From Dyella nitratireducens (GTDB taxonomy: Bacteria > Pseudomonadota > Gammaproteobacteria > Xanthomonadales > Rhodanobacteraceae), in the NCBI RefSeq assembly GCF_014642835.1, contig NZ_BMJA01000003.1, positions 396,497 to 460,496 of the forward strand: a stretch of DNA of 64,000 nt. The letters are read 5' to 3'. Shown here piece by piece: positions 1 to 64,000 of this stretch. Under the pieces are notes generated by a model. That model worked only from the letters and a program-made list of their open reading frames with translations. It was not told the origin of the DNA and did no database searches. Within the stretch, counting starts at the first letter, position 1; every line of letters starts with the position of its first letter. The translations under genes and the position numbers were made by a program.

Positions 1-1
1 C

Positions 2-2215
2 GGAACCAACACTTATTACACCAACGGTCTGCCGACTTCGCCGGTTGCGGGCAATCTCTACGATCCGAGCAGCAAGAACCGGCAATGGACCCGCACTTAC
101 GATGCCTATATCGGTGGACCGCTGATCAAGGACAAGCTGTTTCTGTTCCTGGCTGCCGAGACATCCACGCAGGACGGCACGACCGTCAACAGTGTTTCGA
201 ACGCGCAGCCCTACGTTCGTTACAACGACACGTTGCCCAAGTGGTACGGCAAACTGGACTGGAACATCACCGATAGCAACATCCTGGAAATCACCGGCGC
301 ATCAAACCGCGAGCAAACCCAAGGCACGATCTACAGCTACGACTACAGCACGCTGCAGCCGGGCCGTTTCATCAACGATGCCGATCGCATTAAAACCGGC
401 GGGGACCTGTACACCGCCAAGTTCACCAGCTACATCACTGACGACCTCACCTTGAGCGCCACGTACGGCAAGATGCGGTTGGACAACTATGATGTGCCCG
501 GTGGTTATGACGGCAGCCTGACTTACCTGGCCGATATCCAGAACCAGAATCCGGCCTTGAACGGCGGCGCACCGATCGGCAACAGCCAGGTGGTGAAATC
601 GCTCTACAATCCCAACCGCCACAATGAGAGCAACAACCTGCGCATCGATCTGACCTATCAACTTGGTCAGCACACGATTTCGGCAGGTATCGACAACCAG
701 AACGCGCGTGCGATCGACCAGGGCAGCCAAACTTCCGGCCCGGGCTATTACTGGCAATACGCCTACACCACGACACCTGCCGTTGCGCTGATTCCCAATC
801 TTGGCGTCGGAGCGCCGGCCAGCTATCCGAATGGCGCATCGGGCTACTACGCCATCAAGTACGTCAACAGCTCGATCGCCAGCGTGCGCTCCGCCCAACG
901 CGCGCAATATGTTGAAGACAAGTGGCAGGTGACTGATCGCTGGCTGCTTTCGCTCGGCCTGCGCAATGACCAGTTCGTCGACTACAACGCTGATGGGCAA
1001 CCCTATATCCGCCAGAACAAGCCGCAATGGGCGCCACGGCTTGGCTTCAGCTGGGACGTATTAGGCGATGCCAGCCTGAAGGTCTATGGCAATGTCGGCC
1101 GTTATTACCTGGGCATGCCGCTCAATCCAGCCTTGAATGCGGCAGGTGCCTATGTGGCCACACAGCAGTACTACACGTATGGAGGCATTGCGGCGGATGG
1201 CACGCCAACGAGCACCACCGCGTTCTCCAACGCGGTATCGTCCAACAATACCTACGGCATCCTGCCTGATCCCCGAACGGTGACGGCATCGAACCTGAAA
1301 TCGGAATATCAGGACGAATTCATCCTCGGCTTTACCAAAGCCATCGACAACCAATGGGTCTACGGCGCCAAGCTGACGCGCCGGATTCTTCGCAACGTCA
1401 TCGACGATTACTGCGACGTGCAAGCCATCGAAAACAAGGCAGCGGCGCTTGGTTATACGGTGAATGCCACCAATAGCTGCTATCTGATCAATCCCGGCAA
1501 GGAAAATATCTTCACCGTGATCGACGCAAGCGGCAGTTACCGCAGCGTGCCATTGACCGATGCGGAGATGGATTTCCCGCAGATGAAACGCAAGTACTAT
1601 GCGTTGGAAACCTTCCTTGAGCATCCGTTTGACGGCAAGTGGTATGGCAAGGTGGATTACGTATTCTCGCGCAGCTATGGCGATACCGAAGGACAGTTGC
1701 GCTCGGATATCCAGCAGACTGCAGCGTCGACCAGTATCGATTGGGATTTTCCCGAACTGATGTCGTCCAGCAACGGCGCGCAAAGCAACGATCACACCCA
1801 CCAGTTCAAACTGTTCGGTTATTACCAGATCGCGCCACAGTGGCTGGTATCGGGCACCGTGCAGCTGGCTTCCGGCAACCCGCGCAACTGCCTTGGCTAC
1901 TACGGCCCGAACCAGACCGATCCGGATGGCTACGGCAGCTACTACCACTGGTGCGGCGGCCAGCCTTCCCCGCCCGGCACCTATCGCTTGCCGTGGTACA
2001 AGCAGGTGGACGTGGGTGTGACGTATCTACCCACGGTGCCGGTCGGCAAGCTTGCGCTCTCGTTGAACGTGTTCAATCTTTTCAACTCGCAGACGATCTT
2101 GAACGCGTATCCGTATTACCAGATTTCGCCGGGGACGCCTGATCCGCTGTATGGATCGGCAGTGGTGCGGCAGCAGCCTCGGTATGTGCGGTTGACCGCG
2201 ACGTACGATTATTGA
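2..2215 (+). CDS. TonB-dependent receptor, Oar-like, 5'-truncated by the window edge
   Basis: Outer-membrane beta-barrel receptor for TonB-powered uptake of a large substrate, probably a glycan or peptide. The frame is open from base 2, so the true start, signal peptide and most of the plug lie outside the window; about 737 residues are visible. Near the left end is the segment GGPLIKDKLFLFLAAE, typical of the Oar-like subgroup that carries an N-terminal carboxypeptidase-regulatory-like domain. The rest is aromatic, Asn/Tyr-rich alternating beta-strand sequence ending RLTATYDY and TGA. It converges on the GH20 gene 44 bp downstream and is the only plus-strand gene in the first 22 kb, so it may belong to a different transcription unit from the glycan locus. 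Family call is firm; substrate is unknown. Confidence 0.88.
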   Translation, partial: GTNTYYTNGLPTSPVAGNLYDPSSKNRQWTRTYDAYIGGPLIKDKLFLFLAAETSTQDGTTVNSVSNAQPYVRYNDTLPKWYGKLDWNITDSNILEITGASNREQTQGTIYSYDYSTLQPGRFINDADRIKTGGDLYTAKFTSYITDDLTLSATYGKMRLDNYDVPGGYDGSLTYLADIQNQNPALNGGAPIGNSQVVKSLYNPNRHNESNNLRIDLTYQLGQHTISAGIDNQNARAIDQGSQTSGPGYYWQYAYTTTPAVALIPNLGVGAPASYPNGASGYYAIKYVNSSIASVRSAQRAQYVEDKWQVTDRWLLSLGLRNDQFVDYNADGQPYIRQNKPQWAPRLGFSWDVLGDASLKVYGNVGRYYLGMPLNPALNAAGAYVATQQYYTYGGIAADGTPTSTTAFSNAVSSNNTYGILPDPRTVTASNLKSEYQDEFILGFTKAIDNQWVYGAKLTRRILRNVIDDYCDVQAIENKAAALGYTVNATNSCYLINPGKENIFTVIDASGSYRSVPLTDAEMDFPQMKRKYYALETFLEHPFDGKWYGKVDYVFSRSYGDTEGQLRSDIQQTAASTSIDWDFPELMSSSNGAQSNDHTHQFKLFGYYQIAPQWLVSGTVQLASGNPRNCLGYYGPNQTDPDGYGSYYHWCGGQPSPPGTYRLPWYKQVDVGVTYLPTVPVGKLALSLNVFNLFNSQTILNAYPYYQISPGTPDPLYGSAVVRQQPRYVRLTATYDY

Positions 2216-2259
2216 TGCGACGGTGGGCCGGGGTTAGCGGAACGCGAACCCCAACACCC

Positions 2260-4509
2260 CTATTGAACGACCATCTCGTCGGTGAATAGCCAGATATCCT
2301 TGGCGCCGTCCGAGAACGACGCAGGCACCGTTTTGCGTTGATCAGCCTCGATCCGAATATAGCGTGCTGTTACAGGTTGCTGCGGCTGGAAACGGAATCG
2401 CTGCATGCCGTCGCGCAGTGTCGGATCGAAAGCGGGCGCATGGGTATACAGCGTGGTCCAATGCTGCCCATCCGATGAGGCGAGAAATGTCACGTTCTCA
2501 GGCAACAGAACGCGCGACTCGATAGCCTGCAGGAAGCCGACATCGATGGCGTGTATGGCGGTGTCCTTCTGCAGATCGATGGTGGCGTCGAGGTTGCTGT
2601 CGTGCCAGGCCACCCAGCGGCCGTCATGAATCTCCGAAGTTCCTAACACGCCATCCACCAAGGCACTGGCCGGTGCATAGGAAGTATCGGGTGGCTGCGC
2701 AAGGGTGATGGTGTGCCCTGATGCCAGGTTATGCACCAGGGTGAATCGGGTGGCATTGTCGTAGCGCAGACCGTTGCGGTAAGGCACGATTTTGAGTGCG
2801 CCTGCCTGGTGAATATCCACCTCGTCATCGAACGATGGCGATTGCGCAGACGGATCCACGCTGTCTTCCGTGTAGTGATTCTGCAGATCGTCGAAGCCGC
2901 GCTTTGCATGGAGCTGCCAATCGCCATGCTGCGCGTCGTAGTCGATGGCGTAAGCCACAACGGGCTTTTTCTCCGGGCCATAGGCTACTTTTTGCGTATC
3001 CAGCCAAGGGTATTGCGCTTGCAAGCGCTGCTCGAAGTCAGCGTAAGCGGCATCATCATGCTTGCCTGTCCAGAGATTTTCCGCGAATGCAAGCATGCGT
3101 GGATAGATCTTGGACTCGGCATTGAAGGGGTTGGCGCGTTCGCTCCACAGCGGCGCTTCGCCACCCAGGATTTGCGCGTGGTGCTCGGCAAAAAGTTCGT
3201 CGTCGTCTTGCGTGCTTGGCGAGGCGGGTTTGGTGATGTCAGTCTGGTAGATGCTTTTTACCGTCAGCACATCCAGCGGCGAATCGAGATAGAACGGCCC
3301 GGCCATGATGATGCGATTGCCGTTGAGCAGTGCCTTGCGCATCACGCCATTGCCCAGCCACATGCGCCAGACTTCCACGATCGCGTTCTTGTCCGCGCCA
3401 CCCTCCAGAATCTCATCCCAGCCGATCATGGTCTTGCCCTTGCTCTCCAGATAACTCTGGAAGTGCTTGACGAAGTAGCTCTGCAGTCCCTCTTCGTCTT
3501 TCAGTCCCTGCTCGTGCATCAATGCCTGGCAGGTCTCACAGGCTTTCCAACGATCCTTGGGCGCTTCGTCGCCGCCGATGTGCACATACGGCGAAGGGAA
3601 CAACGCGATCACCTCATCCAGCACGTGCTGCAAAAAGGTGAAGGTCTGCGGATTGCCGACACAATAAATATCTTTGAACACACCCCAGGTATGCGCCACG
3701 GTCAGCGGCTGCTTGGTGCAGGAATATTCCGGATACGCGGCCAGCGCAGCGGTACTGTGTCCCGGCATTTCGATCTCGGGAACGACCATGATGTTGCGCT
3801 CTCGCGCATAGTCGATCACATCGCGAATGTCGTTTTGCGTGTAGAAGCCGCCATAGTGGCTGCCGTCTTCCTCTGTGCGCCACGCGCCCACGTCGGTTAG
3901 CTTGGGATAGCGGCGAATCTGGATGCGCCATCCTTGATCTTCCGTGAGATGCCAGTGGAAGGTGTTGATCTTGTAATAACTCAACAGGTCGAGCTGTTTC
4001 TTGATGAAGGAAACCGGAAAGAAATGACGCCCTACATCAAGCATGAAGCCGCGGTAGGCGAAGGCCGGGGCATCCTTGATGTTCACAGCAGGAATATCGA
4101 TGGATGACGCATGATCGAGCGGCAGCAATTGGCGCAGCGTCTGCACGCCCCAGAACAAGCCCTTGTCGCTGGAAGCCTGGATCACCACGCCACGCGGCGT
4201 GACCATTAAGCGATAAGCCTCATCCCCTTTCACGGTGGGATCGAACGCCAGCACGATGCCGTGCGCGTGCAAACTGTGCGAAAGTTCGATGCCGGTCTGT
4301 TCGTGGATTGAATCGCGCAGGAAGGTAACGATTTTCTGCACGCGCGCAGATTTCGGCGCATCGATGCCGGTATGCGCATCCAGGCGGTAACTACCCTCCC
4401 CTACATCCATCTGCTGCGGCTTCGGAATGATGGTGATTGCCGCAACCGTCGATGTGCTCGCGATGATGATGGAAAGGCCAAAGCACCAGGCCAGGAGAGG
4501 TTTGAACAT
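2260..4509 (-). CDS. GH20 beta-N-acetylhexosaminidase with C-terminal discoidin-like domain
   Basis: Secreted exo-beta-N-acetylhexosaminidase that removes terminal beta-GlcNAc or GalNAc from oligosaccharides. The 749-residue protein has a signal peptide (about 1-24), a GH20 N-terminal domain (about 27-150) and a catalytic barrel (about 150-490) with HWHLTEDQGWR at 185-195. The signature HIGGDE is at 310-315; Asp314 stabilises the oxazolinium intermediate and Glu315 is the general acid. The last 130 residues resemble an F5/8 type C (discoidin) sugar-binding domain (ARYIRIEADQR near the end). ATG with AGGGAG upstream. It is the last gene of the minus-strand glycan locus, separated from the receptor gene by a hairpin and a palindromic repeat, so it may have its own promoter. 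Chitobiose and N-glycan antennae are both plausible substrates. Confidence 0.95.
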   Translation of the reverse strand: MFKPLLAWCFGLSIIIASTSTVAAITIIPKPQQMDVGEGSYRLDAHTGIDAPKSARVQKIVTFLRDSIHEQTGIELSHSLHAHGIVLAFDPTVKGDEAYRLMVTPRGVVIQASSDKGLFWGVQTLRQLLPLDHASSIDIPAVNIKDAPAFAYRGFMLDVGRHFFPVSFIKKQLDLLSYYKINTFHWHLTEDQGWRIQIRRYPKLTDVGAWRTEEDGSHYGGFYTQNDIRDVIDYARERNIMVVPEIEMPGHSTAALAAYPEYSCTKQPLTVAHTWGVFKDIYCVGNPQTFTFLQHVLDEVIALFPSPYVHIGGDEAPKDRWKACETCQALMHEQGLKDEEGLQSYFVKHFQSYLESKGKTMIGWDEILEGGADKNAIVEVWRMWLGNGVMRKALLNGNRIIMAGPFYLDSPLDVLTVKSIYQTDITKPASPSTQDDDELFAEHHAQILGGEAPLWSERANPFNAESKIYPRMLAFAENLWTGKHDDAAYADFEQRLQAQYPWLDTQKVAYGPEKKPVVAYAIDYDAQHGDWQLHAKRGFDDLQNHYTEDSVDPSAQSPSFDDEVDIHQAGALKIVPYRNGLRYDNATRFTLVHNLASGHTITLAQPPDTSYAPASALVDGVLGTSEIHDGRWVAWHDSNLDATIDLQKDTAIHAIDVGFLQAIESRVLLPENVTFLASSDGQHWTTLYTHAPAFDPTLRDGMQRFRFQPQQPVTARYIRIEADQRKTVPASFSDGAKDIWLFTDEMVVQ

Positions 4510-4577
4510 CAGATGGACTCCCTAACAGTCATGCAGCGTCATGACACCCGCCTTGATGAAAGCCACCAGGAGACCAT

Positions 4578-4651
4578 CATTCCCGCGAAAGCGGGAATCC
4601 ATCTTGCTCTGATGCATTCCTGAAAATGGATTCCCGCTTTCGCCGGGAATG
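4578..4651. repeat. Inverted pair of family-2 palindromic repeats
   Basis: Two copies of a small palindrome face each other: left ATTCCCGCGAAAGCGGGAAT (4579-4598) and right GATTCCCGCTTTCGCCGGGA (starting about 4629). Each folds alone, and with flanking CCAT/ATGG the pair forms a larger inverted repeat. This arrangement is common for REP/BIME-like elements in proteobacteria. It occupies most of the 233-bp gap between the GH20 gene and the upstream receptor gene. Confidence 0.8.
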
Positions 4652-4705
4652 ACGGCCATGAGGCAAGGCAACTTTCATAACAACACGATCAATACATCAG
4701 AAAGC

Positions 4706-4734
4706 AGCGAGCCCGGCTTTAGGCCGGGCTCGCT
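4706..4734 (-). terminator. Probable terminator of the TonB-dependent receptor gene
   Basis: Perfect 12-bp GC-rich stem (AGCGAGCCCGGC, 4706-4717, with 4723-4734) and a 5-nt loop, 8 bp beyond the receptor stop codon. The U-tract on the minus strand is short (three T after GC), so termination strength is uncertain. Confidence 0.65.
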
Positions 4735-4742
4735 TTGTTGCG

Positions 4743-7700
4743 TCAATCGAGCTTGTAGTCAAACGTGAGGAACCACTCGCGACCGTTGTATTCACTACCG
4801 GTCTGCCCCGTGGTGACGAACTCGAAGCCACCGGCGTAGTACGGGATCGTAGAAACTCTGTTGAAGATATTGTTCACGGTGAGCTTCAGCTTGGTCATGT
4901 GGTTGATCTGCCAACCAACCGATCCGTTCCAGGTGATCCACACCGGCGTATGGCCCTGGTACTCGGTATCGGGAATGGTGACATTGACGCCATTGACCTT
5001 TACCTGGCAAATGCCGGTAGCCACCGACTCCGTGCCATTTTGCACGTTAATCATGCTCGGCTGGACGCCATTGGGCAGCGTATTGCAGTCACCGTAGTTC
5101 GGAGCGCGCATGCCACCATCGCGTACCCCGGAGATCGACACGTCCCAATCACCCTTGTGCCAGTCGCCGATCCACGTGATCCTGCTCGCCACATTGTTAT
5201 AGCGGGTGTTTTGCAACTCGTCGGAAGCGAGCACACGCTGCTTGTACTCGAGGTTGTCGGTGTAGTTGATGCTGGCGCGGAAGTCACCGTAATCATCGGT
5301 GTGCAGCTTGTAGTCCAGCGTGGAATCGATACCGCTCACGTACAGCGAAGCCTCGTTGATCGGGCCGGAGTTCTCCGTGACGATCTGACCGGCCGCGTTG
5401 CGCGTAACCATCTGGGTCACCATCTTGCAATACGCCGAACCCGGCACATGCGCCGTATATGTCGACAGAGAAGACGAACCGTTTACCTGGTAACCGGTAA
5501 GGCAACCGGCCTCGTCGGTCAGCACGGTGGCGGCGTCGAGGTATTCGATGGAGTTGTCCACGCCCAGGTGCCAGTAGTCGGCCGAGAACGACAGGCCCTG
5601 CACGCCCGGAACCTGCCACACGAAACCATAGGTCCAGGAGTGGCCGGTCTGCGGCTGCAACAAGCGGCTGCCATTCGTATACAAGGTGTAGTACTGCGAG
5701 GTGGGACGCTGCGTCAGGTTGCACCACGTGCTGTTGGCTTGGCCATTCTTGATGGCGTTGATGCACTGCAGGGGATCGACGTAATCACCCACCGGCGAAG
5801 AGGAGCCGGTCAGGTAGATAGCCTGCATGTCCGGCGCCTTGAAGTTGGTGCCGTAGCTGCCGCGTAGCAGCAACCCGTCATACGGACGGTATTCGAGGCC
5901 CGTGGCCCAGGTGCGGGCCACATCGGCGCGGCTGGCGTCGTGGTACTTGTCCAGGCGACCGGAGATGGTCCAGGTCACCTGATCCAGCAGCGGCACGCGG
6001 AATTCGTTGCCGAACGAATAGCGCTGGCGGGTACCACCGCCAGTGAGATATGCACCGAACGGATTCTGGAAGTTAGCCGAGTTGTAAAAGGCAGATTGCG
6101 GATCGGGCGATAGCAGGAAGCCGTTGTGCGCGGCTTCCAACACTGCCGCCCAACCTATGGAGTCGCTGCTCACCCACGGGAGCTTGTACAGGTCGCCGTT
6201 GACGCGGAACTGCACCTGGTCCAACCACGACGACGAGGTGTTCGTGCCAAAGACCGCGAACTGGTTGTATTGCTGTGGCGTGATCGGGTTCCACCATTGC
6301 TGCCAGTTCATGGCGTAAATGGGAATGGTGTTGCCGTTGCTATCTTTGGTGGTGCCCAACTGCTTCCCGAGGAAGAAGTTGTTCATGGCGTTTGAGTCGT
6401 AGCCCGTGTAGTCCTCGCGCACGATGTACTGCTGGGAATTGAGGTTCAGGTCCCAGTTGAACATGCTGTCGAACATGGTGCCGCGCACACCGGCCTGGAT
6501 GTTCCAGTTCTGCTCGCGGTCATGAGTATTCGACGGGCCGATTTCCGATGCAGTCAGCTGGCGGATCGCCTGGTTGATGACCTGCCCCGTGCTCTGGTCA
6601 TAGAACTCGCCGGTGCCGTAGGCGTTCAACTGCGTGTTGGAAATGCCCACCGTGTCATACAAGGCCGCCGAACCATAGACCTGGATGCCGTTGCTGAAGT
6701 CGTACTCGCCGGCTACGTAACCGTTGTTACTGCGGCTGCCGGGCGTCAGCACCCAGTTCTGGAACAGAGCGGGCTGCGAGCAGTAGTAGCCATTGTCGGT
6801 CACGCCTGCGATCTGGGTGCCGTTGGTGGTGACGCTGTAGGAGTGGCTCAACTGCGAGTTCGTGAACTTTCCGCAAGTGCCCGCCGGCGGCGTGATGTAC
6901 TGGCCCGAAGCGTTCTGCGCAGATAACGCAACGGCGCTGTTCGCATCGTACTGGTAACCAAACATGCGGGATGCCGGGCTCCAGGAGCCGTAGCCTGCAT
7001 CAGCCACCGAATCCTGATACGGACGATCCATGCCCCACAGCGCGGTACGGTTGGACTTCTCCAGATTATAGAGGACGTGCCAGTTTTCACCGGACTTGCC
7101 ACCAAAGAAGTTGATGTCGCCATAGGCGCGGCCACCGCGGGTAGCGCCGCCGCCCGTGATCTGCAAATCGTCACCCTGGTAGTTCTTCTTCAGGATCACG
7201 TTGATAACACCCGCCACCGCGTCCGAACCGTAGATCGACGAGGCGCCGGTCGCCAGCACTTCGATATGGTCGATCATGCCGGTGGGGATGTTGTTGTAGT
7301 TCTGGAAGTTGCTCTGCTTGTTCAACGGCTGCGGGTAATCCACGACGCGATGGCCGTCGATCATCAGCAGGCTGAAGCCAGGGCCGATGCCGCGCAGATT
7401 GACCGAACGCGCATTGACCGAGCTGGAACCCCAGGAGGCCGGGTCCGATGTCTGCTGGCCCACCTGCGGCAACGAATCCAGGTACTCCCACAACGTGGTG
7501 AAGCCCTGGTCCTTGATCTGCTGGCCGGTGACGGAGAACACCGGAGCAGGCCCTTCGACCTCCACACGCGGAATCATCGAGCCGGTAACGATGACCGCTT
7601 TCAGCTCTTTCGCATTCGGGCCGTTCTGCTGCTGGTTGCTGGAAGACGTGCTTTGCTGCTGATTCGTGGAAGACGTGTTCTGCTGCTGATTGCTGCTCGA

Positions 7701-7793
7701 CGTCGTCGACGTCTGCGCGACGGCATACGGCGCAAAAAGCGCCAACGCCAAAGAACTAGCCAGTACGCCGCGGCGTACGTGAATGGTGCTCAT
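4743..7793 (-). CDS. TonB-dependent receptor with low-complexity NQ-rich linker
   Basis: Outer-membrane TonB-dependent transporter of 1,016 residues, presumably the import channel for glycan fragments handled by the adjacent glycosidases. Signal peptide about 1-26. Residues 31-57 are three tandem 9-residue repeats of type TSS[ST]NQQQ[NS]. A candidate TonB box (LKAVIVTGS, 64-72) precedes the plug (about 76-230), which contains the usual LRGIGP..LLMIDGHRV and GASSIYGSDAVAGVINVILKK segments; the C-terminal barrel ends FLTFDYKLD. ATG is preceded by GGGAGGGGACAAT, a strong ribosome binding site. The upstream glucokinase gene ends in its own terminator, so this gene likely has a promoter within 7794-7998. 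No sigma/anti-sigma pair is adjacent. Confidence 0.93.
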   Translation of the reverse strand: MSTIHVRRGVLASSLALALFAPYAVAQTSTTSSSNQQQNTSSTNQQQSTSSSNQQQNGPNAKELKAVIVTGSMIPRVEVEGPAPVFSVTGQQIKDQGFTTLWEYLDSLPQVGQQTSDPASWGSSSVNARSVNLRGIGPGFSLLMIDGHRVVDYPQPLNKQSNFQNYNNIPTGMIDHIEVLATGASSIYGSDAVAGVINVILKKNYQGDDLQITGGGATRGGRAYGDINFFGGKSGENWHVLYNLEKSNRTALWGMDRPYQDSVADAGYGSWSPASRMFGYQYDANSAVALSAQNASGQYITPPAGTCGKFTNSQLSHSYSVTTNGTQIAGVTDNGYYCSQPALFQNWVLTPGSRSNNGYVAGEYDFSNGIQVYGSAALYDTVGISNTQLNAYGTGEFYDQSTGQVINQAIRQLTASEIGPSNTHDREQNWNIQAGVRGTMFDSMFNWDLNLNSQQYIVREDYTGYDSNAMNNFFLGKQLGTTKDSNGNTIPIYAMNWQQWWNPITPQQYNQFAVFGTNTSSSWLDQVQFRVNGDLYKLPWVSSDSIGWAAVLEAAHNGFLLSPDPQSAFYNSANFQNPFGAYLTGGGTRQRYSFGNEFRVPLLDQVTWTISGRLDKYHDASRADVARTWATGLEYRPYDGLLLRGSYGTNFKAPDMQAIYLTGSSSPVGDYVDPLQCINAIKNGQANSTWCNLTQRPTSQYYTLYTNGSRLLQPQTGHSWTYGFVWQVPGVQGLSFSADYWHLGVDNSIEYLDAATVLTDEAGCLTGYQVNGSSSLSTYTAHVPGSAYCKMVTQMVTRNAAGQIVTENSGPINEASLYVSGIDSTLDYKLHTDDYGDFRASINYTDNLEYKQRVLASDELQNTRYNNVASRITWIGDWHKGDWDVSISGVRDGGMRAPNYGDCNTLPNGVQPSMINVQNGTESVATGICQVKVNGVNVTIPDTEYQGHTPVWITWNGSVGWQINHMTKLKLTVNNIFNRVSTIPYYAGGFEFVTTGQTGSEYNGREWFLTFDYKLD

Positions 7794-7998
7794 ATTGTCC
7801 CCTCCCGGTAAAAAGCGCTGTTGCTGGCCGCCTCGACTCCCCTGACTACAAAATCAAGTCGAAGCTGGCATGTGTGGGTCTGTTTATACGTGCTCCGGTC
7901 GAGCCGAAGCTTCATGGGTCAAACGGCATCGGGTATGTGGAAGATAGGTACGTTCCTCCGGTCTGGTTGTCAGAACATCGCCTTCCCGTCGATGCACC

Positions 7999-8028
7999 AA
8001 AAAGGGATGCCTGCAAGCAGGCGTTCCC
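7999..8028 (-). terminator. Rho-independent terminator after glucokinase paralogue 1
   Basis: On the minus strand a stem (GCCTGC/GCAGGC extended by GGGA/TCCC with a small internal mismatch, 8004-8028) is followed by TTTTT (8003-7999). It begins 2 bp past the stop codon of the upstream kinase gene. The remaining 205 bp up to the receptor start (7794-7998) hold no gene; a promoter for the receptor is expected there, but no site is clear by eye. Confidence 0.75.
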
Positions 8029-8029
8029 G

Positions 8030-9148
8030 TCACTCCTGCACAGCTTGTTGTGGGGCGTGATTCATCAGCCAGCTCGCCGCGCCGATCACGCCCAATTGCG
8101 CGTGATCCACCACATGCACAGGTACGGTCTGCTGGAACGGACGCATCACTCCCTTGTCCAGAAAACGGCTGACGAAGCTGCTCTTCGCCATGAAACCGGT
8201 CATGCGCGACAGGAAGCCACCCGCAACGTAGATGCCCCCCGTGGCACCGTAAAGCATGGCCAGGTCGCCTGCAAAGGAACCCAGCCATCCACAGAACAGT
8301 TGCAAGGTTTCCACCGCTTGCGCATTCGTACCGTCGCATGCTGCGGCGGTGATGGCGGCAGGTTCGTGACATTCACACGGCACGCCATCCAGGCGGCACA
8401 CTGCTTGATACAAACGCAGCAAACCAGGACCTGACAATACCGAGTCGTAAGGAATATGCGTATCAGGCGCCACCAGTTCGCCGAGCACAGTTTGCTCCCG
8501 CCCAACGCGTGCCGCCAGTTGAATATGGCCGGCTTCCGTAGCCAGCACCTGCGGAGGTGAGCCGGGCAACCGCACCGCTACACCCAGGCCCGTGCCGGGT
8601 CCGACGACGACCACCGGACCTTCCTCGGCTTGCTTGTTGCGGCGGGGATCGTGCAGCGTGACCGCACTGGCAGGATCCAGATAAGCGGTGCCGTAAGCGA
8701 GCGCTTCGAAATCGTTGAGCACTTTCACTTCGCTCAACGCCAGCGTCTTTTCCAGATCAGCCGGAACGATGGGCCAACGCAAATTGTTGTTGACCACTTC
8801 GCCTTCGTGCAGGAACCCTGCGCACGCCAGCGCAAGGCGCTGCGGCTCTACCGAGAATGCATCGCAAAAAGCGCGCACGATCGCATCGAAGCTGGAAAAA
8901 TCCGCACACTTGTACACGCGATACGCGAGCGTGGCGGGAACGCCCTGCCCTGGTTGAAAAGCAATCAGGCCGATGCGTGCATGCGTACCGCCGACGTCGG
9001 CGGCGAGGAAAACTTCTTGGTTGCCAGGCGATGAGTTCACGAGTGCCGACGATACGGTTTCGCTGTGTGAAGCAGCGTCAGCAAGGAATGCTTCCGAGGA
9101 ACTACTGTGCGCAGCGCTGTAGCTCTTATAATTGCCATCGTCACGCAC
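8030..9148 (-). CDS. Glucokinase-family (Glk) sugar kinase, paralogue 1
   Basis: Cytoplasmic ATP-dependent hexokinase of the bacterial Glk type. It shows the phosphate-binding motif AADVGGTHARIG, the catalytic region VLNDFEALAYG, the second nucleotide loop VVVGPGTGLG, the sugar-binding TEAGHIQLAAR and the adenosine motif GATGGIYVAGGF. The GTG start at 9148 (372 residues) is chosen because GGGGTGG sits at ribosome-binding distance and the length then matches the paralogue at 20590-21705; a TTG at 9208 and a GTG at 9040 are alternatives. Its position in a glycan locus suggests phosphorylation of a sugar released there, such as glucose, GlcNAc or mannose; specificity cannot be read from sequence. 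A dyad operator candidate lies upstream and a terminator follows. Confidence 0.85.
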   Translation of the reverse strand: MRDDGNYKSYSAAHSSSSEAFLADAASHSETVSSALVNSSPGNQEVFLAADVGGTHARIGLIAFQPGQGVPATLAYRVYKCADFSSFDAIVRAFCDAFSVEPQRLALACAGFLHEGEVVNNNLRWPIVPADLEKTLALSEVKVLNDFEALAYGTAYLDPASAVTLHDPRRNKQAEEGPVVVVGPGTGLGVAVRLPGSPPQVLATEAGHIQLAARVGREQTVLGELVAPDTHIPYDSVLSGPGLLRLYQAVCRLDGVPCECHEPAAITAAACDGTNAQAVETLQLFCGWLGSFAGDLAMLYGATGGIYVAGGFLSRMTGFMAKSSFVSRFLDKGVMRPFQQTVPVHVVDHAQLGVIGAASWLMNHAPQQAVQE

Positions 9149-9250
9149 GATGCCACCCCGCGCCGAAAATCGGTCGAGTCGTGATGAATTTATGCAGTTG
9201 AACTGCAACCCTCATATCTCCCCCGGCACCTACCCTTTCGGGTCATTCAT

Positions 9251-9271
9251 ATACGAACGTCCAGTTCATAT
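9251..9271. promoter_or_regulatory. Candidate operator (ATACGAA-N7-TTCATAT) upstream of glucokinase 1
   Basis: Imperfect dyad ATACGAA (9251-9257), 7-nt spacer, TTCATAT (9265-9271), extending to ten-base arms with one mismatch (9249-9258 and 9264-9273). It lies in the 231-bp AT-rich gap between the sialidase-like gene and the kinase, about 105 bp upstream of the chosen kinase start. The same 7-7-7 layout recurs at 21931 and 31765 in front of fucose genes. The rest of the gap shows no gene. Confidence 0.5.
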
Positions 9272-9379
9272 ATATCTGATAGTGAGCTTATACGCCCTGT
9301 TTAGATCGTGGCAAGTCGCGACGCAACAGAATGCAAACATTCGTAACAATTTACGTACCCTTGAATGATCAGGCAGGCC

Positions 9380-10453
9380 TCAGAGCTGCCCCGGATCGAG
9401 CACCACGTGGGCAATGCGCAGCCGCTTCCACGTATAAGTAATGTGTATCCGGCCATCTCCTGCCTGGATCACGGCCGGGTAGGAGAACTCGGCGCCGGAG
9501 CTCTGTTCCAGCGTAAGTACCTGTTTCCAATGCTCTCCATCGGGTGAGACGGCCACGGCGAGCGTGCCGCGGCCATTCCACCAATCCTTGCCGTGCACGG
9601 TCGGGTTGTAGACCAGACAGGCGCGGCCGTCGGCGAGCATCACCGCATCGATGCCAGAGTTGGGGTTGGGCAGGTCCAGCAGCTTCAGCTCGGACCAGGT
9701 ATGCCCGCCATCGGCGGACCAGGTGGTGAACAGGTGATTTTGCTTGGTACGTCCGATCGCCTGCAGCTTGCCGTTGCGCCATGGCAACAGGCTAGGTTGG
9801 ATAGCCTCGATCGCATGGGGATTGGGGACGGGCTGGCTCTGTTGCCAGGTCGCTCCGCCGTCGCTGGAAAGCTCGAAATGAATCGTCCAGCGCCCCAACT
9901 CCGTGCTCGATGGGGCGACGATGCTGCCGTCGGTGAGTTGCACCGGCTTGTCTTTGATCGGGCCAAGCAAACCATCCGGCAGAGCATGCGCTTGGGACCA
10001 ATGCGCGCCGTTGTCGGTAGACGTCTTGAGCAAGCCGTGCCAGTGCTGTGGATCTGGCCCGACTTTGTAGAACAGCATCAGGGGTCCTTGGTGCGGAAGA
10101 AACAGCACCGGGTTCCAGGTGGGTTCGCGGTGCCCATCCGGTTGTACACCGTTGGCCACTTCGACTGGCGTGGTCCAGTGACCATGTATTTGCCGCGATA
10201 ACCAGATGCCGACACTGGGGTCGCGCTCTTGTTTGCCGCCGAACCAGGCGGTGACGAGGCCGGCAGGTGTTTCGACGATAGTGGAGGCGTGGCTTTGTTT
10301 GGTGGGCGGTGTCGTGGCGATGAATTCGCGTAGCACGATGGGGTTGTTGTCTGCCATGGCTAGGGTCGGCACACCGAGCAACAAAATAAGTACACGGCAT
10401 GCTTGTGGCAAATGACGGGCTGTTTGCTTTGGAGAAAACAAATATCGAAACAT
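9380..10453 (-). CDS. Sialidase-fold (BNR/Asp-box) exported protein
   Basis: Predicted six-bladed propeller of the sialidase superfamily, about 357 residues, with an N-terminal export signal (hydrophobic core around 22-34, cleavage after AMA). Four Asp-box motifs are visible: STDNGAHW, SSDGGATW, SADGGHTW and the degenerate SPDGEHW. The family-typical SHASTIVE and WFGGKQERDPSVGIW are near the N-terminus. I do not see the FRIP-type arginine motif of true GH33 sialidases, so release of sialic acid should not be assumed; another glycosidase or lyase activity is possible. ATG at 10453 is used; GTG at 10456 is adjacent in frame. It follows GH35 by 32 bp in the same orientation and probably belongs to the GH29-GH18-GH3-GH35 unit. 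Confidence 0.82.
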   Translation of the reverse strand: MFRYLFSPKQTARHLPQACRVLILLLGVPTLAMADNNPIVLREFIATTPPTKQSHASTIVETPAGLVTAWFGGKQERDPSVGIWLSRQIHGHWTTPVEVANGVQPDGHREPTWNPVLFLPHQGPLMLFYKVGPDPQHWHGLLKTSTDNGAHWSQAHALPDGLLGPIKDKPVQLTDGSIVAPSSTELGRWTIHFELSSDGGATWQQSQPVPNPHAIEAIQPSLLPWRNGKLQAIGRTKQNHLFTTWSADGGHTWSELKLLDLPNPNSGIDAVMLADGRACLVYNPTVHGKDWWNGRGTLAVAVSPDGEHWKQVLTLEQSSGAEFSYPAVIQAGDGRIHITYTWKRLRIAHVVLDPGQL

Positions 10454-10485
10454 CACTCAATGCCCTCATCGTGCCTCATCGTCAT

Positions 10486-12327
10486 TCACTCAGACGTCTT
10501 TACGTCCGGCATCGACCAGATCGACTGCCTTACACCACGCACCACCGCCTGCTTCGGCGTCTTCAAATCAAACACCACCACGGTGTTGTCGCCCTGCTGC
10601 AACCATGGCGCCGGTAAATAGAGCGAACGCTGCGGGCCGATATCCCAGATACGCCCGAGGTTGTGGCTGTTGACCCACACAAAGCCTTTGCCGAACGCAG
10701 TTACGTCCAGAAACGTATCGGCCAACGCCGCCAAGGTGAAGTGACCGCGATGAAACGCAGGCCCTTCTACAGCTTGCGTGGTCCAACCACGAATGGCATC
10801 CGCTGAGGTCATCGGCAATGGGTACACCTGCCAACCATGCAGTGCCTTGCCGTCGAGCATCACTGGATCAACGAGTCCTGCGCGGCCATCCGCAAGATGC
10901 GGTCCGTAGTTGATACGCCCGGTGTTCTCCACCAACACGTCCAGCGTGTGCTCACCCGCATCGATGGTGACAGGCAAGCTCACCTGCTTGAGCCGCCGAT
11001 CCACCGTGCCCACCAGTTTGTGGTCAACGTAGATCGATGCGTAGTCGCGCACGTCACCCAGATAAAGCTGCCCTTGAATGGCCCCGCTGACTTGCGTGCG
11101 ATAAAGGATGTAGCCGTAGGCCTGGCCGAACTGCTCCATGGATTGTGGCTGGTCTACGGTGATCGGTTCCGGCAGGTTGTCCCACAGCGATGCCGATTCG
11201 CTCAGCGTAACCGCGGGTACGTCCATGAACGGCGTAGGTGCGGGCAACGGTGGCGGCGTGATACCGGTGGCTTTGGCGATCACGGCACGAAACGTCGCGA
11301 ATTTCGGTTTTGGCCGGCCGGCTTCGTCCAGCGGCGCGTCATAGTCGTAACTGGTGGTTTGCGGCGCGTAATGATCGCTGGGATTGCCCTGGAAATTGGC
11401 GCCATTCATGAAGCCGAAGGTGGTGCCGCCTTCGAACACGAAAACGTTGAGCGAATAGCCCTGGCTCAACATCCACGCCAGTTCCTTGGCTTGCACGGTC
11501 GCATCCGTGTGCGCGTGCGGTTCACCCCAGTGATCGAACCAGCCGGCCCAGTATTCGCCAGCCATTCGTGGTTGATCGGGACGAAATGCCTCAAGCGTTT
11601 TGAATGCGCTCTTCGCTTCGCCAGTGTTGAAATTCACCACGGCAAGCACGCCGGGCAGCGTGTCGTTGCGCAGTTCATCGGCGCCGTCGGAGGTAAACAG
11701 GATATCGGTGCCCAGACCGGCGCGAACCAGCGCCTGGTGAATGTCTTCCATGTACACGCGGTCATCGCCGTATGAGCCGTACTCGTTCTCCACCTGCACG
11801 GCGACGATCGGACCGCCGTGCGCCGCCATCAGCGGCGACAACTCCCGGCCCAAACGCTGAAAATAACGATCTACAGCTTTGAGATATGTCGGGTCCTGCG
11901 TGCGCACATGCAGATGTGGATCGGCGAACAGCCAGGCAGGAAAGCCGCCCGCTTCCCATTCGGCGCATACATAAGGGCCCGGGCGCAGGATCACGTCGAG
12001 CCCTTGGGCCTGTGCCATGCGCACGAATGCGGCGACGTCATTGTCGCCGCTGAAATCGAACTGTCCTGGTTTGGGCTCGACCAGATTCCAGTACACGTAC
12101 GTAGTGATGGCATTCAAGCCCATCGCGCGTGCTTTTTGCAGGTGGTCCTGCCAGTAGGCACGTGGGATGCGTTGGAAATCCATCGAGCCGGAGATGATCT
12201 GGTGCGGCTTGCCGGCACGAATGAAATGGCTGCCTTCGATGGTGATGGGCGTTTTCGCCTGGAGTGGCGTGCTCAGTAGAAAGGTGGCGCCAAGCAAGCA
12301 TGCTGCAAACCATGCGTTCGCTTTCAT
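10486..12327 (-). CDS. GH35 beta-galactosidase
   Basis: Exported beta-galactosidase of 613 residues that removes terminal beta-linked galactose. Signal peptide about 1-24. The GH35 barrel includes TYVYWNLVEPKPGQFDFSG (about 76-94), the acid/base Glu182 in QVENEYGSYG and the likely nucleophile Glu258 in AGEYWAGWFDHWGE. Jelly-roll domains follow, ending with VWVNSHNLGRIWDIGPQ and LYLPAPWLQ, both typical of the family. Its ATG overlaps the GH3 stop codon (ATGA), so the two are translationally coupled. With fucosidase and hexosaminidase next door it could process Lewis-type antennae; xyloglucan or galactan side chains are alternatives. Confidence 0.95.
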   Translation of the reverse strand: MKANAWFAACLLGATFLLSTPLQAKTPITIEGSHFIRAGKPHQIISGSMDFQRIPRAYWQDHLQKARAMGLNAITTYVYWNLVEPKPGQFDFSGDNDVAAFVRMAQAQGLDVILRPGPYVCAEWEAGGFPAWLFADPHLHVRTQDPTYLKAVDRYFQRLGRELSPLMAAHGGPIVAVQVENEYGSYGDDRVYMEDIHQALVRAGLGTDILFTSDGADELRNDTLPGVLAVVNFNTGEAKSAFKTLEAFRPDQPRMAGEYWAGWFDHWGEPHAHTDATVQAKELAWMLSQGYSLNVFVFEGGTTFGFMNGANFQGNPSDHYAPQTTSYDYDAPLDEAGRPKPKFATFRAVIAKATGITPPPLPAPTPFMDVPAVTLSESASLWDNLPEPITVDQPQSMEQFGQAYGYILYRTQVSGAIQGQLYLGDVRDYASIYVDHKLVGTVDRRLKQVSLPVTIDAGEHTLDVLVENTGRINYGPHLADGRAGLVDPVMLDGKALHGWQVYPLPMTSADAIRGWTTQAVEGPAFHRGHFTLAALADTFLDVTAFGKGFVWVNSHNLGRIWDIGPQRSLYLPAPWLQQGDNTVVVFDLKTPKQAVVRGVRQSIWSMPDVKTSE

Positions 12328-14927
12328 CGTGGCAATGCCTCGCGTCCGTCGATGACAAACTGTGCCGTTACCCCTTCGCTGTAACCAGGCTGGCCACCAC
12401 CGACAAACAGACGGTAATGTCCTGCCATCACCGCACGCTGCCCCAGGGCATCGACATGGCTTAATGGCCGCGGTGCCAGTTCAAACGTCACACGCCGGCT
12501 TTCTTTCGCACGCAAATGCACGCGCTGAAAGCCAACCAGCGCATGACGCGGCGCCAGCGCATCATCCGGCGCATCGAGATACACCTGCACCACTTCGTCA
12601 CCATCGCGATCGCCATCGTTACGCACCAGGGCGCTCACAGTGAGCGTCTTGCCGGCATCGAGCTTGGTGGTCGAGAGTTGCGGCTGTGCATAGGCGAAGT
12701 GCGTATAGCTCAAGCCGTAACCGAACGGATAAAGCGGGGTGCCCGTGAAGTAGCGATAAGTGCGCTCCTTCATCGCATAGCTCACAAACGGCGGCAAGTC
12801 GCGCGTGGAACGATAGAAAGTCACTGGCAGGCGCCCACCTGGGTTGTAATCGCCAGCCAATACCCGCGCCACGGCACGACCACCCTCTTCACCCGGATAC
12901 CACGCTGCCACGACGGCGCTGGCGTGCTCTTTCGCCCAGTTCAACGCGACGGCACTGCCCGACATCAGCACGACGATCAGTGGCTTGCCACCGGCAGCTG
13001 CGCGTTCAAGCATGGCTTGCTGCGATGGCGGCAAACCGATATCGGTGCGATCACCGCCGTTGAAGCCGGGCACGTCGACCTTCAGCTCCTCGCCTTCCAC
13101 GTCCGGCGACAGACCGATGAAGGCAACAGTGGCATCGGCATCACGCACGGCTGCTTCCGCTTTGGCCAACTGAGCCTGTTCTGGCGCCAGCCACTGCAAG
13201 CGTATGCCCTGGTCCTGGCCGCTATGCACGTACTCAAGACGGATCGTATGCGAACGCGTATCGGCAACATGCAGCACGGTCTGCATAGATGAGTCGTCAC
13301 CGTTATCGTCGAGCACCTCGCGGCCATCGACATACAGGTGCACCGGATCGTGCTGCTTGTTGCAGTCGAAACAACGGTCCACATGCAACGCCAAGGTGTA
13401 ATCGCCTGCGCCAGGCGGCAACCATTCGCCAGTCCATCGCACGGCATAACGACCATCATGCTGACCATCGATCGGCGTTACCTGATCCCAATCGAAGTCG
13501 ACCACGCGATCCGTTCGCGTCAAGGCGGGCTTGCCGTTGAAATCGGCATGATCGAAATATTCGCCGGTGAGGCCGGTGCTTCCGCTTGCCGTATGCAGCG
13601 CGGTTTCGGGAATCGTGATCGGCACGCCTTCCGCAATGGGTGCGCCTTGCGCATAGCGAATGTGATCGGCGCCGAAGCGCTCGCGCAGACCAGCAAGCGG
13701 TGTTACCGGCGCACGTGCAGTGCCGTGATAATTGGCTTCCAGCGTCTCCAGCGTATCGGCATTGGGACCGATCACGGCAAGGCGTGTACCGGATTGCAAC
13801 GGCAGCGTGTTGTTTTCATTCTTCAACAGCACGATGGATTCCAGTGCCGCCAGCAGGGCCAGCTGCCGATGCTTGGAGCTATCGACCTGATCCATGCCGA
13901 TGCCATCGTACGGACTCTTGTCGTCACCCCATTCGCCTAGGCGATAACGCGCGGTAAACAACCGCGTAAGTGCCGTATCGATGACCGATTCCTGCAGGTA
14001 GCCCTTGTTCACGGCTTCGAGCAGGTCGGCATACGCATTGCCGCAATCCAGATCCGTACCGGCCTGGATCGATGCCGCAGACGATTGCGCGTTGTCCGGC
14101 TTGAAATAATGGAACTTGGTCATGTCGTCGACCGCATCGCAGTCGGACACGACAAAGCCTTTGAAACCCCAGTCGCGACGCAGCCGTGTCGCCAGCAGAT
14201 CGTTATCCGCGCATACCGGCGTGCCATGGAGCGCGTTATAGGCGCACATCACCGAATCAGCGTGGCCTTCCGTGACGGCAGCGCGAAACGCCGGCAGGTA
14301 CGTGGCTTCCAGATCATGCGGCGATACATCCACATCGAAACCATGCCTGCCCGCTTCCGGCCCGCTGTGCACGACAAAGTGCTTGGGCGTGGCGATGGCG
14401 CGCGGATGGTCGGGATCGTCGCCCTGGATGCCATGAATGAAATGGACGGCGAGCTGGCCAGTGAGGAAAGGATCCTCGCCATAGGTTTCCTGTCCCCTGC
14501 CCCAGCGTGGGTCGCGGAAGATATTGATGTTGGGCGACCAGATAGTGAGCCCGTCGTAGCGCGCATGATCGCGGCCGGCACCGATGGCGTTGAACTTGGC
14601 GCGCGCCTCGGTGGAGACGGTGGTACCGACCTGTTGTAGCAGTTGCGTATCCCAACTGGCGGCGAGGCCGATGGCTTGCGGGAAAACGGTCGCGTAACCG
14701 TTACGCGCGATACCGTGGAGACCTTCGCTCCACCAGTCGTAGGCGGCAATATGAAGGCGCGGGATGGCTGGGGCGCCGCTTTGTACTTGAGCGACTTTTT
14801 CGGGCAGCGTCATCTTGGCGACGAGTGTGACCGCTTTGGAGTCAACACTCGTGTTCTGAGCAACGGCGCTCGCTGCCGTGAGCAGAAGGCCGACCATTGC
14901 GGCAAGACGCGGCAGCTTTATATGCAT
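12324..14927 (-). CDS. GH3 beta-glycosidase with PA14 insert
   Basis: Exported GH3 enzyme of 867 residues, probably a beta-xylosidase or beta-glucosidase. Signal peptide about 1-23. The N-terminal barrel has the GH3 landmarks SPNINIFRDPRWGRGQETYG, KHFVVHSGPE and the nucleophile Asp262 in GFVVSDCDAV. The C-terminal GH3 domain is interrupted by a PA14 domain (about 452-585, TGEYFDHADF to IRLQWLAP), which often shapes the active-site entrance, and a fibronectin-III-like domain closes the protein (VVQVYLDAPDD onward). ATG start; ATGA overlap with GH35 downstream. A palindromic repeat sits upstream between it and GH18, so it may be partly insulated from GH29-GH18. In an N-glycan setting the core beta-1,2-xylose would be a logical substrate, which is inference. 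Confidence 0.94.
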   Translation of the reverse strand: MHIKLPRLAAMVGLLLTAASAVAQNTSVDSKAVTLVAKMTLPEKVAQVQSGAPAIPRLHIAAYDWWSEGLHGIARNGYATVFPQAIGLAASWDTQLLQQVGTTVSTEARAKFNAIGAGRDHARYDGLTIWSPNINIFRDPRWGRGQETYGEDPFLTGQLAVHFIHGIQGDDPDHPRAIATPKHFVVHSGPEAGRHGFDVDVSPHDLEATYLPAFRAAVTEGHADSVMCAYNALHGTPVCADNDLLATRLRRDWGFKGFVVSDCDAVDDMTKFHYFKPDNAQSSAASIQAGTDLDCGNAYADLLEAVNKGYLQESVIDTALTRLFTARYRLGEWGDDKSPYDGIGMDQVDSSKHRQLALLAALESIVLLKNENNTLPLQSGTRLAVIGPNADTLETLEANYHGTARAPVTPLAGLRERFGADHIRYAQGAPIAEGVPITIPETALHTASGSTGLTGEYFDHADFNGKPALTRTDRVVDFDWDQVTPIDGQHDGRYAVRWTGEWLPPGAGDYTLALHVDRCFDCNKQHDPVHLYVDGREVLDDNGDDSSMQTVLHVADTRSHTIRLEYVHSGQDQGIRLQWLAPEQAQLAKAEAAVRDADATVAFIGLSPDVEGEELKVDVPGFNGGDRTDIGLPPSQQAMLERAAAGGKPLIVVLMSGSAVALNWAKEHASAVVAAWYPGEEGGRAVARVLAGDYNPGGRLPVTFYRSTRDLPPFVSYAMKERTYRYFTGTPLYPFGYGLSYTHFAYAQPQLSTTKLDAGKTLTVSALVRNDGDRDGDEVVQVYLDAPDDALAPRHALVGFQRVHLRAKESRRVTFELAPRPLSHVDALGQRAVMAGHYRLFVGGGQPGYSEGVTAQFVIDGREALPR

Positions 14928-14980
14928 GGTTGAAAGCCTGCTCCGTTGTCCTCTACACCTTCATGTCAATGAAGGCCAAT

Positions 14981-15056
14981 CGTAGGTTGGGGTGTAAACC
15001 CCAACATGATCGTATGAATCGAGATGGCGATGTTGGGGTTTACACCCCAACCTACG
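14981..15056. repeat. Family-1 palindromic repeat, copy A
   Basis: Perfect 27-bp inverted repeat: arms 14981-15007 (begins CGTAGGTTGGGG) and 15030-15056, spacer 22 bp. It lies between the GH18 stop (8 bp away) and the GH3 start. One of five copies in the window. A separate small hairpin (CCTTCAT/ATGAAGG, 14958-14975) lies between it and GH3. Confidence 0.9.
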
Positions 15057-15063
15057 AGTGAAT

Positions 15064-16113
15064 TCAACGCTCAACCACCGGCAACTCATCCCACACCTTG
15101 GGATCCTCCGCGCCCAATACCCAGGAGCAGAACCCTTCCAGATCGTATTGCTTCACCAGCGCATAGCGGTCGCGAAAACTGTGCGCGTCGGGCATGAACA
15201 CCCACTCGCGCATATCGTCGCGATAGAAGTAGTACCAGGACTCGTGCTCCACCGGATCCCATTGCACGACGGCTTTTTGTTCCTGCGCCAATGGAATCGA
15301 TTCGTCTGCATCGATGTAGGTGGCCGAGATATTGGACGCTTCGCTGCCGTCCTCACGCACCGGATTGCCGGTGTACCAGCGATAGCCATACAGCGCGATG
15401 CCGAGCGAAAGCTTCTGCTTCGGCACCAAGGTCAACGCGTACTTCAGCTGATCGAGCATCCACGGCATGGCATCGACGGGACCTGGCGTGGTCCAACGGG
15501 TATGCTGATCGTAAGTCATCAGGCAGATGAGATCGGCGTATTTGCCAAGCGCAGCCAGGTCATAAGCGCCACGCCAGTACTGCCACATCCATTTGGAGAA
15601 CGGACCTTCACCCGCATGCCCAGGCCCATTGGGTACCACGGCGATGGACAGCGTCAGGCCGTGCTTGTGCAAGGCCTCCGCCGTCTGCTTCACCAACAAG
15701 GTGTAGGCATCGCGATCCGTCCAGGAGATGCTTTCAAAGTCGAACTGGTAGCCGGCATAACCATGCTCGGCCGCCTGTTGCAGCATCGACTCGATCAGGT
15801 GTTGCTTGGCGGTCTCGTCATGCAGCAGATCGTGGAAGCCCTTGCGTCCAGCCGACATGGACATGATCGGTGTCACCGGCAAACGATGCTGCTTGGCCAG
15901 ATCAAGCACGTAGTTGTCCGGACCGCCGTTCACCAAGCCCTCTGCGTCCACCTGGTACCAGGTGGGCACCAGCAAGCCGATCTTGTCGATATGCGCGGTG
16001 AAGGAGTTGGTCGACTTCTGCGTGCTCATCAAATAGAACAACGCTGTCGGCTGTTTTGCATAAGCCACGCTGCATGCCAGTGCCGCAGCGAGAAAGCAGA
16101 CAAGCTTTTTCAT
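15064..16113 (-). CDS. GH18 family glycoside hydrolase (chitinase / endo-N-acetylglucosaminidase type)
   Basis: Exported GH18-type hydrolase of 349 residues. Signal peptide about 1-19 (chosen ATG at 16113, MKKL...; a longer in-frame start at 16131 would overlap the upstream gene and spoil the signal peptide). The catalytic strand reads GYQFDFES with Asp125 and Glu127, matching the Dx(D)xE pattern of GH18; SMSAGR and LICLMTYDQH correspond to other conserved barrel strands, and the end (FCSWVLGAEDPKVWDELP) resembles YaaH-like and chitinase-like members. It begins 1 bp after the fucosidase stop, so the two form an operon. Cleavage of the chitobiose core of N-glycans is attractive in context; a chitin or peptidoglycan substrate is not excluded. 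Confidence 0.87.
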   Translation of the reverse strand: MKKLVCFLAAALACSVAYAKQPTALFYLMSTQKSTNSFTAHIDKIGLLVPTWYQVDAEGLVNGGPDNYVLDLAKQHRLPVTPIMSMSAGRKGFHDLLHDETAKQHLIESMLQQAAEHGYAGYQFDFESISWTDRDAYTLLVKQTAEALHKHGLTLSIAVVPNGPGHAGEGPFSKWMWQYWRGAYDLAALGKYADLICLMTYDQHTRWTTPGPVDAMPWMLDQLKYALTLVPKQKLSLGIALYGYRWYTGNPVREDGSEASNISATYIDADESIPLAQEQKAVVQWDPVEHESWYYFYRDDMREWVFMPDAHSFRDRYALVKQYDLEGFCSWVLGAEDPKVWDELPVVER

Positions 16114-16114
16114 A

Positions 16115-17719
16115 TTACTTGGCCAGTTCAATACGATAGACGTAGGCGTAGTCGCCTGCCGGTTGTGCCGGCAGCGTCAGATGCAGACCATCCGCCTGCT
16201 GCTGCCAGGCGATGCTCTTACCATTGGCGAGCAGGCTTACCGCGCGCACATGGTCGTCGGGCTTGATCGAATGGATCACCGCCGTGCCATCTTGCGGCCA
16301 GCCCAACTCGGTGGCGTAGAGCATGCCGTCCTTGGTGGTAAAGCGGAAATCCTCAGCGGTATACGGCTTGGTCTTGGTGTCCTGGAACGTGCCGCCAACG
16401 ACTTCGGTGGGACCTTCACCGAAGGTGCGCCATGGCGTGGTGCCATAAATGGCGTCGCCATTGGCCTTCAGCCAGCCGCCCATGGCAAGCAGGATTTTCT
16501 GTGCATCTTCAGGGATGGTGCCGTCCGCACGCGGCCCGATATTGAGCAGCAGATTGCCATTCTTGCTGACCACATCCACCAGCAGGTGGATCAACTCTTG
16601 CGGCGACTTGTAGGTATCGCCCTTGATGTAGCCCCAGGAGGTATTGCTGATGGAGGTATCGGTTTGCCAATGCGCCTGCTGGATGCCGGTCAGCTGTCCG
16701 CGCTCGATATCCAACGTGCCGGCGTTTTCGGCGAAATCGCCTTGTTTGTAATTGACCACCACCCCGCCGCGCTTCGCACCTTCGTTGTAGTAATACGACA
16801 GCATCTTCGGCAACGTGTTGCGGAAGGTGGGATGCCCGATCCACCAATCGAAATACAGGACATCCGGGTGGTAGTCATCGATCAGTTCGGCCGTACGCGC
16901 CAGCCAGTCATCCAGCCAGGCCTGCGAGACATAGGTCCAGTCGTTGTAGAGGTCCTCGTCCTTCTTGGCCAGATGTGCTTCGGCGGGACCATAAAGGCCC
17001 GCATAGCGCGGATCGTTGACGTCGGAATCGAACTTGCGGCCGCCATCGAAGAACCAGTCATGTTCGGCGCGATGCGATGACACGCCGAAATGCATGCCTT
17101 CCGCGCGAACGGCTTTCTCCAGCTCGCCGATCACGTCGCGATGCGGCCCCATCTTTACCGCCGTCCATTCCGACAGCTGCGAGTTGTACATGGCGAAACC
17201 GTCGTGATGCTCTGCCACCGGGATGACGTAACGCGCGCCGGCTTCCTTGAACAATTTGGCCCATGCCTGCGGATCGAAATGCTCCGCCTTGAACATGGGA
17301 ATGAAATCCTTGTAGCCGAACTTCGACTGCGGACCATACGTAGCTACGTGGTGCGCATAATCGGGCATGTTCTGCTGATACATGTTGCGCGAGTACCACT
17401 CGCTGCCGAAAGCCGGCACCGAATACACGCCCCAGTGAATAAAAATGCCGAACTTGGCATCGTCATACCACTGCGGTGCGCTGTACTGCTGCAGCGAAAC
17501 CCAGTCAGCACGAAACGGCCCGTCGTTCATATGCTGTGCGACGCGAGCAAGTATGGCCTTGCGTTGCGGCTCGAATTGGGCGGTGGCCTTCTGCCAGGCC
17601 AAGTCGGCTTGCGCGGGAGAAAGGGTCTTGGCCGTCGGTGCCGTTGGCGACTGCTGCGCCGTGGCGATGCCTGCCATGCAGGCCAACGCAATGCCAAGAT
17701 GGAACAAAGACCGTTTCAT
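16115..17719 (-). CDS. GH29 alpha-L-fucosidase 1
   Basis: Exported retaining alpha-L-fucosidase that releases L-fucose. The ATG at 17719 gives 534 residues with a signal peptide (about 1-21) and a strong ribosome binding site (GGGAGAGGG); in-frame codons further upstream lack these. GH29 features: GIFIHWGVYSVPAFGSEWYS (about 91-110), EHHDGFAMY (about 170-178) and the nucleophile Asp291 in LYFDWWIGHP. GNLLLNIGPRADGTIP marks the end of the barrel, followed by a C-terminal beta-domain. It is the first gene after a strong terminator and heads the minus-strand unit GH29-GH18-(GH3-GH35-sialidase-like). The released fucose would feed the catabolic operon at 22 kb. A second, shorter GH29 lies at 32657-34027. 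Confidence 0.95.
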   Translation of the reverse strand: MKRSLFHLGIALACMAGIATAQQSPTAPTAKTLSPAQADLAWQKATAQFEPQRKAILARVAQHMNDGPFRADWVSLQQYSAPQWYDDAKFGIFIHWGVYSVPAFGSEWYSRNMYQQNMPDYAHHVATYGPQSKFGYKDFIPMFKAEHFDPQAWAKLFKEAGARYVIPVAEHHDGFAMYNSQLSEWTAVKMGPHRDVIGELEKAVRAEGMHFGVSSHRAEHDWFFDGGRKFDSDVNDPRYAGLYGPAEAHLAKKDEDLYNDWTYVSQAWLDDWLARTAELIDDYHPDVLYFDWWIGHPTFRNTLPKMLSYYYNEGAKRGGVVVNYKQGDFAENAGTLDIERGQLTGIQQAHWQTDTSISNTSWGYIKGDTYKSPQELIHLLVDVVSKNGNLLLNIGPRADGTIPEDAQKILLAMGGWLKANGDAIYGTTPWRTFGEGPTEVVGGTFQDTKTKPYTAEDFRFTTKDGMLYATELGWPQDGTAVIHSIKPDDHVRAVSLLANGKSIAWQQQADGLHLTLPAQPAGDYAYVYRIELAK

Positions 17720-17827
17720 GCTGCACCCTCTCCCGATGTGGTTTGAACGGCTCATCATGCCAGCAACACACATGATGACAAGTTCCTTTAAAGCATCCAT
17801 GTCCCGGAAGGGACAGGGAGCTGGAAT

Positions 17828-17877
17828 AAAAAAAACCGATCGCGGCAGTAAGGGGAAGATAGCTGTCCGCGATCGGT
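17828..17877 (-). terminator. Strong rho-independent terminator of the receptor gene
   Basis: On the minus strand an 11-bp perfect stem (ACCGATCGCGG, 17835-17845, with 17867-17877) is followed by eight T residues (17835-17828). It starts 12 bp beyond the receptor stop and separates glk2-receptor from the fucosidase operon, whose promoter must lie within 17720-17827. Confidence 0.9.
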
Positions 17878-17888
17878 ACTGCGAAAAC

Positions 17889-20519
17889 TTAAAGCTTGAA
17901 GTTCACCCCCAGCGAGAACGTGCGACCGTTCTTGTACATGCCGATCGGCGCGTACTTCACGCCGTTGTACCAGTAGTAGGTGGAATCCAGCAGGTTGGTG
18001 GCGCTGGCCGTCACACCCATCCAGTTGTTGACCTGGTAGCCAAGCGTGAAATCAAGTTCCTTGTACGCATCGGCAAATACTTCCGAATCCAGACGACCGA
18101 TCTGGGTGAAGTAGGCCGAGCGGCGGCTGTAGTTGAGGCGCGCCGACCACGGACCATGCTCGTAGTACGGGATGACGTTGATCGTGTCTCGCGACAGATA
18201 CGGCATGTTGTAGCCGTTGGTGGTGTTGGCATGCGCATAGGTAAAGTTGGTCTGCACGCCGAAGCCCAGGCCGAGCTCTTGCTGGTACAGCAGCGAGATG
18301 CCGCGAACATCCGCATTGGCTGCGTTGATCGGCGTGCTCACGCTGTAAGTCGCCGTCTGGCCGGTGGTCACGTCATACAACTGCTGGTCGGCGGTTTTGG
18401 TGATGATGTAGGTGCCGATGTGGCGATAGAAAAACTCGCTCGAGAGCAGGCTGGTCGGCGCGAAATACCATTCAGCGGAGAAATCGAAGTTGGTCGACTG
18501 GTAAGGCCGCAAGTTCGGATTGCCACCGCTTGCCGTGTGCTGGCTGTCGTCGATGCTGTAGGCGCCGGCCAGATCGGAATAACGCGGACGTGCGATGACC
18601 TTGGATGCGGAGAAGCGCAAGATCTTGTCACTATCCAGATCATAGATCAGGTTGAAGCTGGGCAACGGCCGCTTGAACGAGGAAGCGGTGGTGGCAGGCG
18701 AATAAGTGCTGCCGCCATTGATGCTGTTCCAGTAGTACGAGGTATCCCTGGTGTCGATGTAGCGCACGCCGAAGTTGCCGCGCAGTCCGATGTCGCTCTT
18801 GAAGTTGAGCTGCGCATACAGATCCTTGGTCACTTCCTTCACGTTGAACGATGAACCGTAATCGATGTGATACGCGCCTTGCGGCAGTGACTTCAGATAG
18901 CTCTGTACGTCGCCGAGATCGGCGGTATACCAGTTAGTGAGATTGCCGCTGGCGCCAAGACCCTCGAACAGGCCGTTGGGCGTGCCGCCTGGATTGAATT
19001 GGGTCAGCAGAATGTCGCTGGTGGCGTAGATCGAGTTGCCGTAGGCGTTCGTGTTGTTGTCGTGATCAAGATACTTGGCGCCCAGCAGCACCTCGTTGAT
19101 CGGACCCCAATCCAGGTCGCGTGTGGCATCGAACTGCGCATACTTTTCGCGATCGCCCGTTTTCTCGTAGTAAATGCCGCCGGCCTGCTGTCCGGACTTC
19201 AGGCCCCAATTGCTGGCACTCGCATTGTCGTAATTGACGGCCGTGTTCACGCCGTTATAGGCAAAGTCGTAGCCGCCTGATTGCAGCAAATACTTCATCA
19301 GGTACTCGGGATCCTTGCCGCCGCTGGCGCTGGTGTAGCCCAGCTGGCTTTCGAAGGTCCACTTGTCGCCGTAGTAGTCGTGCTTGAGATTTAGGCTCTT
19401 GGTATCGACATGGGTGACGCGATAGTTCGCGTCCAGCTCAGCGTACGGCTGGCCGTTGCCGGTGTTGGGGGAAACGGTTGCCGACGTGATGTAGCCATTG
19501 TTCACGTTGAGCGCCGTGATCTTGTTGAGATCGCCACAGCCGGGGCATACGTATTCCGACTCGCTGTAGTTGTTGTACGTGCCCTTGATGTAAAGGCCGG
19601 TGAGGTTGAATTCGTTCTTGTCGTTCGGCCGCCACTCCAACGCTGTCTGCAGGCCATTGCGCTCGCGCGTCTGCTGGAAGTACGAGCTATTGATGCCCAC
19701 CGGCAACTTGGCCGTCGCCACGTTGCCGCTGCCGGTGACGGCAGCCGTGCTGGGAATACCACTGCCGGTGGTGTAGCCGAAGAACTCGATACCGGCGCGC
19801 GAGAGGTTTTCCTTGTCATGCGTGACCGAGACCAACGCCCCGAAGGTATCGCTGCTGTTTTTCCAGCTATACAGCACCGACCCACGTGGATTGCCCTGCC
19901 CCGAACGGTCGTTGTAGTTGTAGCCCGCCGAGCCGCGTAGCGTGTTGGCCGGCAAGTCCAGCGGCTTGCGGGTCTTGATGATCACCGTGCCGCCAATGCT
20001 GCCTTCGTCGATGCGCGCTTCCGGCGACTTGTACACCTCCATCGTGTCGATGATTTCCGGCGACAGCAGTGTGTAGTTGAAGGTGCGTCCGCTGGTGTCG
20101 GTCGGATTGCCGCCCCAGTCGCCGGAAGCGATGGTCTGCCCGTTGAGCAGTACGCGGTTCAGCGCCGGATCGGTGCCGTTGATGCTTACTTTTTCGCCTT
20201 CGCCGAACTGGCGGTCCACCGTGATGCCCGGCAAGTGCGCCAGCGATTCGGCGGCATTGGTATCGGGAAACTTGCCGATATCCACCGCACTGATGGCGTC
20301 CACGATGGCGCCCGCTTCACGCTTGATGTTCAGCGCCTTGTCCAGGCTCCCGCGATAACTGGTGACGGTTACCGTCTGCAGCGTCTTGGTGTCTCTTTTC
20401 TGGCCCTGCTGCTGCGACGACGTATTGTCATGGGTGTTCTGGGCCGCATCCTGCGCATGAAGTCCAACACTCAACCCACAAAGAATGCTTAAGGTCAAAA
20501 CCGACCTGCGAAATGCCAT
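17889..20519 (-). CDS. TonB-dependent receptor, Xanthomonas/Caulobacter type
   Basis: Outer-membrane TonB-dependent receptor of 876 residues, of the TonB-Xanth-Caul class associated with plant carbohydrate uptake. ATG at 20519 is chosen because a signal peptide (about 1-23, ending LHAQ) and GGGGAGAGTAAAGG precede the mature part; the frame stays open upstream without support. The plug carries VTVTSYRGSLDKALNIKR, a class signature, then VDIGKFPDTNAAESLAHLPGI, LLNGQTIASGDW and PEARIDEGSIGGTVIIKTR. The barrel ends FSLGVNFKL. It follows the second glucokinase by 70 bp in the same orientation and ends in a strong terminator, so the two probably form one transcription unit reading from the candidate operator at 21931. 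Confidence 0.93.
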   Translation of the reverse strand: MAFRRSVLTLSILCGLSVGLHAQDAAQNTHDNTSSQQQGQKRDTKTLQTVTVTSYRGSLDKALNIKREAGAIVDAISAVDIGKFPDTNAAESLAHLPGITVDRQFGEGEKVSINGTDPALNRVLLNGQTIASGDWGGNPTDTSGRTFNYTLLSPEIIDTMEVYKSPEARIDEGSIGGTVIIKTRKPLDLPANTLRGSAGYNYNDRSGQGNPRGSVLYSWKNSSDTFGALVSVTHDKENLSRAGIEFFGYTTGSGIPSTAAVTGSGNVATAKLPVGINSSYFQQTRERNGLQTALEWRPNDKNEFNLTGLYIKGTYNNYSESEYVCPGCGDLNKITALNVNNGYITSATVSPNTGNGQPYAELDANYRVTHVDTKSLNLKHDYYGDKWTFESQLGYTSASGGKDPEYLMKYLLQSGGYDFAYNGVNTAVNYDNASASNWGLKSGQQAGGIYYEKTGDREKYAQFDATRDLDWGPINEVLLGAKYLDHDNNTNAYGNSIYATSDILLTQFNPGGTPNGLFEGLGASGNLTNWYTADLGDVQSYLKSLPQGAYHIDYGSSFNVKEVTKDLYAQLNFKSDIGLRGNFGVRYIDTRDTSYYWNSINGGSTYSPATTASSFKRPLPSFNLIYDLDSDKILRFSASKVIARPRYSDLAGAYSIDDSQHTASGGNPNLRPYQSTNFDFSAEWYFAPTSLLSSEFFYRHIGTYIITKTADQQLYDVTTGQTATYSVSTPINAANADVRGISLLYQQELGLGFGVQTNFTYAHANTTNGYNMPYLSRDTINVIPYYEHGPWSARLNYSRRSAYFTQIGRLDSEVFADAYKELDFTLGYQVNNWMGVTASATNLLDSTYYWYNGVKYAPIGMYKNGRTFSLGVNFKL

Positions 20520-20589
20520 ACCTTTACTCTCCCCGAGCTTAAGTACTTCTGCTTGTTGATCCAGGCGTTCGAGTGCCCCCGAAATGCTC

Positions 20590-21705
20590 TCAGCGGCCTG
20601 GTGTGAAAACTGCACCGTTACGATCGATGCAGGCTGCGCGCTCGTCTCCCGTACGAGCATCGCTATGCGTGTCGACGTGCCAACCGGCTGCGCCCATCAC
20701 GCCGTGATGACTGTGGTGCATCACGCGAATCGGAATGTTTTGCAAAAACGGACGCATCACGCCCTTGTCGAGAAAGCGCTCGAGCAAGGGGCTGCTGCGC
20801 AGAAATTCGGTCATCTGAAAAAGAAAACCACCGGCGAGATAAATACCGCCGGTGGCGCCGTAGAGCATGGCAAGGTCCGCCGCGAACGAACCAAGCCAGC
20901 CACAGAACAAAGTGAGCGCTTCGTGCGCCATCTCGTCGCCACCGGCGATGGCGGCGGCGGTTACCGCAGATGGCTGATGCAACGAGGGATAGCGATCATG
21001 GATGGCGCACAGGGCGGTGTAGATGCGATGCAGGCCTGGGCCTGACAGCACCATCTCGTACGAGACATGCGCATCCGGCTGTGCAAGATGCGCCAATACG
21101 CGTTGCTCCCAGCCGATGCGCACAGCCAGTTGCGTATGGCCTGCTTCGGTGGCGATGACACGCGAAGGCTTTCCCGGCAGCCATACGGCTGCACCCAGGC
21201 CAGTACCTGGCCCCACAACGACCACCGGACCGGCATGAGCGTTGTGCGCCGTCGGCGCTTTCAGCACGGCGGCATCATTCGCAGCGCCATGGCCGACGGC
21301 ATAAGCAAGCGCCTGCAGATCGTTGAGAAACCAGACGTGATCGAAGCGCAGTTGCTCCTTCATCCGCTGCAACAGCACCGGCCAGGCGAGGTTCTTGTTG
21401 ATCACCGAACCGGCATGCACGTAGCCGGCGCAAGCGAGCACCAGCTCGCGCGGTTGCACGTCGAGCTCGAAACAGAAGCAACGGATGATGTCTTCCAGAT
21501 GCGGGTGATCCGCACAGGAATAGCTGCGGTATGCGGCCATGTGCGGCAATTGGCCGGGGGCTCGCGTCATCAAGGCGAGCCGGGCGTGAGTACCGCCGAT
21601 ATCGGCGGCTAGAAAACTGCCATCGCAGTTATTTGCGGATGCCGCACGGCGCAAAACCACCTGCTCGTTGGTCGGTGAAGCCGGCAATAGCGCGGTCGCG
21701 GCCAT
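20590..21705 (-). CDS. Glucokinase-family (Glk) sugar kinase, paralogue 2
   Basis: Glk-type cytoplasmic sugar kinase of 371 residues, a clear paralogue of the protein at 8030-9148: both share LFCGWLGSFA, DLAMLYGATGGIY, RFLDKGVMRPF and VVVVGPGTGLG. Motifs are AADIGGTHARLAL, FLNDLQALAYA and TEAGHTQLAVR. ATG at 21705 with GAGGG upstream is preferred over an in-frame TTG at 21714. Both paralogues carry 35-45 residues before the phosphate loop, longer than E. coli Glk. It is divergent from the fucose operon and upstream of a TonB-dependent receptor, sharing a 348-bp regulatory gap with a dyad operator candidate. Because L-fucose here is degraded without phosphorylation, this kinase presumably serves another released sugar. 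Confidence 0.86.
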   Translation of the reverse strand: MAATALLPASPTNEQVVLRRAASANNCDGSFLAADIGGTHARLALMTRAPGQLPHMAAYRSYSCADHPHLEDIIRCFCFELDVQPRELVLACAGYVHAGSVINKNLAWPVLLQRMKEQLRFDHVWFLNDLQALAYAVGHGAANDAAVLKAPTAHNAHAGPVVVVGPGTGLGAAVWLPGKPSRVIATEAGHTQLAVRIGWEQRVLAHLAQPDAHVSYEMVLSGPGLHRIYTALCAIHDRYPSLHQPSAVTAAAIAGGDEMAHEALTLFCGWLGSFAADLAMLYGATGGIYLAGGFLFQMTEFLRSSPLLERFLDKGVMRPFLQNIPIRVMHHSHHGVMGAAGWHVDTHSDARTGDERAACIDRNGAVFTPGR

Positions 21706-21930
21706 CTTGATCAACCCTCGCAGCCACGTGCCAGGACGGCGCTTTTACCCCGCCTTTCTCTCGGAAATCGCATAGGACGGCCCTTCTCCCGCTTCCCGCT
21801 TGAACACGCCTGGCGACCCCTCACCCGTTGCATGTTCATTAGCAAAATGGAATTTCATATATGTTTTAGATCGAGCGAAATCCAATTGCAACAACTTTTT
21901 TCGATTGGCTCACCAGGACAAGTTCGGCAC

Positions 21931-21951
21931 ATATGAATCCATTGTTTATAT
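21931..21951. promoter_or_regulatory. Candidate operator (ATATGAA-N7-TTTATAT) between glk2 and the fucose operon
   Basis: Dyad ATATGAA (21931-21937), 7-nt spacer, TTTATAT (21945-21951), one mismatch from perfect symmetry. It lies in the 348-bp divergent gap 21706-22053, an AT-rich stretch inside GC-rich sequence, and could act on both directions. A related TTCATATATG occurs at 21854. The rest of the gap shows no gene. Confidence 0.5.
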
Positions 21952-22053
21952 ATACACAGCAAAAGAGATGCGCGATGATGGGCGGATAAGGGCACGGCCA
22001 GGCAGGAAAATCGCCTCGCCGTGGGGTGGTCCAGCAAGTCATCGTGAGGACGA

Positions 22054-23082
22054 ATGGCGGCATCAACGACCAAGCCGGATCTGGATCAAGCCAGCACTCG
22101 GAAACCTGCATGGCTGGCTTCACAGCTGTCGTTTGGCGGCGCACCGGTCGGCAATCTGTACGCATCGGTGGACGATGCTTCTGCCGCCGCCACCATCACG
22201 CATGCCTGGCAACGCGGTATCCGGCACTTCGATACCGCGCCCTACTACGGCTACGGCCTGAGCGAAAGCAGGCTAGGCGCGGCATTGCGCGGCGTGCCAC
22301 GCGAAAGCTTCACCTTGTCGACCAAGGTGGGACGCCTGATCGAAGACGATGCACAACAGACCAGCCATACCGATGGTTTTATCGTCGATGGCCACCGCGC
22401 ACGCTTCGATTACAGCCGCGACGGCGTGCTGCGTTCTTTCGAAGCAAGCCTGCAACGTCTGGGCACGGATCACATCGACGTGCTGCTGCTGCATGACGTC
22501 GGTGCACTCACGCATGGCGAACACCACGCTGCCATCCTGCGCCAGGCGCTGGAAGAAGCATTGCCGGCGATGGCGGAATTGCGCACGCAAGGCGCATGCA
22601 GTGCGATCGGCATCGGCGTGAACGAAGAAGCGGTGTGCCTGGAGGTGATGCCGCGCTTTCCGCTCGACGTGATCATGCTGGCCGGGCGCTACACCTTGTT
22701 CGAGCAGCAAGACAGCCAGAACGTGATGGCGCAAGCGCAAGCACGCGGCGTGGCGGTACTGGCAGCAGGGCCCTACAACTCCGGCCTGCTTGGCGGCGCG
22801 CAAGGCCCGGGCAAGTTCTACAACTATGCGCTTGCCGATGATGTGGTCGTGGCGCGCGCGCAACGTTTCTACGATGTGCTCGCGCGCACGCATACCGACG
22901 TGGGCGCCGCGGCCTTGCAGTTTCCGCTGGCACATCCAGCCGTAGCGAGCGTGGTATGCGGATTGCGCTCGATCGAAGAAGTCGACCAGGCTGCTGCACG
23001 CATGCAAGCTTCCATTCCAGCCGAGGCATGGCGCACGTTGCGCGACGCCGGCCTGTTGCAGGAGAGCGTGCCGACGCCATGA
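22054..23082 (+). CDS. Aldo/keto reductase, probable L-fucose 1-dehydrogenase
   Basis: NAD(P)-dependent aldo/keto reductase of 342 residues, first gene of the fucose operon. Expected reaction: L-fucose to L-fucono-lactone. The AKR tetrad is visible: Asp in HFDTAPYYG, Tyr in the same segment (YYGYG), Lys in STKVGR and His in LLLHDVG; the family begins SQLSFGGAPVGNLY. ATG is preceded by GAGGA. The stop overlaps the next start (ATGA). The assignment rests on gene order, which reproduces the L-fucose pathway described in Xanthomonas campestris; by sequence alone it could also be a D-threo-aldose or galactose dehydrogenase. Upstream lies the shared operator region with glk2. Confidence 0.87.
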   Translation: MAASTTKPDLDQASTRKPAWLASQLSFGGAPVGNLYASVDDASAAATITHAWQRGIRHFDTAPYYGYGLSESRLGAALRGVPRESFTLSTKVGRLIEDDAQQTSHTDGFIVDGHRARFDYSRDGVLRSFEASLQRLGTDHIDVLLLHDVGALTHGEHHAAILRQALEEALPAMAELRTQGACSAIGIGVNEEAVCLEVMPRFPLDVIMLAGRYTLFEQQDSQNVMAQAQARGVAVLAAGPYNSGLLGGAQGPGKFYNYALADDVVVARAQRFYDVLARTHTDVGAAALQFPLAHPAVASVVCGLRSIEEVDQAAARMQASIPAEAWRTLRDAGLLQESVPTP

Positions 23083-24014
23083 TCATCGTCGACGCCCATC
23101 AGCATTACTGGCAGCCTGCCCGCGGCGATTACGGCTGGCTCGGGCAGGCACCGGCGATGCTGCAACGGGCATTTCTGCCGCGCGATCTTTGTGCACAGCG
23201 TGCCGCGGCGGGCGTGCAATTCAGCGTATTGATCCAGGCGGCGCCTACCGAAGAAGAAACGCGCTATCTGTTCGATCTCGCGCACCAAGATCCTGGCATC
23301 GTGGGCGTGGTCGGCTGGGTCGATATGGAAGCGAACGACGTGGGCGCGCATATCGATGCGCTGATTCACGACGGCAAAGGTCTCTTGCGCGGATTGCGCC
23401 CGATGGCGCAGGACCTCGCCGATCCGGACTGGCTGGCCAGACCCTCGCTCGATCGCGCCTTCGACTGCATCCAGGATGCGGGCCTCAGCTTCGATGCACT
23501 GGTCGACATGCGCCACCTCCCTGCCCTGTTGCGCAGGCTGCAACGACACCCGCAGTTGAACGTCGTGCTCGATCATGCCGGCAAGCCGGCGATCGGTGAT
23601 GGGCGCTTCGATCAATGGACGTGCTGGATCGATGAGTTGTCCCAGCATCCGCAGTTGCATTGCAAGCTTTCCGGCCTGCTTACGCTGCTTGGCGAGCCGG
23701 TGCATGAAGATGCCATCGAGCCCTATGTTGCCGACCTGTTCTCGCACTTCGGTCGCGAACGCCTGATGTGGGGCAGCGACTGGCCGGTGTTGACCACGCG
23801 CGCCGATTACGCGCATTGGTTGCACGTCGCCATGATCTTGGCCGAGCGCTACGCCAGCGGATCGCAGGCGGAGGTCTTCGCCGCGAATGCCGTGCGTTTT
23901 TATGCGCTGGATATCGATCTTACATCTCACGAAAAAACCTTGAATCGTCGTCCCGGCGAAAGCCGGGACCCAGCGACTTTGCTCGCGAATCAAAACAAGG
24001 AGAAAAACTCATGA
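23079..24014 (+). CDS. Amidohydrolase family 2, probable L-fuconolactonase
   Basis: Cytoplasmic amidohydrolase-2 enzyme of 311 residues expected to hydrolyse L-fuconolactone to L-fuconate. It starts at the ATG overlapping the previous stop; the metal-site HxH motif is at the very N-terminus (DAHQHYW), with VLDHAGKP and LMWGSDWPV as later family landmarks, and FAANAVRFYAL is the normal family C-terminus. After that, the last 25 or so residues (RRPGESRDP... to NKEKNS) are encoded by a family-2 palindromic repeat fused into the reading frame and by the ribosome binding site of the next gene. The stop overlaps the next start (ATGA). The tail is probably neutral. Confidence 0.88.
   Translation: MIIVDAHQHYWQPARGDYGWLGQAPAMLQRAFLPRDLCAQRAAAGVQFSVLIQAAPTEEETRYLFDLAHQDPGIVGVVGWVDMEANDVGAHIDALIHDGKGLLRGLRPMAQDLADPDWLARPSLDRAFDCIQDAGLSFDALVDMRHLPALLRRLQRHPQLNVVLDHAGKPAIGDGRFDQWTCWIDELSQHPQLHCKLSGLLTLLGEPVHEDAIEPYVADLFSHFGRERLMWGSDWPVLTTRADYAHWLHVAMILAERYASGSQAEVFAANAVRFYALDIDLTSHEKTLNRRPGESRDPATLLANQNKEKNS
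23946..23975. repeat. Family-2 palindromic half-element inside a coding sequence
   Basis: Hairpin GTCCCGGC-gaaa-GCCGGGAC (23950-23969) within CGTCGTCCCGG...ACCCAG, continuing as CAGCGACTTTGCTCGCGAA. The same sequence type starts the paired element at 58088. Only one arm is present here, and it is translated as the C-terminus of the lactonase. Confidence 0.8.
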
Positions 24015-24757
24015 GCGGCCGCCTCTCAGGCAAATACGCATTGATCACCGCCGCAGGCGCCGGCATCGGCCACGCCACCGCCCTCGCCTTCGCCAAGGAA
24101 GGTGCAAAGGTGCTGGCGACCGACATCAACGCCGATGCACTGGCCAGCCTTGCCGCCGAGCATTCGTCGATCACCACCCGCACACTCGACGTGACGCAAC
24201 CGGAACAAATCCAGAAGCTGGTCGGCGACAGCGCACCCTTCGACGTACTGTTCAATTGCGCCGGCTACGTGCACGCGGGCACCATCCTGGACACCGACGA
24301 TGCGAGCTGGCGCCGCTCGTTTGCGATCAACGTCGACAGCATGTTCCACCTGTGCAAAGCCGTGCTGCCCAGCATGCTTGAGCGCAGCAAGGGCAGCATC
24401 ATCAACATGTCTTCGGTGGCTTCCAGCATCAAGGGCGTGCCGAATCGCTTCGCGTACACCGCCACGAAAGCAGCCGTGATCGGCCTTACCCGCTCGATTG
24501 CCGCGGATTACGTCACGCGCGGGGTGCGCTGCAATGCGATCTGCCCCGGCACGGTGAAAACGCCATCGCTGGGCGATCGCGTACGCGCACTGGCTGGCGA
24601 TGAAGATACCAACTGGCGCAGCTTCGTTCAGCGCCAGCCGATGGGCCGCCTCGGCGAACCCGAAGAAATCGCCGCGTTGGCGTTGTATCTCGCCTCCGAC
24701 GAATCGTCTTTCACTACCGGCACCGTGCACATCGTGGACGGCGGCTGGTCCAACTGA
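24011..24757 (+). CDS. SDR-family 2-keto-3-deoxy-L-fuconate dehydrogenase
   Basis: Short-chain dehydrogenase of 248 residues, expected to oxidise 2-keto-3-deoxy-L-fuconate to 2,4-diketo-3-deoxy-L-fuconate with NAD+. Rossmann motif [12 protein letters not shown] near residue 13, Asp of DINADAL for NAD preference, NCAGY, and the catalytic Ser/Tyr/Lys in MSSVASS...FAYTATKAA; the end ([15 protein letters not shown]) is typical of SDRs. The ATG at 24011 overlaps the lactonase stop, and AAGGAG lies 10 bp upstream, inside the lactonase tail. The next gene starts 15 bp downstream. Specificity is assigned from pathway context and similarity to the Xanthomonas fucose operon enzyme. Confidence 0.9.
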
Positions 24758-24772
24758 TTCAAGAGAAACGCC

Positions 24773-25627
24773 ATGAAACTCGTACGCTATGGCACGGCCG
24801 GTAAGGAAAAGCCCGGCCTTATCGACAAAGACGGCGCGCTGCGCGATCTGTCTGCCGTTGTCACTGACATCGATGCGCAAGTGCTCGGCCGCGAAGGCCG
24901 CGCACGCCTTGCCGCGATCGATCCGCAAAGCTTGCCGCTGGTCGCCGGTGAACAGCGCTACGGCGCGCCGGTGTCGCATGTGAGCAAGTTCATCTGCGTG
25001 GGTTTGAATTACAGCGAGCACGCGGCGGAAACCGGCGCGCCGATTCCGGAACAGCCGATTCTCTTCATGAAGGCCACCAGCGCCCTCAACGGTCCCAACG
25101 ACGACGTGATCATTCCGCACCGCTCGGTGAAAACCGACTGGGAGGTTGAACTGGGCGTGGTGATCGGCGAGACCGCACGCAGCGTCAGCGTGGAGAACGC
25201 ATTGGCGCACGTGGCCGGCTACGTGGTGGTGAACGATCTTTCCGAGCGCGAGTTCCAGCTCGAACACGGTGGCCAGTGGGTGAAAGGCAAAAGCTGCGAC
25301 ACCTTCGGCCCGATCGGCCCGTGGCTGGTCACCACCGACGACGTGCCCGATCCACAAAACCTCGACCTTTGGCTGGAGGTGAACGGGCATCGCTACCAGA
25401 ACGGCAACACGCGCACGATGATTTTCGGCGTGGCGCAATTGGTGAGCTACATCAGCCGTTACATGACGCTGCTGCCCGGTGACGTGATCAGCACAGGTAC
25501 CCCTTCGGGTGTTGGCCTGGGCCTGAAGCCGCCGGTATACCTGCGCCCCGGCGACGTGATCGAACTGGGCATCGACGGACTCGGCACGCAACGCCAGCGC
25601 GTCCACGCGCATCCGAATGACCGATGA
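24773..25627 (+). CDS. FAH-family 2,4-diketo-3-deoxy-L-fuconate hydrolase
   Basis: Fumarylacetoacetate-hydrolase-fold enzyme of 284 residues that should cleave 2,4-diketo-3-deoxy-L-fuconate to pyruvate and L-lactate. Family landmarks: [29 protein letters not shown], the metal-binding acidic cluster in [35 protein letters not shown] and [14 protein letters not shown]. It lies 15 bp after the SDR and its stop overlaps an ATG at 25624 in the frame of the next gene (ATGA). FAH enzymes of L-rhamnose and L-fucose routes look alike; the dehydratase next door fixes the pathway as fucose. Confidence 0.9.
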
Positions 25628-25680
25628 CATTGCGTGACCGCACCCAACCCACACTTACTGGATGCAAGGACAGCCACTCG

Positions 25681-27000
25681 ATGACCAAGATCACGGCGCT
25701 GGATACTTACGACGTTCGCTTTCCTACTTCGCGCGAACTGGACGGCTCGGATGCCATGAACCCCGATCCGGACTATTCCGCGGCGTACGTCGTCATGCGC
25801 ACGGATCAGCCCGGCCTGGCTGGCTATGGCCTGGCTTTCACCATCGGCCGCGGCAACGACGTGCAGAAGGCGGCGATCGATGCGCTGGCTGATCATGTCG
25901 TCGGTCTTGACCTGCACGACGTTATCAACGACCTCGGCGGCTTTTCGATGCGCATGGTTGGCGACTCGCAACTACGCTGGCTAGGCCCTGAAAAAGGCGT
26001 GATGCACATGGCGATCGGTGCCGTGGTCAATGCGGCGTGGGATCTTGCCGCGCGCGTGGCAGGCAAGCCGCTGTGGCGCTTCATCGCCGACATGACGCCG
26101 GAGCAACTCGTCGCGACCATCGATTTTCGCTATCTCACCGACGCACTGACGCCGGAAGAAGCACTCACCATGCTGTACGCCGCCGCGCCCGGCAAAACCA
26201 AACGCATCGAGCAATTGCTGGCGGAAGGCTACCCCGCCTACACCACCTCGCCCGGATGGCTCGGCTATTCCGACGAAAAAATGCAGCGCCTGGCGCGCGA
26301 AGCTGTTGCCGCGGGCTTTCGCACCATCAAGCTCAAGGTGGGCATGAACGTGGAAGACGACGTGCGCCGCTGCCATCTCGCGCGCGCTACGGTGGGGCCG
26401 GATATCGCTATTGCCGTCGACGCGAACCAGCGTTGGAACGTGCCCGATGCCATCGCCTGGCTGCGCCGGCTGTCGGATGTGGGCCTGGAGTGGGTGGAAG
26501 AACCCACCAGTCCGGACGACGTGCTCGGTCACGCCACCATCCGCCGCGCCGTGGCGCCCGTGCCGATTTCGACCGGCGAGCACACGCAGAATCGTGTGAT
26601 CTTCAAGCAGTTGTTCCAGGCTGGTGCGGTGGATCTGGTGCAGATCGATGCGGCGCGCGTGGGCGGCGTGAACGAAAACCTGGCGATTCTGCTGCTGGCG
26701 GCCAAGTTCGGCGTACGCGTGTATCCGCATGCCGGCGGTGTCGGCCTGTGCGAGCTGGTGCAGCACCTGGCGATGGCCGATTTCGTGGCGATCACCGGCA
26801 AGAAGGAGGATCGCGCCATCGAATTCGTCGATCATCTGCACCAGCATTTCGTTGACCCGGTCATGATCCGCAACGGGTGTTATATAGCGCCTTCCGCACC
26901 GGGCTTTTCCGCGCAGATGCATACCGAGACACTGGCGCAGTATCGTTTTCCGGATGGCCCTGTCTGGTGTGAATCGCTGGACGCTGCGACTGCCCCATGA
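25681..27000 (+). CDS. L-fuconate dehydratase (enolase superfamily)
   Basis: Enolase-superfamily acid-sugar dehydratase of 439 residues converting L-fuconate to 2-keto-3-deoxy-L-fuconate. It shows the opening [36 protein letters not shown], the catalytic KxK in RTIKLKVG, metal ligands in [17 protein letters not shown] and STGEHTQNR, and the His of [11 protein letters not shown]. From memory it is very close to the characterised Xanthomonas campestris enzyme. ATG at 25681 gives the usual length; the ATG at 25624, overlapping the previous stop, would add 19 residues not expected in the family but could keep translational coupling. The stop overlaps the next start (ATGA). Confidence 0.95.
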
Positions 27001-28199
27001 CAACACCGATCACCAACGTTGCCGATCTGCGCGAACTCGCTAGGCGCCGCGTGCCGCGTGCCTTCTTCGAATACGCCGATCGCGGCTCATACGATGAAGT
27101 CACGCTGCGCACCAACCGTGCTGCGTTCGAACGTATCGCCTTTCGGCAACGGGTGATGAGCAATGTCGATAACCGTTCGCTGGCCACTGACATCATCGGC
27201 CAGCCGGTATCGATGCCACTGGCGATCGCTCCCACCGGACTCACCGGGCTGCAACACGGTGGCGGTGAAATCCTCGGTGCGCGTGCGGCCGAGAAAGCCG
27301 GCATCCCCTTCTGCCTGAGCACCATGTCGATCTGCTCGATCGAGCAGGTGCGTGCTGCGGTGGAAAAGCCGTTCTGGTTCCAGGTCTACGTGATGCGCGA
27401 CCGCGGCTTCACCCGTGACCTGATCCAGCGCGCCAAGGACGCGGGATGTTCCGCGCTGATGCTCACCGCCGATCTCACCGTGCAGGGCCAGCGTCATCGC
27501 GAAATCAAGAACGGCCTGTCGGTACCGCCCAGGATCACCTTGCGCAACATCTTCGACATGGCCAGCAAGCCACGTTGGGCATGGAGCATGCTGCGTGCAC
27601 CGAGCCGCTCCTTCGGCAACCTGCAAGGCCGTATCCAGAACACCGACAGCCTCACGACGTTGGCGCAATGGATCGCCAACCAATTCGACCCTACGCTCGA
27701 GTGGAAAGACCTGGAATGGATTCGCGAGATCTGGCCCGGCAAGCTGATCATCAAAGGCATTCTCGATCCGCGTGATGCGCGTGTGGCGGCATCGCTCGGT
27801 GTTGATGCCATCGTCGTGTCCAATCACGGCGGACGCCAGCTGGACGGTGCCCCCGCAACGATCGATGTGCTGCCGTCCATCGTACAGGCCGTGGGCGATC
27901 GCATGCAGGTGCTGTTCGACAGCGGTATCCAGAGCGGGCAGGATTTGCTCAAGGCGCTTGCTTACGGCGCGCATGCCGGATTGATCGGCAAGGCGTTTCT
28001 TTATGGCCTGGGTGCGATGGGCGAAGCTGGCGTAAGCAAGACCATCGAGCTGATTCGTAAAGAGTTGAGCGTGAGCATGGCGCTGACCGGGCAGACCGAT
28101 GTGCGGCGTATTACGCCAGACATCATCTGGCGCAAGCCTGGGGATGGTTTGCTCAATATCGTCAACATCGAGGATACCGGCGTTCCGTGCCGTACGTAG
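26997..28199 (+). CDS. lldD: L-lactate dehydrogenase, FMN-dependent
   Basis: Membrane-associated FMN-dependent L-lactate dehydrogenase of 400 residues that oxidises the L-lactate made by the fucose pathway to pyruvate, passing electrons to quinone. Visible are [30 protein letters not shown], the substrate/FMN segment [11 protein letters not shown] and the catalytic His and Arg in [14 protein letters not shown]. It starts on the ATGA overlap with the dehydratase and closes the operon. The TAG stop (28197-28199) lies inside the first bases of palindromic repeat copy B, so the native 3' end may have been altered by the repeat; the last residues (CRT) are partly repeat-encoded. Confidence 0.94.
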
Positions 28200-28270
28200 G
28201 TTGGGGTGCAAACCCCAACATTGCCATGCCTGCATAGAGCGGGATGTTGGGGCTTGCACCCCGACCTGGT
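28195..28270. repeat. Family-1 palindromic repeat, copy B
   Basis: Arms 28195-28221 (CGTAGGTTGGGG...) and 28244-28270, spacer 22 bp; the right arm has a few mismatches. It fills the whole gap between two convergent genes: the lldD stop is in the left arm and the HAD gene stop abuts the right arm. Confidence 0.9.
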
Positions 28271-28893
28271 TAGCCAAGCTCAAGCATATCCGCCGGCATC
28301 CGAAATAGCCGCCCAGGCCTGGTACGCAACAAGGCTTCCATCGTGGTGTAGCCCCAAGCCACGGCACCGAACATCATGCCTGCGTCGTTGGCCGCTTCGG
28401 CATCGCGAATTTCATCGCCCACATAGATCGCTTCCGTGTTGGCCACGCGCGTGTGCTTAAGAATGCGACGCAAGCGGTGCGATTTGCCGAACAAGCTGGT
28501 ACCGCACTCGACCATGACGAAACGGCCGATCAGCGCATCGCCCAGAACGGTCGTGACGTTTTGCAGCGTATTGGACGTAGCCAGCGCCAACGGCATGTGC
28601 TTGTCCAGCAGCGCATGCAAGGCATCAACCACACCGGGAAAAGGATGAATGTCGTGAATGTGCCGCTGCAGGATGTTGCGAAAATCCGCCATCACCGCCG
28701 GGACTTTCCACGGCGGCAAACGCAGCTCGCGCAGCAATTCGCTGGCGCTCATCCCGCGCAGCTTGTGCTGTTCGTCCCACTGCACCTGCCGAAAACCATG
28801 CCGGCCTGCCAGCACGTTGACGGAATCGGCAAACACGGCATAGCTGTCGGCCAGCGTGCCGTCAAAATCGAAAATGGCGAGCTTGATGGTCAT
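28270..28893 (-). CDS. HAD-superfamily phosphatase (phosphoglycolate phosphatase-like)
   Basis: Cytoplasmic HAD subfamily IA hydrolase of 207 residues. Motif I is IFDFDGTLADS at the N-terminus, motif II is ALATSN, the Lys of motif III is in LFGKSHRL, and motif IV is YVGDEIRDAEAA. The ATG at 28893 is preferred over an in-frame codon at 28926 because motif I should start within the first ten residues. Substrate unknown; similar proteins are annotated as phosphoglycolate phosphatases. It converges on lldD with a repeat between and lies 33 bp downstream of the nucleotidyltransferase gene in the same orientation. No link to fucose metabolism is evident. Confidence 0.82.
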   Translation of the reverse strand: MTIKLAIFDFDGTLADSYAVFADSVNVLAGRHGFRQVQWDEQHKLRGMSASELLRELRLPPWKVPAVMADFRNILQRHIHDIHPFPGVVDALHALLDKHMPLALATSNTLQNVTTVLGDALIGRFVMVECGTSLFGKSHRLRRILKHTRVANTEAIYVGDEIRDAEAANDAGMMFGAVAWGYTTMEALLRTRPGRLFRMPADMLELG

Positions 28894-28926
28894 GACCAAA
28901 GAGTACACGAGCACAGCTACACGCAT

Positions 28927-29616
28927 TCACCGAGATGCTGCCAGATAGATGTCCAGTTGTGTTTTGGCCCATTTGATCGAGCTACCGAAGTCGGGAATGG
29001 AAGGTGAAAGGATGGCGCTCCAAGCTTTCATCGACCGCGACGACTTCTCGATGCTATCGAGCGCAAGGTGGATACCGTCTGCGCGAGTTCGCAGCAACTT
29101 CCCCATTTCCACGGCAGGTACCAACCCTGGCCGCATGGTTTCGATGGCCCACCAGTCGAACAGATCACGCGACGTCAAGGTTGCCCCGCGAAAGAACAAC
29201 TTCTTTGCCAGCACTTCAGATATAGGGTCAAGCGAGAATGTCGTGTCTGGCTCGAATTCAGGCGGCAGATTCAACAGCCGTGTCCGAACAATGAAATCAA
29301 TTTCCCCTTCGGGGAAGCGCAGCTTCAGATAATCGGCAGCTTCATCGTAATCGCCGGCTAGCGCTTCAACATAATCATTCAAGCGTGGCGTGAGGTAGCC
29401 AATCCACTGTGCGTCGGTGAAAAACAAATCGATGTCATGGCTTATGCGATGGTTCAAGCTGAGCATGAGCCTGGTATCGCCACCAAGAAGCGGCTGAAAA
29501 TCCCGACCAGTTTTTTGCGTAACATCCTTTGCAATGCGTTTGGCGATGCTCTCAAGCACGCGCCAGGAGCCTTGGGCGCGAAACCTGGCGATATCCTCGA
29601 TGGAAACCTGGCTCAC
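28927..29616 (-). CDS. AbiEii/AbiGii-like nucleotidyltransferase
   Basis: Nucleotidyltransferase-fold protein of 229 residues resembling AbiEii-type toxins. The signature is a Gly-Gly motif followed by paired acidic residues: GGDTRLMLSLNHRISHDIDLFF, here with GGD in place of the usual GGT/GGS, then GEIDFIVRT for the third acidic residue and ISEVLAKKLFFRGATLTSRDLFD, a conserved helix of the family. GTG at 29616 overlaps the stop of the upstream small gene (GTGA), which suggests translational coupling. Such proteins may transfer nucleotides to tRNA or protein targets; whether this one is a toxin is unknown. The pair sits as a small accessory insert between two blocks of the fucose regulon. Confidence 0.75.
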   Translation of the reverse strand: MSQVSIEDIARFRAQGSWRVLESIAKRIAKDVTQKTGRDFQPLLGGDTRLMLSLNHRISHDIDLFFTDAQWIGYLTPRLNDYVEALAGDYDEAADYLKLRFPEGEIDFIVRTRLLNLPPEFEPDTTFSLDPISEVLAKKLFFRGATLTSRDLFDWWAIETMRPGLVPAVEMGKLLRTRADGIHLALDSIEKSSRSMKAWSAILSPSIPDFGSSIKWAKTQLDIYLAASR

Positions 29617-29918
29617 AGCATGTGCTCGACAGCGTGTTCCCAATCAGCCACCCGAGGCATCGAGGCACTCAGCGACTCCTGATAAAGCTGTTCGACGTGC
29701 AAGAGATCCGCCTTGGCTTCCGCTGCTGCATGAAGAATCAACTGCGGCGATAGCTCGGTGAACAGACTGCTGATCAAAGCCGCGGCATCGGGGTTATTCG
29801 ACAGCGAAGCCACCGTACCTTGACGCAAGGCCAGTGCTAGCTGGTCCGTCGTGAGGAGGTTTCCCACCGGCACATTGAGGTGTGTGACGGCAAGCCGGAG
29901 CCAGTGCTGCGAATTCAT
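29613..29918 (-). CDS. Small protein coupled to the AbiEii-like gene; candidate cognate partner
   Basis: Protein of 101 residues (ATG at 29918), stop overlapping the nucleotidyltransferase start by 4 bp. It is mostly helical by composition (NSQHWLRLAVTHLNVPVGNLL, AALISSLFTELSPQLILHAAAEAKADLLHVEQLY) and has no recognisable DNA-binding motif. I do not recognise the family. Its place directly upstream of, and coupled to, an AbiEii-like gene is where an antitoxin or accessory subunit would be expected, but this is position only. The 111 bp upstream (29919-30029) hold no gene and probably carry its promoter. Confidence 0.62.
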   Translation of the reverse strand: MNSQHWLRLAVTHLNVPVGNLLTTDQLALALRQGTVASLSNNPDAAALISSLFTELSPQLILHAAAEAKADLLHVEQLYQESLSASMPRVADWEHAVEHML

Positions 29919-30029
29919 AAGCGTGTGCCGCGCTGATTGACGCAACCAACCTATAGGGGGTGCGGTATTGAGTCAATAGAAAATGCTTTGGGAACAGCGA
30001 GTTACTTGACCTGCGAGGCACTGATTGGT

Positions 30030-30389
30030 TTACAACGCCTTTAGCGCTTCTTTCAGCGAAAAGATGCGCCCCATCATCACCCATTTCTGCCCCGGCTCGG
30101 CCCACGGCAAGCGTTGCTGATATTGATCCATCAATTGCTCCCACTCCTTCGTCCTCGCGTCGGCGTCGGCGTCAGATTCGCTCCTGGCGGAGGGCATGTG
30201 GTCATCCGCTATCTTGACCGCCATCACCAGACGATTCCCGGTGCGGAAGATTTCCATCTCCTCGATACCTGCTGCGCGGATGGACGTCACGATTTCCGGC
30301 CAGATCACACCTGGGCGATGCCAACGTTCGTACTCGGCGATGGCAGCGGCATCGTCCCTGAGATCCAGGGCGTAGTAATAGCGCTGCAT
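30030..30389 (-). CDS. L-fucose/L-rhamnose mutarotase (RhaM family)
   Basis: Small cytoplasmic aldose 1-epimerase of 119 residues in the RhaM family, interconverting alpha and beta anomers of a 6-deoxy-L-sugar. Motifs: YYALDL at the N-terminus, the active-site region YERWHRPGVIWPEI with the family His, GIEEMEIFRTGNRLVMAV, and WVMMGRIFSL at the end. ATG at 30389 shares its first base with the TGA of fucP (TGATG), so it is the second gene of a fucP-mutarotase operon. Context points to L-fucose, supplying the anomer preferred by the dehydrogenase. Confidence 0.9.
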   Translation of the reverse strand: MQRYYYALDLRDDAAAIAEYERWHRPGVIWPEIVTSIRAAGIEEMEIFRTGNRLVMAVKIADDHMPSARSESDADADARTKEWEQLMDQYQQRLPWAEPGQKWVMMGRIFSLKEALKAL

Positions 30390-31705
30390 CAGATCGCACT
30401 CCGTACGGTGCGGCGGCGCCAGGCAAACAAGGCGATGATGGCGAAGCTGCAAGCCGGCACCACCATCGCGTCGGACATGCTGGAACGATCGGAGACCGCG
30501 CCCATGATTGCCGTGAGCACCGCGCCACCGATGATGGTCATCACCAGCAGACCGGAGCCGAGTTTGCGTTCGTCATCGCTGCGGCCCTCCACACCCAAAG
30601 CGAAGATGGTCGGATACATCACCGACATAAAGAAACTGCACGCTGCCAGCGCGTAAGCACCGCTAATGCCGGGATGCACGACCGCGTACAAGGTAAGGAC
30701 GACGTTGATGGCCGCAAACGCAAACAGCAGACGCACCGGCGCCACGTATTTCATCAAGGCGGCGCCGGCGAACCGGCCGACCATGAAACACACCAACTCC
30801 GCGGTGAGGAAATTCGCGGCCAACTTGGCCGGCGTGCCATGCATGGTCGCCTGCACGTAGCGGATGGTGTAGCTCCATACGCCCACCTGCGCACCAACAT
30901 AGAAGAACTGCGCCAGCATGGCACCGATGAAAAACTTGTCGCGCAGCAGTCGGCCCATCACGCCCGAGCCTGCAGTCGGCGTTGCAGTGGCACGCGGCGC
31001 AGCGGCTTTGGGAAAACGTGTGGCAAGAATCAGCGCCGCCCAGCCCAACACCACCAGGCCAATCACCAGATACGGCCACTGCACGGCCTTGGTTTCGCTG
31101 ACGTAGTACGCCACACGCTGCGCATCGCTCATCGCCGCCAGCTGTTCCGGCGTGTGTTCGACGCCGGAAAAGATGAAGTGCTGGCCGATCAGGATGCCCG
31201 CGATCGAGCCAAGCGGATTGAATGCCTGCGCCAGATTGAGCCGGCGCGTGGCGGTTTCCGGCGGACCAAGCAAGGTCACGAACGGATTGGCCGAGGTTTC
31301 CAGAAAAGCCAGGCCGCTGGCGATCACGAACAGCGCGAACAGGAACATGCCGTAGGTGGCCTTTTCGGCCGCCGGCCAGAACAACAACGCACCGATGCCA
31401 TAGAGCATGAGGCCGAAGACCACCGCGCTCTTGTAGCCGAAGCGGCGCATATACATGCCGGCCGGCATGGCGATCAGGAAATAGCCGAGGTAGAACGCGC
31501 TCTGGACCAGCCCGGCCTCGAAATCGCTGAGCACGAAGGCTTTCTTGAATTGCGCGATCAGCACGTCGTTGAGATTGTTGGCGCCGCCCCACAGGAAGAA
31601 CAGGCTGACGATCAGCACCAGCGGCAGCCAGATGCGGCCTGTGCCTGCATGCATCGTATCGGCGGCCGGCATGGAGGTGTCTTCTGTCACGGTTCGCGCT
31701 TCCAC
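30389..31705 (-). CDS. fucP: L-fucose:H+ symporter
   Basis: Inner-membrane MFS transporter of 438 residues, FucP type, importing L-fucose with protons. Diagnostic stretches are FFLWGGANNLNDVLIAQFKK in the first helix, GYFLIAMPAGMYMRRFGYK, GLAFLETSANPFV and NLAQAFNPLGS; twelve hydrophobic helices are visible. The start is GTG at 31705, well supported by AGGAG at ideal spacing; an ATG at 31672 is an alternative. It is followed by the mutarotase (TGATG junction) and is divergent from the IclR regulator across 160 bp carrying a nested inverted repeat. It completes the route from periplasmic fucosidases to the cytoplasmic fucose pathway. Confidence 0.95.
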   Translation of the reverse strand: MEARTVTEDTSMPAADTMHAGTGRIWLPLVLIVSLFFLWGGANNLNDVLIAQFKKAFVLSDFEAGLVQSAFYLGYFLIAMPAGMYMRRFGYKSAVVFGLMLYGIGALLFWPAAEKATYGMFLFALFVIASGLAFLETSANPFVTLLGPPETATRRLNLAQAFNPLGSIAGILIGQHFIFSGVEHTPEQLAAMSDAQRVAYYVSETKAVQWPYLVIGLVVLGWAALILATRFPKAAAPRATATPTAGSGVMGRLLRDKFFIGAMLAQFFYVGAQVGVWSYTIRYVQATMHGTPAKLAANFLTAELVCFMVGRFAGAALMKYVAPVRLLFAFAAINVVLTLYAVVHPGISGAYALAACSFFMSVMYPTIFALGVEGRSDDERKLGSGLLVMTIIGGAVLTAIMGAVSDRSSMSDAMVVPACSFAIIALFAWRRRTVRSAI

Positions 31706-31756
31706 CTGGTTCTCCTACCTATTGCGGCAGGTCCCCGGGGTGACGACCCTGCCCAT

Positions 31757-31794
31757 TTGTGCAAATATGAAATGGTTATTCATAGATAGCACAA
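31757..31794. promoter_or_regulatory. Nested dyad operator between fucP and iclR
   Basis: Inner perfect dyad TATGAA (31766-31771), 7-nt spacer, TTCATA (31779-31784); outer dyad TTGTGC (31757-31762) and GCACAA (31789-31794), both centred near 31775. The inner element shares the ATATGAA-N7-TTCAT layout seen at 9251 and 21931. It sits in the divergent promoter region, where an IclR-type regulator usually binds. Confidence 0.6.
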
Positions 31795-31865
31795 GTCGCG
31801 CTGCAACATGGGGTGGATTTTGGGCAAGATGGCGCGATGTGAATAAATCGAACAAGGGGAGAGTC

Positions 31866-32639
31866 ATGGCCACTCAAACGCCCAAATATCGCGCCCCGGC
31901 GCTCGACAAGGGGCTGGATATCCTTGAACTGCTGGCTGCCTCAAGCCGCCCGCTGAGCATTGCAGAAATCTCGGAAGGTGTGGGGCGTTCCCGTGGGGAA
32001 ATCTTCCGCATGCTGCAGGTGTTGGAAGAACGCGACTACATCGCACGCGGCGAAGGCGACGTCGGCTACTCGGTCACGCCGCGACTGTTTCGCTTAGGCA
32101 TGGAGCAGCCACCGGTAAAAAGCGCTATCGAAACGGCCATGCCGGTGATGCATCACCTGGCAGATGCCTGCGGCCAGGCCTGCCATCTGGTGGTGCCGTC
32201 CGGCGAGCAGATCGTGGTGGTGGCGCGCGTGGATCCTCCCGGCGAAGTGGCCCTGGTCGTGCGCGTGGGACATCGCCGCCCGATGTCGCAATCCACCTCC
32301 GGCCATGTGCTGCTGGCCTTTCAGGAAGAACAGACGCGTGAGCGTTGGCTGGATCTGATCCAGCGCTTCGAGCCCGCACTGGATCGCAAGAAGCTGATGC
32401 GCCTAGTGAACCAGTTGCACACGCGCGGCTATGCCTGCGAACGAAGCCACATCGTGGATGCCGTCACCGACCTTTCTGCGCCAGTGCTGCATCACGGCAG
32501 TGCCGTGTGCGCGCTGACCATTCCCTATATCGAACAGCAGAACGCCTCGCAGAGCATGGACGATGTGATCGCGGCCCTGCTCCGCGCCACCGGCGAGATT
32601 TCCGAAGCGTTGCAGTTCGGCTCCCCTCGCACTACCTGA
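31866..32639 (+). CDS. IclR-family transcriptional regulator, probable fucose regulator
   Basis: DNA-binding regulator of 257 residues. The N-terminal winged helix-turn-helix (about 10-70) reads ALDKGLDILELLAASSRPLSIAEIS...RSRGEIFRMLQVLEERDYI; the C-terminal IclR effector domain (about 80-250) has VVVARVDPPGEVALVVRVGHRRPM, TSGHVLLAF and the closing ALTIPYI. ATG at 31866 has a strong AAGGGGAGAG site. It is divergent from fucP and followed 17 bp later by fucosidase 2, so it likely senses fucose or a pathway intermediate and controls fucP, the fucose operon and possibly the glucokinases through the shared dyad. Effector and sign of regulation are unknown. Confidence 0.9.
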   Translation: MATQTPKYRAPALDKGLDILELLAASSRPLSIAEISEGVGRSRGEIFRMLQVLEERDYIARGEGDVGYSVTPRLFRLGMEQPPVKSAIETAMPVMHHLADACGQACHLVVPSGEQIVVVARVDPPGEVALVVRVGHRRPMSQSTSGHVLLAFQEEQTRERWLDLIQRFEPALDRKKLMRLVNQLHTRGYACERSHIVDAVTDLSAPVLHHGSAVCALTIPYIEQQNASQSMDDVIAALLRATGEISEALQFGSPRTT

Positions 32640-32656
32640 AAACGAGTATTGAAACC

Positions 32657-34027
32657 ATGCTGATACGCCGAAGCGTTTTGCTGGCTGCCGCGATGGCCGC
32701 CATCCTGTTCACCGGTAGCGCTGCGGCGCAGAACTTTGCCGACGTCAAACCTTCGCCGCAGCAGACGCATTGGCAGGATCTGGAATTCGGCGTGATCGTG
32801 CACTTCGGCACCAACACCTTCCTCGATCGCGAATGGGGTGATGGCACGGCGGATCCGAAAGTCTTCCATCCGGATCATGTGGATCCGGATCAATGGGCGC
32901 GTGCCGCCAAATCGGCCGGTGCGAAATACCTGCTGCTGGTCGCCAAGCACCATGATGGTTTTGCGCTATGGCCCACGGCACAAACCGACTATTCGGTGAA
33001 AAACAGCCCGTGGCTGGATGGCAAAGGTGATCTGGTGAAGATGACGGAGGATGCCGTGCGCAAGGAGGGCATGGAGTTTGGCGTCTATCTGTCGCCTTGG
33101 GATCGCCACGAACCGCGTTACAAAGATCCGGCCGCCTACGACAAGTTCTACATGGCAGAGATGGACGAGCTCGTACAAAGCTACGGCCCGCTGGTGGAGT
33201 GGTGGCTGGATGGTGCCGGCAGCGCAGGGCACGTCTACGATTTCAAGAAGTACATGGAAGAGCTGCGCACCTATCAGCCAAACACCATGGTGTTTGCCGA
33301 CGTCGCGTTATTTGGCTACGGCGATATTCGCTGGGTAGGCCAGGAAGATGGCCATATTCGCGGCGAAAACTGGAATGTGATCGATCGCCACGGCGACCTG
33401 CGCTGGCGTCCGGTCGAAGTAGATACACCCCTGCACAAGCTGGAATGGTTCTGGCACCCGGATAGCGACAAGACACTCAAGAGCGTCGATGAGCTGATGG
33501 ATATCTGGGAAAACAGCGTGGGCCGCGGTGGCCAGTTGATGCTCGGCCTGGCACCGAATCGTCACGGCTTGCTGCCGGATGCCGATATAAAACGGCTGAA
33601 AGAATTCGGCGACGCACTGCAGGCGCGCTACGGTGCGGACAAGAACCTGGCACGGCGTCATCTCGCCACGCTGCCCGGTGATCAGAATGCCGGCGCGGCC
33701 TTGGATGGCGATCCCGATACGTTCTGGTCGGCCCCGGAAGGCTCCCGTCACGCCACGCTCGAAGTGGATTTTGCCCAACCGGTCACCTTCGATCATGCGT
33801 TGACGATGGAATGGCTGAACGACGGGCAATGCGTACAGAAATATGCGATTGAAGCGTGGCTGCAAGGCAGTTGGACGCCGATCGCAAAAGCCGAGGCCAT
33901 TGGTCACATGAAGATCGACCGCTTTACGCCGACAACGGCGTCGAAGGTGCGGCTGAATATTCTTTCGAGTGCTTGCACCGCGCGAATTCGGGAGTTTCAG
34001 TTGTTTGACATGGGGCAAGCGCGCTGA
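32657..34027 (+). CDS. GH29 alpha-L-fucosidase 2 with C-terminal discoidin-like domain
   Basis: Exported fucosidase of 456 residues, distinct from the GH29 at 16115-17719. Signal peptide about 1-24. The catalytic domain has FGVIVHFGTNTFLDREWGDG (about 44-63), AKHHDGFALWP (about 96-106) and the likely nucleophile Asp185 in VEWWLDGAG, a pattern of the subfamily acting on alpha-1,3/1,4-fucose in branched Lewis-type structures. Residues about 345-450 (AALDGDPDTFWSAPEG to IREFQLFD) form an F5/8 type C module. ATG at 32657, 17 bp after iclR; a hairpin follows. The two fucosidases would then cover different linkages. Confidence 0.93.
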   Translation: MLIRRSVLLAAAMAAILFTGSAAAQNFADVKPSPQQTHWQDLEFGVIVHFGTNTFLDREWGDGTADPKVFHPDHVDPDQWARAAKSAGAKYLLLVAKHHDGFALWPTAQTDYSVKNSPWLDGKGDLVKMTEDAVRKEGMEFGVYLSPWDRHEPRYKDPAAYDKFYMAEMDELVQSYGPLVEWWLDGAGSAGHVYDFKKYMEELRTYQPNTMVFADVALFGYGDIRWVGQEDGHIRGENWNVIDRHGDLRWRPVEVDTPLHKLEWFWHPDSDKTLKSVDELMDIWENSVGRGGQLMLGLAPNRHGLLPDADIKRLKEFGDALQARYGADKNLARRHLATLPGDQNAGAALDGDPDTFWSAPEGSRHATLEVDFAQPVTFDHALTMEWLNDGQCVQKYAIEAWLQGSWTPIAKAEAIGHMKIDRFTPTTASKVRLNILSSACTARIREFQLFDMGQAR

Positions 34028-34073
34028 GGTTCGAAAGCACACGGCTTGCGCCCTCTTCCGGCCAGTCACCTCT

Positions 34074-34095
34074 CGCCCCGGTCAATGCCGGGGCG
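34074..34095. terminator. Hairpin after fucosidase 2, possible terminator
   Basis: Perfect 8-bp stem CGCCCCGG/CCGGGGCG (34074-34081 and 34088-34095) with a 6-nt loop, 47 bp past the fucosidase stop. There is no U-tract, so it may be a repeat remnant or a rho-independent-like pause site. Confidence 0.4.
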
Positions 34096-34176
34096 ACGAT
34101 CATGTTTCCGCCAAGACCCGATACCTCAGGAACCTGCGATCTCCATCGCATTCCACGCCAAGAACACTGAGGATTA

Positions 34177-34322
34177 ATTGTGAAGAAAGGCCCAATCAAG
34201 GCTTTTCTGCCAGAATCCTGCTTCACAATCGGCGTGCGATAGCCATACCGCGCCGCCGAACGGGGGGATCCGTACAGGACACACGTTGCGACGCCTCGGT
34301 CAACAAGGCGTCGATCTGTACG
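34177..34322 (+). other. Structured non-coding leader upstream of the GT2 gene
   Basis: Most of the 333-bp gap 34028-34360 is non-coding but contains two nested inverted repeats. First: ATTGTGAAG (34177-34185) with CTTCACAAT (34221-34229) enclosing AGAAAGGCC/GGCTTTTCT (34184-34192 and 34200-34208). Second: CGTACAG (34271-34277) with CTGTACG (34316-34322) enclosing CGACGCC/GGCGTCG (34289-34295 and 34307-34313), followed by TTTACTTTTCG. It may be an RNA leader or attenuator, a small RNA, or an operator cluster. Confidence 0.45.
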
Positions 34323-34360
34323 TTTACTTTTCGTCAGCTACTGTCATGGCGGCCTAGTGC

Positions 34361-35518
34361 GTGGAAACATTGCTCGTTCAAGCGGTCACGGCGGCACCAA
34401 CGCCTGAAACCCGCAACTACTCAGGAGAGATCGTTCCACAGGATGTGCCTACCCTTTCCCTCGTCATCTGTACCTTGGACGAGCATGAAGCCATTGGCGG
34501 CGTGCTGCGCGAGCTCGATGACCATTTGAAAGGTATCAGCCACGAAATCATCGTGGTGGACGACTCAGCCGACAACCGTACCGCCGACGTGGTGGATACC
34601 TATGCCGCTGAACACCCGGAAGTGCGGCTGGTGCGCCGCTATATGGCTAGCGGGTTGTCGTCGGCAGCCATCAAGGGCTGGGATGTCGCCCAGGGCCGTA
34701 TCCTGGCGATCATGGATGGCGATGGCCAGCATGATCCTGCACTGATCAGGGCGCTGGTCGAAAAGCTCGCCAATCCGAACGTCGACGTCGCCGTAGCCAG
34801 CCGCTATCTGGACGACTCCCGTTCCGGCCTGCATGGGTTGCGGCATCGGCTTAGCCGCGCCGGCACCTGGCTTACCGATGTCACGCTGGGCGTGCCGCTA
34901 GCCGATCCGCTGAGCGGCTGCTTTGCAATGAGCCGCGACTGGTATACGCAAGTTCGGCGCAACTTGTCCGGCCTGGGCTTCAAGATCCTGATCGACGTGG
35001 TCGCCTCCGGCGCAAGAAAACCGCATACCGCGCAGGTTCCCACGTTGTTGCGTGCCCGCGCGGGCGGCGAATCGAAGTTGGATACACGTGTGGTCATCGA
35101 CTTGATCGCGCTGCTGATCGAAAAACGCACACAAGGGCGCTTCACCGCGTCCGCACTGATGGGCGGCATGGCGGCGCTGAGCGCACTCTGCGTGCAGTGG
35201 CTCACACTCGGCGTGTTGCTGAAACTTGCCATGCCGTTGTGGCTGGCGGTATTGCTATCGGTGGGCCTTGGCCTTGCCGGCCGTTTCGGCGTGAACCTGC
35301 TGATGACGCCCCGATCGCGCCGCCCTTCCCATGCGTATGAGCTGCATCAACGATGGCTGATGTTCTGCCTGAGCCGCTGGAGTGACATACCTTTGAACGC
35401 AGGTTTCGCCATCGCGCTGTGCCTGGCTCATTGCCCATGGGCTATCGCTGTTTTGGCAGGCTTGCTGTTGGCGGAATCCCGCTACTACCTAGGCATCCAT
35501 GCGGGAGCGCGTGCGTGA
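34361..35518 (+). CDS. GT2 glycosyltransferase, polyprenyl-phosphate sugar transferase type
   Basis: Membrane-anchored family 2 glycosyltransferase of 385 residues like dolichol/undecaprenyl-phosphate mannosyl- or glucosyltransferases. The GT-A domain (about 30-245) shows LSLVICTLDEHEAIGGVL, IIVVDDSADNRT, the metal motif MDGDGQHDP and DPLSGCFAMSR; the C-terminal 120 residues contain about four hydrophobic segments (around 265-300 and 345-375). GTG start at 34361. Its TGA overlaps the GTG of the next gene, a large integral glycosyltransferase. Such pairs load a lipid carrier and then transfer the sugar on the periplasmic side. The acceptor (lipid A, O-antigen or protein) is unknown. Confidence 0.85.
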   Translation: METLLVQAVTAAPTPETRNYSGEIVPQDVPTLSLVICTLDEHEAIGGVLRELDDHLKGISHEIIVVDDSADNRTADVVDTYAAEHPEVRLVRRYMASGLSSAAIKGWDVAQGRILAIMDGDGQHDPALIRALVEKLANPNVDVAVASRYLDDSRSGLHGLRHRLSRAGTWLTDVTLGVPLADPLSGCFAMSRDWYTQVRRNLSGLGFKILIDVVASGARKPHTAQVPTLLRARAGGESKLDTRVVIDLIALLIEKRTQGRFTASALMGGMAALSALCVQWLTLGVLLKLAMPLWLAVLLSVGLGLAGRFGVNLLMTPRSRRPSHAYELHQRWLMFCLSRWSDIPLNAGFAIALCLAHCPWAIAVLAGLLLAESRYYLGIHAGARA

Positions 35519-37446
35519 ATGATGGATTGCGGGCGCCAGCCCGCTGGCAGGCCGTCGTCTATGGATTGATCGCACTGATCGCTTGCGCCGGAGCCTTTGC
35601 AGGGCTTTCCGCCAGCAGTTTGTGGATCGATGAGCTGTTCACGGTTTACCTGATTCACCACAACGGTGGTCTCGGCGAGGTATTTCACCGCGCGCTGACC
35701 GATACGCATCCGCCGCTGTATTACTTCATGCTGTATGCGTGGACGCGCTTGGCCGGCCTCTCGGAAATCGCCTTGCGCCTGCCTAGCGCGTTGTTTGCGG
35801 TCGCGTCGATTTTTATTTTCGCGTTTGGAATGCGCCGCGTGTTGAGCCGCACGGCAATCGCGTTTGCATGCGCGGTGGCTGGCGTTTCCGAGTTTTGGTT
35901 TGAGCAATCGCAGAATGCGCGCAGCTATGCCTTGTGCTTTGCGCTGTCCGCCGGCCTTCTATCCTTGGCTATCGCCTTCCGCCGCCGTGCGCAGGTGCGC
36001 ACAGACTTTCCGCTTGCGCATTGGCTGGCACTGAGCCTGCTGGGTCTGATTGCCAGCCTCACCCACGCTTATCTATTGCTGGCAACCGGCATGGTGCTGC
36101 TGTTTCTGTTGCTCAGCCTGCCTTCCTGGCGTATTCGCGCCGCACTGGTTGTCACCGGTCTGGCGATACTCGCGTTCAACGTTGCGTATTACCGGATGAT
36201 GATCCACTCCTCGCAGCAGGATCTGCAGGGTCTGTGGTTCGACAACAGCACCGGATTCTTCAAGCAACAGATCCGCTATGCGTTCTACGGGCTGATGCAG
36301 CGGCAGGTGATCGTGGTGACCGTGCTGCTGATCCTGTTCGGCATCCGGCAAAAGACGACGGGCGAAGGCTATTTCGTGCATGACGAGCAGAGTACGCGCT
36401 GGGCTACAAACCTGGCTGCTTTCGTACTCGTTGGCGTGATCGCTTGCGGTATCGGTGTGTCACTGGCCGTTGCGCCATCGTTTTCGGATCGCAATCTGCT
36501 TACTTGCATACCGTTCGCCTGGGTGCTGGTGGGGCGTCTCTACGATGCCGCCGGGCCACGCGGATACACACGTGGCAGCGTGGTGGTCGCTGTGCTTGGC
36601 ATGCTGCTGGTCGGCAGTTATCTGCATCGGTTGCCGGGGCGCGAATTGCCGCGACGCGAAAACTGGCGTGCTTCGGCCCAGTACGTTTCGCAATTGCCAG
36701 GCTGCGCAGGACAGCTTGTGCCGGCGATTCTCCCGTATCGCTTCGGCCATGCCTCACCCTACTTCCGCGCACTCGCTGCGAATGATTTCTTCGGCTACTA
36801 CATGCCAGCCGGCACGCCGATCCGCGCATACATGCCTGCCGAAGTGGCCGCGCGCCATCCCGTAGCGGAGCTGCCGCCGTTGTTCGCATCGCGTGCTGCC
36901 AACGCCGATACCGGCGGTTGCAGCTTGCTGGCTTGGGGCATCCATGATCTTGATGAAACATCTGCGCTGAAGATCGCCTTGGATCTCGCGCGCCAGCCAG
37001 GCATTGCGCCGCGGCGCGTGCTGATGCAGCAATTCATCGACTATCAGCCGCGACAACTGCGATGGGAAGAGGTGCCGGGAGGTTATGTTTATCTCGCGAT
37101 CCCAGCCGCCACTCCCAGCACACAGGTCGCGCCACCGGTAACGCCAAACGTTCCGTTGAACAAGCAAAATGCTGCAACGCTGGGCGATCGCATCGTGGTG
37201 CAATACCTCACCACGTATACGAACCCAACACAGCCTGTGTATCAGGTGGATATTTTCGCCATCCAGCGCTGGAACCCGAAGGAAAAGAAAGAGCCGGTGC
37301 ACCAGGATTTCCTGGCCGTGCATCGTTTGACCTGCGATGCACCGGTGACCAAGTCCAACTGGGATGTATGGCCTGATCCGACCTATCCCGGCTGCAGCCC
37401 TCTGCCGCCGCCGACATCTGCAGGAAAGGTCAACGGGCAGTTATGA
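35515..37446 (+). CDS. GT39/ArnT-like integral membrane glycosyltransferase
   Basis: Large inner-membrane glycosyltransferase of 643 residues, GT-C fold. GTG at 35515 overlaps the GT2 stop and begins just before the first membrane helix (YGLIALIACAGAFAGL). The first periplasmic loop has the acidic motif SSLWIDELFTVYL and the family string TDTHPPLYYFMLY; FWFEQSQNARSYAL is also typical. About ten hydrophobic helices precede a 250-residue soluble C-terminal region. It presumably uses the lipid-linked sugar made by the GT2 partner. The C-terminal domain is not one I recognise. Confidence 0.85.
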   Translation: MNDGLRAPARWQAVVYGLIALIACAGAFAGLSASSLWIDELFTVYLIHHNGGLGEVFHRALTDTHPPLYYFMLYAWTRLAGLSEIALRLPSALFAVASIFIFAFGMRRVLSRTAIAFACAVAGVSEFWFEQSQNARSYALCFALSAGLLSLAIAFRRRAQVRTDFPLAHWLALSLLGLIASLTHAYLLLATGMVLLFLLLSLPSWRIRAALVVTGLAILAFNVAYYRMMIHSSQQDLQGLWFDNSTGFFKQQIRYAFYGLMQRQVIVVTVLLILFGIRQKTTGEGYFVHDEQSTRWATNLAAFVLVGVIACGIGVSLAVAPSFSDRNLLTCIPFAWVLVGRLYDAAGPRGYTRGSVVVAVLGMLLVGSYLHRLPGRELPRRENWRASAQYVSQLPGCAGQLVPAILPYRFGHASPYFRALAANDFFGYYMPAGTPIRAYMPAEVAARHPVAELPPLFASRAANADTGGCSLLAWGIHDLDETSALKIALDLARQPGIAPRRVLMQQFIDYQPRQLRWEEVPGGYVYLAIPAATPSTQVAPPVTPNVPLNKQNAATLGDRIVVQYLTTYTNPTQPVYQVDIFAIQRWNPKEKKEPVHQDFLAVHRLTCDAPVTKSNWDVWPDPTYPGCSPLPPPTSAGKVNGQL

Positions 37447-37493
37447 TGGTCACCTGAGCGAAAAACTCGGGCTTTTCCCGGAGACTGTCTGGG

Positions 37494-38318
37494 ATGATCA
37501 ATAAGACCAAGCACGACAGCCTGCCAAGCTTAGGCTCAGCCTTGAGCACGCTCGCAACGCGCGAGTGCCGCCGCTTGCTGCGTGCGCTGGCCATGCGCAA
37601 GCAGCGGCAGGAAGGCATTCACGAGGCACGCAAATCCTGCCGCCGCCTGCGCAGCATCTTGCCCTTGCTGCCACCCGAGCAACCGACTGATGCGGTGGAT
37701 CATGGCTTGCGGGAGCTGGCACACAGTCTTGCTCCCCTGCGCGATGCGCATATGGCCGTGCGCACGGCGAAACTGCTGGCCACGGCGCACGAAACGTCCA
37801 TCACTCGCCCGGTGCTCCAGGCGCTCGAGCGTCGCTGTGAACAGATGATCGATCACGCACTCAAACAAGATCCGCATTGGCGCCAGCGGCGCGTCGAGGC
37901 ACAACGTATCGTCGCGGCTATCCATGCGCTGTCATGGCATGACATCCGCCCTTCCCTTGCCATACAAACGTTGAAACACAGCAAGCGCCGCGTGAAGAAA
38001 GCACGCAGGAAAGCGCTTGCGTTGCGTACGCCCGCCGCTTCGCACCGTTGGCGGCGGCGGGCGCGAAAGCTTCGCTATCAGCTCGAATTCCTGCGCAAGG
38101 CGCGTCGCATGGCGGGCATGAAGAAACACCGCACGCAGCAATATGGCGAGCAAGCCAAGCACCTATCCGCGGTGACCGACCAACTCGGATGGCGCCAGGA
38201 CTTTCAGATTTTCCTGGACGCCGTCAAACAGCTGCCAAATTCCGCCAAAGTGCTGGCACTACGCCAGGAATTGAAGTCGAAGTCGGCAAGCTGGTCGGAG
38301 GCCGAGCTTCATGCCTGA
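37494..38318 (+). CDS. CHAD domain protein
   Basis: Helical CHAD-domain protein of 274 residues, extremely rich in Arg, Lys and His. The domain has two alpha-helical repeats with conserved His/Arg: GIHEARKSCRRLRSILPLL near residue 40 and RWRRRARKLRYQLEFLRK near 185. CHAD proteins bind polyphosphate and some associate with polyphosphate granules; no CYTH domain is fused or adjacent here. ATG at 37494, 47 bp after the glycosyltransferase; converges on the stress-protein gene with a 6-bp gap. Confidence 0.88.
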   Translation: MINKTKHDSLPSLGSALSTLATRECRRLLRALAMRKQRQEGIHEARKSCRRLRSILPLLPPEQPTDAVDHGLRELAHSLAPLRDAHMAVRTAKLLATAHETSITRPVLQALERRCEQMIDHALKQDPHWRQRRVEAQRIVAAIHALSWHDIRPSLAIQTLKHSKRRVKKARRKALALRTPAASHRWRRRARKLRYQLEFLRKARRMAGMKKHRTQQYGEQAKHLSAVTDQLGWRQDFQIFLDAVKQLPNSAKVLALRQELKSKSASWSEAELHA

Positions 38319-38324
38319 TGTCAC

Positions 38325-38762
38325 TCAGTGGCACACCAGCACAGGAATATCGCAGCAGCCCAATACCCTGTTCGTTTCGCTACCCAGCAGCATGCGATCG
38401 AGCGTGGCATAACCATGCATGCTCATCACGATCAGGTCGCAATGCTGCATTTTGGCTGCGCCAACGATAGCCGTGTAGGGGCGATGATCGAACGCATATC
38501 CGCCATGACATGCCACACCGGCTTGGTTCGCCATGGCTTCGATCTCGGCCAGCCGCTGCTGCGCGCGTGTCACGGCACGCTCCGTATGCGAATCTTCCCG
38601 ATGCCGGATGACGTCGGAGAAATACGCCACCGCAGCAAGCGGCGCCAGGACATGAAAGGCGTAGATACGGGCACCGAGTGAACGCGCCAGGTCGATGCCG
38701 ATTTCCGCAGCATGCATGGCTTGGTCGGAGCCATCGGTGGGAACCAGGATATGCGAAAACAT
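38325..38762 (-). CDS. Universal stress protein, UspA family
   Basis: Single-domain Usp protein of 145 residues. It opens FSHILVPTDGSDQAMHAAEIGIDLARSLGA and ends DLIVMSMHGYATLDRMLLGSETNRVLGCCDIPVLVC, which contains a G-x9-GS nucleotide-binding pattern, so it is probably of the ATP-binding type. ATG at 38762 is set by the strong site AAAGGAGG; the frame is open further upstream without support. Monocistronic; its promoter lies in 38763-38988, shared with the divergent sirtuin gene. Function is stress adaptation in a general sense only. Confidence 0.9.
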   Translation of the reverse strand: MFSHILVPTDGSDQAMHAAEIGIDLARSLGARIYAFHVLAPLAAVAYFSDVIRHREDSHTERAVTRAQQRLAEIEAMANQAGVACHGGYAFDHRPYTAIVGAAKMQHCDLIVMSMHGYATLDRMLLGSETNRVLGCCDIPVLVCH

Positions 38763-38988
38763 GATGCCTCCTTTGGGAAGAAACCCCACCGAGCGCATTG
38801 TTTTCATTCGTGGCTGCGTCGGCCATGGCTGCGACTGGCAAATCGCCGACCTGGCCCGACTTGATTGGGATATTACACCCCGCCAATGGGACAGCATGAA
38901 GCATGCGTCACCGGTGCCTGGCAGTTTTCGCTTGTGTTAAGACTGCCCGCACCCCATTTTTGAGCCATCTTTGCACCCTGAGGTAATC

Positions 38989-39822
38989 ATGACGCTGGCG
39001 GAAACGGTGTCCCAAACCGTGAATGATGGCGAATTGCAGCGCTTCATCGAGAAGCATCGCCGCCTGTTCGTACTGACCGGTGCCGGCTGCAGCACGGATT
39101 CGGGTATTCCGGACTACCGCGATACCAACGGTGGCTGGAAACGCTCCCAGCCAGTGACCTATCAGGCGTTCATGGGTGAAGAACTCACCCGCAAACGCTA
39201 TTGGGCGCGCAGCCTGGTCGGCTGGCGGCGCTTCGGCAAGGCCTTGCCGAACGCCACGCATCACGCCTTGGCTCGGCTGGAGCAGCTTGGCAAGTTGGCA
39301 CTGCTGCTGACGCAGAACGTGGATGGCCTGCACCAGCAGGCGGGAAACCGCAATGTGGTGGACCTGCACGGGCGATTGGATACCGTGCGCTGCATGGGTT
39401 GCGAACATCGGTCGCCACGCCACGCGCTGCAACAAACCTTGCTGGAACTCAACCCGGCCTGGGCCAGGCTCGATGCCGCCGACGCGCCGGATGGCGACGC
39501 GGATCTCGACGGCCATGATTTCAGCAACTTCACGATAGCGCCCTGCCCGCGTTGCGGCGGCCTACTCAAACCGGATGTGGTGTTCTTCGGCGAGAACGTG
39601 CCGCGCGACCGCGTGGCAACGGCCATGCAGGCATTGGAGGCCGCCGATGCCATGCTGGTGGTGGGTTCCTCACTGATGGTGTTTTCCGGCTACCGTTTTG
39701 CGCACGCTACCGCCAAGGCCGGCAAGCCGATTGCCGCGATCAATCTGGGACGTACACGCGCCGATTCGCTGCTGAGCTTGAAAGTGGAACGCTCTTGCGC
39801 GGAGGCCTTGGCCTTTTTGTAG
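38989..39822 (+). CDS. NAD-dependent protein deacylase, sirtuin family
   Basis: Sir2-type deacylase of 277 residues. Visible are the NAD site TGAGCSTDSGIPDYRD, QNVDGLH, the catalytic His in DLHGRL, a zinc site from two CxxC pairs (CMGC and CPRC) and VVGSSLMVFSG plus INLG. The architecture matches class II (SIRT4-like) bacterial sirtuins. ATG at 38989 with GAGG upstream is preferred to a TTG at 38971. The TAG stop (39820-39822) is supplied by palindromic repeat copy C, so the C-terminus is defined by the repeat. Converges on tadA. Confidence 0.92.
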   Translation: MTLAETVSQTVNDGELQRFIEKHRRLFVLTGAGCSTDSGIPDYRDTNGGWKRSQPVTYQAFMGEELTRKRYWARSLVGWRRFGKALPNATHHALARLEQLGKLALLLTQNVDGLHQQAGNRNVVDLHGRLDTVRCMGCEHRSPRHALQQTLLELNPAWARLDAADAPDGDADLDGHDFSNFTIAPCPRCGGLLKPDVVFFGENVPRDRVATAMQALEAADAMLVVGSSLMVFSGYRFAHATAKAGKPIAAINLGRTRADSLLSLKVERSCAEALAFL

Positions 39823-39891
39823 GTTGGGGTGCAAACCCCAACATCACCATCCAGATGTATTCCAATGTTGGGGTTTACACCCCAACCTACG
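39819..39891. repeat. Family-1 palindromic repeat, copy C
   Basis: Left arm 39819-39844 (GTAGGTTGGGG...), right arm 39865-39891, spacer 20 bp. It fills the convergent gap between the sirtuin gene, whose stop codon it provides, and tadA, whose stop is 5 bp beyond the right arm. Confidence 0.92.
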
Positions 39892-39896
39892 GACGC

Positions 39897-40400
<504 letters not shown>

Positions 40401-40457
40401 TTATGTGATGCTTAAAAATCGGCAGATGGGCAAATGATACAGGTTCGCTGCACCGAC

Positions 40458-41465
40458 TTAGAGCTCAAGGCAAACCTTGCCAAAGTGGTTCTGCGATTTG
40501 TAATGCTGAAACGCAGCAGCGATTTCCGGTAGCTGAAAGCTGCGGTCGACAAGAGGCTTCAAGGAATGTGCCGTCAATGCGCGAACCATATCCTCTTGAT
40601 CTGTCCGGCTGCCGATGGAGATCCCGCTGATGCGGATCTGGTTTGAAAATAGCGCTGGAATCGATACCTCTCCAGCAAAGCCAGTGAGGATACCGACCAG
40701 GGCGATATGTCCACCCATCCTGCAGGCGGCTATCGACTGGGCCAAGGTGCCAGGCCCACCGACCTCAACCACATGATCCACACCGCGTCCGTCGGTGAGT
40801 TCCTTGGCCTTCCGCCCCCAATCTGGCACAGCCTTGTAGTTGATCAGCATGTCCGCGCCGAGATGTTTTAGTTTTTCCAGCTTCTGCTCGGAGGAAGACG
40901 TAGCAATCACTCGAGCACCTGCCGCTTTAGCGAATTGCAGTGCGAACAGCGATACGCCACCTGTTCCAAGGATAAGCACTGTGTCACCGGGCTTCACCCG
41001 GCCGCATACCACCAGGCTTCGCCAAGCTGTGACGCCAGCGCAGGTGAGGGTCGCCGCCTCGACATGTGTATATCCGGCTGGTGCCTTGGTGAAAGCGTGC
41101 GATGGCATGCATGCGTATTCGCGGGCATAGCCGTCGATATCGTCACCCAATTCCCCTGTCTTGGTGGCAGGTGTCGGCTCGCCGCCCAGCCAATGGGGCC
41201 AGTAAGTGCTTACGACAGCGTCGCCGACATGGAACTCATGTACATCGTCGCCAACCGCAACGACTTCTCCTGCACCATCAGACAAAGGGATACGTCCGTC
41301 AGCGGTGGGCTTTCTGCCTAGTGCCACCATGTAGTCGTGGAAGTTCAACGAACACGCGCGGATCCTCACCAGCAATTCCCCGCGCTTTGGCTTGGAGGGA
41401 GAGTCTTCCTCGACCAGCTTGAGATTTTCCAAGCCCGCTGGCGCACTGAGCCTCACAAGTCTCAT
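40458..41465 (-). CDS. MDR-family NADPH-dependent alcohol dehydrogenase / quinone oxidoreductase
   Basis: Medium-chain oxidoreductase of 335 residues, zinc-free type. GroES-like N-terminal domain with SLNFHDYMVALGRKP, LSDGAGEVVAVGDDV; Rossmann domain with TVLILGTGGVSLFALQFAKAAGA and ATSSSEQKLEKLKHLGAD, a Ser/Lys pattern favouring NADPH. The Cys/His ligands of the structural zinc are absent. Similar proteins reduce quinones or enals. ATG at 41465, 15 bp after the DUF899 gene in the same orientation, so they may be cotranscribed. Physiological substrate unknown. Confidence 0.87.
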   Translation of the reverse strand: MRLVRLSAPAGLENLKLVEEDSPSKPKRGELLVRIRACSLNFHDYMVALGRKPTADGRIPLSDGAGEVVAVGDDVHEFHVGDAVVSTYWPHWLGGEPTPATKTGELGDDIDGYAREYACMPSHAFTKAPAGYTHVEAATLTCAGVTAWRSLVVCGRVKPGDTVLILGTGGVSLFALQFAKAAGARVIATSSSEQKLEKLKHLGADMLINYKAVPDWGRKAKELTDGRGVDHVVEVGGPGTLAQSIAACRMGGHIALVGILTGFAGEVSIPALFSNQIRISGISIGSRTDQEDMVRALTAHSLKPLVDRSFQLPEIAAAFQHYKSQNHFGKVCLEL

Positions 41466-41480
41466 CGGATAGTTCCCTAT

Positions 41481-42254
41481 TCAGTCGCGTTTGCGGAACG
41501 CGGCTTCGCCGGCCTCGGAAACCTCGACCCATTTCTTGTCGGGTTCCGCATTGGCGACATAGTTGTCGTGCCAATTCCACCATTTGTAGGGCGGGGTCTG
41601 CGGGTAGCCTTCGGGTGAGTCCTCCCACGTTTCCTGGCGGCCGAGCGGGGTGAGATCGAGATAGCTCCAGGTCGTCCCCATCGCTTCGTCGCCTCGGTTG
41701 TTGATGAAGTAAGTGCGAAACAGTTTGTCGCCGTCGCGAATGAACACGTTGTGGCCGTGCCATTGGTCCACGCCGAAATCCGCATCGAAACTGTCGGTGA
41801 TCGTGTACCAGGGCATCTCCCAGCCCATCCGCACTTTTAAGCGGGCAATATCGGCCTGCGGCGCACGGGAGGCATAAACCAGCGTGGTGTCGCGCGCGTT
41901 CAAATGCGCGAGATGCGCAACCTGATCAGCGCCCAACGAGCAGCCACGGCAGGCTTGATCAGGCCAGCCATGCACGCCAGGCTCGTAGAAAGCGCGATAG
42001 ACGATCAACTGCCGACGGTCTTCGAACAGATCGAGCAAGCTGACTTTGCCGTGAGGCCCTTCGAAGGAATAGGTCTTCTCCACGGCCGTCCACGGCATGC
42101 GCCGCCGCTCCGCCGCAAGTTTGTCGCGAGCGTGAGTGAAGGCCTTTTCCTTCACCAGCATCGCTTGGCGCGCGGCCTCCCACTCCTGAGGCGAGACGAC
42201 CGGTGGCGTCTTCATGGTGCCAAGGTTCCCCTTCTTTTCCGACGATGTGCTCAT
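41481..42254 (-). CDS. DUF899 thioredoxin-like protein
   Basis: Protein of 257 residues of the DUF899 family, predicted thioredoxin fold. Typical stretches: FEGPHGKVSLLDLFEDRRQLIVYRAFY, the Cys-containing QACRGCSLGADQVAHLAHLNARDTTLV with CxxC at about residue 105, and DDFGVDQW-type VFIRDGDKLFRTYFINNRG. ATG at 42254 has GGAG at good spacing; an ATG two codons upstream (42260) is possible. The function of the family is not established; a redox role is inferred from the fold and CxxC. Confidence 0.85.
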   Translation of the reverse strand: MSTSSEKKGNLGTMKTPPVVSPQEWEAARQAMLVKEKAFTHARDKLAAERRRMPWTAVEKTYSFEGPHGKVSLLDLFEDRRQLIVYRAFYEPGVHGWPDQACRGCSLGADQVAHLAHLNARDTTLVYASRAPQADIARLKVRMGWEMPWYTITDSFDADFGVDQWHGHNVFIRDGDKLFRTYFINNRGDEAMGTTWSYLDLTPLGRQETWEDSPEGYPQTPPYKWWNWHDNYVANAEPDKKWVEVSEAGEAAFRKRD

Positions 42255-42405
42255 GGTCATCTCCGCGTGCTGTGCAGGAGACGATAGTGCTCGCGGTCGC
42301 GCGAAGGATGGGAGTGACAAGTGTGGCGGGATTGTTGTCCTGAGCTCACGGGCGCGCGAGCCATAGAGCTGCGATACTCTCCCTGGCACAAAGTCTCGCA
42401 AACGC

Positions 42406-42433
42406 AGTAAGGGCGCCCTGCGGCGCCCTTACT
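42406..42433 (-). terminator. Terminator hairpin after guaA
   Basis: Perfect 12-bp stem AGTAAGGGCGCC/GGCGCCCTTACT (42406-42417 and 42422-42433) with a 4-nt loop, 8 bp past the guaA stop. Downstream on the minus strand is GCGTTTGCG, a weak U-tract. Confidence 0.7.
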
Positions 42434-42440
42434 GTTTAAC

Positions 42441-44021
<1,581 letters not shown>

Positions 44022-44066
44022 GGCAGCGAGATCTAAGGTGTAAGGAAGAAGGTTGCAAACGCCCCA

Positions 44067-44183
44067 CCGTCATCCTGGCGCAGACCGGAACCCAGTGGAA
44101 ACACGTCGTGCGAAGCACTCAAAACCGACTTTGGGTGCTTCGCACGCGTACCAAACTGGATTCCGGCGTTCGCCGGAATGACG
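44067..44183. repeat. Composite nested inverted repeat between guaB and guaA
   Basis: Outer arms of family 2: CCGTCATCCTGGCGCAGACC (from 44067, degenerate) and ATTCCGGCGTTCGCCGGAAT (about 44160-44179). They enclose an unrelated perfect dyad CGTGCGAAGCAC/GTGCTTCGCACG (44107-44118 and 44135-44146). The element fills most of the gap and could fold in the guaBA transcript. Confidence 0.75.
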
Positions 44184-44205
44184 CGCGATAGAACGCTCGT
44201 GTCGA

Positions 44206-45702
<1,497 letters not shown>

Positions 45703-45769
45703 TCAGGCGCGGCGCGAGTTTTGCTTTAGCTCTTCACCCCCTCTCCTCTACGGGAAGAGGGAAAAGCAC

Positions 45770-46624
45770 TTACACATCGCGCGCTTCAGCAGCTTCCAAA
45801 GTGTTTTCCATCAATGTGGCCACCGTCATCGGCCCCACGCCACCGGGCACCGGCGTGATCCAACTGGCGCGTTCGGTGGCAGGGCCGAACTCCACATCGC
45901 CGACAAGACGCCCGTCATCCAGACGATTGATGCCCACGTCAACCACCACCGCACCGGGCTTCACCCATTCGCCTTTCACCAGGCCCGGCTTGCCGACTGC
46001 TACCACCAGGATGTCGGCCTGGCGCACGTAGGTTTCCAGATCACGGGTAAAACGATGACAGCACGTGGTGGTGCAACCGGCGATCAACAGCTCCAATGCC
46101 AATGGACGACCGACATGATTGGAAACGCCCACGACCACCGCATGCTGTCCGCGCACTGGACGATCGGTGTGTCCAAGCAGGGTCATCACGCCTCGCGGCG
46201 TACAGGGGCGCAAGCCGAAACGGCGTAAAGCGAGGCGACCGACATTGACGGCCTGAAAGCCATCGACATCCTTGCTGGGATCGATGCGATCGACCAGCGC
46301 GTCTTCATCGATGTGATCCGGCAACGGTGATTGCACCAGGATGCCGTGGATGGCCGGATCGGCGTTGAGCTTGTCGATCAGCGCAAACAGTTCGTCCTGC
46401 GTGGCGGTGGCCGGCAGGTCGTAATCGAAGGAGCGGAAGCCCACTTGGTGGCAGGCTTTGCGCTTGTTGCGCACGTACACGGAGGATGCCGCATCGGTCC
46501 CGACCAGCACCACGGCCAGGCCAGGCTCTACTTTGCCCAGTGCTTTGCGTTCGCTAACGCGCTTGGCGATGCGATCCAGCAGTTCCTGCGCGATGCGTTT
46601 GCCGTCGAGTATGCGTGCGCTCAT
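45770..46624 (-). CDS. folD: Methylenetetrahydrofolate dehydrogenase / cyclohydrolase
   Basis: Bifunctional one-carbon enzyme of 284 residues supplying 10-formyl-THF. Catalytic Tyr and Lys in [38 protein letters not shown] and the NADP loop [17 protein letters not shown], then DVGINRL and [21 protein letters not shown] at 46624, 45 bp downstream of the E1-like gene. A single-copy housekeeping gene with ordinary length. Confidence 0.97.
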
Positions 46625-46669
46625 GGTCGGTCCTGGCTTGCAAAGCGCGCATTATCCCATGCCGTGGCA

Positions 46670-47833
46670 TCAGCCCGCTGAGCAGAACCGCTCGATATCT
46701 TCGTATCCGCGAAACTGAGCTGTCGATCCACATCCCGGACAAGCCGGATCGCGCGGCAACCGCGTTTCGCGAAAACGCATGCCCAGGGCATCGAAGGACA
46801 GCAGCCGCCCGACCAGCGGTTCACCGATGCCAAGGATCAGCTTCAACGCTTCGGTGGCCTGCAGCAGCCCCACGATGCCTGGCAGCACGCCCAGCACACC
46901 GGCCTCGGCGCAATTGGGTGCATCGGCTGCATCAGGCGGCTCGGGGAACAGGCAGCGGTAGCACGGCGAATCATGGCGACGTGGATCAAAGACACCAACC
47001 TGTCCGGTGAATCGTTCGACGGCGCCGTACACCATGGGCATGTTCATGCGCCGTGTCGCGGCGGCGAGCAGATAGCGCGCGGGGAAATTGTCGGCGCCAT
47101 CAACCACCAGATCATGGCCGCGTAGCAACTGCTCGACGTTGTCGGCACGCAGCCGCTCATTACGTAATTCGACTTTCACGCGCGGATTGAGTGCATTCAA
47201 AGTCATACGCGCCGATTCGGTCTTAGCCATGCCCACACGCGCATCGGCGTGGATGACCTGGCGATGCAGGTTGGAGCGCTCGACACGATCGTCGTCGATC
47301 AACGTAAGCTGCCCGACTCCTGCGGCAGCGAGATAGAGCGCGGCAGGCGCACCGAGACCACCTGCCCCCAGCAAGACGACGTTGGCCTGGCCTAGCTTGT
47401 GCTGCCCGGCCTCGCCAACCTGTGGCAAACGCAGTTGACGCGCATACCGTTCTGCGGAATCCATATCGAGCTGCATGGCGCTGATCGGCAGACCTTCACG
47501 TTTCCAGCGCTCGAAGCCACCGGCCACGGAAGCAACATTCCGATAACCCATGCGCTGTAGCGCTTCGGCGGCAAACAAAGAGCGAACACCACTGCCACAC
47601 AGCGTGAGTAATTCCCGGTCGCGGTTGGGTTCCTGGCTCTCTATACGTAGTTCGAGAAAACCACGCGACAAGGGCAAAGCACCAACGGGCGAACCGGTAG
47701 CGCGCTCGTTGTCCTCACGCACGTCGATCAGCAAGGCACCTTGGGCCTGCTTGCGCAGGGCTTCGGCAGGGAGAAGCTCGGGTACGCGTTGGCGTAGATC
47801 GGCGAGCCAGGATTCGCGGTCGAGGGTATTCAT
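46670..47833 (-). CDS. Rhodanese-E1 fusion, MoeB/ThiF-type sulfur-carrier adenylyltransferase
   Basis: Fusion of 387 residues that likely adenylates a sulfur carrier such as MoaD or ThiS and supplies sulfur. The rhodanese domain is N-terminal (about 18-115) with the active Cys79 in LTLCGSGVRS; the E1 domain (about 128-375) has QLRLPQVGEAGQ, the ATP loop LLGAGGLGAPAALYLAAAGVG, DDDRVERSNLHRQ and VDGADNFPARYL. Two CxxC pairs (CYRC, CPGC) make the zinc site. In the better-known MoeZ proteins the rhodanese domain is C-terminal, so the order here is reversed. ATG at 47833. No mo or thi genes are adjacent. Confidence 0.9.
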   Translation of the reverse strand: MNTLDRESWLADLRQRVPELLPAEALRKQAQGALLIDVREDNERATGSPVGALPLSRGFLELRIESQEPNRDRELLTLCGSGVRSLFAAEALQRMGYRNVASVAGGFERWKREGLPISAMQLDMDSAERYARQLRLPQVGEAGQHKLGQANVVLLGAGGLGAPAALYLAAAGVGQLTLIDDDRVERSNLHRQVIHADARVGMAKTESARMTLNALNPRVKVELRNERLRADNVEQLLRGHDLVVDGADNFPARYLLAAATRRMNMPMVYGAVERFTGQVGVFDPRRHDSPCYRCLFPEPPDAADAPNCAEAGVLGVLPGIVGLLQATEALKLILGIGEPLVGRLLSFDALGMRFRETRLPRDPACPGCGSTAQFRGYEDIERFCSAG

Positions 47834-47869
47834 TCGGCTAGTTTAGCTCGCCACAGGCGGCCACCCTCT

Positions 47870-47940
47870 GTAGGTTGGGGTGCAAATCCCAACATCACGC
47901 CACCCGTAACAGCGACGTTGGGGTTTGCACCCCAACCTAC
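47870..47940. repeat. Family-1 palindromic repeat, copy D
   Basis: Left arm 47870-47895, right arm 47915-47940, spacer 19 bp, two arm mismatches. It lies in the 126-bp gap between the der stop and the downstream rhodanese-E1 start, both minus strand, and so would be transcribed in the der message. Confidence 0.9.
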
Positions 47941-47959
47941 AAGCGCAGCAGTTTTGGCC

Positions 47960-49360
47960 TTACTTCTTGCGCCGCTTTATCTCGCGGATCATCCGCTGCC
48001 GCTTGCGCTGCTGTCCCTCGGTCAGCACGTTCTTCCTGCCCGCAAAAGGGTTCTCGCCATCGCGAAAATCAATGCGAATCGGCGTGCCCTCCAGCTTGTA
48101 ACGCTGGCGGAAGAAGTTTTCCAAGTAACGGCGATAGGCCGGCGCAATGTGCTTGGTGCGGCTGCCGTGAATCACGATAGTTGGCGGATTGCTGCCGCCG
48201 GGATGCGCGAAGCGCAGCTTGGGTGCGTGCCCGCGCACCAGCGGCGGCTGGTAGCCCTGATAGGCGCGTTCAAGCGTACGGGTGAGATCCGATGAGGTGA
48301 GTTCGCGCGTGGCGGATGTGTGAGCACGCACGATCGCACGCATCAGTTCGCGCAAACCCGAACCGTGTAGAGCCGAGATAAAGACCTGCTTCGCCCAATC
48401 GGCAAACACGAGCCGGCGCTCAAGCGCGCGCTGGCATTGCTCACGCGCATAGGTCTCCATGTCGTCCCACTTGTTGACGGCAATCACCAGCGCCCTGCCC
48501 TCGTCAATCGCATGGCCGATCAGGGTCAGATCCTGATCGGCAAGATTTTCGCGGGCGTCAACCATCACCACGACGACTTGCGCCGCAGCCATCGATTGCA
48601 GCGTCTTGATGACGCTGAATTTCTCCACGCCTTCGTCGACTTTCGACTTGCGTCGAACACCAGCCGTGTCGATCAGCGTGTAACGCTTGCCATCACGTTC
48701 CAGCGGCACACGGATCGGATCGCGCGTGGTACCGGCGACATCGGAAACGATCAGCCGGTTTTCGCCGAGCAGACGGTTGATCAACGTGGATTTGCCGGCA
48801 TTGGGACGGCCTACAATGGCGACGCGGATGCTGCCTTCATCTTCTGGTGCGAGTTCTTCGTGCGCATCTTCCGGAAGCAGCGGCAGCACAGCGGTAACCA
48901 GCTCTTCCATGCCGCGATTATGCGCGGCGGACAACGGCAGCGTCTGGGCGATACCGAACACGGCAAACTCGGCCAGTGCATGCTGCACGTCGAGGCCATC
49001 GGTCTTGTTGACCGCGGCTATGATGGGTTTGCCGCTGCGGCGCAGCTCATCGAGGATGCTGCGGTCTTGCGGCAACAGACCGTCACGTGCATCGACCACG
49101 AACACCAGTACCTGCGCCTCGTCGATGGCGAGGCGCACCTGCTGTGCGGTGAGTGCATCGAGGCCTTCTTCGACACCGGACAAGCCACCGGTGTCGACCA
49201 CGACGAAGGGATACGAACCGGTACGGCAAACACCGTAGTGGCGATCACGCGTGACGCCCGGCATGTCGGCCACCAGGGCGTCGCGGCTGCGCGTCAGCGC
49301 ATTGAAGAGGGTCGATTTACCGACGTTAGGACGACCGACCAGGGCGATGACGGGCAGCAC
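47960..49360 (-). CDS. der: Ribosome biogenesis GTPase Der (EngA)
   Basis: Essential double GTPase for 50S subunit assembly, 466 residues. Two G domains: GRPNVGKST at residues 8-16 with DTGGL and NKTDG, and GRPNAGKST near residue 185 with DTAGVRRK and NKWDD; a C-terminal KH-like domain has IRIDFRDGENPF. A basic tail (KRQRMIREIKRRKK) closes the protein. GTG start at 49360, the start needed to keep the first G1 motif at the N-terminus. It lies 18 bp after bamB, matching the conserved yfgM-bamB-der order of gammaproteobacteria. Confidence 0.98.
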   Translation of the reverse strand: MLPVIALVGRPNVGKSTLFNALTRSRDALVADMPGVTRDRHYGVCRTGSYPFVVVDTGGLSGVEEGLDALTAQQVRLAIDEAQVLVFVVDARDGLLPQDRSILDELRRSGKPIIAAVNKTDGLDVQHALAEFAVFGIAQTLPLSAAHNRGMEELVTAVLPLLPEDAHEELAPEDEGSIRVAIVGRPNAGKSTLINRLLGENRLIVSDVAGTTRDPIRVPLERDGKRYTLIDTAGVRRKSKVDEGVEKFSVIKTLQSMAAAQVVVVMVDARENLADQDLTLIGHAIDEGRALVIAVNKWDDMETYAREQCQRALERRLVFADWAKQVFISALHGSGLRELMRAIVRAHTSATRELTSSDLTRTLERAYQGYQPPLVRGHAPKLRFAHPGGSNPPTIVIHGSRTKHIAPAYRRYLENFFRQRYKLEGTPIRIDFRDGENPFAGRKNVLTEGQQRKRQRMIREIKRRKK

Positions 49361-49378
49361 GGAACATGGTTCCAGTAA

Positions 49379-50578
49379 TTACTTCGCACCAAGACGGTAA
49401 GCGGCGATGTGGCCCTCCACGTCTTCGATGTAGACCAGGCCGTTGGCCACGATCGGCTGTGCGCGAATGGCTTTCTTGGAAAGACGCTCGCGTCCGGCCA
49501 GCGCACCGTCGCCGGTCTGCAGCCAGTGCACGTAGCCTTCGATGTCGCCGACGACAATATAGTCGGCCTGCACCGCCGGTGCGGTCAGCCAGCGATACTT
49601 GAGATCGTCGTTCTTCCACATGTCGGCGCCGCTGCTCTTGTCGAACGCCCAAACTTGCGAATCGGTATTGACGCCGAACAAGCTATTGCCGCTAAGCGCC
49701 ATCGAGGTATAGGTGGAGAACGGACGCGCCCACAGCGGGCGGCCACTAGGGCCATCCACGGCGGTGAGGTTGCCGTGGTAAGCCGAGGCGTAGAGCGTGC
49801 TGCCATCGAGCACAACGCCGCCGTCAGCGTCGTTCATGCGTTCGATATCGGTACGGCCTTCACCTGTCGCCAACTTTTGCTCCCACAGCTTGTCGCCGTT
49901 GTCTTCGCGCAGTGCCAACAGCTTGCCGTCGTCGCTACCGAAGAACACCACGCCGTTGGTGGCCAGCAGCGAGCCATTCCCACGAAGGCTAAGCAGCGGC
50001 ACGCTGCCCTGATCGTTCACCCAGCGACGCTCGCCGGTGTTGCTGTCCAGGCCATACACGCGGCCGTCCTGCGTGCGCACCATCACCAGCGCGTTATTGA
50101 TCGTCGGCGAGTCGATCACTTCCGACGGCAGCGTCGCAACCCAGCGCTGAGTGCCATCCTTGGAGCTGAGGCCATACACATGGCCGTCGAGCGTGCCGAT
50201 GACGAGCAGATCGCCTGCTACCGCCGGACCACCGGCATAGAACGCATCTTTGCGTTTCTTATCGCCCCAGCCGAACCAGCCATGGGTGCGGCTCTTGTTT
50301 TCCCAGATGGTCTTGCCGGTATTGGGATCGAGCGCTGCGATCACACCATCCGTACTGGCGGCATAGAGCACGCCATCCACCACGGTGGGCTCCATGCGCA
50401 CACCGCTCACGCCAGCGCCATGGCCGACGCGTTCTTTCCAGACCCGCGCGACCTGCACGGTCGGCTTGAAGTCTTTGGCCAGCGGTGTCGGCGGCTGGAT
50501 GTTTTCTTTCTTGAAGGAATGACAGCCAGCAAGCGCTACCAGCGAGCCGGTCACTACGATCAGCCAAAAACGTTTCAT
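49379..50578 (-). CDS. bamB: Outer membrane assembly lipoprotein BamB
   Basis: Periplasmic beta-propeller lipoprotein of the BAM complex, 399 residues. Lipobox LAGC with Cys19, then eight PQQ-like blades: GVLYAASTDGVIAALDPNTGKTIWE, LLVIGTLDGHVYGLSSKDGTQRW, ALVMVRTQDGRVYGLDSNTGERRW and others. The ATG overlaps the stop of the yfgM-like gene (ATGA), so the two are translationally coupled. Confidence 0.97.
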   Translation of the reverse strand: MKRFWLIVVTGSLVALAGCHSFKKENIQPPTPLAKDFKPTVQVARVWKERVGHGAGVSGVRMEPTVVDGVLYAASTDGVIAALDPNTGKTIWENKSRTHGWFGWGDKKRKDAFYAGGPAVAGDLLVIGTLDGHVYGLSSKDGTQRWVATLPSEVIDSPTINNALVMVRTQDGRVYGLDSNTGERRWVNDQGSVPLLSLRGNGSLLATNGVVFFGSDDGKLLALREDNGDKLWEQKLATGEGRTDIERMNDADGGVVLDGSTLYASAYHGNLTAVDGPSGRPLWARPFSTYTSMALSGNSLFGVNTDSQVWAFDKSSGADMWKNDDLKYRWLTAPAVQADYIVVGDIEGYVHWLQTGDGALAGRERLSKKAIRAQPIVANGLVYIEDVEGHIAAYRLGAK

Positions 50579-51225
50579 GCACCCTGCTTCCCGGCCGTGG
50601 CCAGATCGTCGATTTTCATTTGCACTTCATTGTCCTGCGATGCGTTCGGCCCCATCGCGCTGACCGAGGCCTGATAGGCCTTGAGGGCATCGTCGCGCCG
50701 TCCCAGCTTGACCAGCGCATCGCCGCGTAGTTCCTGGCTCTCGATGGAGTAGCTGTTAGGCGGCATGCGATCCAGGGCATTCAATGCTTCCTGGGCGTTG
50801 CCCTTGCCCATCTGAACGTGCGCGATGCGCAACTCCACCAGCGCCTTCAATTCCGGACTGGGAGCATGCTGTTCGGCCCAGGCGAGCGAATCGAGCGCTT
50901 TGTCGGGCTGCTTGTCTTCCATCTGGCGGCGTGCACGGTCGCTTACGGCGAACAGCGCGTAGGGCGTATCGGAGTAATCCTTCATCAACTGCTGAATGAT
51001 CACGTCGACGGCATTGGTGTTGCCCGTGTCGAGCACGCCTTGCAGTTGCTGGTAAAGACCAGATGCCTGCATCTGATGTTCAGTGCGATGGTTGCGCCAT
51101 TGCTGGTAACCGAAGATGGCAATCAAGCCGATGACGACACCCACAGCGATCGACAGGCCATTCTGCCGCAGCCACTTTTGTACGCGTTCGCTCTGTTCGT
51201 AGTCGTCGTAAGCATTGAATGCCAT
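50575..51225 (-). CDS. YfgM-like TPR membrane protein
   Basis: Inner-membrane protein of 216 residues: a cytoplasmic N-terminus (YDDYEQSERVQKWLRQNG), one membrane helix (about 24-42) and a periplasmic TPR-like region. In E. coli YfgM associates with the SecYEG translocon and periplasmic chaperones. ATG at 51225 fits the family N-terminus; the longer open frame upstream is Cys/Arg-rich and unlikely. Neighbours rodZ-like and bamB confirm the conserved context, although hisS and ispG, often found here, are missing from the block. The gap 51226-51376 has no gene. Confidence 0.92.
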   Translation of the reverse strand: MAFNAYDDYEQSERVQKWLRQNGLSIAVGVVIGLIAIFGYQQWRNHRTEHQMQASGLYQQLQGVLDTGNTNAVDVIIQQLMKDYSDTPYALFAVSDRARRQMEDKQPDKALDSLAWAEQHAPSPELKALVELRIAHVQMGKGNAQEALNALDRMPPNSYSIESQELRGDALVKLGRRDDALKAYQASVSAMGPNASQDNEVQMKIDDLATAGKQGA

Positions 51226-51376
51226 GCAATCACCGTATCGCGAATAACGCCGGAAGGCGTGGAAAAAGGCGTTCTTGGCCGCCGCTATCCGGCGGCAGCG
51301 GCATCGCCCACCCGACGGGCGGGCAATGTGCAAGCATAACCGATCGAAGGGGGGTGAAGGCTATCGAATCCGCCCC

Positions 51377-52432
51377 TCAGGCACCGCTAGGCGTAGCCTT
51401 GCCGTCCTGAATGTCAACGCGGAAATGCGCGATGTTGGCACGACGATAAGAGTCGAGCGCCATGGGCTGGCCGTCGACAGTCACCTGCGCGCCATTCGCG
51501 TTGCCGATGCGCACTTCCAGCGGCTGGTCGCTGTGGTAGGTCTTGGTGGTGCCCGCTGGCAACAAGCCGTACTCCAACTTCGTGCCATCCTTGCTGACCA
51601 CTTCTACCCAGCTTGCGTTAGCCAGATTGAGCGTTAGGCTGTGCGCCCCGCTTCCGGCAGCCACTGCTGGCGCATTGCCGGCAGCGGGAGCAGCGATGGC
51701 CGGTTCGTTGTCGAGATTGGGCATCGGCACCATGGAAGCCAGCAACGGCTGTTGCGCCGCCGCCGGGCTTGGCGCGGAAGCGGCGGCTGCCGGGGCCTTT
51801 ACAGGCGTTCCCTGTGCCAAAGCAGTGGTACTTGCGACAACTTTCGCCGCACTGCTGGTGGAGGCGGCCGGCGCAGCAGCCGGCGGCGGTGCATCTTGCT
51901 GGGCGACTGGCGTGGCATCGAGCGGCGACAGACGGCTCATATCGCGCGTCAGCGTGCCCCGCATGCCCAACCATACGGTTGGCACGGCGATCACCAGTGT
52001 CAACACGACGTAGGTCGCGGCCTTGGCGTACTGATCCAGCAGATAGCGGGAATGCGACACGCCACCCGTGGAAACCAGTTTGGGCTGCGCTGGCTTGAGC
52101 TTGGCGAGGACCGCCTCGATCTCGCTTTCCTCGATCTCGAGATACTGCCCGTATTTGCGAAGGTAGCCACCCAGATACACCTGGTAGTCGATGCCGCCGA
52201 AGTCGTTGCTCTCGAGCTGGCGCAGTACGCGCACCGGCAGATGCAGGGCGTGACCGCAAGTTTCCAGATCCAGGCCACGCGCTTCGCGCACCGCACGCAA
52301 GCGCGAACCAAAACCGGGCTCTTCGTTAAAGCGGAATTCGGCAGCGCGCTGTTCCATGTTCGCTGCGGTCGTGGCGGACGTTTCGGAGGAAGTCTCCTGC
52401 TGCGCTGCCGGATTGGACTGCTCGGAAATCAT
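51377..52432 (-). CDS. RodZ-like HTH/DUF4115 membrane protein
   Basis: Bitopic protein of 351 residues in the RodZ family, which links MreB to the cell-shape machinery. N-terminal HTH_25 domain (about 40-100: GSRLRAVREARGLDLETCGHALHL...YLRKYGQYL), one membrane helix (about 139-157), a long Ala/Pro linker (about 180-265) and a periplasmic DUF4115 domain (ANASWVEVVSKDGTKLEYGLLPAGTTKTY). ATG overlaps the pilF stop (ATGA). The order pilF-rodZ is conserved in gammaproteobacteria. Confidence 0.9.
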   Translation of the reverse strand: MISEQSNPAAQQETSSETSATTAANMEQRAAEFRFNEEPGFGSRLRAVREARGLDLETCGHALHLPVRVLRQLESNDFGGIDYQVYLGGYLRKYGQYLEIEESEIEAVLAKLKPAQPKLVSTGGVSHSRYLLDQYAKAATYVVLTLVIAVPTVWLGMRGTLTRDMSRLSPLDATPVAQQDAPPPAAAPAASTSSAAKVVASTTALAQGTPVKAPAAAASAPSPAAAQQPLLASMVPMPNLDNEPAIAAPAAGNAPAVAAGSGAHSLTLNLANASWVEVVSKDGTKLEYGLLPAGTTKTYHSDQPLEVRIGNANGAQVTVDGQPMALDSYRRANIAHFRVDIQDGKATPSGA

Positions 52433-53223
52433 GGGTGCACGGATGAATTGAGGGCCTGCGCCTGTTCCGAGTCCGGGAACTGGCTAAGCAGCCGTTTGCT
52501 GTAGTTTTGGGCGGCGTCCCTGTTACCCAAGTGAGATTCGATGTCGTAGCCGAGCTTCAAGGAGTCGGCATTGAATTGCCCCATCGCGTCGAGGCGCTGC
52601 AGGAATGCGCTGGCGTCGAAGTATTGCTGCTTGAGATAAAGCACGTGGGCAAGCTGCAGCAGCGCATTGGCATTATTTGGATTGAGCTGGATCGCCTTGC
52701 GAAGATTGGCCTCGGCGCCGGCTTGATCACCCATCTGCAGTTGGCAGATCCCTTGGTTGGCCAAGGCCACGTCCGGTGTCTTGTAGAACGGATCGGCGAG
52801 TGCCTTGGTGAAATACGGCATGGCATCCTGCCCCTTGCCGATACGGCACAGGAACTGGGCCAGGTTGTTGTTGGTATCGCCTTTGTCGGGCTGCAATTCC
52901 TGCGCCCGGCGGTAATGGGCTTCCGCATTCGGCACATCGTTGATGCGTTCGTAGATGTACGCCATCACCGTCTGCGCCGGTACGAAGGTCGGATCGTCCT
53001 GCACGGCGATCTTGACCTTTTCCAGCGCGCCCTGAAGATTGCCGATGTCGATGTAATGCTGCGCCAGGCGCGTATGCACATCGGCGGCACTTTGTGCTTT
53101 CTCTGCCTTGGTTTGCTTAGGCAACGTAGGCTCGGGAGGTGGAGTCGGCTGCGTCATCGACCGGTGACAGCCCGCCAGCAATGCTGCCAGGCAGATACCG
53201 AGCAAGATGCGATTACGCCGCAT
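52429..53223 (-). CDS. pilF: Type IV pilus biogenesis TPR lipoprotein PilF/PilW
   Basis: Outer-membrane lipoprotein pilotin of 264 residues needed for PilQ secretin multimerisation. Lipobox LAGC with Cys19; about six TPRs follow (for example [22 protein letters not shown] and [26 protein letters not shown]). ATG at 53223 overlaps the 3' end of rlmN by 11 bp. It sits between rlmN and rodZ, the classic position of pilF. Confidence 0.93.
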
Positions 53224-54331
53224 GAGCTGTCCCCTCGTCCAAACGCTTGCGGAATTCGGCCTGGCGACGCGTGCGATCCAACACTTGACCTTTCAACTGG
53301 CCGCATGCGGCATCGATGTCGTCGCCACGCGTACGGCGCAACATAGTGAGGATGTTCGCATTGAGCAACTGCGTCTGGAACGCCCGGATGACTTCCATTT
53401 CGGAGCGTTCGAAGCGAGTACCCGGGAACGGATTGAACGGAATCAGATTGACCTTGCAGGTCGGCAACTTGCGCATGAACTTGATCAGTTGGCGCGCATG
53501 CTCAGGCTGGTCGTTCACGCCTTTCATTAGCGTGTATTCGAAGGTGATGGATGTGCGCGGCTTGCGAACGATCCAACGTTGACATGCAGCCATCAGTTCG
53601 GCGATCGGGAAGCGCTTATTGAGCGGCACCAGTTCGGTACGCAGCTCATCGTTGGCCGCATGCAGCGATACGGCAAGCGATACGTCGATACTTTCGGAAA
53701 GCTTGTCGATCATCGGCACCAGGCCGGCGGTCGACAACGTGACGCGCTTGGACGCGAGGCCAAAACCGAGATCGTCGCGCATCAGGCTCATCGCCTTCAC
53801 GACGTTGTCGAAGTTCAAGAGCGGCTCGCCCATGCCCATCATCACCACGTTGGTAATGCGGCGGTTCTGATGCGTGACGTTGCCGAGGTGCTTCGCGGCC
53901 ACCCACATCTGGCCGATGATCTCGGACGTAGCGAGGTTGCGATTGAAGCCCTGGGTGGCGGTAGAGCAGAACTGACAGTTCAAGCCGCAGCCCACCTGCG
54001 AGGACACGCACAACGTACCGCGGGTGGGCTCGGGGATGTAGACCGCCTCGACGGCATTGCCGCCGTCCATGCCCAATAGCCATTTGTGCGTGCCGTCGGC
54101 AGCACCTTTATCGAACAGCGTGTTGGGCGGACCGACGTAGCACGTGGCTTCGAGCTTGGCGCGCAGCGCCTTGCCTACGTCGGTCATATTTTCGAAGTTG
54201 TCTTCCAGGCGGTGATAGATCCACTTCATCACCTGCTCGGCGCGATAAGGCTTCTCACCGAGCTGCGCAAAAAATTCACGCAGACCTTGGCGATCGAAAT
54301 CGAGCAGATTGACTTTTTCCACCTGGTTCAC
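53213..54331 (-). CDS. rlmN: Dual-specificity 23S rRNA/tRNA adenine C2-methyltransferase
   Basis: Radical-SAM enzyme of 372 residues that methylates A2503 of 23S rRNA and A37 of some tRNAs. The 4Fe-4S motif CxxxCxxC is in [13 protein letters not shown]-terminal [40 protein letters not shown] and the late catalytic Cys region [18 protein letters not shown] match the family. ATG at 54331, 12 bp after ndk. Confidence 0.98.
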
Positions 54332-54343
54332 TTGCGTTATTCG

Positions 54344-54769
54344 TTAGCGCGGAAACACTTCGGTTGTAGCGAAGAAGTAAGCGATTTCGTTTGCTGCGGT
54401 TTCGGCAGCATCCGAACCGTGCACGGCGTTCGCGTCGATCGATTCGGCAAAATCAGCGCGAATGGTGCCCTTGGCGGCTTCCTTCGGATTGGTCGCGCCC
54501 ATCAGTTCGCGATTCTTGAGAACAGCGTTTTCCCCCTGCAGCACCTGGATCATCACCGGGCCGGAAATCATGAATTCCACCAGTGCATTGAAGAAGGGAC
54601 GCTCGCGATGCACCGCGTAGAAGCCTTCTGCTTCTTTACGCGAAAGATGCTTCATCTTTGCTGCAACGACTTTCAGGCCCGCCTTCTCGAAGCGTGCGTA
54701 GATTTCACCGACAACATTCTTGGCAACAGCGTCGGGTTTGATAATGGAAAGGGTGCGCTCCAGCGCCAT
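54344..54769 (-). CDS. ndk: Nucleoside diphosphate kinase
   Basis: Balances NTP pools by phosphate transfer through a phospho-His. 141 residues, standard length: [15 protein letters not shown] at the start, [33 protein letters not shown] and the active-site His in [15 protein letters not shown] at 54769 matches the family N-terminus; an in-frame upstream codon at 54820 is not supported. Likely the first gene of the long minus-strand block running down to der. Confidence 0.98.
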
Positions 54770-54922
54770 GCGGTCTGCTCCGGTTATGCGGACTAATTGA
54801 TGGGCGGCCTGACAGGACAACGTCAGAAGGAAAGATAGAACTAAATACGTATGGAAATGCGGATTTAGCTCACGAAAGTTTGACAGATTCTAGCCCATAA
54901 GCAACCCCGCTCCGAGCGCTAG

Positions 54923-54979
54923 GCAAACGACTGTTTGACTGCTCCGGGGCGCCGCGCGTATCCTCAAACGATCGTTTGA
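54923..54979. promoter_or_regulatory. Two palindromic operators upstream of the TetR gene
   Basis: Perfect 16-bp palindrome TCAAACGATCGTTTGA (54964-54979) and a near-copy GCAAACGACTGTTTGA (54923-54938), centres 41 bp apart (about four helical turns). The CAAAC-N-GTTTG core resembles sites of TetR-type fatty-acid regulators such as PsrA. They lie 16 bp upstream of the TetR start in the divergent gap with ndk. Confidence 0.82.
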
Positions 54980-54995
54980 ACCACTCGACAGGCGT

Positions 54996-55616
54996 GTGCC
55001 CGTGAACAGTTCCGCCTCTACCAAGGAACGTATTCTGACCGCGGCCGAAGCGCTGTTTGCCCAGCGCGGATTCGAAGGCGCCTCGCTTCGCCAGCTCACC
55101 GCAGCCGCCGGCGTAAACCTGGCCGCCGTGAATTACCACTTCGGTTCCAAGGACCATCTGGTCGAGCAGGTCTTCAAGCGCCGCCTGGACCAGCTCAATG
55201 CCCGCCGCCTGGCTGCCCTGAAGCAGATCTCCGGACTCCCAGAGACAACGCTGGAAGACGTGCTGTCCGCCTTCATCCGCCCTGCCCTGGACCTCTCCCA
55301 CGATGGCGGCGGCGGCCTGTTCATGCGCGTGCTGGCTCGTGCCTTTGCCGAACATGACGACAGCCTGCGCAAGTTCCTGTCCGAGAACTACGGCCACGTG
55401 ATGCGGCAATTCACCAACGAGTTCGCCCGCTTGCTGCCCGGTTTGAGCAAGGAGGAGCTGTACTGGCGCATCGACTTGGTCACCGGCGCCCTGACGCATG
55501 CCATGTCGGGCTTCGGCATCATCCAGCGCAAGAGTGACGTCAGCGAAGTCACCCATCGCGAACAGACGGCCGAGCATCTGATCCGCTTCGCCGCCTCCGG
55601 CCTGCGCGCCCCCTGA
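54996..55616 (+). CDS. TetR-family transcriptional regulator, probable fatty-acid degradation regulator
   Basis: TetR regulator of 206 residues. The helix-turn-helix is at about 10-55: KERILTAAEALFAQRGFEGASLRQLTAAAGVNLAAVNYHFGSKDHL; the C-terminal domain is DUF1956/PsrA-like in appearance. GTG at 54996, with a second GTG two codons on. It lies 78 bp before the beta-oxidation genes and has two palindromes in its own promoter, so it probably represses itself and the following operon until an acyl-CoA or fatty acid binds. Ligand inferred from neighbours. Confidence 0.9.
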   Translation: MPVNSSASTKERILTAAEALFAQRGFEGASLRQLTAAAGVNLAAVNYHFGSKDHLVEQVFKRRLDQLNARRLAALKQISGLPETTLEDVLSAFIRPALDLSHDGGGGLFMRVLARAFAEHDDSLRKFLSENYGHVMRQFTNEFARLLPGLSKEELYWRIDLVTGALTHAMSGFGIIQRKSDVSEVTHREQTAEHLIRFAASGLRAP

Positions 55617-55694
55617 ATTCCTGTCATCGGGAGGCCATGTGCTTCCCGCACCTTCTTTACTTACCTGCTACGCATTCGTACTACGGAGAAGCCA

Positions 55695-58082
55695 ATGACC
55701 GCTCCATCCCTCACGAAGTCCGCGCTACGCATCCGCAAGGCCGCGGTGCTCGGCGCCGGTGTCATGGGCGCACAGATCGCCGCGCACCTGACCAACGCCG
55801 ACGTCGAAACCGTGCTGTTCGACCTGCCCGCCAAAGAAGGCCCCAAGAGCGGCATCGCCCTCAAGGCGATCGAGAATCTGAAAAAGCTCTCACCCGCCCC
55901 GCTGGCCGACGGCAACCGTGCTGCGGCCATCATCCCGGCCAACTACGAGGAAGACCTCGACAAGCTGAAGGATGTGGACCTGGTGATCGAAGCGATCGCA
56001 GAGCGGATGGATTGGAAGCTGGATCTCTATAAGAAGATCGCGCCGTACGTGTCGCCCACCGCCGTGCTGGCCAGCAATACCTCGGGCCTCTCCATCAATG
56101 GCCTGGCCGATGCGCTGCCGGAAGAAATGCGCCATCGCTTTACCGGCGTGCACTTCTTCAACCCGCCGCGCTACATGCACCTGGTGGAACTGATCCCGAC
56201 CCGGCTCACCGACGCCAGCGTGCTCGAAGGCCTGGAAGCCTTCCTGACCACCACCGTTGGCAAGGGCGTGGTCTACGCGAAAGACACGCCGAACTTCATC
56301 GGCAACCGCATCGGCGTGTTCTCGATGCTGGCCACCATGCACCACACCGAGCAGTTCAAGCTCGGCTTCGACATCGTCGACGCACTGACCGGCCCAGCCG
56401 TCGGCCGCCCCAAGAGCGCCACCTACCGCACTGCCGACGTGGTGGGTCTGGACACCATGGCGCACGTGATCAAGACCATGGCCGATACCCTGGCCGATGA
56501 TCCGTGGCACGAGTACTTCAAAGCACCTGTGTGGTTGAGCGGCCTGATTGAACAGGGTGCGCTGGGCCAGAAGACCGGCGCCGGTTTCTATCGCAAAGCC
56601 GGCAAGGACATCGTGGTGCTGGACGTGGCCAAGCGCGACTATCGCGCTTCCGAGCAAAAGGCTTCGGACGAAGTGTCGGCCATCCTCGCCATCAAGGACC
56701 CTGCCGAGAAATTCGGCAAGCTGCGCGCGTCCAGCGATCCGCAAGCACAGTTCCTGTGGGCCACCTTCCGCGACCTGTTCCATTACACCGCCTACCACCT
56801 GGCCGACATCGCCGACACCGCGCGTGACGTCGACTTTGCCATTCGCTGGGGCTACGGCTGGAAGCTCGGTCCGTTCGAGACCTGGCAGGCCGCCGGCTGG
56901 CAGCAGGTCGCGCAGTGGATCCAGGAAGACATCGACGCCGGCAAAGCGATGAGCAAGGCGCCGCTGCCGAAGTGGGTCACGGACGGCCGCCATGGCGTGC
57001 ATGGCAAGAACGGTTCGTACTCGGCTGCCGCCAACGCCGACAAGCTGCGCTCGCAGCATCCGGTCTATAAGCGCCAGTTGTTCCCCGACGCGATCCTTGG
57101 CGAGAAGTTCGACCAAGGCACCACCGTATGGGAGAACGACGGCATCCGCCTGTGGACGCTGGGCGACGACAACGTCGGCATCATCTCGTTCAAGACCAAG
57201 ATGAATACGGTCAACGATCAGGTGCTCGACGGCATTCAGTACGCCATCGGCGTGGCGGAAGAAAAACTCAAGGCCGTGGTGATCTGGCAGACCGCCGAGC
57301 CGTTCTCCGCTGGCGCGGATCTGAAGGGTGCACTGGGTTTGCTGCAAGCCGGCAAGGTCAAGGAATTCGATGCGATGGTCGCCAACTTCCAGCGCACCAG
57401 CATGCGCGTCAAGCATGCTTTGGTACCGGTGGTCTCGGCCGTGCGTGGTTTGTGCCTGGGCGGTGGTTGCGAATTCCAGATGCATTCGGCGCGTACAGTT
57501 GCTGCATTGGAAAGCTATATCGGCCTGGTCGAAGCCGGCGTCGGCCTGCTGCCTGCCGGTGGCGGTCTGCATGAACTGGCCATTCGCGCCGCCCAGAGCA
57601 ACCCCAGCGATCCGTTCGAATCGCTGAAGAAAGTGTTCGAGACCGTAGCAATGGCGAAGGTTTCCGGCAGCGCGCTGGAAGCCAAGCAACTCGGTCTGCT
57701 GCGCGAGAGCGACGTGGTGGTGTTCAACGCTTACGAATTGCTCTATGTCGCCAAACAAGTGGCCAGCTCACTCGCCGAAAGCGGTTGGCGTGCACCGCTG
57801 TACGCTCGCAACGTCCCGGTTGCTGGCGACGTCGGTACCGCTACGTTCAAGGCTTCGCTGGCCAATCTGCAAGCTGGCTATTTCGCCTCCGAGCACGACG
57901 TCGCGATCGCTACGCGCATTGCCGACACGCTATGCGGCGGCGCGATCGAGCGCGGTTCGTTAGTGGATGAGGAGTGGCTGCTGGATCTGGAACGCAAGTA
58001 TTTCGTGGAGCTGGCGCAGACGGAGAAAACGCAGGCACGCATCGCTCACACGATGACGACCGGTAAACCGCTCAGGAACTAA
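55695..58082 (+). CDS. Bifunctional 3-hydroxyacyl-CoA dehydrogenase / enoyl-CoA hydratase
   Basis: Beta-oxidation enzyme of 795 residues. The dehydrogenase is N-terminal: VLGAGVMGAQIAAHL at about 19, LASNTSGLSI, HFFNPPRYMHLVELIPT, KDTPNFIGNRIG. The hydratase/isomerase domain follows at about 490-700 with AEPFSAGADLKG and GLCLGGGCEFQMHS. This order is the reverse of E. coli FadB and matches the FadN type of Bacillus and many proteobacteria. ATG at 55695 with GGAG. The thiolase at 58223 is the partner; a palindromic repeat pair separates them. Confidence 0.95.
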   Translation: MTAPSLTKSALRIRKAAVLGAGVMGAQIAAHLTNADVETVLFDLPAKEGPKSGIALKAIENLKKLSPAPLADGNRAAAIIPANYEEDLDKLKDVDLVIEAIAERMDWKLDLYKKIAPYVSPTAVLASNTSGLSINGLADALPEEMRHRFTGVHFFNPPRYMHLVELIPTRLTDASVLEGLEAFLTTTVGKGVVYAKDTPNFIGNRIGVFSMLATMHHTEQFKLGFDIVDALTGPAVGRPKSATYRTADVVGLDTMAHVIKTMADTLADDPWHEYFKAPVWLSGLIEQGALGQKTGAGFYRKAGKDIVVLDVAKRDYRASEQKASDEVSAILAIKDPAEKFGKLRASSDPQAQFLWATFRDLFHYTAYHLADIADTARDVDFAIRWGYGWKLGPFETWQAAGWQQVAQWIQEDIDAGKAMSKAPLPKWVTDGRHGVHGKNGSYSAAANADKLRSQHPVYKRQLFPDAILGEKFDQGTTVWENDGIRLWTLGDDNVGIISFKTKMNTVNDQVLDGIQYAIGVAEEKLKAVVIWQTAEPFSAGADLKGALGLLQAGKVKEFDAMVANFQRTSMRVKHALVPVVSAVRGLCLGGGCEFQMHSARTVAALESYIGLVEAGVGLLPAGGGLHELAIRAAQSNPSDPFESLKKVFETVAMAKVSGSALEAKQLGLLRESDVVVFNAYELLYVAKQVASSLAESGWRAPLYARNVPVAGDVGTATFKASLANLQAGYFASEHDVAIATRIADTLCGGAIERGSLVDEEWLLDLERKYFVELAQTEKTQARIAHTMTTGKPLRN

Positions 58083-58087
58083 ACGCT

Positions 58088-58171
58088 CGTCGCTCCGACG
58101 CAAGCCGGAGCCCAGCGACTTTCGCACGCACCACCAAAGACACTGGGTCCCGGCTTTCGCCGGGACGACGG
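58088..58171. repeat. Family-2 palindromic repeat pair in the beta-oxidation operon
   Basis: Left arm begins CGTCGCTCCGACGCAAGCCG (degenerate) with CCCAGCGACTTT; right arm is CACTGGGTCCCGGCTTTCGC with CCGGGACGACGG. Inner right hairpin GTCCCGGC-TTTC-GCCGGGAC. It occupies most of the 140-bp gap between the two genes and could stabilise or punctuate the transcript. Its left arm is of the same type as the half-element at 23946. Confidence 0.8.
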
Positions 58172-58222
58172 AAAAACCAAACGGCGTCGCCGCACGGTGC
58201 GCGACGCCACGGAGCAAAGACC

Positions 58223-59428
58223 ATGACCAAGCAAGTGCAAGACGCCTACATCGTCGCCGCCACCCGCACCCCGGTCGGCAAGGCGCCGCGTGGCATATTC
58301 CGCAATACCCGTCCCGACGACATGCTCGCCCATGTGATCCGTGCCGTGATGGCGCAAGCGCCGGGCATCGATCCGCATCGCATCGGCGACGTGATCGTCG
58401 GCTGTGCCATGCCCGAAGCCGAGCAGGGCATGAACGTGGCCCGTATCGGCCTGCTGCTGGCCGGCCTGCCGGACACCGTGCCGGGCGTCACCGTCAACCG
58501 CTTCTGTTCGTCCGGCCTGCAAGCCGTGGCGATGGCGGCCGATCGTATCCGCCTCGGCGAAGCCGATCTGATGATCGCGGCCGGCACCGAAAGCATGAGC
58601 ATGGTGCCGATGATGGGCCACAAGGTGGCGATGAATCCGGCCATCTTCGACAACGAGCACATTGGTATCGCCTACGGCATGGGCATTACCGCCGAGAACG
58701 TCGCTAAACAGTGGAAGGTCTCGCGTGAAGCGCAGGATGCATTCGCCGCGCAAAGCCACGATCGTGCCCTTGCCGCGATCAAGGCAGGCGAGTTCAAGGA
58801 CGAGATCACGCCGTTCCAGCTCGACGACCATTACCCCGATCTCGCGACCCGTGGCATCAAAACCGACAGCCGCATGATCGACACCGACGAAGGTCCCCGC
58901 GCCGGCAGCACGCCGGACGTGCTGGGCAAGCTGAAGACGGTCTTCCGCAATGGGCAGTTCGGCGGCAGTGTGACGGCGGGCAATTCCTCACAGACTTCCG
59001 ACGGCGCCGCTGCGGTGCTGCTGGCCAGCGAGCAGGCGATCAAGGACTACGGCCTCACTCCCCTCGCCCGTTTCGTCGGCTACTCGGTGGCCGGCGTGCG
59101 CCCAGAGATCATGGGTATCGGCCCGAAGGAAGCGATTCCGAAGGCGCTCAAGCAAACTGGCATCAAGCAGGATCAGCTGGACTGGATCGAACTGAACGAA
59201 GCCTTCGCCGCGCAGGCGCTCGCCGTGATCGGCGATTTGGGTCTAGACCAGGCCAAGGTGAACCCGCTCGGCGGCGCCATTGCGCTGGGCCATCCGCTCG
59301 GTGCCACCGGTGCGGTTCGTACGGCAACGCTGGTGCATGGTTTGCGCCGTCGCAAGCAGAAGTACGGAATGGTGACGATGTGTATCGGTACCGGTATGGG
59401 TGCTGCCGGTGTGTTTGAGGCAGTCTGA
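58223..59428 (+). CDS. fadA: Acetyl-CoA C-acyltransferase (thiolase)
   Basis: Thiolase of 401 residues cleaving 3-ketoacyl-CoA to acetyl-CoA and a shortened acyl-CoA. Acyl-enzyme Cys in VNRFCSSGLQAVAMAA (about residue 94), the NEAFAAQ motif with active His in GHPLGATGA, and the second Cys in MCIGTGMGAAGVFE. ATG at 58223 with GGAG. Together with the upstream bifunctional enzyme it forms a FadN/FadA-type trifunctional system; an acyl-CoA dehydrogenase is not in the window. Confidence 0.95.
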   Translation: MTKQVQDAYIVAATRTPVGKAPRGIFRNTRPDDMLAHVIRAVMAQAPGIDPHRIGDVIVGCAMPEAEQGMNVARIGLLLAGLPDTVPGVTVNRFCSSGLQAVAMAADRIRLGEADLMIAAGTESMSMVPMMGHKVAMNPAIFDNEHIGIAYGMGITAENVAKQWKVSREAQDAFAAQSHDRALAAIKAGEFKDEITPFQLDDHYPDLATRGIKTDSRMIDTDEGPRAGSTPDVLGKLKTVFRNGQFGGSVTAGNSSQTSDGAAAVLLASEQAIKDYGLTPLARFVGYSVAGVRPEIMGIGPKEAIPKALKQTGIKQDQLDWIELNEAFAAQALAVIGDLGLDQAKVNPLGGAIALGHPLGATGAVRTATLVHGLRRRKQKYGMVTMCIGTGMGAAGVFEAV

Positions 59429-59445
59429 TCGTCGCCATGAACCAC

Positions 59446-59470
59446 GCCCTCTCCCAGCCAGGGAGAGGGC
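59446..59470. terminator. Hairpin after the thiolase gene
   Basis: Perfect 10-bp stem GCCCTCTCCC/GGGAGAGGGC with 5-nt loop, 18 bp past the stop. No U-tract; probable transcription end or another repeat type. Confidence 0.5.
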
Positions 59471-59493
59471 TGGCGAACCTCGTGGGGAACGTT

Positions 59494-59568
59494 CGTAGGT
59501 TGGGGTGCAAACCCCAACATCGCCATGCCTGTGATCGCGCCATGTTGGGGTTTGCACCCCAACCTACG
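59494..59568. repeat. Family-1 palindromic repeat, copy E
   Basis: Perfect 27-bp arms 59494-59520 (CGTAGGTTGGGG...) and 59542-59568, spacer 21 bp starting CGCCATGCCTG, also seen in copy B (TGCCATGCCTG). It lies in the 320-bp gap 59429-59748; the remaining 180 bp to the MFS start show no gene. Confidence 0.92.
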
Positions 59569-59748
59569 ACCTGCGGAAAAACGTGAACCGTCGTCCTGGC
59601 GAAGCGAGCTTAAACGCTTGTCCTTATCTTCCGCCAAGCGAATAATGCGACACGTTGCGGCGCACACCCCGATGCGCCCACGTCCTGAGCGCTTCCGACA
59701 TCCTCGCCACCAGGCGTAGGCCCGCTGCGCTCGCTGCAGGAACCGTTC

Positions 59749-61191
59749 GTGAGCGCGTTGACAGAGGAAAAGCTGGACTTGCCGGCCACCGATCAGCCGG
59801 CCTATCCCGACTACCGCGTCATTTCCCTGATCGTCGGTTGCGCGATCTTCCTGGAACAAGTCGACGGTACGGTGCTCGCCACCGCCCTGCCCACCATGGC
59901 ACGCGACTTCGGCGTTTCCGCCCCGGCCATGAGCGTGGCGATTACCAGTTATCTGCTTGCGCTGGCGATTCTCATTCCGGTGAGCGGCGCCATTGCCGAC
60001 CGCTTCGGCGCCAAGCGCGTGTTCAACAGCGCGATGGTGGTGTTCATCATCGGCTCCATCCTCTGCTCGCTCACCCATAGCCTGCCGATGATGGTGGCCG
60101 CACGGCTGGTGCAAGGCACGGGCGGCGCGATGATGGGGCCGGTAGGACGGCTGGTGATCCTGCGCACGGTAGAGCGCAAGCATCTGGTGTCATCCATGAT
60201 GTGGACGCTGATTCCAGCCGTGCTCGGCACCATGGCCGGGCCACCGCTGGGTGGCTTCATCGTCCAGTACTTCGACTGGCGCTGGATCTTCTACATCAAT
60301 GTGCCAATCGGCGTGTTGGGTTACTGGCTGGTTCGGCGCTACGTGCCGGAGGTGCACTGCGGAACTCGTCCTGCACCGTTCGACTGGCTGGGTTTTGCGC
60401 TTTGCAGCGTCGGCTTGGGCTGCCTGCTATTCGGCCTGGAGCTGTTTGGCGAGAACACCAGCGCGCGCAATGGCGTGATGCTCGTGGCCGTCGGCACGGC
60501 CGCGTGCCTGGCTTACGTCAAGCACGCCAAACGCCGCGAGCATCCCGCGGTGGATCTGACGCTGCTGCGCATCGATTCGTTCCGGCTCTCGGTGATTTCC
60601 GGCGCACTGATGCGCATCACCCAAGGCGCACAGCCGTTCCTGCTGCCGCTGTTGCTGCAGATCGGGCTCGGCTTCTCGGCGCTACGCAGCGGTCAGTTGA
60701 TCCTGGCCATTTCCGTCGGCGCGCTGCTCGCCCGTGTCCTCACCACCCGCCTGCTGCGCTGGATCGGTTTTCGCCGTGTGATGGTCTACAACGGCGTACT
60801 CGCCGGCCTGAGTTATGCCGTCTGCGCGTTCTTCCGGGCGGATTGGCCGTTCTGGCTGATGTTCGGCTTGCTGGTGTGCTGCGGCATCATCATGTCGGTG
60901 CAGTTCACCGCTTACAACACCATCGCCTACGAGGCAGTGCCGACCGATCGCATGAGCGCGGCCAACAGTTTCTATTCCACCCTGCAGCAGCTGATGCTGT
61001 CGGTAGGTGTGTGCTGTGGCGCGCTGATCCTCAAGCTCGCCATGGCCGCCAGCCACAACACCGAACCGAGCCGCTTGAACTTTTCCGTAGCATTTCTGGT
61101 GGTCACCCTGATCTCGCTCAGTTCCACCCGCTGGCATCGCGCCTTTGCACCTGATGCCGGGCATGAAATGAGCGGACATCGGCATCGTTGA
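59749..61191 (+). CDS. MFS transporter, DHA2-type drug exporter
   Basis: Inner-membrane major facilitator of 480 residues resembling EmrB/QacA exporters. FLEQVDGTVLATALPTMARDFG in helix 1, GAIADRFGAKRVFNSAMVVF (motif A), LVQGTGGAMMGPVGRLVIL and the motif C region VLGTMAGPPLGGFIVQYFDWRWIFYINVPIG match the DHA2 group; 13-14 hydrophobic helices are visible. GTG start with AGGAA upstream. No membrane-fusion partner or regulator is adjacent; substrate unknown. Confidence 0.88.
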   Translation: MSALTEEKLDLPATDQPAYPDYRVISLIVGCAIFLEQVDGTVLATALPTMARDFGVSAPAMSVAITSYLLALAILIPVSGAIADRFGAKRVFNSAMVVFIIGSILCSLTHSLPMMVAARLVQGTGGAMMGPVGRLVILRTVERKHLVSSMMWTLIPAVLGTMAGPPLGGFIVQYFDWRWIFYINVPIGVLGYWLVRRYVPEVHCGTRPAPFDWLGFALCSVGLGCLLFGLELFGENTSARNGVMLVAVGTAACLAYVKHAKRREHPAVDLTLLRIDSFRLSVISGALMRITQGAQPFLLPLLLQIGLGFSALRSGQLILAISVGALLARVLTTRLLRWIGFRRVMVYNGVLAGLSYAVCAFFRADWPFWLMFGLLVCCGIIMSVQFTAYNTIAYEAVPTDRMSAANSFYSTLQQLMLSVGVCCGALILKLAMAASHNTEPSRLNFSVAFLVVTLISLSSTRWHRAFAPDAGHEMSGHRHR

Positions 61192-61280
61192 GTTGGCGAC
61201 ACACTGTTTCTCTGGCGATCGTTCCCCATCGCAGTGATAGGCCTTATGTTTCGCGGCATTCGAAACAAGCGAGGTGTTCC

Positions 61281-61982
61281 ATGATCGAACGGCGTCCTTT
61301 CAACAGCCTTGGCGGTGCCGATCACGGCTGGCTCAAGGCCAAGCATCATTTCTCTTTCGCCGGCTACAACGACGGCAAGCGCATGGGCTGGGGGGCGCTA
61401 CGTGTGTGGAATGACGACAGCATCGCCTCGCAAACCGGCTTTCCGCCGCACCCGCATGCGGATATGGAAATCATCACCTACGTGCGCGAGGGCGCCATCA
61501 CGCATCGTGACAACCTGGGCAACCAGGGCCGCACCGTAGCCGGCGACGTGCAAGTGATGAGCGCAGGCAGCGGCATCACGCATAGCGAGTACAACCTGGA
61601 ATCGGACACCACGCGCATCTTCCAGATCTGGATCATTCCGGACGAGCGCGGTCGCGCGCCATCATGGGGCACCAAACCGTTCCCCGCCGGTGAGCGCTCG
61701 GGACAGTTTGTGGCCCTGGCCAGCGGCATGGAAGGTGATGCAGATGCCCTGCCCTTGCGCACCAACGCACGCGTGCTCGGCGCCACGCTGAAAGCTGGAG
61801 AGACGGCGCATTACACGTTGGACAAACGGCGCTACGCCTATCTTGTACCCGCCAAAGGTGCGGTCGAGGTGAACGGCATTCGCGTCGATGCACGCGATGG
61901 CGTAGCGATTCACGACGAAACTGCGCTCCAAGTGAAGGCGCTCGAAGACGCGGAGCTGGTGCTGGTCGATTCAAGCCCATGA
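61281..61982 (+). CDS. Pirin family protein
   Basis: Bicupin pirin of 233 residues, YhhW-like, possibly quercetin 2,3-dioxygenase. The metal-binding cupin motif is in GFPPHPHADMEIITYVREGAITHRDNLGN with HSEYN further on. ATG at 61281 with GAGG. The region 61192-61280 has no gene and probably a promoter. It lies 25 bp before the quinone oxidoreductase, a common pairing. Confidence 0.92.
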   Translation: MIERRPFNSLGGADHGWLKAKHHFSFAGYNDGKRMGWGALRVWNDDSIASQTGFPPHPHADMEIITYVREGAITHRDNLGNQGRTVAGDVQVMSAGSGITHSEYNLESDTTRIFQIWIIPDERGRAPSWGTKPFPAGERSGQFVALASGMEGDADALPLRTNARVLGATLKAGETAHYTLDKRRYAYLVPAKGAVEVNGIRVDARDGVAIHDETALQVKALEDAELVLVDSSP

Positions 61983-62007
61983 GACAAAACCACAGGAAGC
62001 TTCCTTG

Positions 62008-63015
62008 ATGACAACCATGCAAGCCATCGACATTCCGCATTTCGGTGGCCCGGAGGTCTTGCGACTCGCCGAGCGCCCAGTGCCGCAACCGGGTGCCGGC
62101 GAGGTGTTGATCAAGGTCGTGGCATCGGGTGTGAATCGCCCGGATGTCTTCCAGCGGCAAGGACACTATGCACCGCCTCCAGGCGCTTCCGATCTGCCTG
62201 GGCTGGAAGTCGCCGGCGAAGTGGTAGACGGCGATTTCAGCGGCAGCAATCCGTTCGAGCTCAAGCGCGGCGATGCCGTCTGCGCCTTGCTGGCCGGTGG
62301 CGGCTATGCGCAATACGCCGTCGCTCCGCTTGGCCAGTGCCTGCCTGTACCACGCGGCATGAGCACGCTGGAAGCCGCGTCACTGCCGGAAAACTACTTC
62401 ACCGTGTGGAGCAATGTCTTCGATCGCGGCCATTTGGGACAACGTGAAGAGGGTTCAAAAGAAAGCCTGCTGGTGCAAGGCGGTTCCAGCGGCATTGGTG
62501 TAACGGCGATCCAGCTAGCGCATGCACTGGGCCATCCCGTGTTTGCCACGGCGGGCAATGATGAGAAGTGTCGCGCTTGTGAGTCGCTCGGTGCACGCGC
62601 CATCAACTATCGCACTGAGGATTTCGTCGAGCGCGTGAAAGCCTGGACCGACGGTCGTGGTGCCGATGTCATTCTGGACATGGTTGCCGGCGACTATGTT
62701 CCGCGCGAGCTGGATGCCTTGGCCGACGATGGGCGGCTGGTGATCATTGCTACGCTCGGCGGCATGAAGTCCACGATCGATGTCGGCATGCTCATGCGTC
62801 GGCGGCTGCGTATCACCGGTTCTACGCTTCGCGTTCGCTCCGTTGCGTTCAAGTCAGCCATTGCAGAAAAACTGTATGAGCACATATGGCCGCTGTTTGC
62901 GGACAAACGCCTTCGTCCGGTCATCCATGACATTTTTCCTGCTCATGACGCCGCACGCGCACATGCATTGATGGAAAGCAGTGCGCACATCGGAAAAATT
63001 CTGTTGCGCTGGTAG
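62008..63015 (+). CDS. NAD(P)H quinone oxidoreductase, PIG3 family
   Basis: Zinc-free MDR oxidoreductase of 335 residues. QAIDIPHFGGPEVLRLAERPVPQP at the start, NRPDVFQRQGHYAPPPGASDLPGLEVAGEV, LPENYFTVWSNVF, the NADPH loop VQGGSSGIGVTAIQLAHALG and GMKSTIDVGMLMRRRLRITGSTLRVRS, all PIG3/TP53I3-like. ATG at 62008 with AGGAAG; ATG at 62017 and TTG at 62005 are alternatives. Likely cotranscribed with pirin; a role in electrophile or quinone stress is inferred. Confidence 0.92.
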   Translation: MTTMQAIDIPHFGGPEVLRLAERPVPQPGAGEVLIKVVASGVNRPDVFQRQGHYAPPPGASDLPGLEVAGEVVDGDFSGSNPFELKRGDAVCALLAGGGYAQYAVAPLGQCLPVPRGMSTLEAASLPENYFTVWSNVFDRGHLGQREEGSKESLLVQGGSSGIGVTAIQLAHALGHPVFATAGNDEKCRACESLGARAINYRTEDFVERVKAWTDGRGADVILDMVAGDYVPRELDALADDGRLVIIATLGGMKSTIDVGMLMRRRLRITGSTLRVRSVAFKSAIAEKLYEHIWPLFADKRLRPVIHDIFPAHDAARAHALMESSAHIGKILLRW

Positions 63016-63035
63016 CGGCCATGGCCATGTGCCGC

Positions 63036-63374
63036 CTAACTGCTAGCCGAACGACCACGATCACGCCGCCACAATAGGCTACGGACCAACATGCCCAGGC
63101 CCAGTAAGGCCGTAGCTACGCCATAGCCGCAGAGCGCCGGCTTGACCTGGCTCCATATCTGTCCGCTCCGACGCCCGAACCCATCAAGGGCCGGAGAAAC
63201 CATGGTTGCATCGATGTGCATGCTGGTGAAAACGCACGCACCTAGCGTCATGCCTATCACCACCAAATCATAAAGGCGCCGCTTGCGAGGAAAGGCGTCT
63301 TTCGGAAAGGTCCAATACAACCAAACCAGGACGAGCAGAGTAGGACTAAGTAATGCAAGCGACAGATAGCGCAT
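63036..63374 (-). CDS. Small predicted membrane protein, function unknown
   Basis: Protein of 112 residues with three hydrophobic segments (about 4-22, 38-54 and 82-100) separated by basic loops (PRKRRLYD, RSLLWRRDRGR). I do not recognise the family. It lies 21 bp after epmA in the same orientation and converges on the quinone oxidoreductase. ATG at 63374. Confidence 0.65.
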   Translation of the reverse strand: MRYLSLALLSPTLLVLVWLYWTFPKDAFPRKRRLYDLVVIGMTLGACVFTSMHIDATMVSPALDGFGRRSGQIWSQVKPALCGYGVATALLGLGMLVRSLLWRRDRGRSASS

Positions 63375-63395
63375 AACGATGGCTTCTTGTAGCAG

Positions 63396-64000
63396 TTACG
63401 CTTTCGAAAAGGGAAACGCCAACACATCCGCAATCTTGTCCGTGCCTGCCATGCACATCAGCAAGCGCTCGATACCCATCGCCACACCAGCGCAATCTGG
63501 CATGCGCTCCAGCACCGCCAACAGTTGTTCGTCGATGGGCATCTCACGCAAGCCACGCTCACGGCGGCGCGCGTTGTCACGTTCGAACCGGGCGCGTTGT
63601 TCCGTGGCATCGTTGAGTTCGTGGTAGCCATTGGCCAGTTCGTAAGGCCCCAGGTAAAGCTCGAAACGCTCGGCCAGCGGCGGCTCGCCGGGCCGAATAC
63701 GCGCCAGGGCGCTCTGACTGGCCGGATAATCGTGAACCACCGTGATGCGATCACGCGGAAACGCCGGTTGCAGCTTGTGGGTGATGAGCAGGTCAAGCCA
63801 ATCGTCGCGGGTGAGACCTTCCGGGCTAATGTTGTATTGAGCCAGCGGTGCACGTAGTTCTTCGATCTCGGCATGCAAAGGATCCAGCCCCAGTTCGTCG
63901 AGAAAAAGTTGCCGGTAGCCTTCGATCAGCACTTCAACACGGCGCCCCACCAACGCAAGTGCGGTTTCCACCAGTGCGATGGTTTCCTCCATCAGTTGCC
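63396..64000 (-). CDS. epmA: Elongation factor P-lysine ligase EpmA, 3' part
   Basis: Class II aminoacyl-tRNA-synthetase-like enzyme (PoxA/GenX) that attaches beta-lysine to EF-P. Only the C-terminal 201 residues are in the window; the frame is open to the right edge, so the ATG at 63992 is internal. FELYLGPYELANGYHELND is the motif-2-following segment and GVAMGIERLLMCMAGTDKIADVLAFPF is motif 3. Family length is about 320 residues, so the start should be roughly 350 bp outside. Confidence 0.95.
   Translation of the reverse strand, partial: QLMEETIALVETALALVGRRVEVLIEGYRQLFLDELGLDPLHAEIEELRAPLAQYNISPEGLTRDDWLDLLITHKLQPAFPRDRITVVHDYPASQSALARIRPGEPPLAERFELYLGPYELANGYHELNDATEQRARFERDNARRRERGLREMPIDEQLLAVLERMPDCAGVAMGIERLLMCMAGTDKIADVLAFPFSKA

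Follow-up and report, generated by a model that had tools for sequence, protein, structure and literature searches.

The window analysed here, a stretch of 64,000 nucleotides from the soil bacterium Dyella nitratireducens, carries genes for glycan hydrolases, TonB-dependent receptors and the uptake and oxidation of L-fucose (Table 1), which raises the question of whether these genes answer to a single regulator. An earlier note on this DNA had described copies of ATATGAA-N7-TTCATAT, exact or with one to two mismatches, at 9251-9271, 21931-21951 and 31765-31785, that is, before glk1, in the gap between glk2 and the fucose operon and in the gap between fucP and the iclR-type gene here called fucR. 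These coordinates are right and the 7-7-7 spacing is exact, each of the three sites departing from the pattern by one mismatch (ATACGAA and TTCATAT at 9251; ATATGAA and TTTATAT at 21931; ATATGAA and TTCATAG at 31765).

A palindrome in the promoter gaps of the window

What is conserved is a palindrome of 29 bp, approximately GCAMATATRAA-N7-TTYATATKTGC. The wider TTGTGC/GCACAA dyad that the earlier note saw around the third site is present in the window sequence and is conserved only in part: in an alignment of the window with 13 relatives, the left-hand GTGC and the right-hand ACAAG never change, but the bases needed to complete the dyad with them do vary. A matrix built from other genomes, with the window's own genome left out, assigned 22.5 to 34.8 bits to four window sites and 8.7 bits to the next best match, and leaving out close relatives did not change the ranking. 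The fourth of these, site 2b, had been missed by the earlier note; it shares the glk2/fucose gap with site 2, at a distance of 91 bp. The centre of site 2 is 113 bp before the start of the fucose operon at 22054. The start of glk2 (ATG 21705) is one among several candidates, and that of glk1 is uncertain (TTG 9208, GTG 9148 or GTG 9040).

With 47-53% GC, compared with 60% over the window, the promoter gaps are AT-rich, a point in favour of chance palindromes, and at up to three mismatches the window holds three matches compared with 0.72 expected from shuffles, a count reached by 5 of 100 shuffles. At no more than one mismatch, 0.0012 matches would be expected in the window from base composition.

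Table 1. Predicted operators and genes of the window, with the evidence for each.
Feature	Position	Strand	Basis
Site 1, predicted operator 5' of glk1-TBDT1-GH20	9247..9275		1 mismatch; 29.3 bits; 26.9 without close relatives
Site 2b, second predicted operator of the glk2/fucose gap, glk2 side	21836..21864		22.5 bits; 21.8 without close relatives
Site 2, predicted operator of the fucose oxidation operon	21927..21955		34.8 bits; E 0.005 genome-wide; conserved
Site 3, predicted operator common to divergent fucP and fucR	31761..31789		28.4 bits
GH20 hexosaminidase	2260..4509	-	Pfam PF00728 3.3e-111
TBDT1, TonB-dependent receptor	4743..7793	-	Pfam
glk1, glucokinase-family sugar kinase	8030..9208	-	NCBIfam NF009073 over cut-off
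BNR-repeat protein	9380..10456	-	Pfam PF13088
GH35 beta-galactosidase-like	10486..12327	-	Pfam
GH3 glycoside hydrolase (xylosidase-like)	12324..14927	-	Pfam; NF041776 5.3e-254, below cut-off
GH18 glycoside hydrolase	15064..16131	-	Pfam PF00704 3.1e-27
GH29a, alpha-L-fucosidase	16115..17800	-	Pfam PF01120 7.3e-109
TBDT2, TonB-dependent receptor	17889..20660	-	NCBIfam TIGR01782 over cut-off
glk2, glucokinase-family sugar kinase	20590..21705	-	NCBIfam NF009073 over cut-off
Aldo/keto reductase, fucose operon gene 1	22054..23082	+	Pfam PF00248
L-fuconolactonase-like protein	22956..24014	+	NCBIfam NF052480 2.2e-57, below cut-off
Short-chain dehydrogenase	23768..24757	+	NCBIfam SDR families
2,4-didehydro-3-deoxy-rhamnonate hydrolase-like (FAH family)	24773..25627	+	NF053535 3.5e-132, 440 bits, below cut-off 500
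fucD, presumed L-fuconate dehydratase; sugar-acid dehydratase of the enolase superfamily	25624..27000	+	NCBIfam enolase-superfamily dehydratases, below cut-off
L-lactate dehydrogenase (lldD-like)	26997..28199	+	NCBIfam NF008398 over cut-off
Sugar mutarotase (rhaM family), after fucP	30030..30452	-	Pfam PF05336 1.3e-25
fucP, L-fucose:H+ symporter	30389..31705	-	NCBIfam TIGR00885 over cut-off
fucR, IclR-family regulator, proposed binder	31866..32639	+	Pfam HTH_IclR, IclR_C; start ATG 31866
GH29b, second alpha-L-fucosidase	32657..34027	+	Pfam Alpha_L_fucos 2.3e-42

Distribution of the sites in the genome and in relatives

Across the 5.68-Mb genome, four sites have at most one mismatch and seven more have two, and the same pattern read backwards, used as a control, gave no match in the whole genome. 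Matches of this quality were not common outside sugar promoters: the four best are the three noted sites and one on another contig, 80 bases 5' of the probable start of an unlinked alpha-L-fucosidase gene (GH29). The same four sites were returned at E ≤ 10 by a covariance model whose training set came from other genomes, with 150 of 360 first-look candidates scored; their E-values (0.005, 0.13, 0.47 and 0.61) are modest as single-site values, and site 2b was not recovered by this model at that threshold. The seven two-mismatch sites, placed against the open reading frames of six stretches, fall inside reading frames in four cases and in gaps in three, where they precede genes of the HipA, H-NS and CheW families. 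Two of them score below 8 bits, four score 9.6-11.8 and one, a palindrome on contig 1 (L095), reaches 22.9 bits. All seven were judged chance matches; L095 may be a site of another regulator. We note that site 2b scores no higher than this unrelated palindrome.

The earlier note had also looked to related genomes, and there the sites are conserved. In ten of ten relatives a site lies 5' of the best glk1 match, a place that in one of them (G009) is the fucose-operon gap. Sites occur as a pair between glk2 and the fucose operon in all five glk2 loci fetched (L162-L166), and the block comprising sites 2 and 2b is retained when the window is aligned with six relatives. At the fucP/iclR gap, 78 of 80 loci have a motif of at least 18 bits 5' of the iclR orthologue; the best match there averages 2.35 mismatches out of 14 over the 80 loci, compared with 5.39 for shuffled arms, and among spacers of 3 to 12 bases the seven-base spacing was unique. 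In total, these 80 loci (1.54 Mb, partly training set) hold 142 matches that reach 18 bits: 78 directly 5' of fucR, 62 at 6.9-9.6 kb upstream, where loci with checked genes have their fucose operon gap, and two elsewhere, each directly before a TonB-receptor gene. No match of at least 18 bits occurred in 6 Mb of Markov background. Chance AT-rich palindromes do occur, as the one on contig 1 illustrates, but conservation and whole-genome specificity rule them out as the source of the three noted sites, and we give that explanation next to no probability.

New sites in 28 relatives add to this pattern, with 16 of 17 adjoining TBDT1, glk1, GH29, the fucose operon or a second fucR. The gene that most commonly follows them is a TBDT1 homologue (6 of 17); the genes adjoining the remaining site (L142) have no recognised link.

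FucR as the predicted binder and the sign of its action

The fucR gene is divergent from fucP, and the next gene, GH29b, starts 18 bases past its stop. FucR belongs to the IclR family, with an N-terminal HTH_IclR domain (PF09339, 8.5e-14) and a C-terminal IclR_C domain (PF01614, 2e-19); these are the best of the five Pfam matches listed, among which the DeoR family is absent, and in this FucR differs from the DeoR-type FucR of E. coli and Bacteroides. FucR also matches 14 solved sequences, several of them named IclR family, KdgR or TtgV. Its NCBIfam matches (PcaR/PobR, BhcR and KdgR-like) are all below cut-off, the best being to the PcaR/PcaU/PobR subfamily, and it scores 71.8 bits against the 275 set for the KdgR equivalog. 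FucR would be a local IclR sugar regulator, a kind already known.

What links FucR to the motif is adjacency, co-occurrence, an additional fucR copy, found in a different genome (L148), that has its own site, and a partial match to a known IclR operator. FucR orthologues occur in 36 of 37 motif genomes, compared with 49 of 147 genomes of the family overall (Fisher p 3e-22). The single motif genome that lacks one (G105, E 0.096) was judged a chance match; in the 8 kb fetched from it, none of the window's fucose or glycan genes has a homologue. Thirteen of the 49 FucR genomes have no motif match at E ≤ 0.5: in eight, FucR is at 54-57% identity, two have a FucR fragment only (G166, G170) and three (G096, G110, G171) have FucR at 63-73%. 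FucR and FucD share an identical set of 49 genomes among the 147 and never occur apart, so that co-occurrence cannot single out FucR as the binder. Since FucR binding is a prediction, a different transcription factor might bind the motif, with FucR just a neighbour in the cluster. Against this, the 19 other window genes listed have no transcription-factor family among their Pfam or NCBIfam matches, the copy in L148 has its own site, and the motif resembles an IclR operator form; we consider this alternative improbable.

The form in question is the group-2 consensus TGRAACAN1-2TGTTYCA of factors such as KdgR, as given in the available part of PMC8222616. With a one-base middle it contains TGRA-N7-TYCA, and its spacing and outer half-site thus resemble the window motif. 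The N7 spacing is found at all three noted sites, and TGAA and TTCA are both intact at site 3 only, site 1 having CGAA in place of TGAA and site 2 TTTA in place of TTCA. The consensus of the relatives, TGAAC-N5-GTTCA, fits the group-2 outer half-sites but not the inner CA..TG, and the window motif differs further in its extended arms (GCAMATA/TATKTGC) and in its fucose genes. Paired sites are 84-115 bp apart here, where seen, in contrast to the tandem spacing of 18-22 nt that the same available text describes for the IclR family, together with tetramers (PMC8222616).

What the sequences show directly are the sites, their conservation and the genes around them. From these we infer a binder (FucR), a sign of action (repression) and an inducer (a fucose metabolite): the motif is very probably the FucR operator, and FucR most likely represses fucose release, uptake and oxidation until such a metabolite releases it. 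FucR would sit as a dimer or tetramer on four copies of the 29-bp palindrome in the window (sites 1, 2, 2b and 3) and on a fifth, 5' of the unlinked alpha-L-fucosidase gene. Without fucose, the outer-membrane uptake of fucosylated glycans, the fucosidases, fucose uptake and oxidation and fucR itself would most likely be repressed, and fucose or a product of its breakdown would release FucR. Autoregulation through site 3 is probable. The GH18, GH3, GH35 and BNR genes lack individual motif sites and could come under this control only through read-through from the glk2 promoter.

Alternatively, FucR could bind these sites and activate, or both activate and repress, with a fucose product, in the fashion of PobR and PcaU. 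Its best, below-cut-off NCBIfam match points in this direction, and the site centres, 70 to 113 bp before the start codons of fucP, fucR and the fucose operon, also suit an activator. In addition, a sigma-70-like promoter was not found at any of the three gaps, so that placement of the sites over a promoter, and hence repression, is unsupported. Autoregulation through one shared divergent site, on the other hand, is usual among repressors. The nearest functional precedent in the literature covered, the IclR-type FucR of Campylobacter jejuni (Cj0480c), is likewise a repressor of the fucose operon according to the available part of PMC12566272, where it is also described as not being released from DNA on addition of fucose. 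We regard activation as unlikely.

Known systems and the reach of the regulon

Xanthomonas campestris has an N-glycan (nix) cluster, and the GH29, GH18, GH3, GH35 and GH20 enzymes of the window similarly fit the parts of plant complex N-glycans, the presumed substrate. The X. campestris enzymes for plant N-glycans include GH29 and GH92 (PMC10154615, available part). The window also shares its gene kinds (lactonase, fuconate dehydratase, dehydrogenase, hydrolase and FucP) with the oxidative L-fucose pathway of X. campestris (Yew et al. 2006, as cited in the accessible text of PMC5507952, which does not describe how the pathway is regulated in Xanthomonas). In that text, FucR sites predicted by comparative genomics in a microbial-mat consortium adjoin oxidative fucose genes, one genome having an X. 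campestris-like FucP; the organisms are others (Halomonas, Alphaproteobacteria and others), and neither the family nor the motif of that FucR is given there (PMC5507952). The C. jejuni FucR, compared here by features other than sequence, is likewise of IclR type, divergent from fucose genes without the isomerase-kinase route and in control of the fucose operon. In the portion of PMC12566272 available, its regulon is almost confined to one locus and no operator sequence appears, whereas the regulon predicted here extends to glycan hydrolases, TonB receptors and the fucosidase on another contig.

The analysis provides a specific predicted regulon and operator sequence for the use of fucose and fucosylated glycans in Rhodanobacteraceae and Xanthomonadaceae, and functional hints for unnamed genes adjoining the sites, chiefly the TBDT1-type receptors. 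Titles and abstract openings of largely non-subscription literature showed no fucose regulon of these families, and no paper was found there that combines RegPrecise, Xanthomonadales and IclR; such a regulon may have been predicted before.

More tentatively, it seems possible that FucR is the master switch of fucosylated-glycan foraging in Rhodanobacteraceae. One fucose-derived signal would then govern TBDT1-type receptors, plant N-glycan-trimming enzymes, scattered fucosidases, uptake and oxidation; a tetramer on the paired operators about 91 bp apart would hold both divergent promoters by looping; and the Xanthomonas regulator would be mostly reduced to local fucose genes. In 15 genomes chosen from the Xanthomonas-type loci, model R1, whose alignment kept 35 of 36 sites (the mis-placed row L069 being left out), found at E ≤ 1 one site per genome, located where fucR lies in its locus. 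The fucose operon site of Xanthomonas is weaker where seen (17.8-23.5 bits), and one of the 15 genomes (G187) has a second site, directly before a TBDT1 homologue.

Motif sites in the window and across the genome

We searched the ATATGAA-N7-TTCATAT palindrome in the window and its genome (5.68 Mb in 14 contigs). The three sites claimed by the earlier note (1, 2 and 3) are all there, with exact 7-7-7 spacing and one mismatch apiece; base composition alone predicts 0.0012 sites with ≤1 mismatch per window. The pattern search of the whole genome returned four such sites, namely these three and one before a GH29 fucosidase gene, together with seven at two mismatches; the pattern read backwards, used as a control, had no sites in the whole genome. 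A symmetric matrix built from 56 sites, all from other genomes, likewise ranked the claimed sites as the top three in the window, followed by a fourth, site 2b, and then by a score of 8.7; without close relatives in training the order was the same (next score 8.8). R1, a covariance model of the motif trained on both orientations of 35 sites from outside the window genome, identified four sites at E≤10, the three claimed (E 0.005, 0.13 and 0.61) and the contig 2 site (E 0.47), in a genome scan that is not exhaustive, because 150 of 360 first-look candidates were scored.

Coordinates of the motif sites, genes and conserved blocks, with matrix scores (window positions unless a contig is named)
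Feature	Position	Strand	Matrix score	Score without close relatives in training
Glycan and fucose cluster	2260-34027
glk2, TonB receptor, GH29a, GH18, GH3, GH35, BNR protein, glk1, second TonB receptor, GH20 (transcription order)		minus
Fucose oxidation operon	22054-28199	plus
FucD gene (L-fuconate dehydratase-like)	25624-27000	plus
AbiEii-like nucleotidyltransferase gene, separating fucose operon from fucP	28927-29643
fucP and mutarotase	past fucose oxidation operon	minus
fucR, then second GH29	past fucose oxidation operon (fucR 31866-32639)	plus
Site 1, upstream of glk1	9247-9275		29.3	26.9
Site 2b, glk2/fucose operon gap	21836-21864		22.5	21.8
Conserved blocks between sites 2b and 2	21865-21926
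Site 2, glk2/fucose operon gap	21927-21955		34.8	34.7
Site 3, fucP/fucR gap	31761-31789		28.4	25.7
Conserved block immediately past site 3	31790-31809
Site before GH29 fucosidase (L092:6101)	contig 2:703900
AT-rich palindrome (L095:6825)	contig 1:1294824-1294844		22.9

Site 2b, which is new, lies 91 bases from site 2 on the glk2 side and is missed by the R1 scan of the genome at E≤10; it stands on conservation, not score, since an AT-rich palindrome on contig 1, ATATGCATAATATATGCATAT, reaches 22.9 bits without a sugar context. That palindrome lies towards the 5' end of a frame that has no Pfam match, and is possibly the site of another regulator. Outside the glk2 loci fetched, in which sites 2 and 2b lie 91-93 bases apart, paired sites are 84-115 bases apart, and some loci have a single site only. 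TTTAGATCG and a TGCAAC..TTT.TT block between the two sites are also kept in the window and six relatives, and are perhaps promoter elements or the site of a second regulator. A sigma-70-like promoter on which to position the sites was sought at the gaps, and none was found.

The contig 2 site lies 80 bases upstream of the ATG taken as the start of the fucosidase. The longest GH29 frame starts farther upstream and would enclose the site; the Pfam domain starts at residue 114 of that long frame, and a signal-like stretch starts at the chosen ATG. A close orthologue occurs in one of ten relatives (G006), with a site there too (29.3 bits), directly before the frame. Of the genome's four GH29 genes, two belong to the window, where they lie downstream of sites 2b and 3, and a third comes after the contig 2 site; the 3.9-kb locus of the fourth (C1:2220047) has no matrix match ≥8 bits.

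Conservation of the sites and co-occurrence with FucR

Across 80 orthologue loci, the best motif match ≤320 bases upstream of fucR, the IclR-family gene, has a mean of 2.35 mismatches of 14 (≤3 in 69 loci, 4 or 5 in the remaining 11), as against 5.39 for shuffled arms (lowest 3.55) and 4.35 to 6.28 for other spacers. The sites proved conserved in related genomes: a match ≥18 bits precedes fucR in 78 of the 80 loci, some of which were in the training set (L088 and L090 fall short), a site precedes the best glk1 match in 10/10 relatives (that of G009 being the fucose-operon gap), and sites 2 and 2b are both present in 5/5 glk2 loci. In aligned gaps the sites form conservation islands. An ACAAG..GC..GCA.CAT block past site 3 is also largely kept in the window and 13 relatives.

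FucR (E≤1e-40) is present in 49 of 147 genomes of the family, and FucD (E≤1e-120) in the identical 49. With stricter filters, the motif was found at E≤0.5 in 37 of the 147, FucR being present in 36 of these (Fisher p 3e-22); training sites came from some of the 36 and from none of the 98 FucR-less genomes. The lone motif genome without FucR (G105) has no homologue of window genes within the 8 kb fetched. Thirteen of the 49 FucR genomes have no motif match at E≤0.5: in eight of them FucR is 54-57% identical, in two there is only a fragment of it, and in three (G096, G110 and G171) the identity is 63-73%. We note one in-frame stop within the fuconate dehydratase match of G036, G060 and G089, all of genus g9.

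The predicted regulon in related genomes

R1 at E≤1 identified sites in 28/28 relatives' genomes, in which genes were named by BLAST against window proteins and starts set mechanically. Seventeen sites lie beyond the stretches fetched around fucR: upstream of homologues of the TonB-dependent receptor TBDT1 (six), glk1 (four) and GH29 genes (two), in fucose-operon gaps (three), between a second fucR copy and GH29 (one), and at L142 (one) among genes without a recognised link. At L137 the longest TBDT1 frame is longer than its homologues and takes in the site at its 5' end. The 80 fucR loci hold 142 matches ≥18 bits, 78 at fucR, 62 at 6.9-9.6 kb upstream, where genes were looked at in few loci (e.g. 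L072 and L049; L011 and L012 via L165 and L162), and two elsewhere (L035 and L047) that directly precede TonB-receptor genes; the L047 site (11951, in a MAG) is strong at 28.3 bits, with a GH29 homologue farther along. Furthermore, all 15 Xanthomonas-type genomes have the fucR site, and G187 has one additional R1 site, again before a TBDT1 homologue. In G018, which is one genome with G068 going by contig positions, fucR and the fucose operon are on separate contigs and the operon retains its site (L151). The earlier note's reading, with the IclR protein as candidate binder and a single regulon for glycan trimming, transport and fucose breakdown, is supported in silico. Some genomes (G036, G039 and G060) encode two FucR-like proteins, and at L148 a second FucR copy with its own site adjoins GH29-GH18-TBDT1.

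The proposed regulator and the likely substrate

FucR belongs to the IclR proteins, and its closest named orthologues are from Dyella (D. choica and D. flagellata, both 93%). Compared with the published group-2 IclR consensus (PMC8222616), the motif is alike in spacing and outer half-site and lacks the inner CA..TG. According to one report, an IclR-type FucR represses the fucose operon of C. jejuni, and fucose alone gave no release in vitro (PMC12566272). Given FucR as the binder, it would therefore probably be a repressor relieved by a product of fucose. In other bacteria, FucR sites had already been predicted at loci for oxidative fucose use (PMC5507952).

Plant complex N-glycans are described as carrying Lewis a antennae, xylose in beta-1,2 linkage and fucose in alpha-1,3 and alpha-1,4 linkage (PMC10154615). 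These glycans are a substrate that the GH29, GH18, GH3, GH35 and GH20 set would suit. Going by Xanthomonas work, the 'glucokinases' of the window may act on another sugar, e.g. GlcNAc; the closest solved sequences to glk1 bear the name glucokinase.
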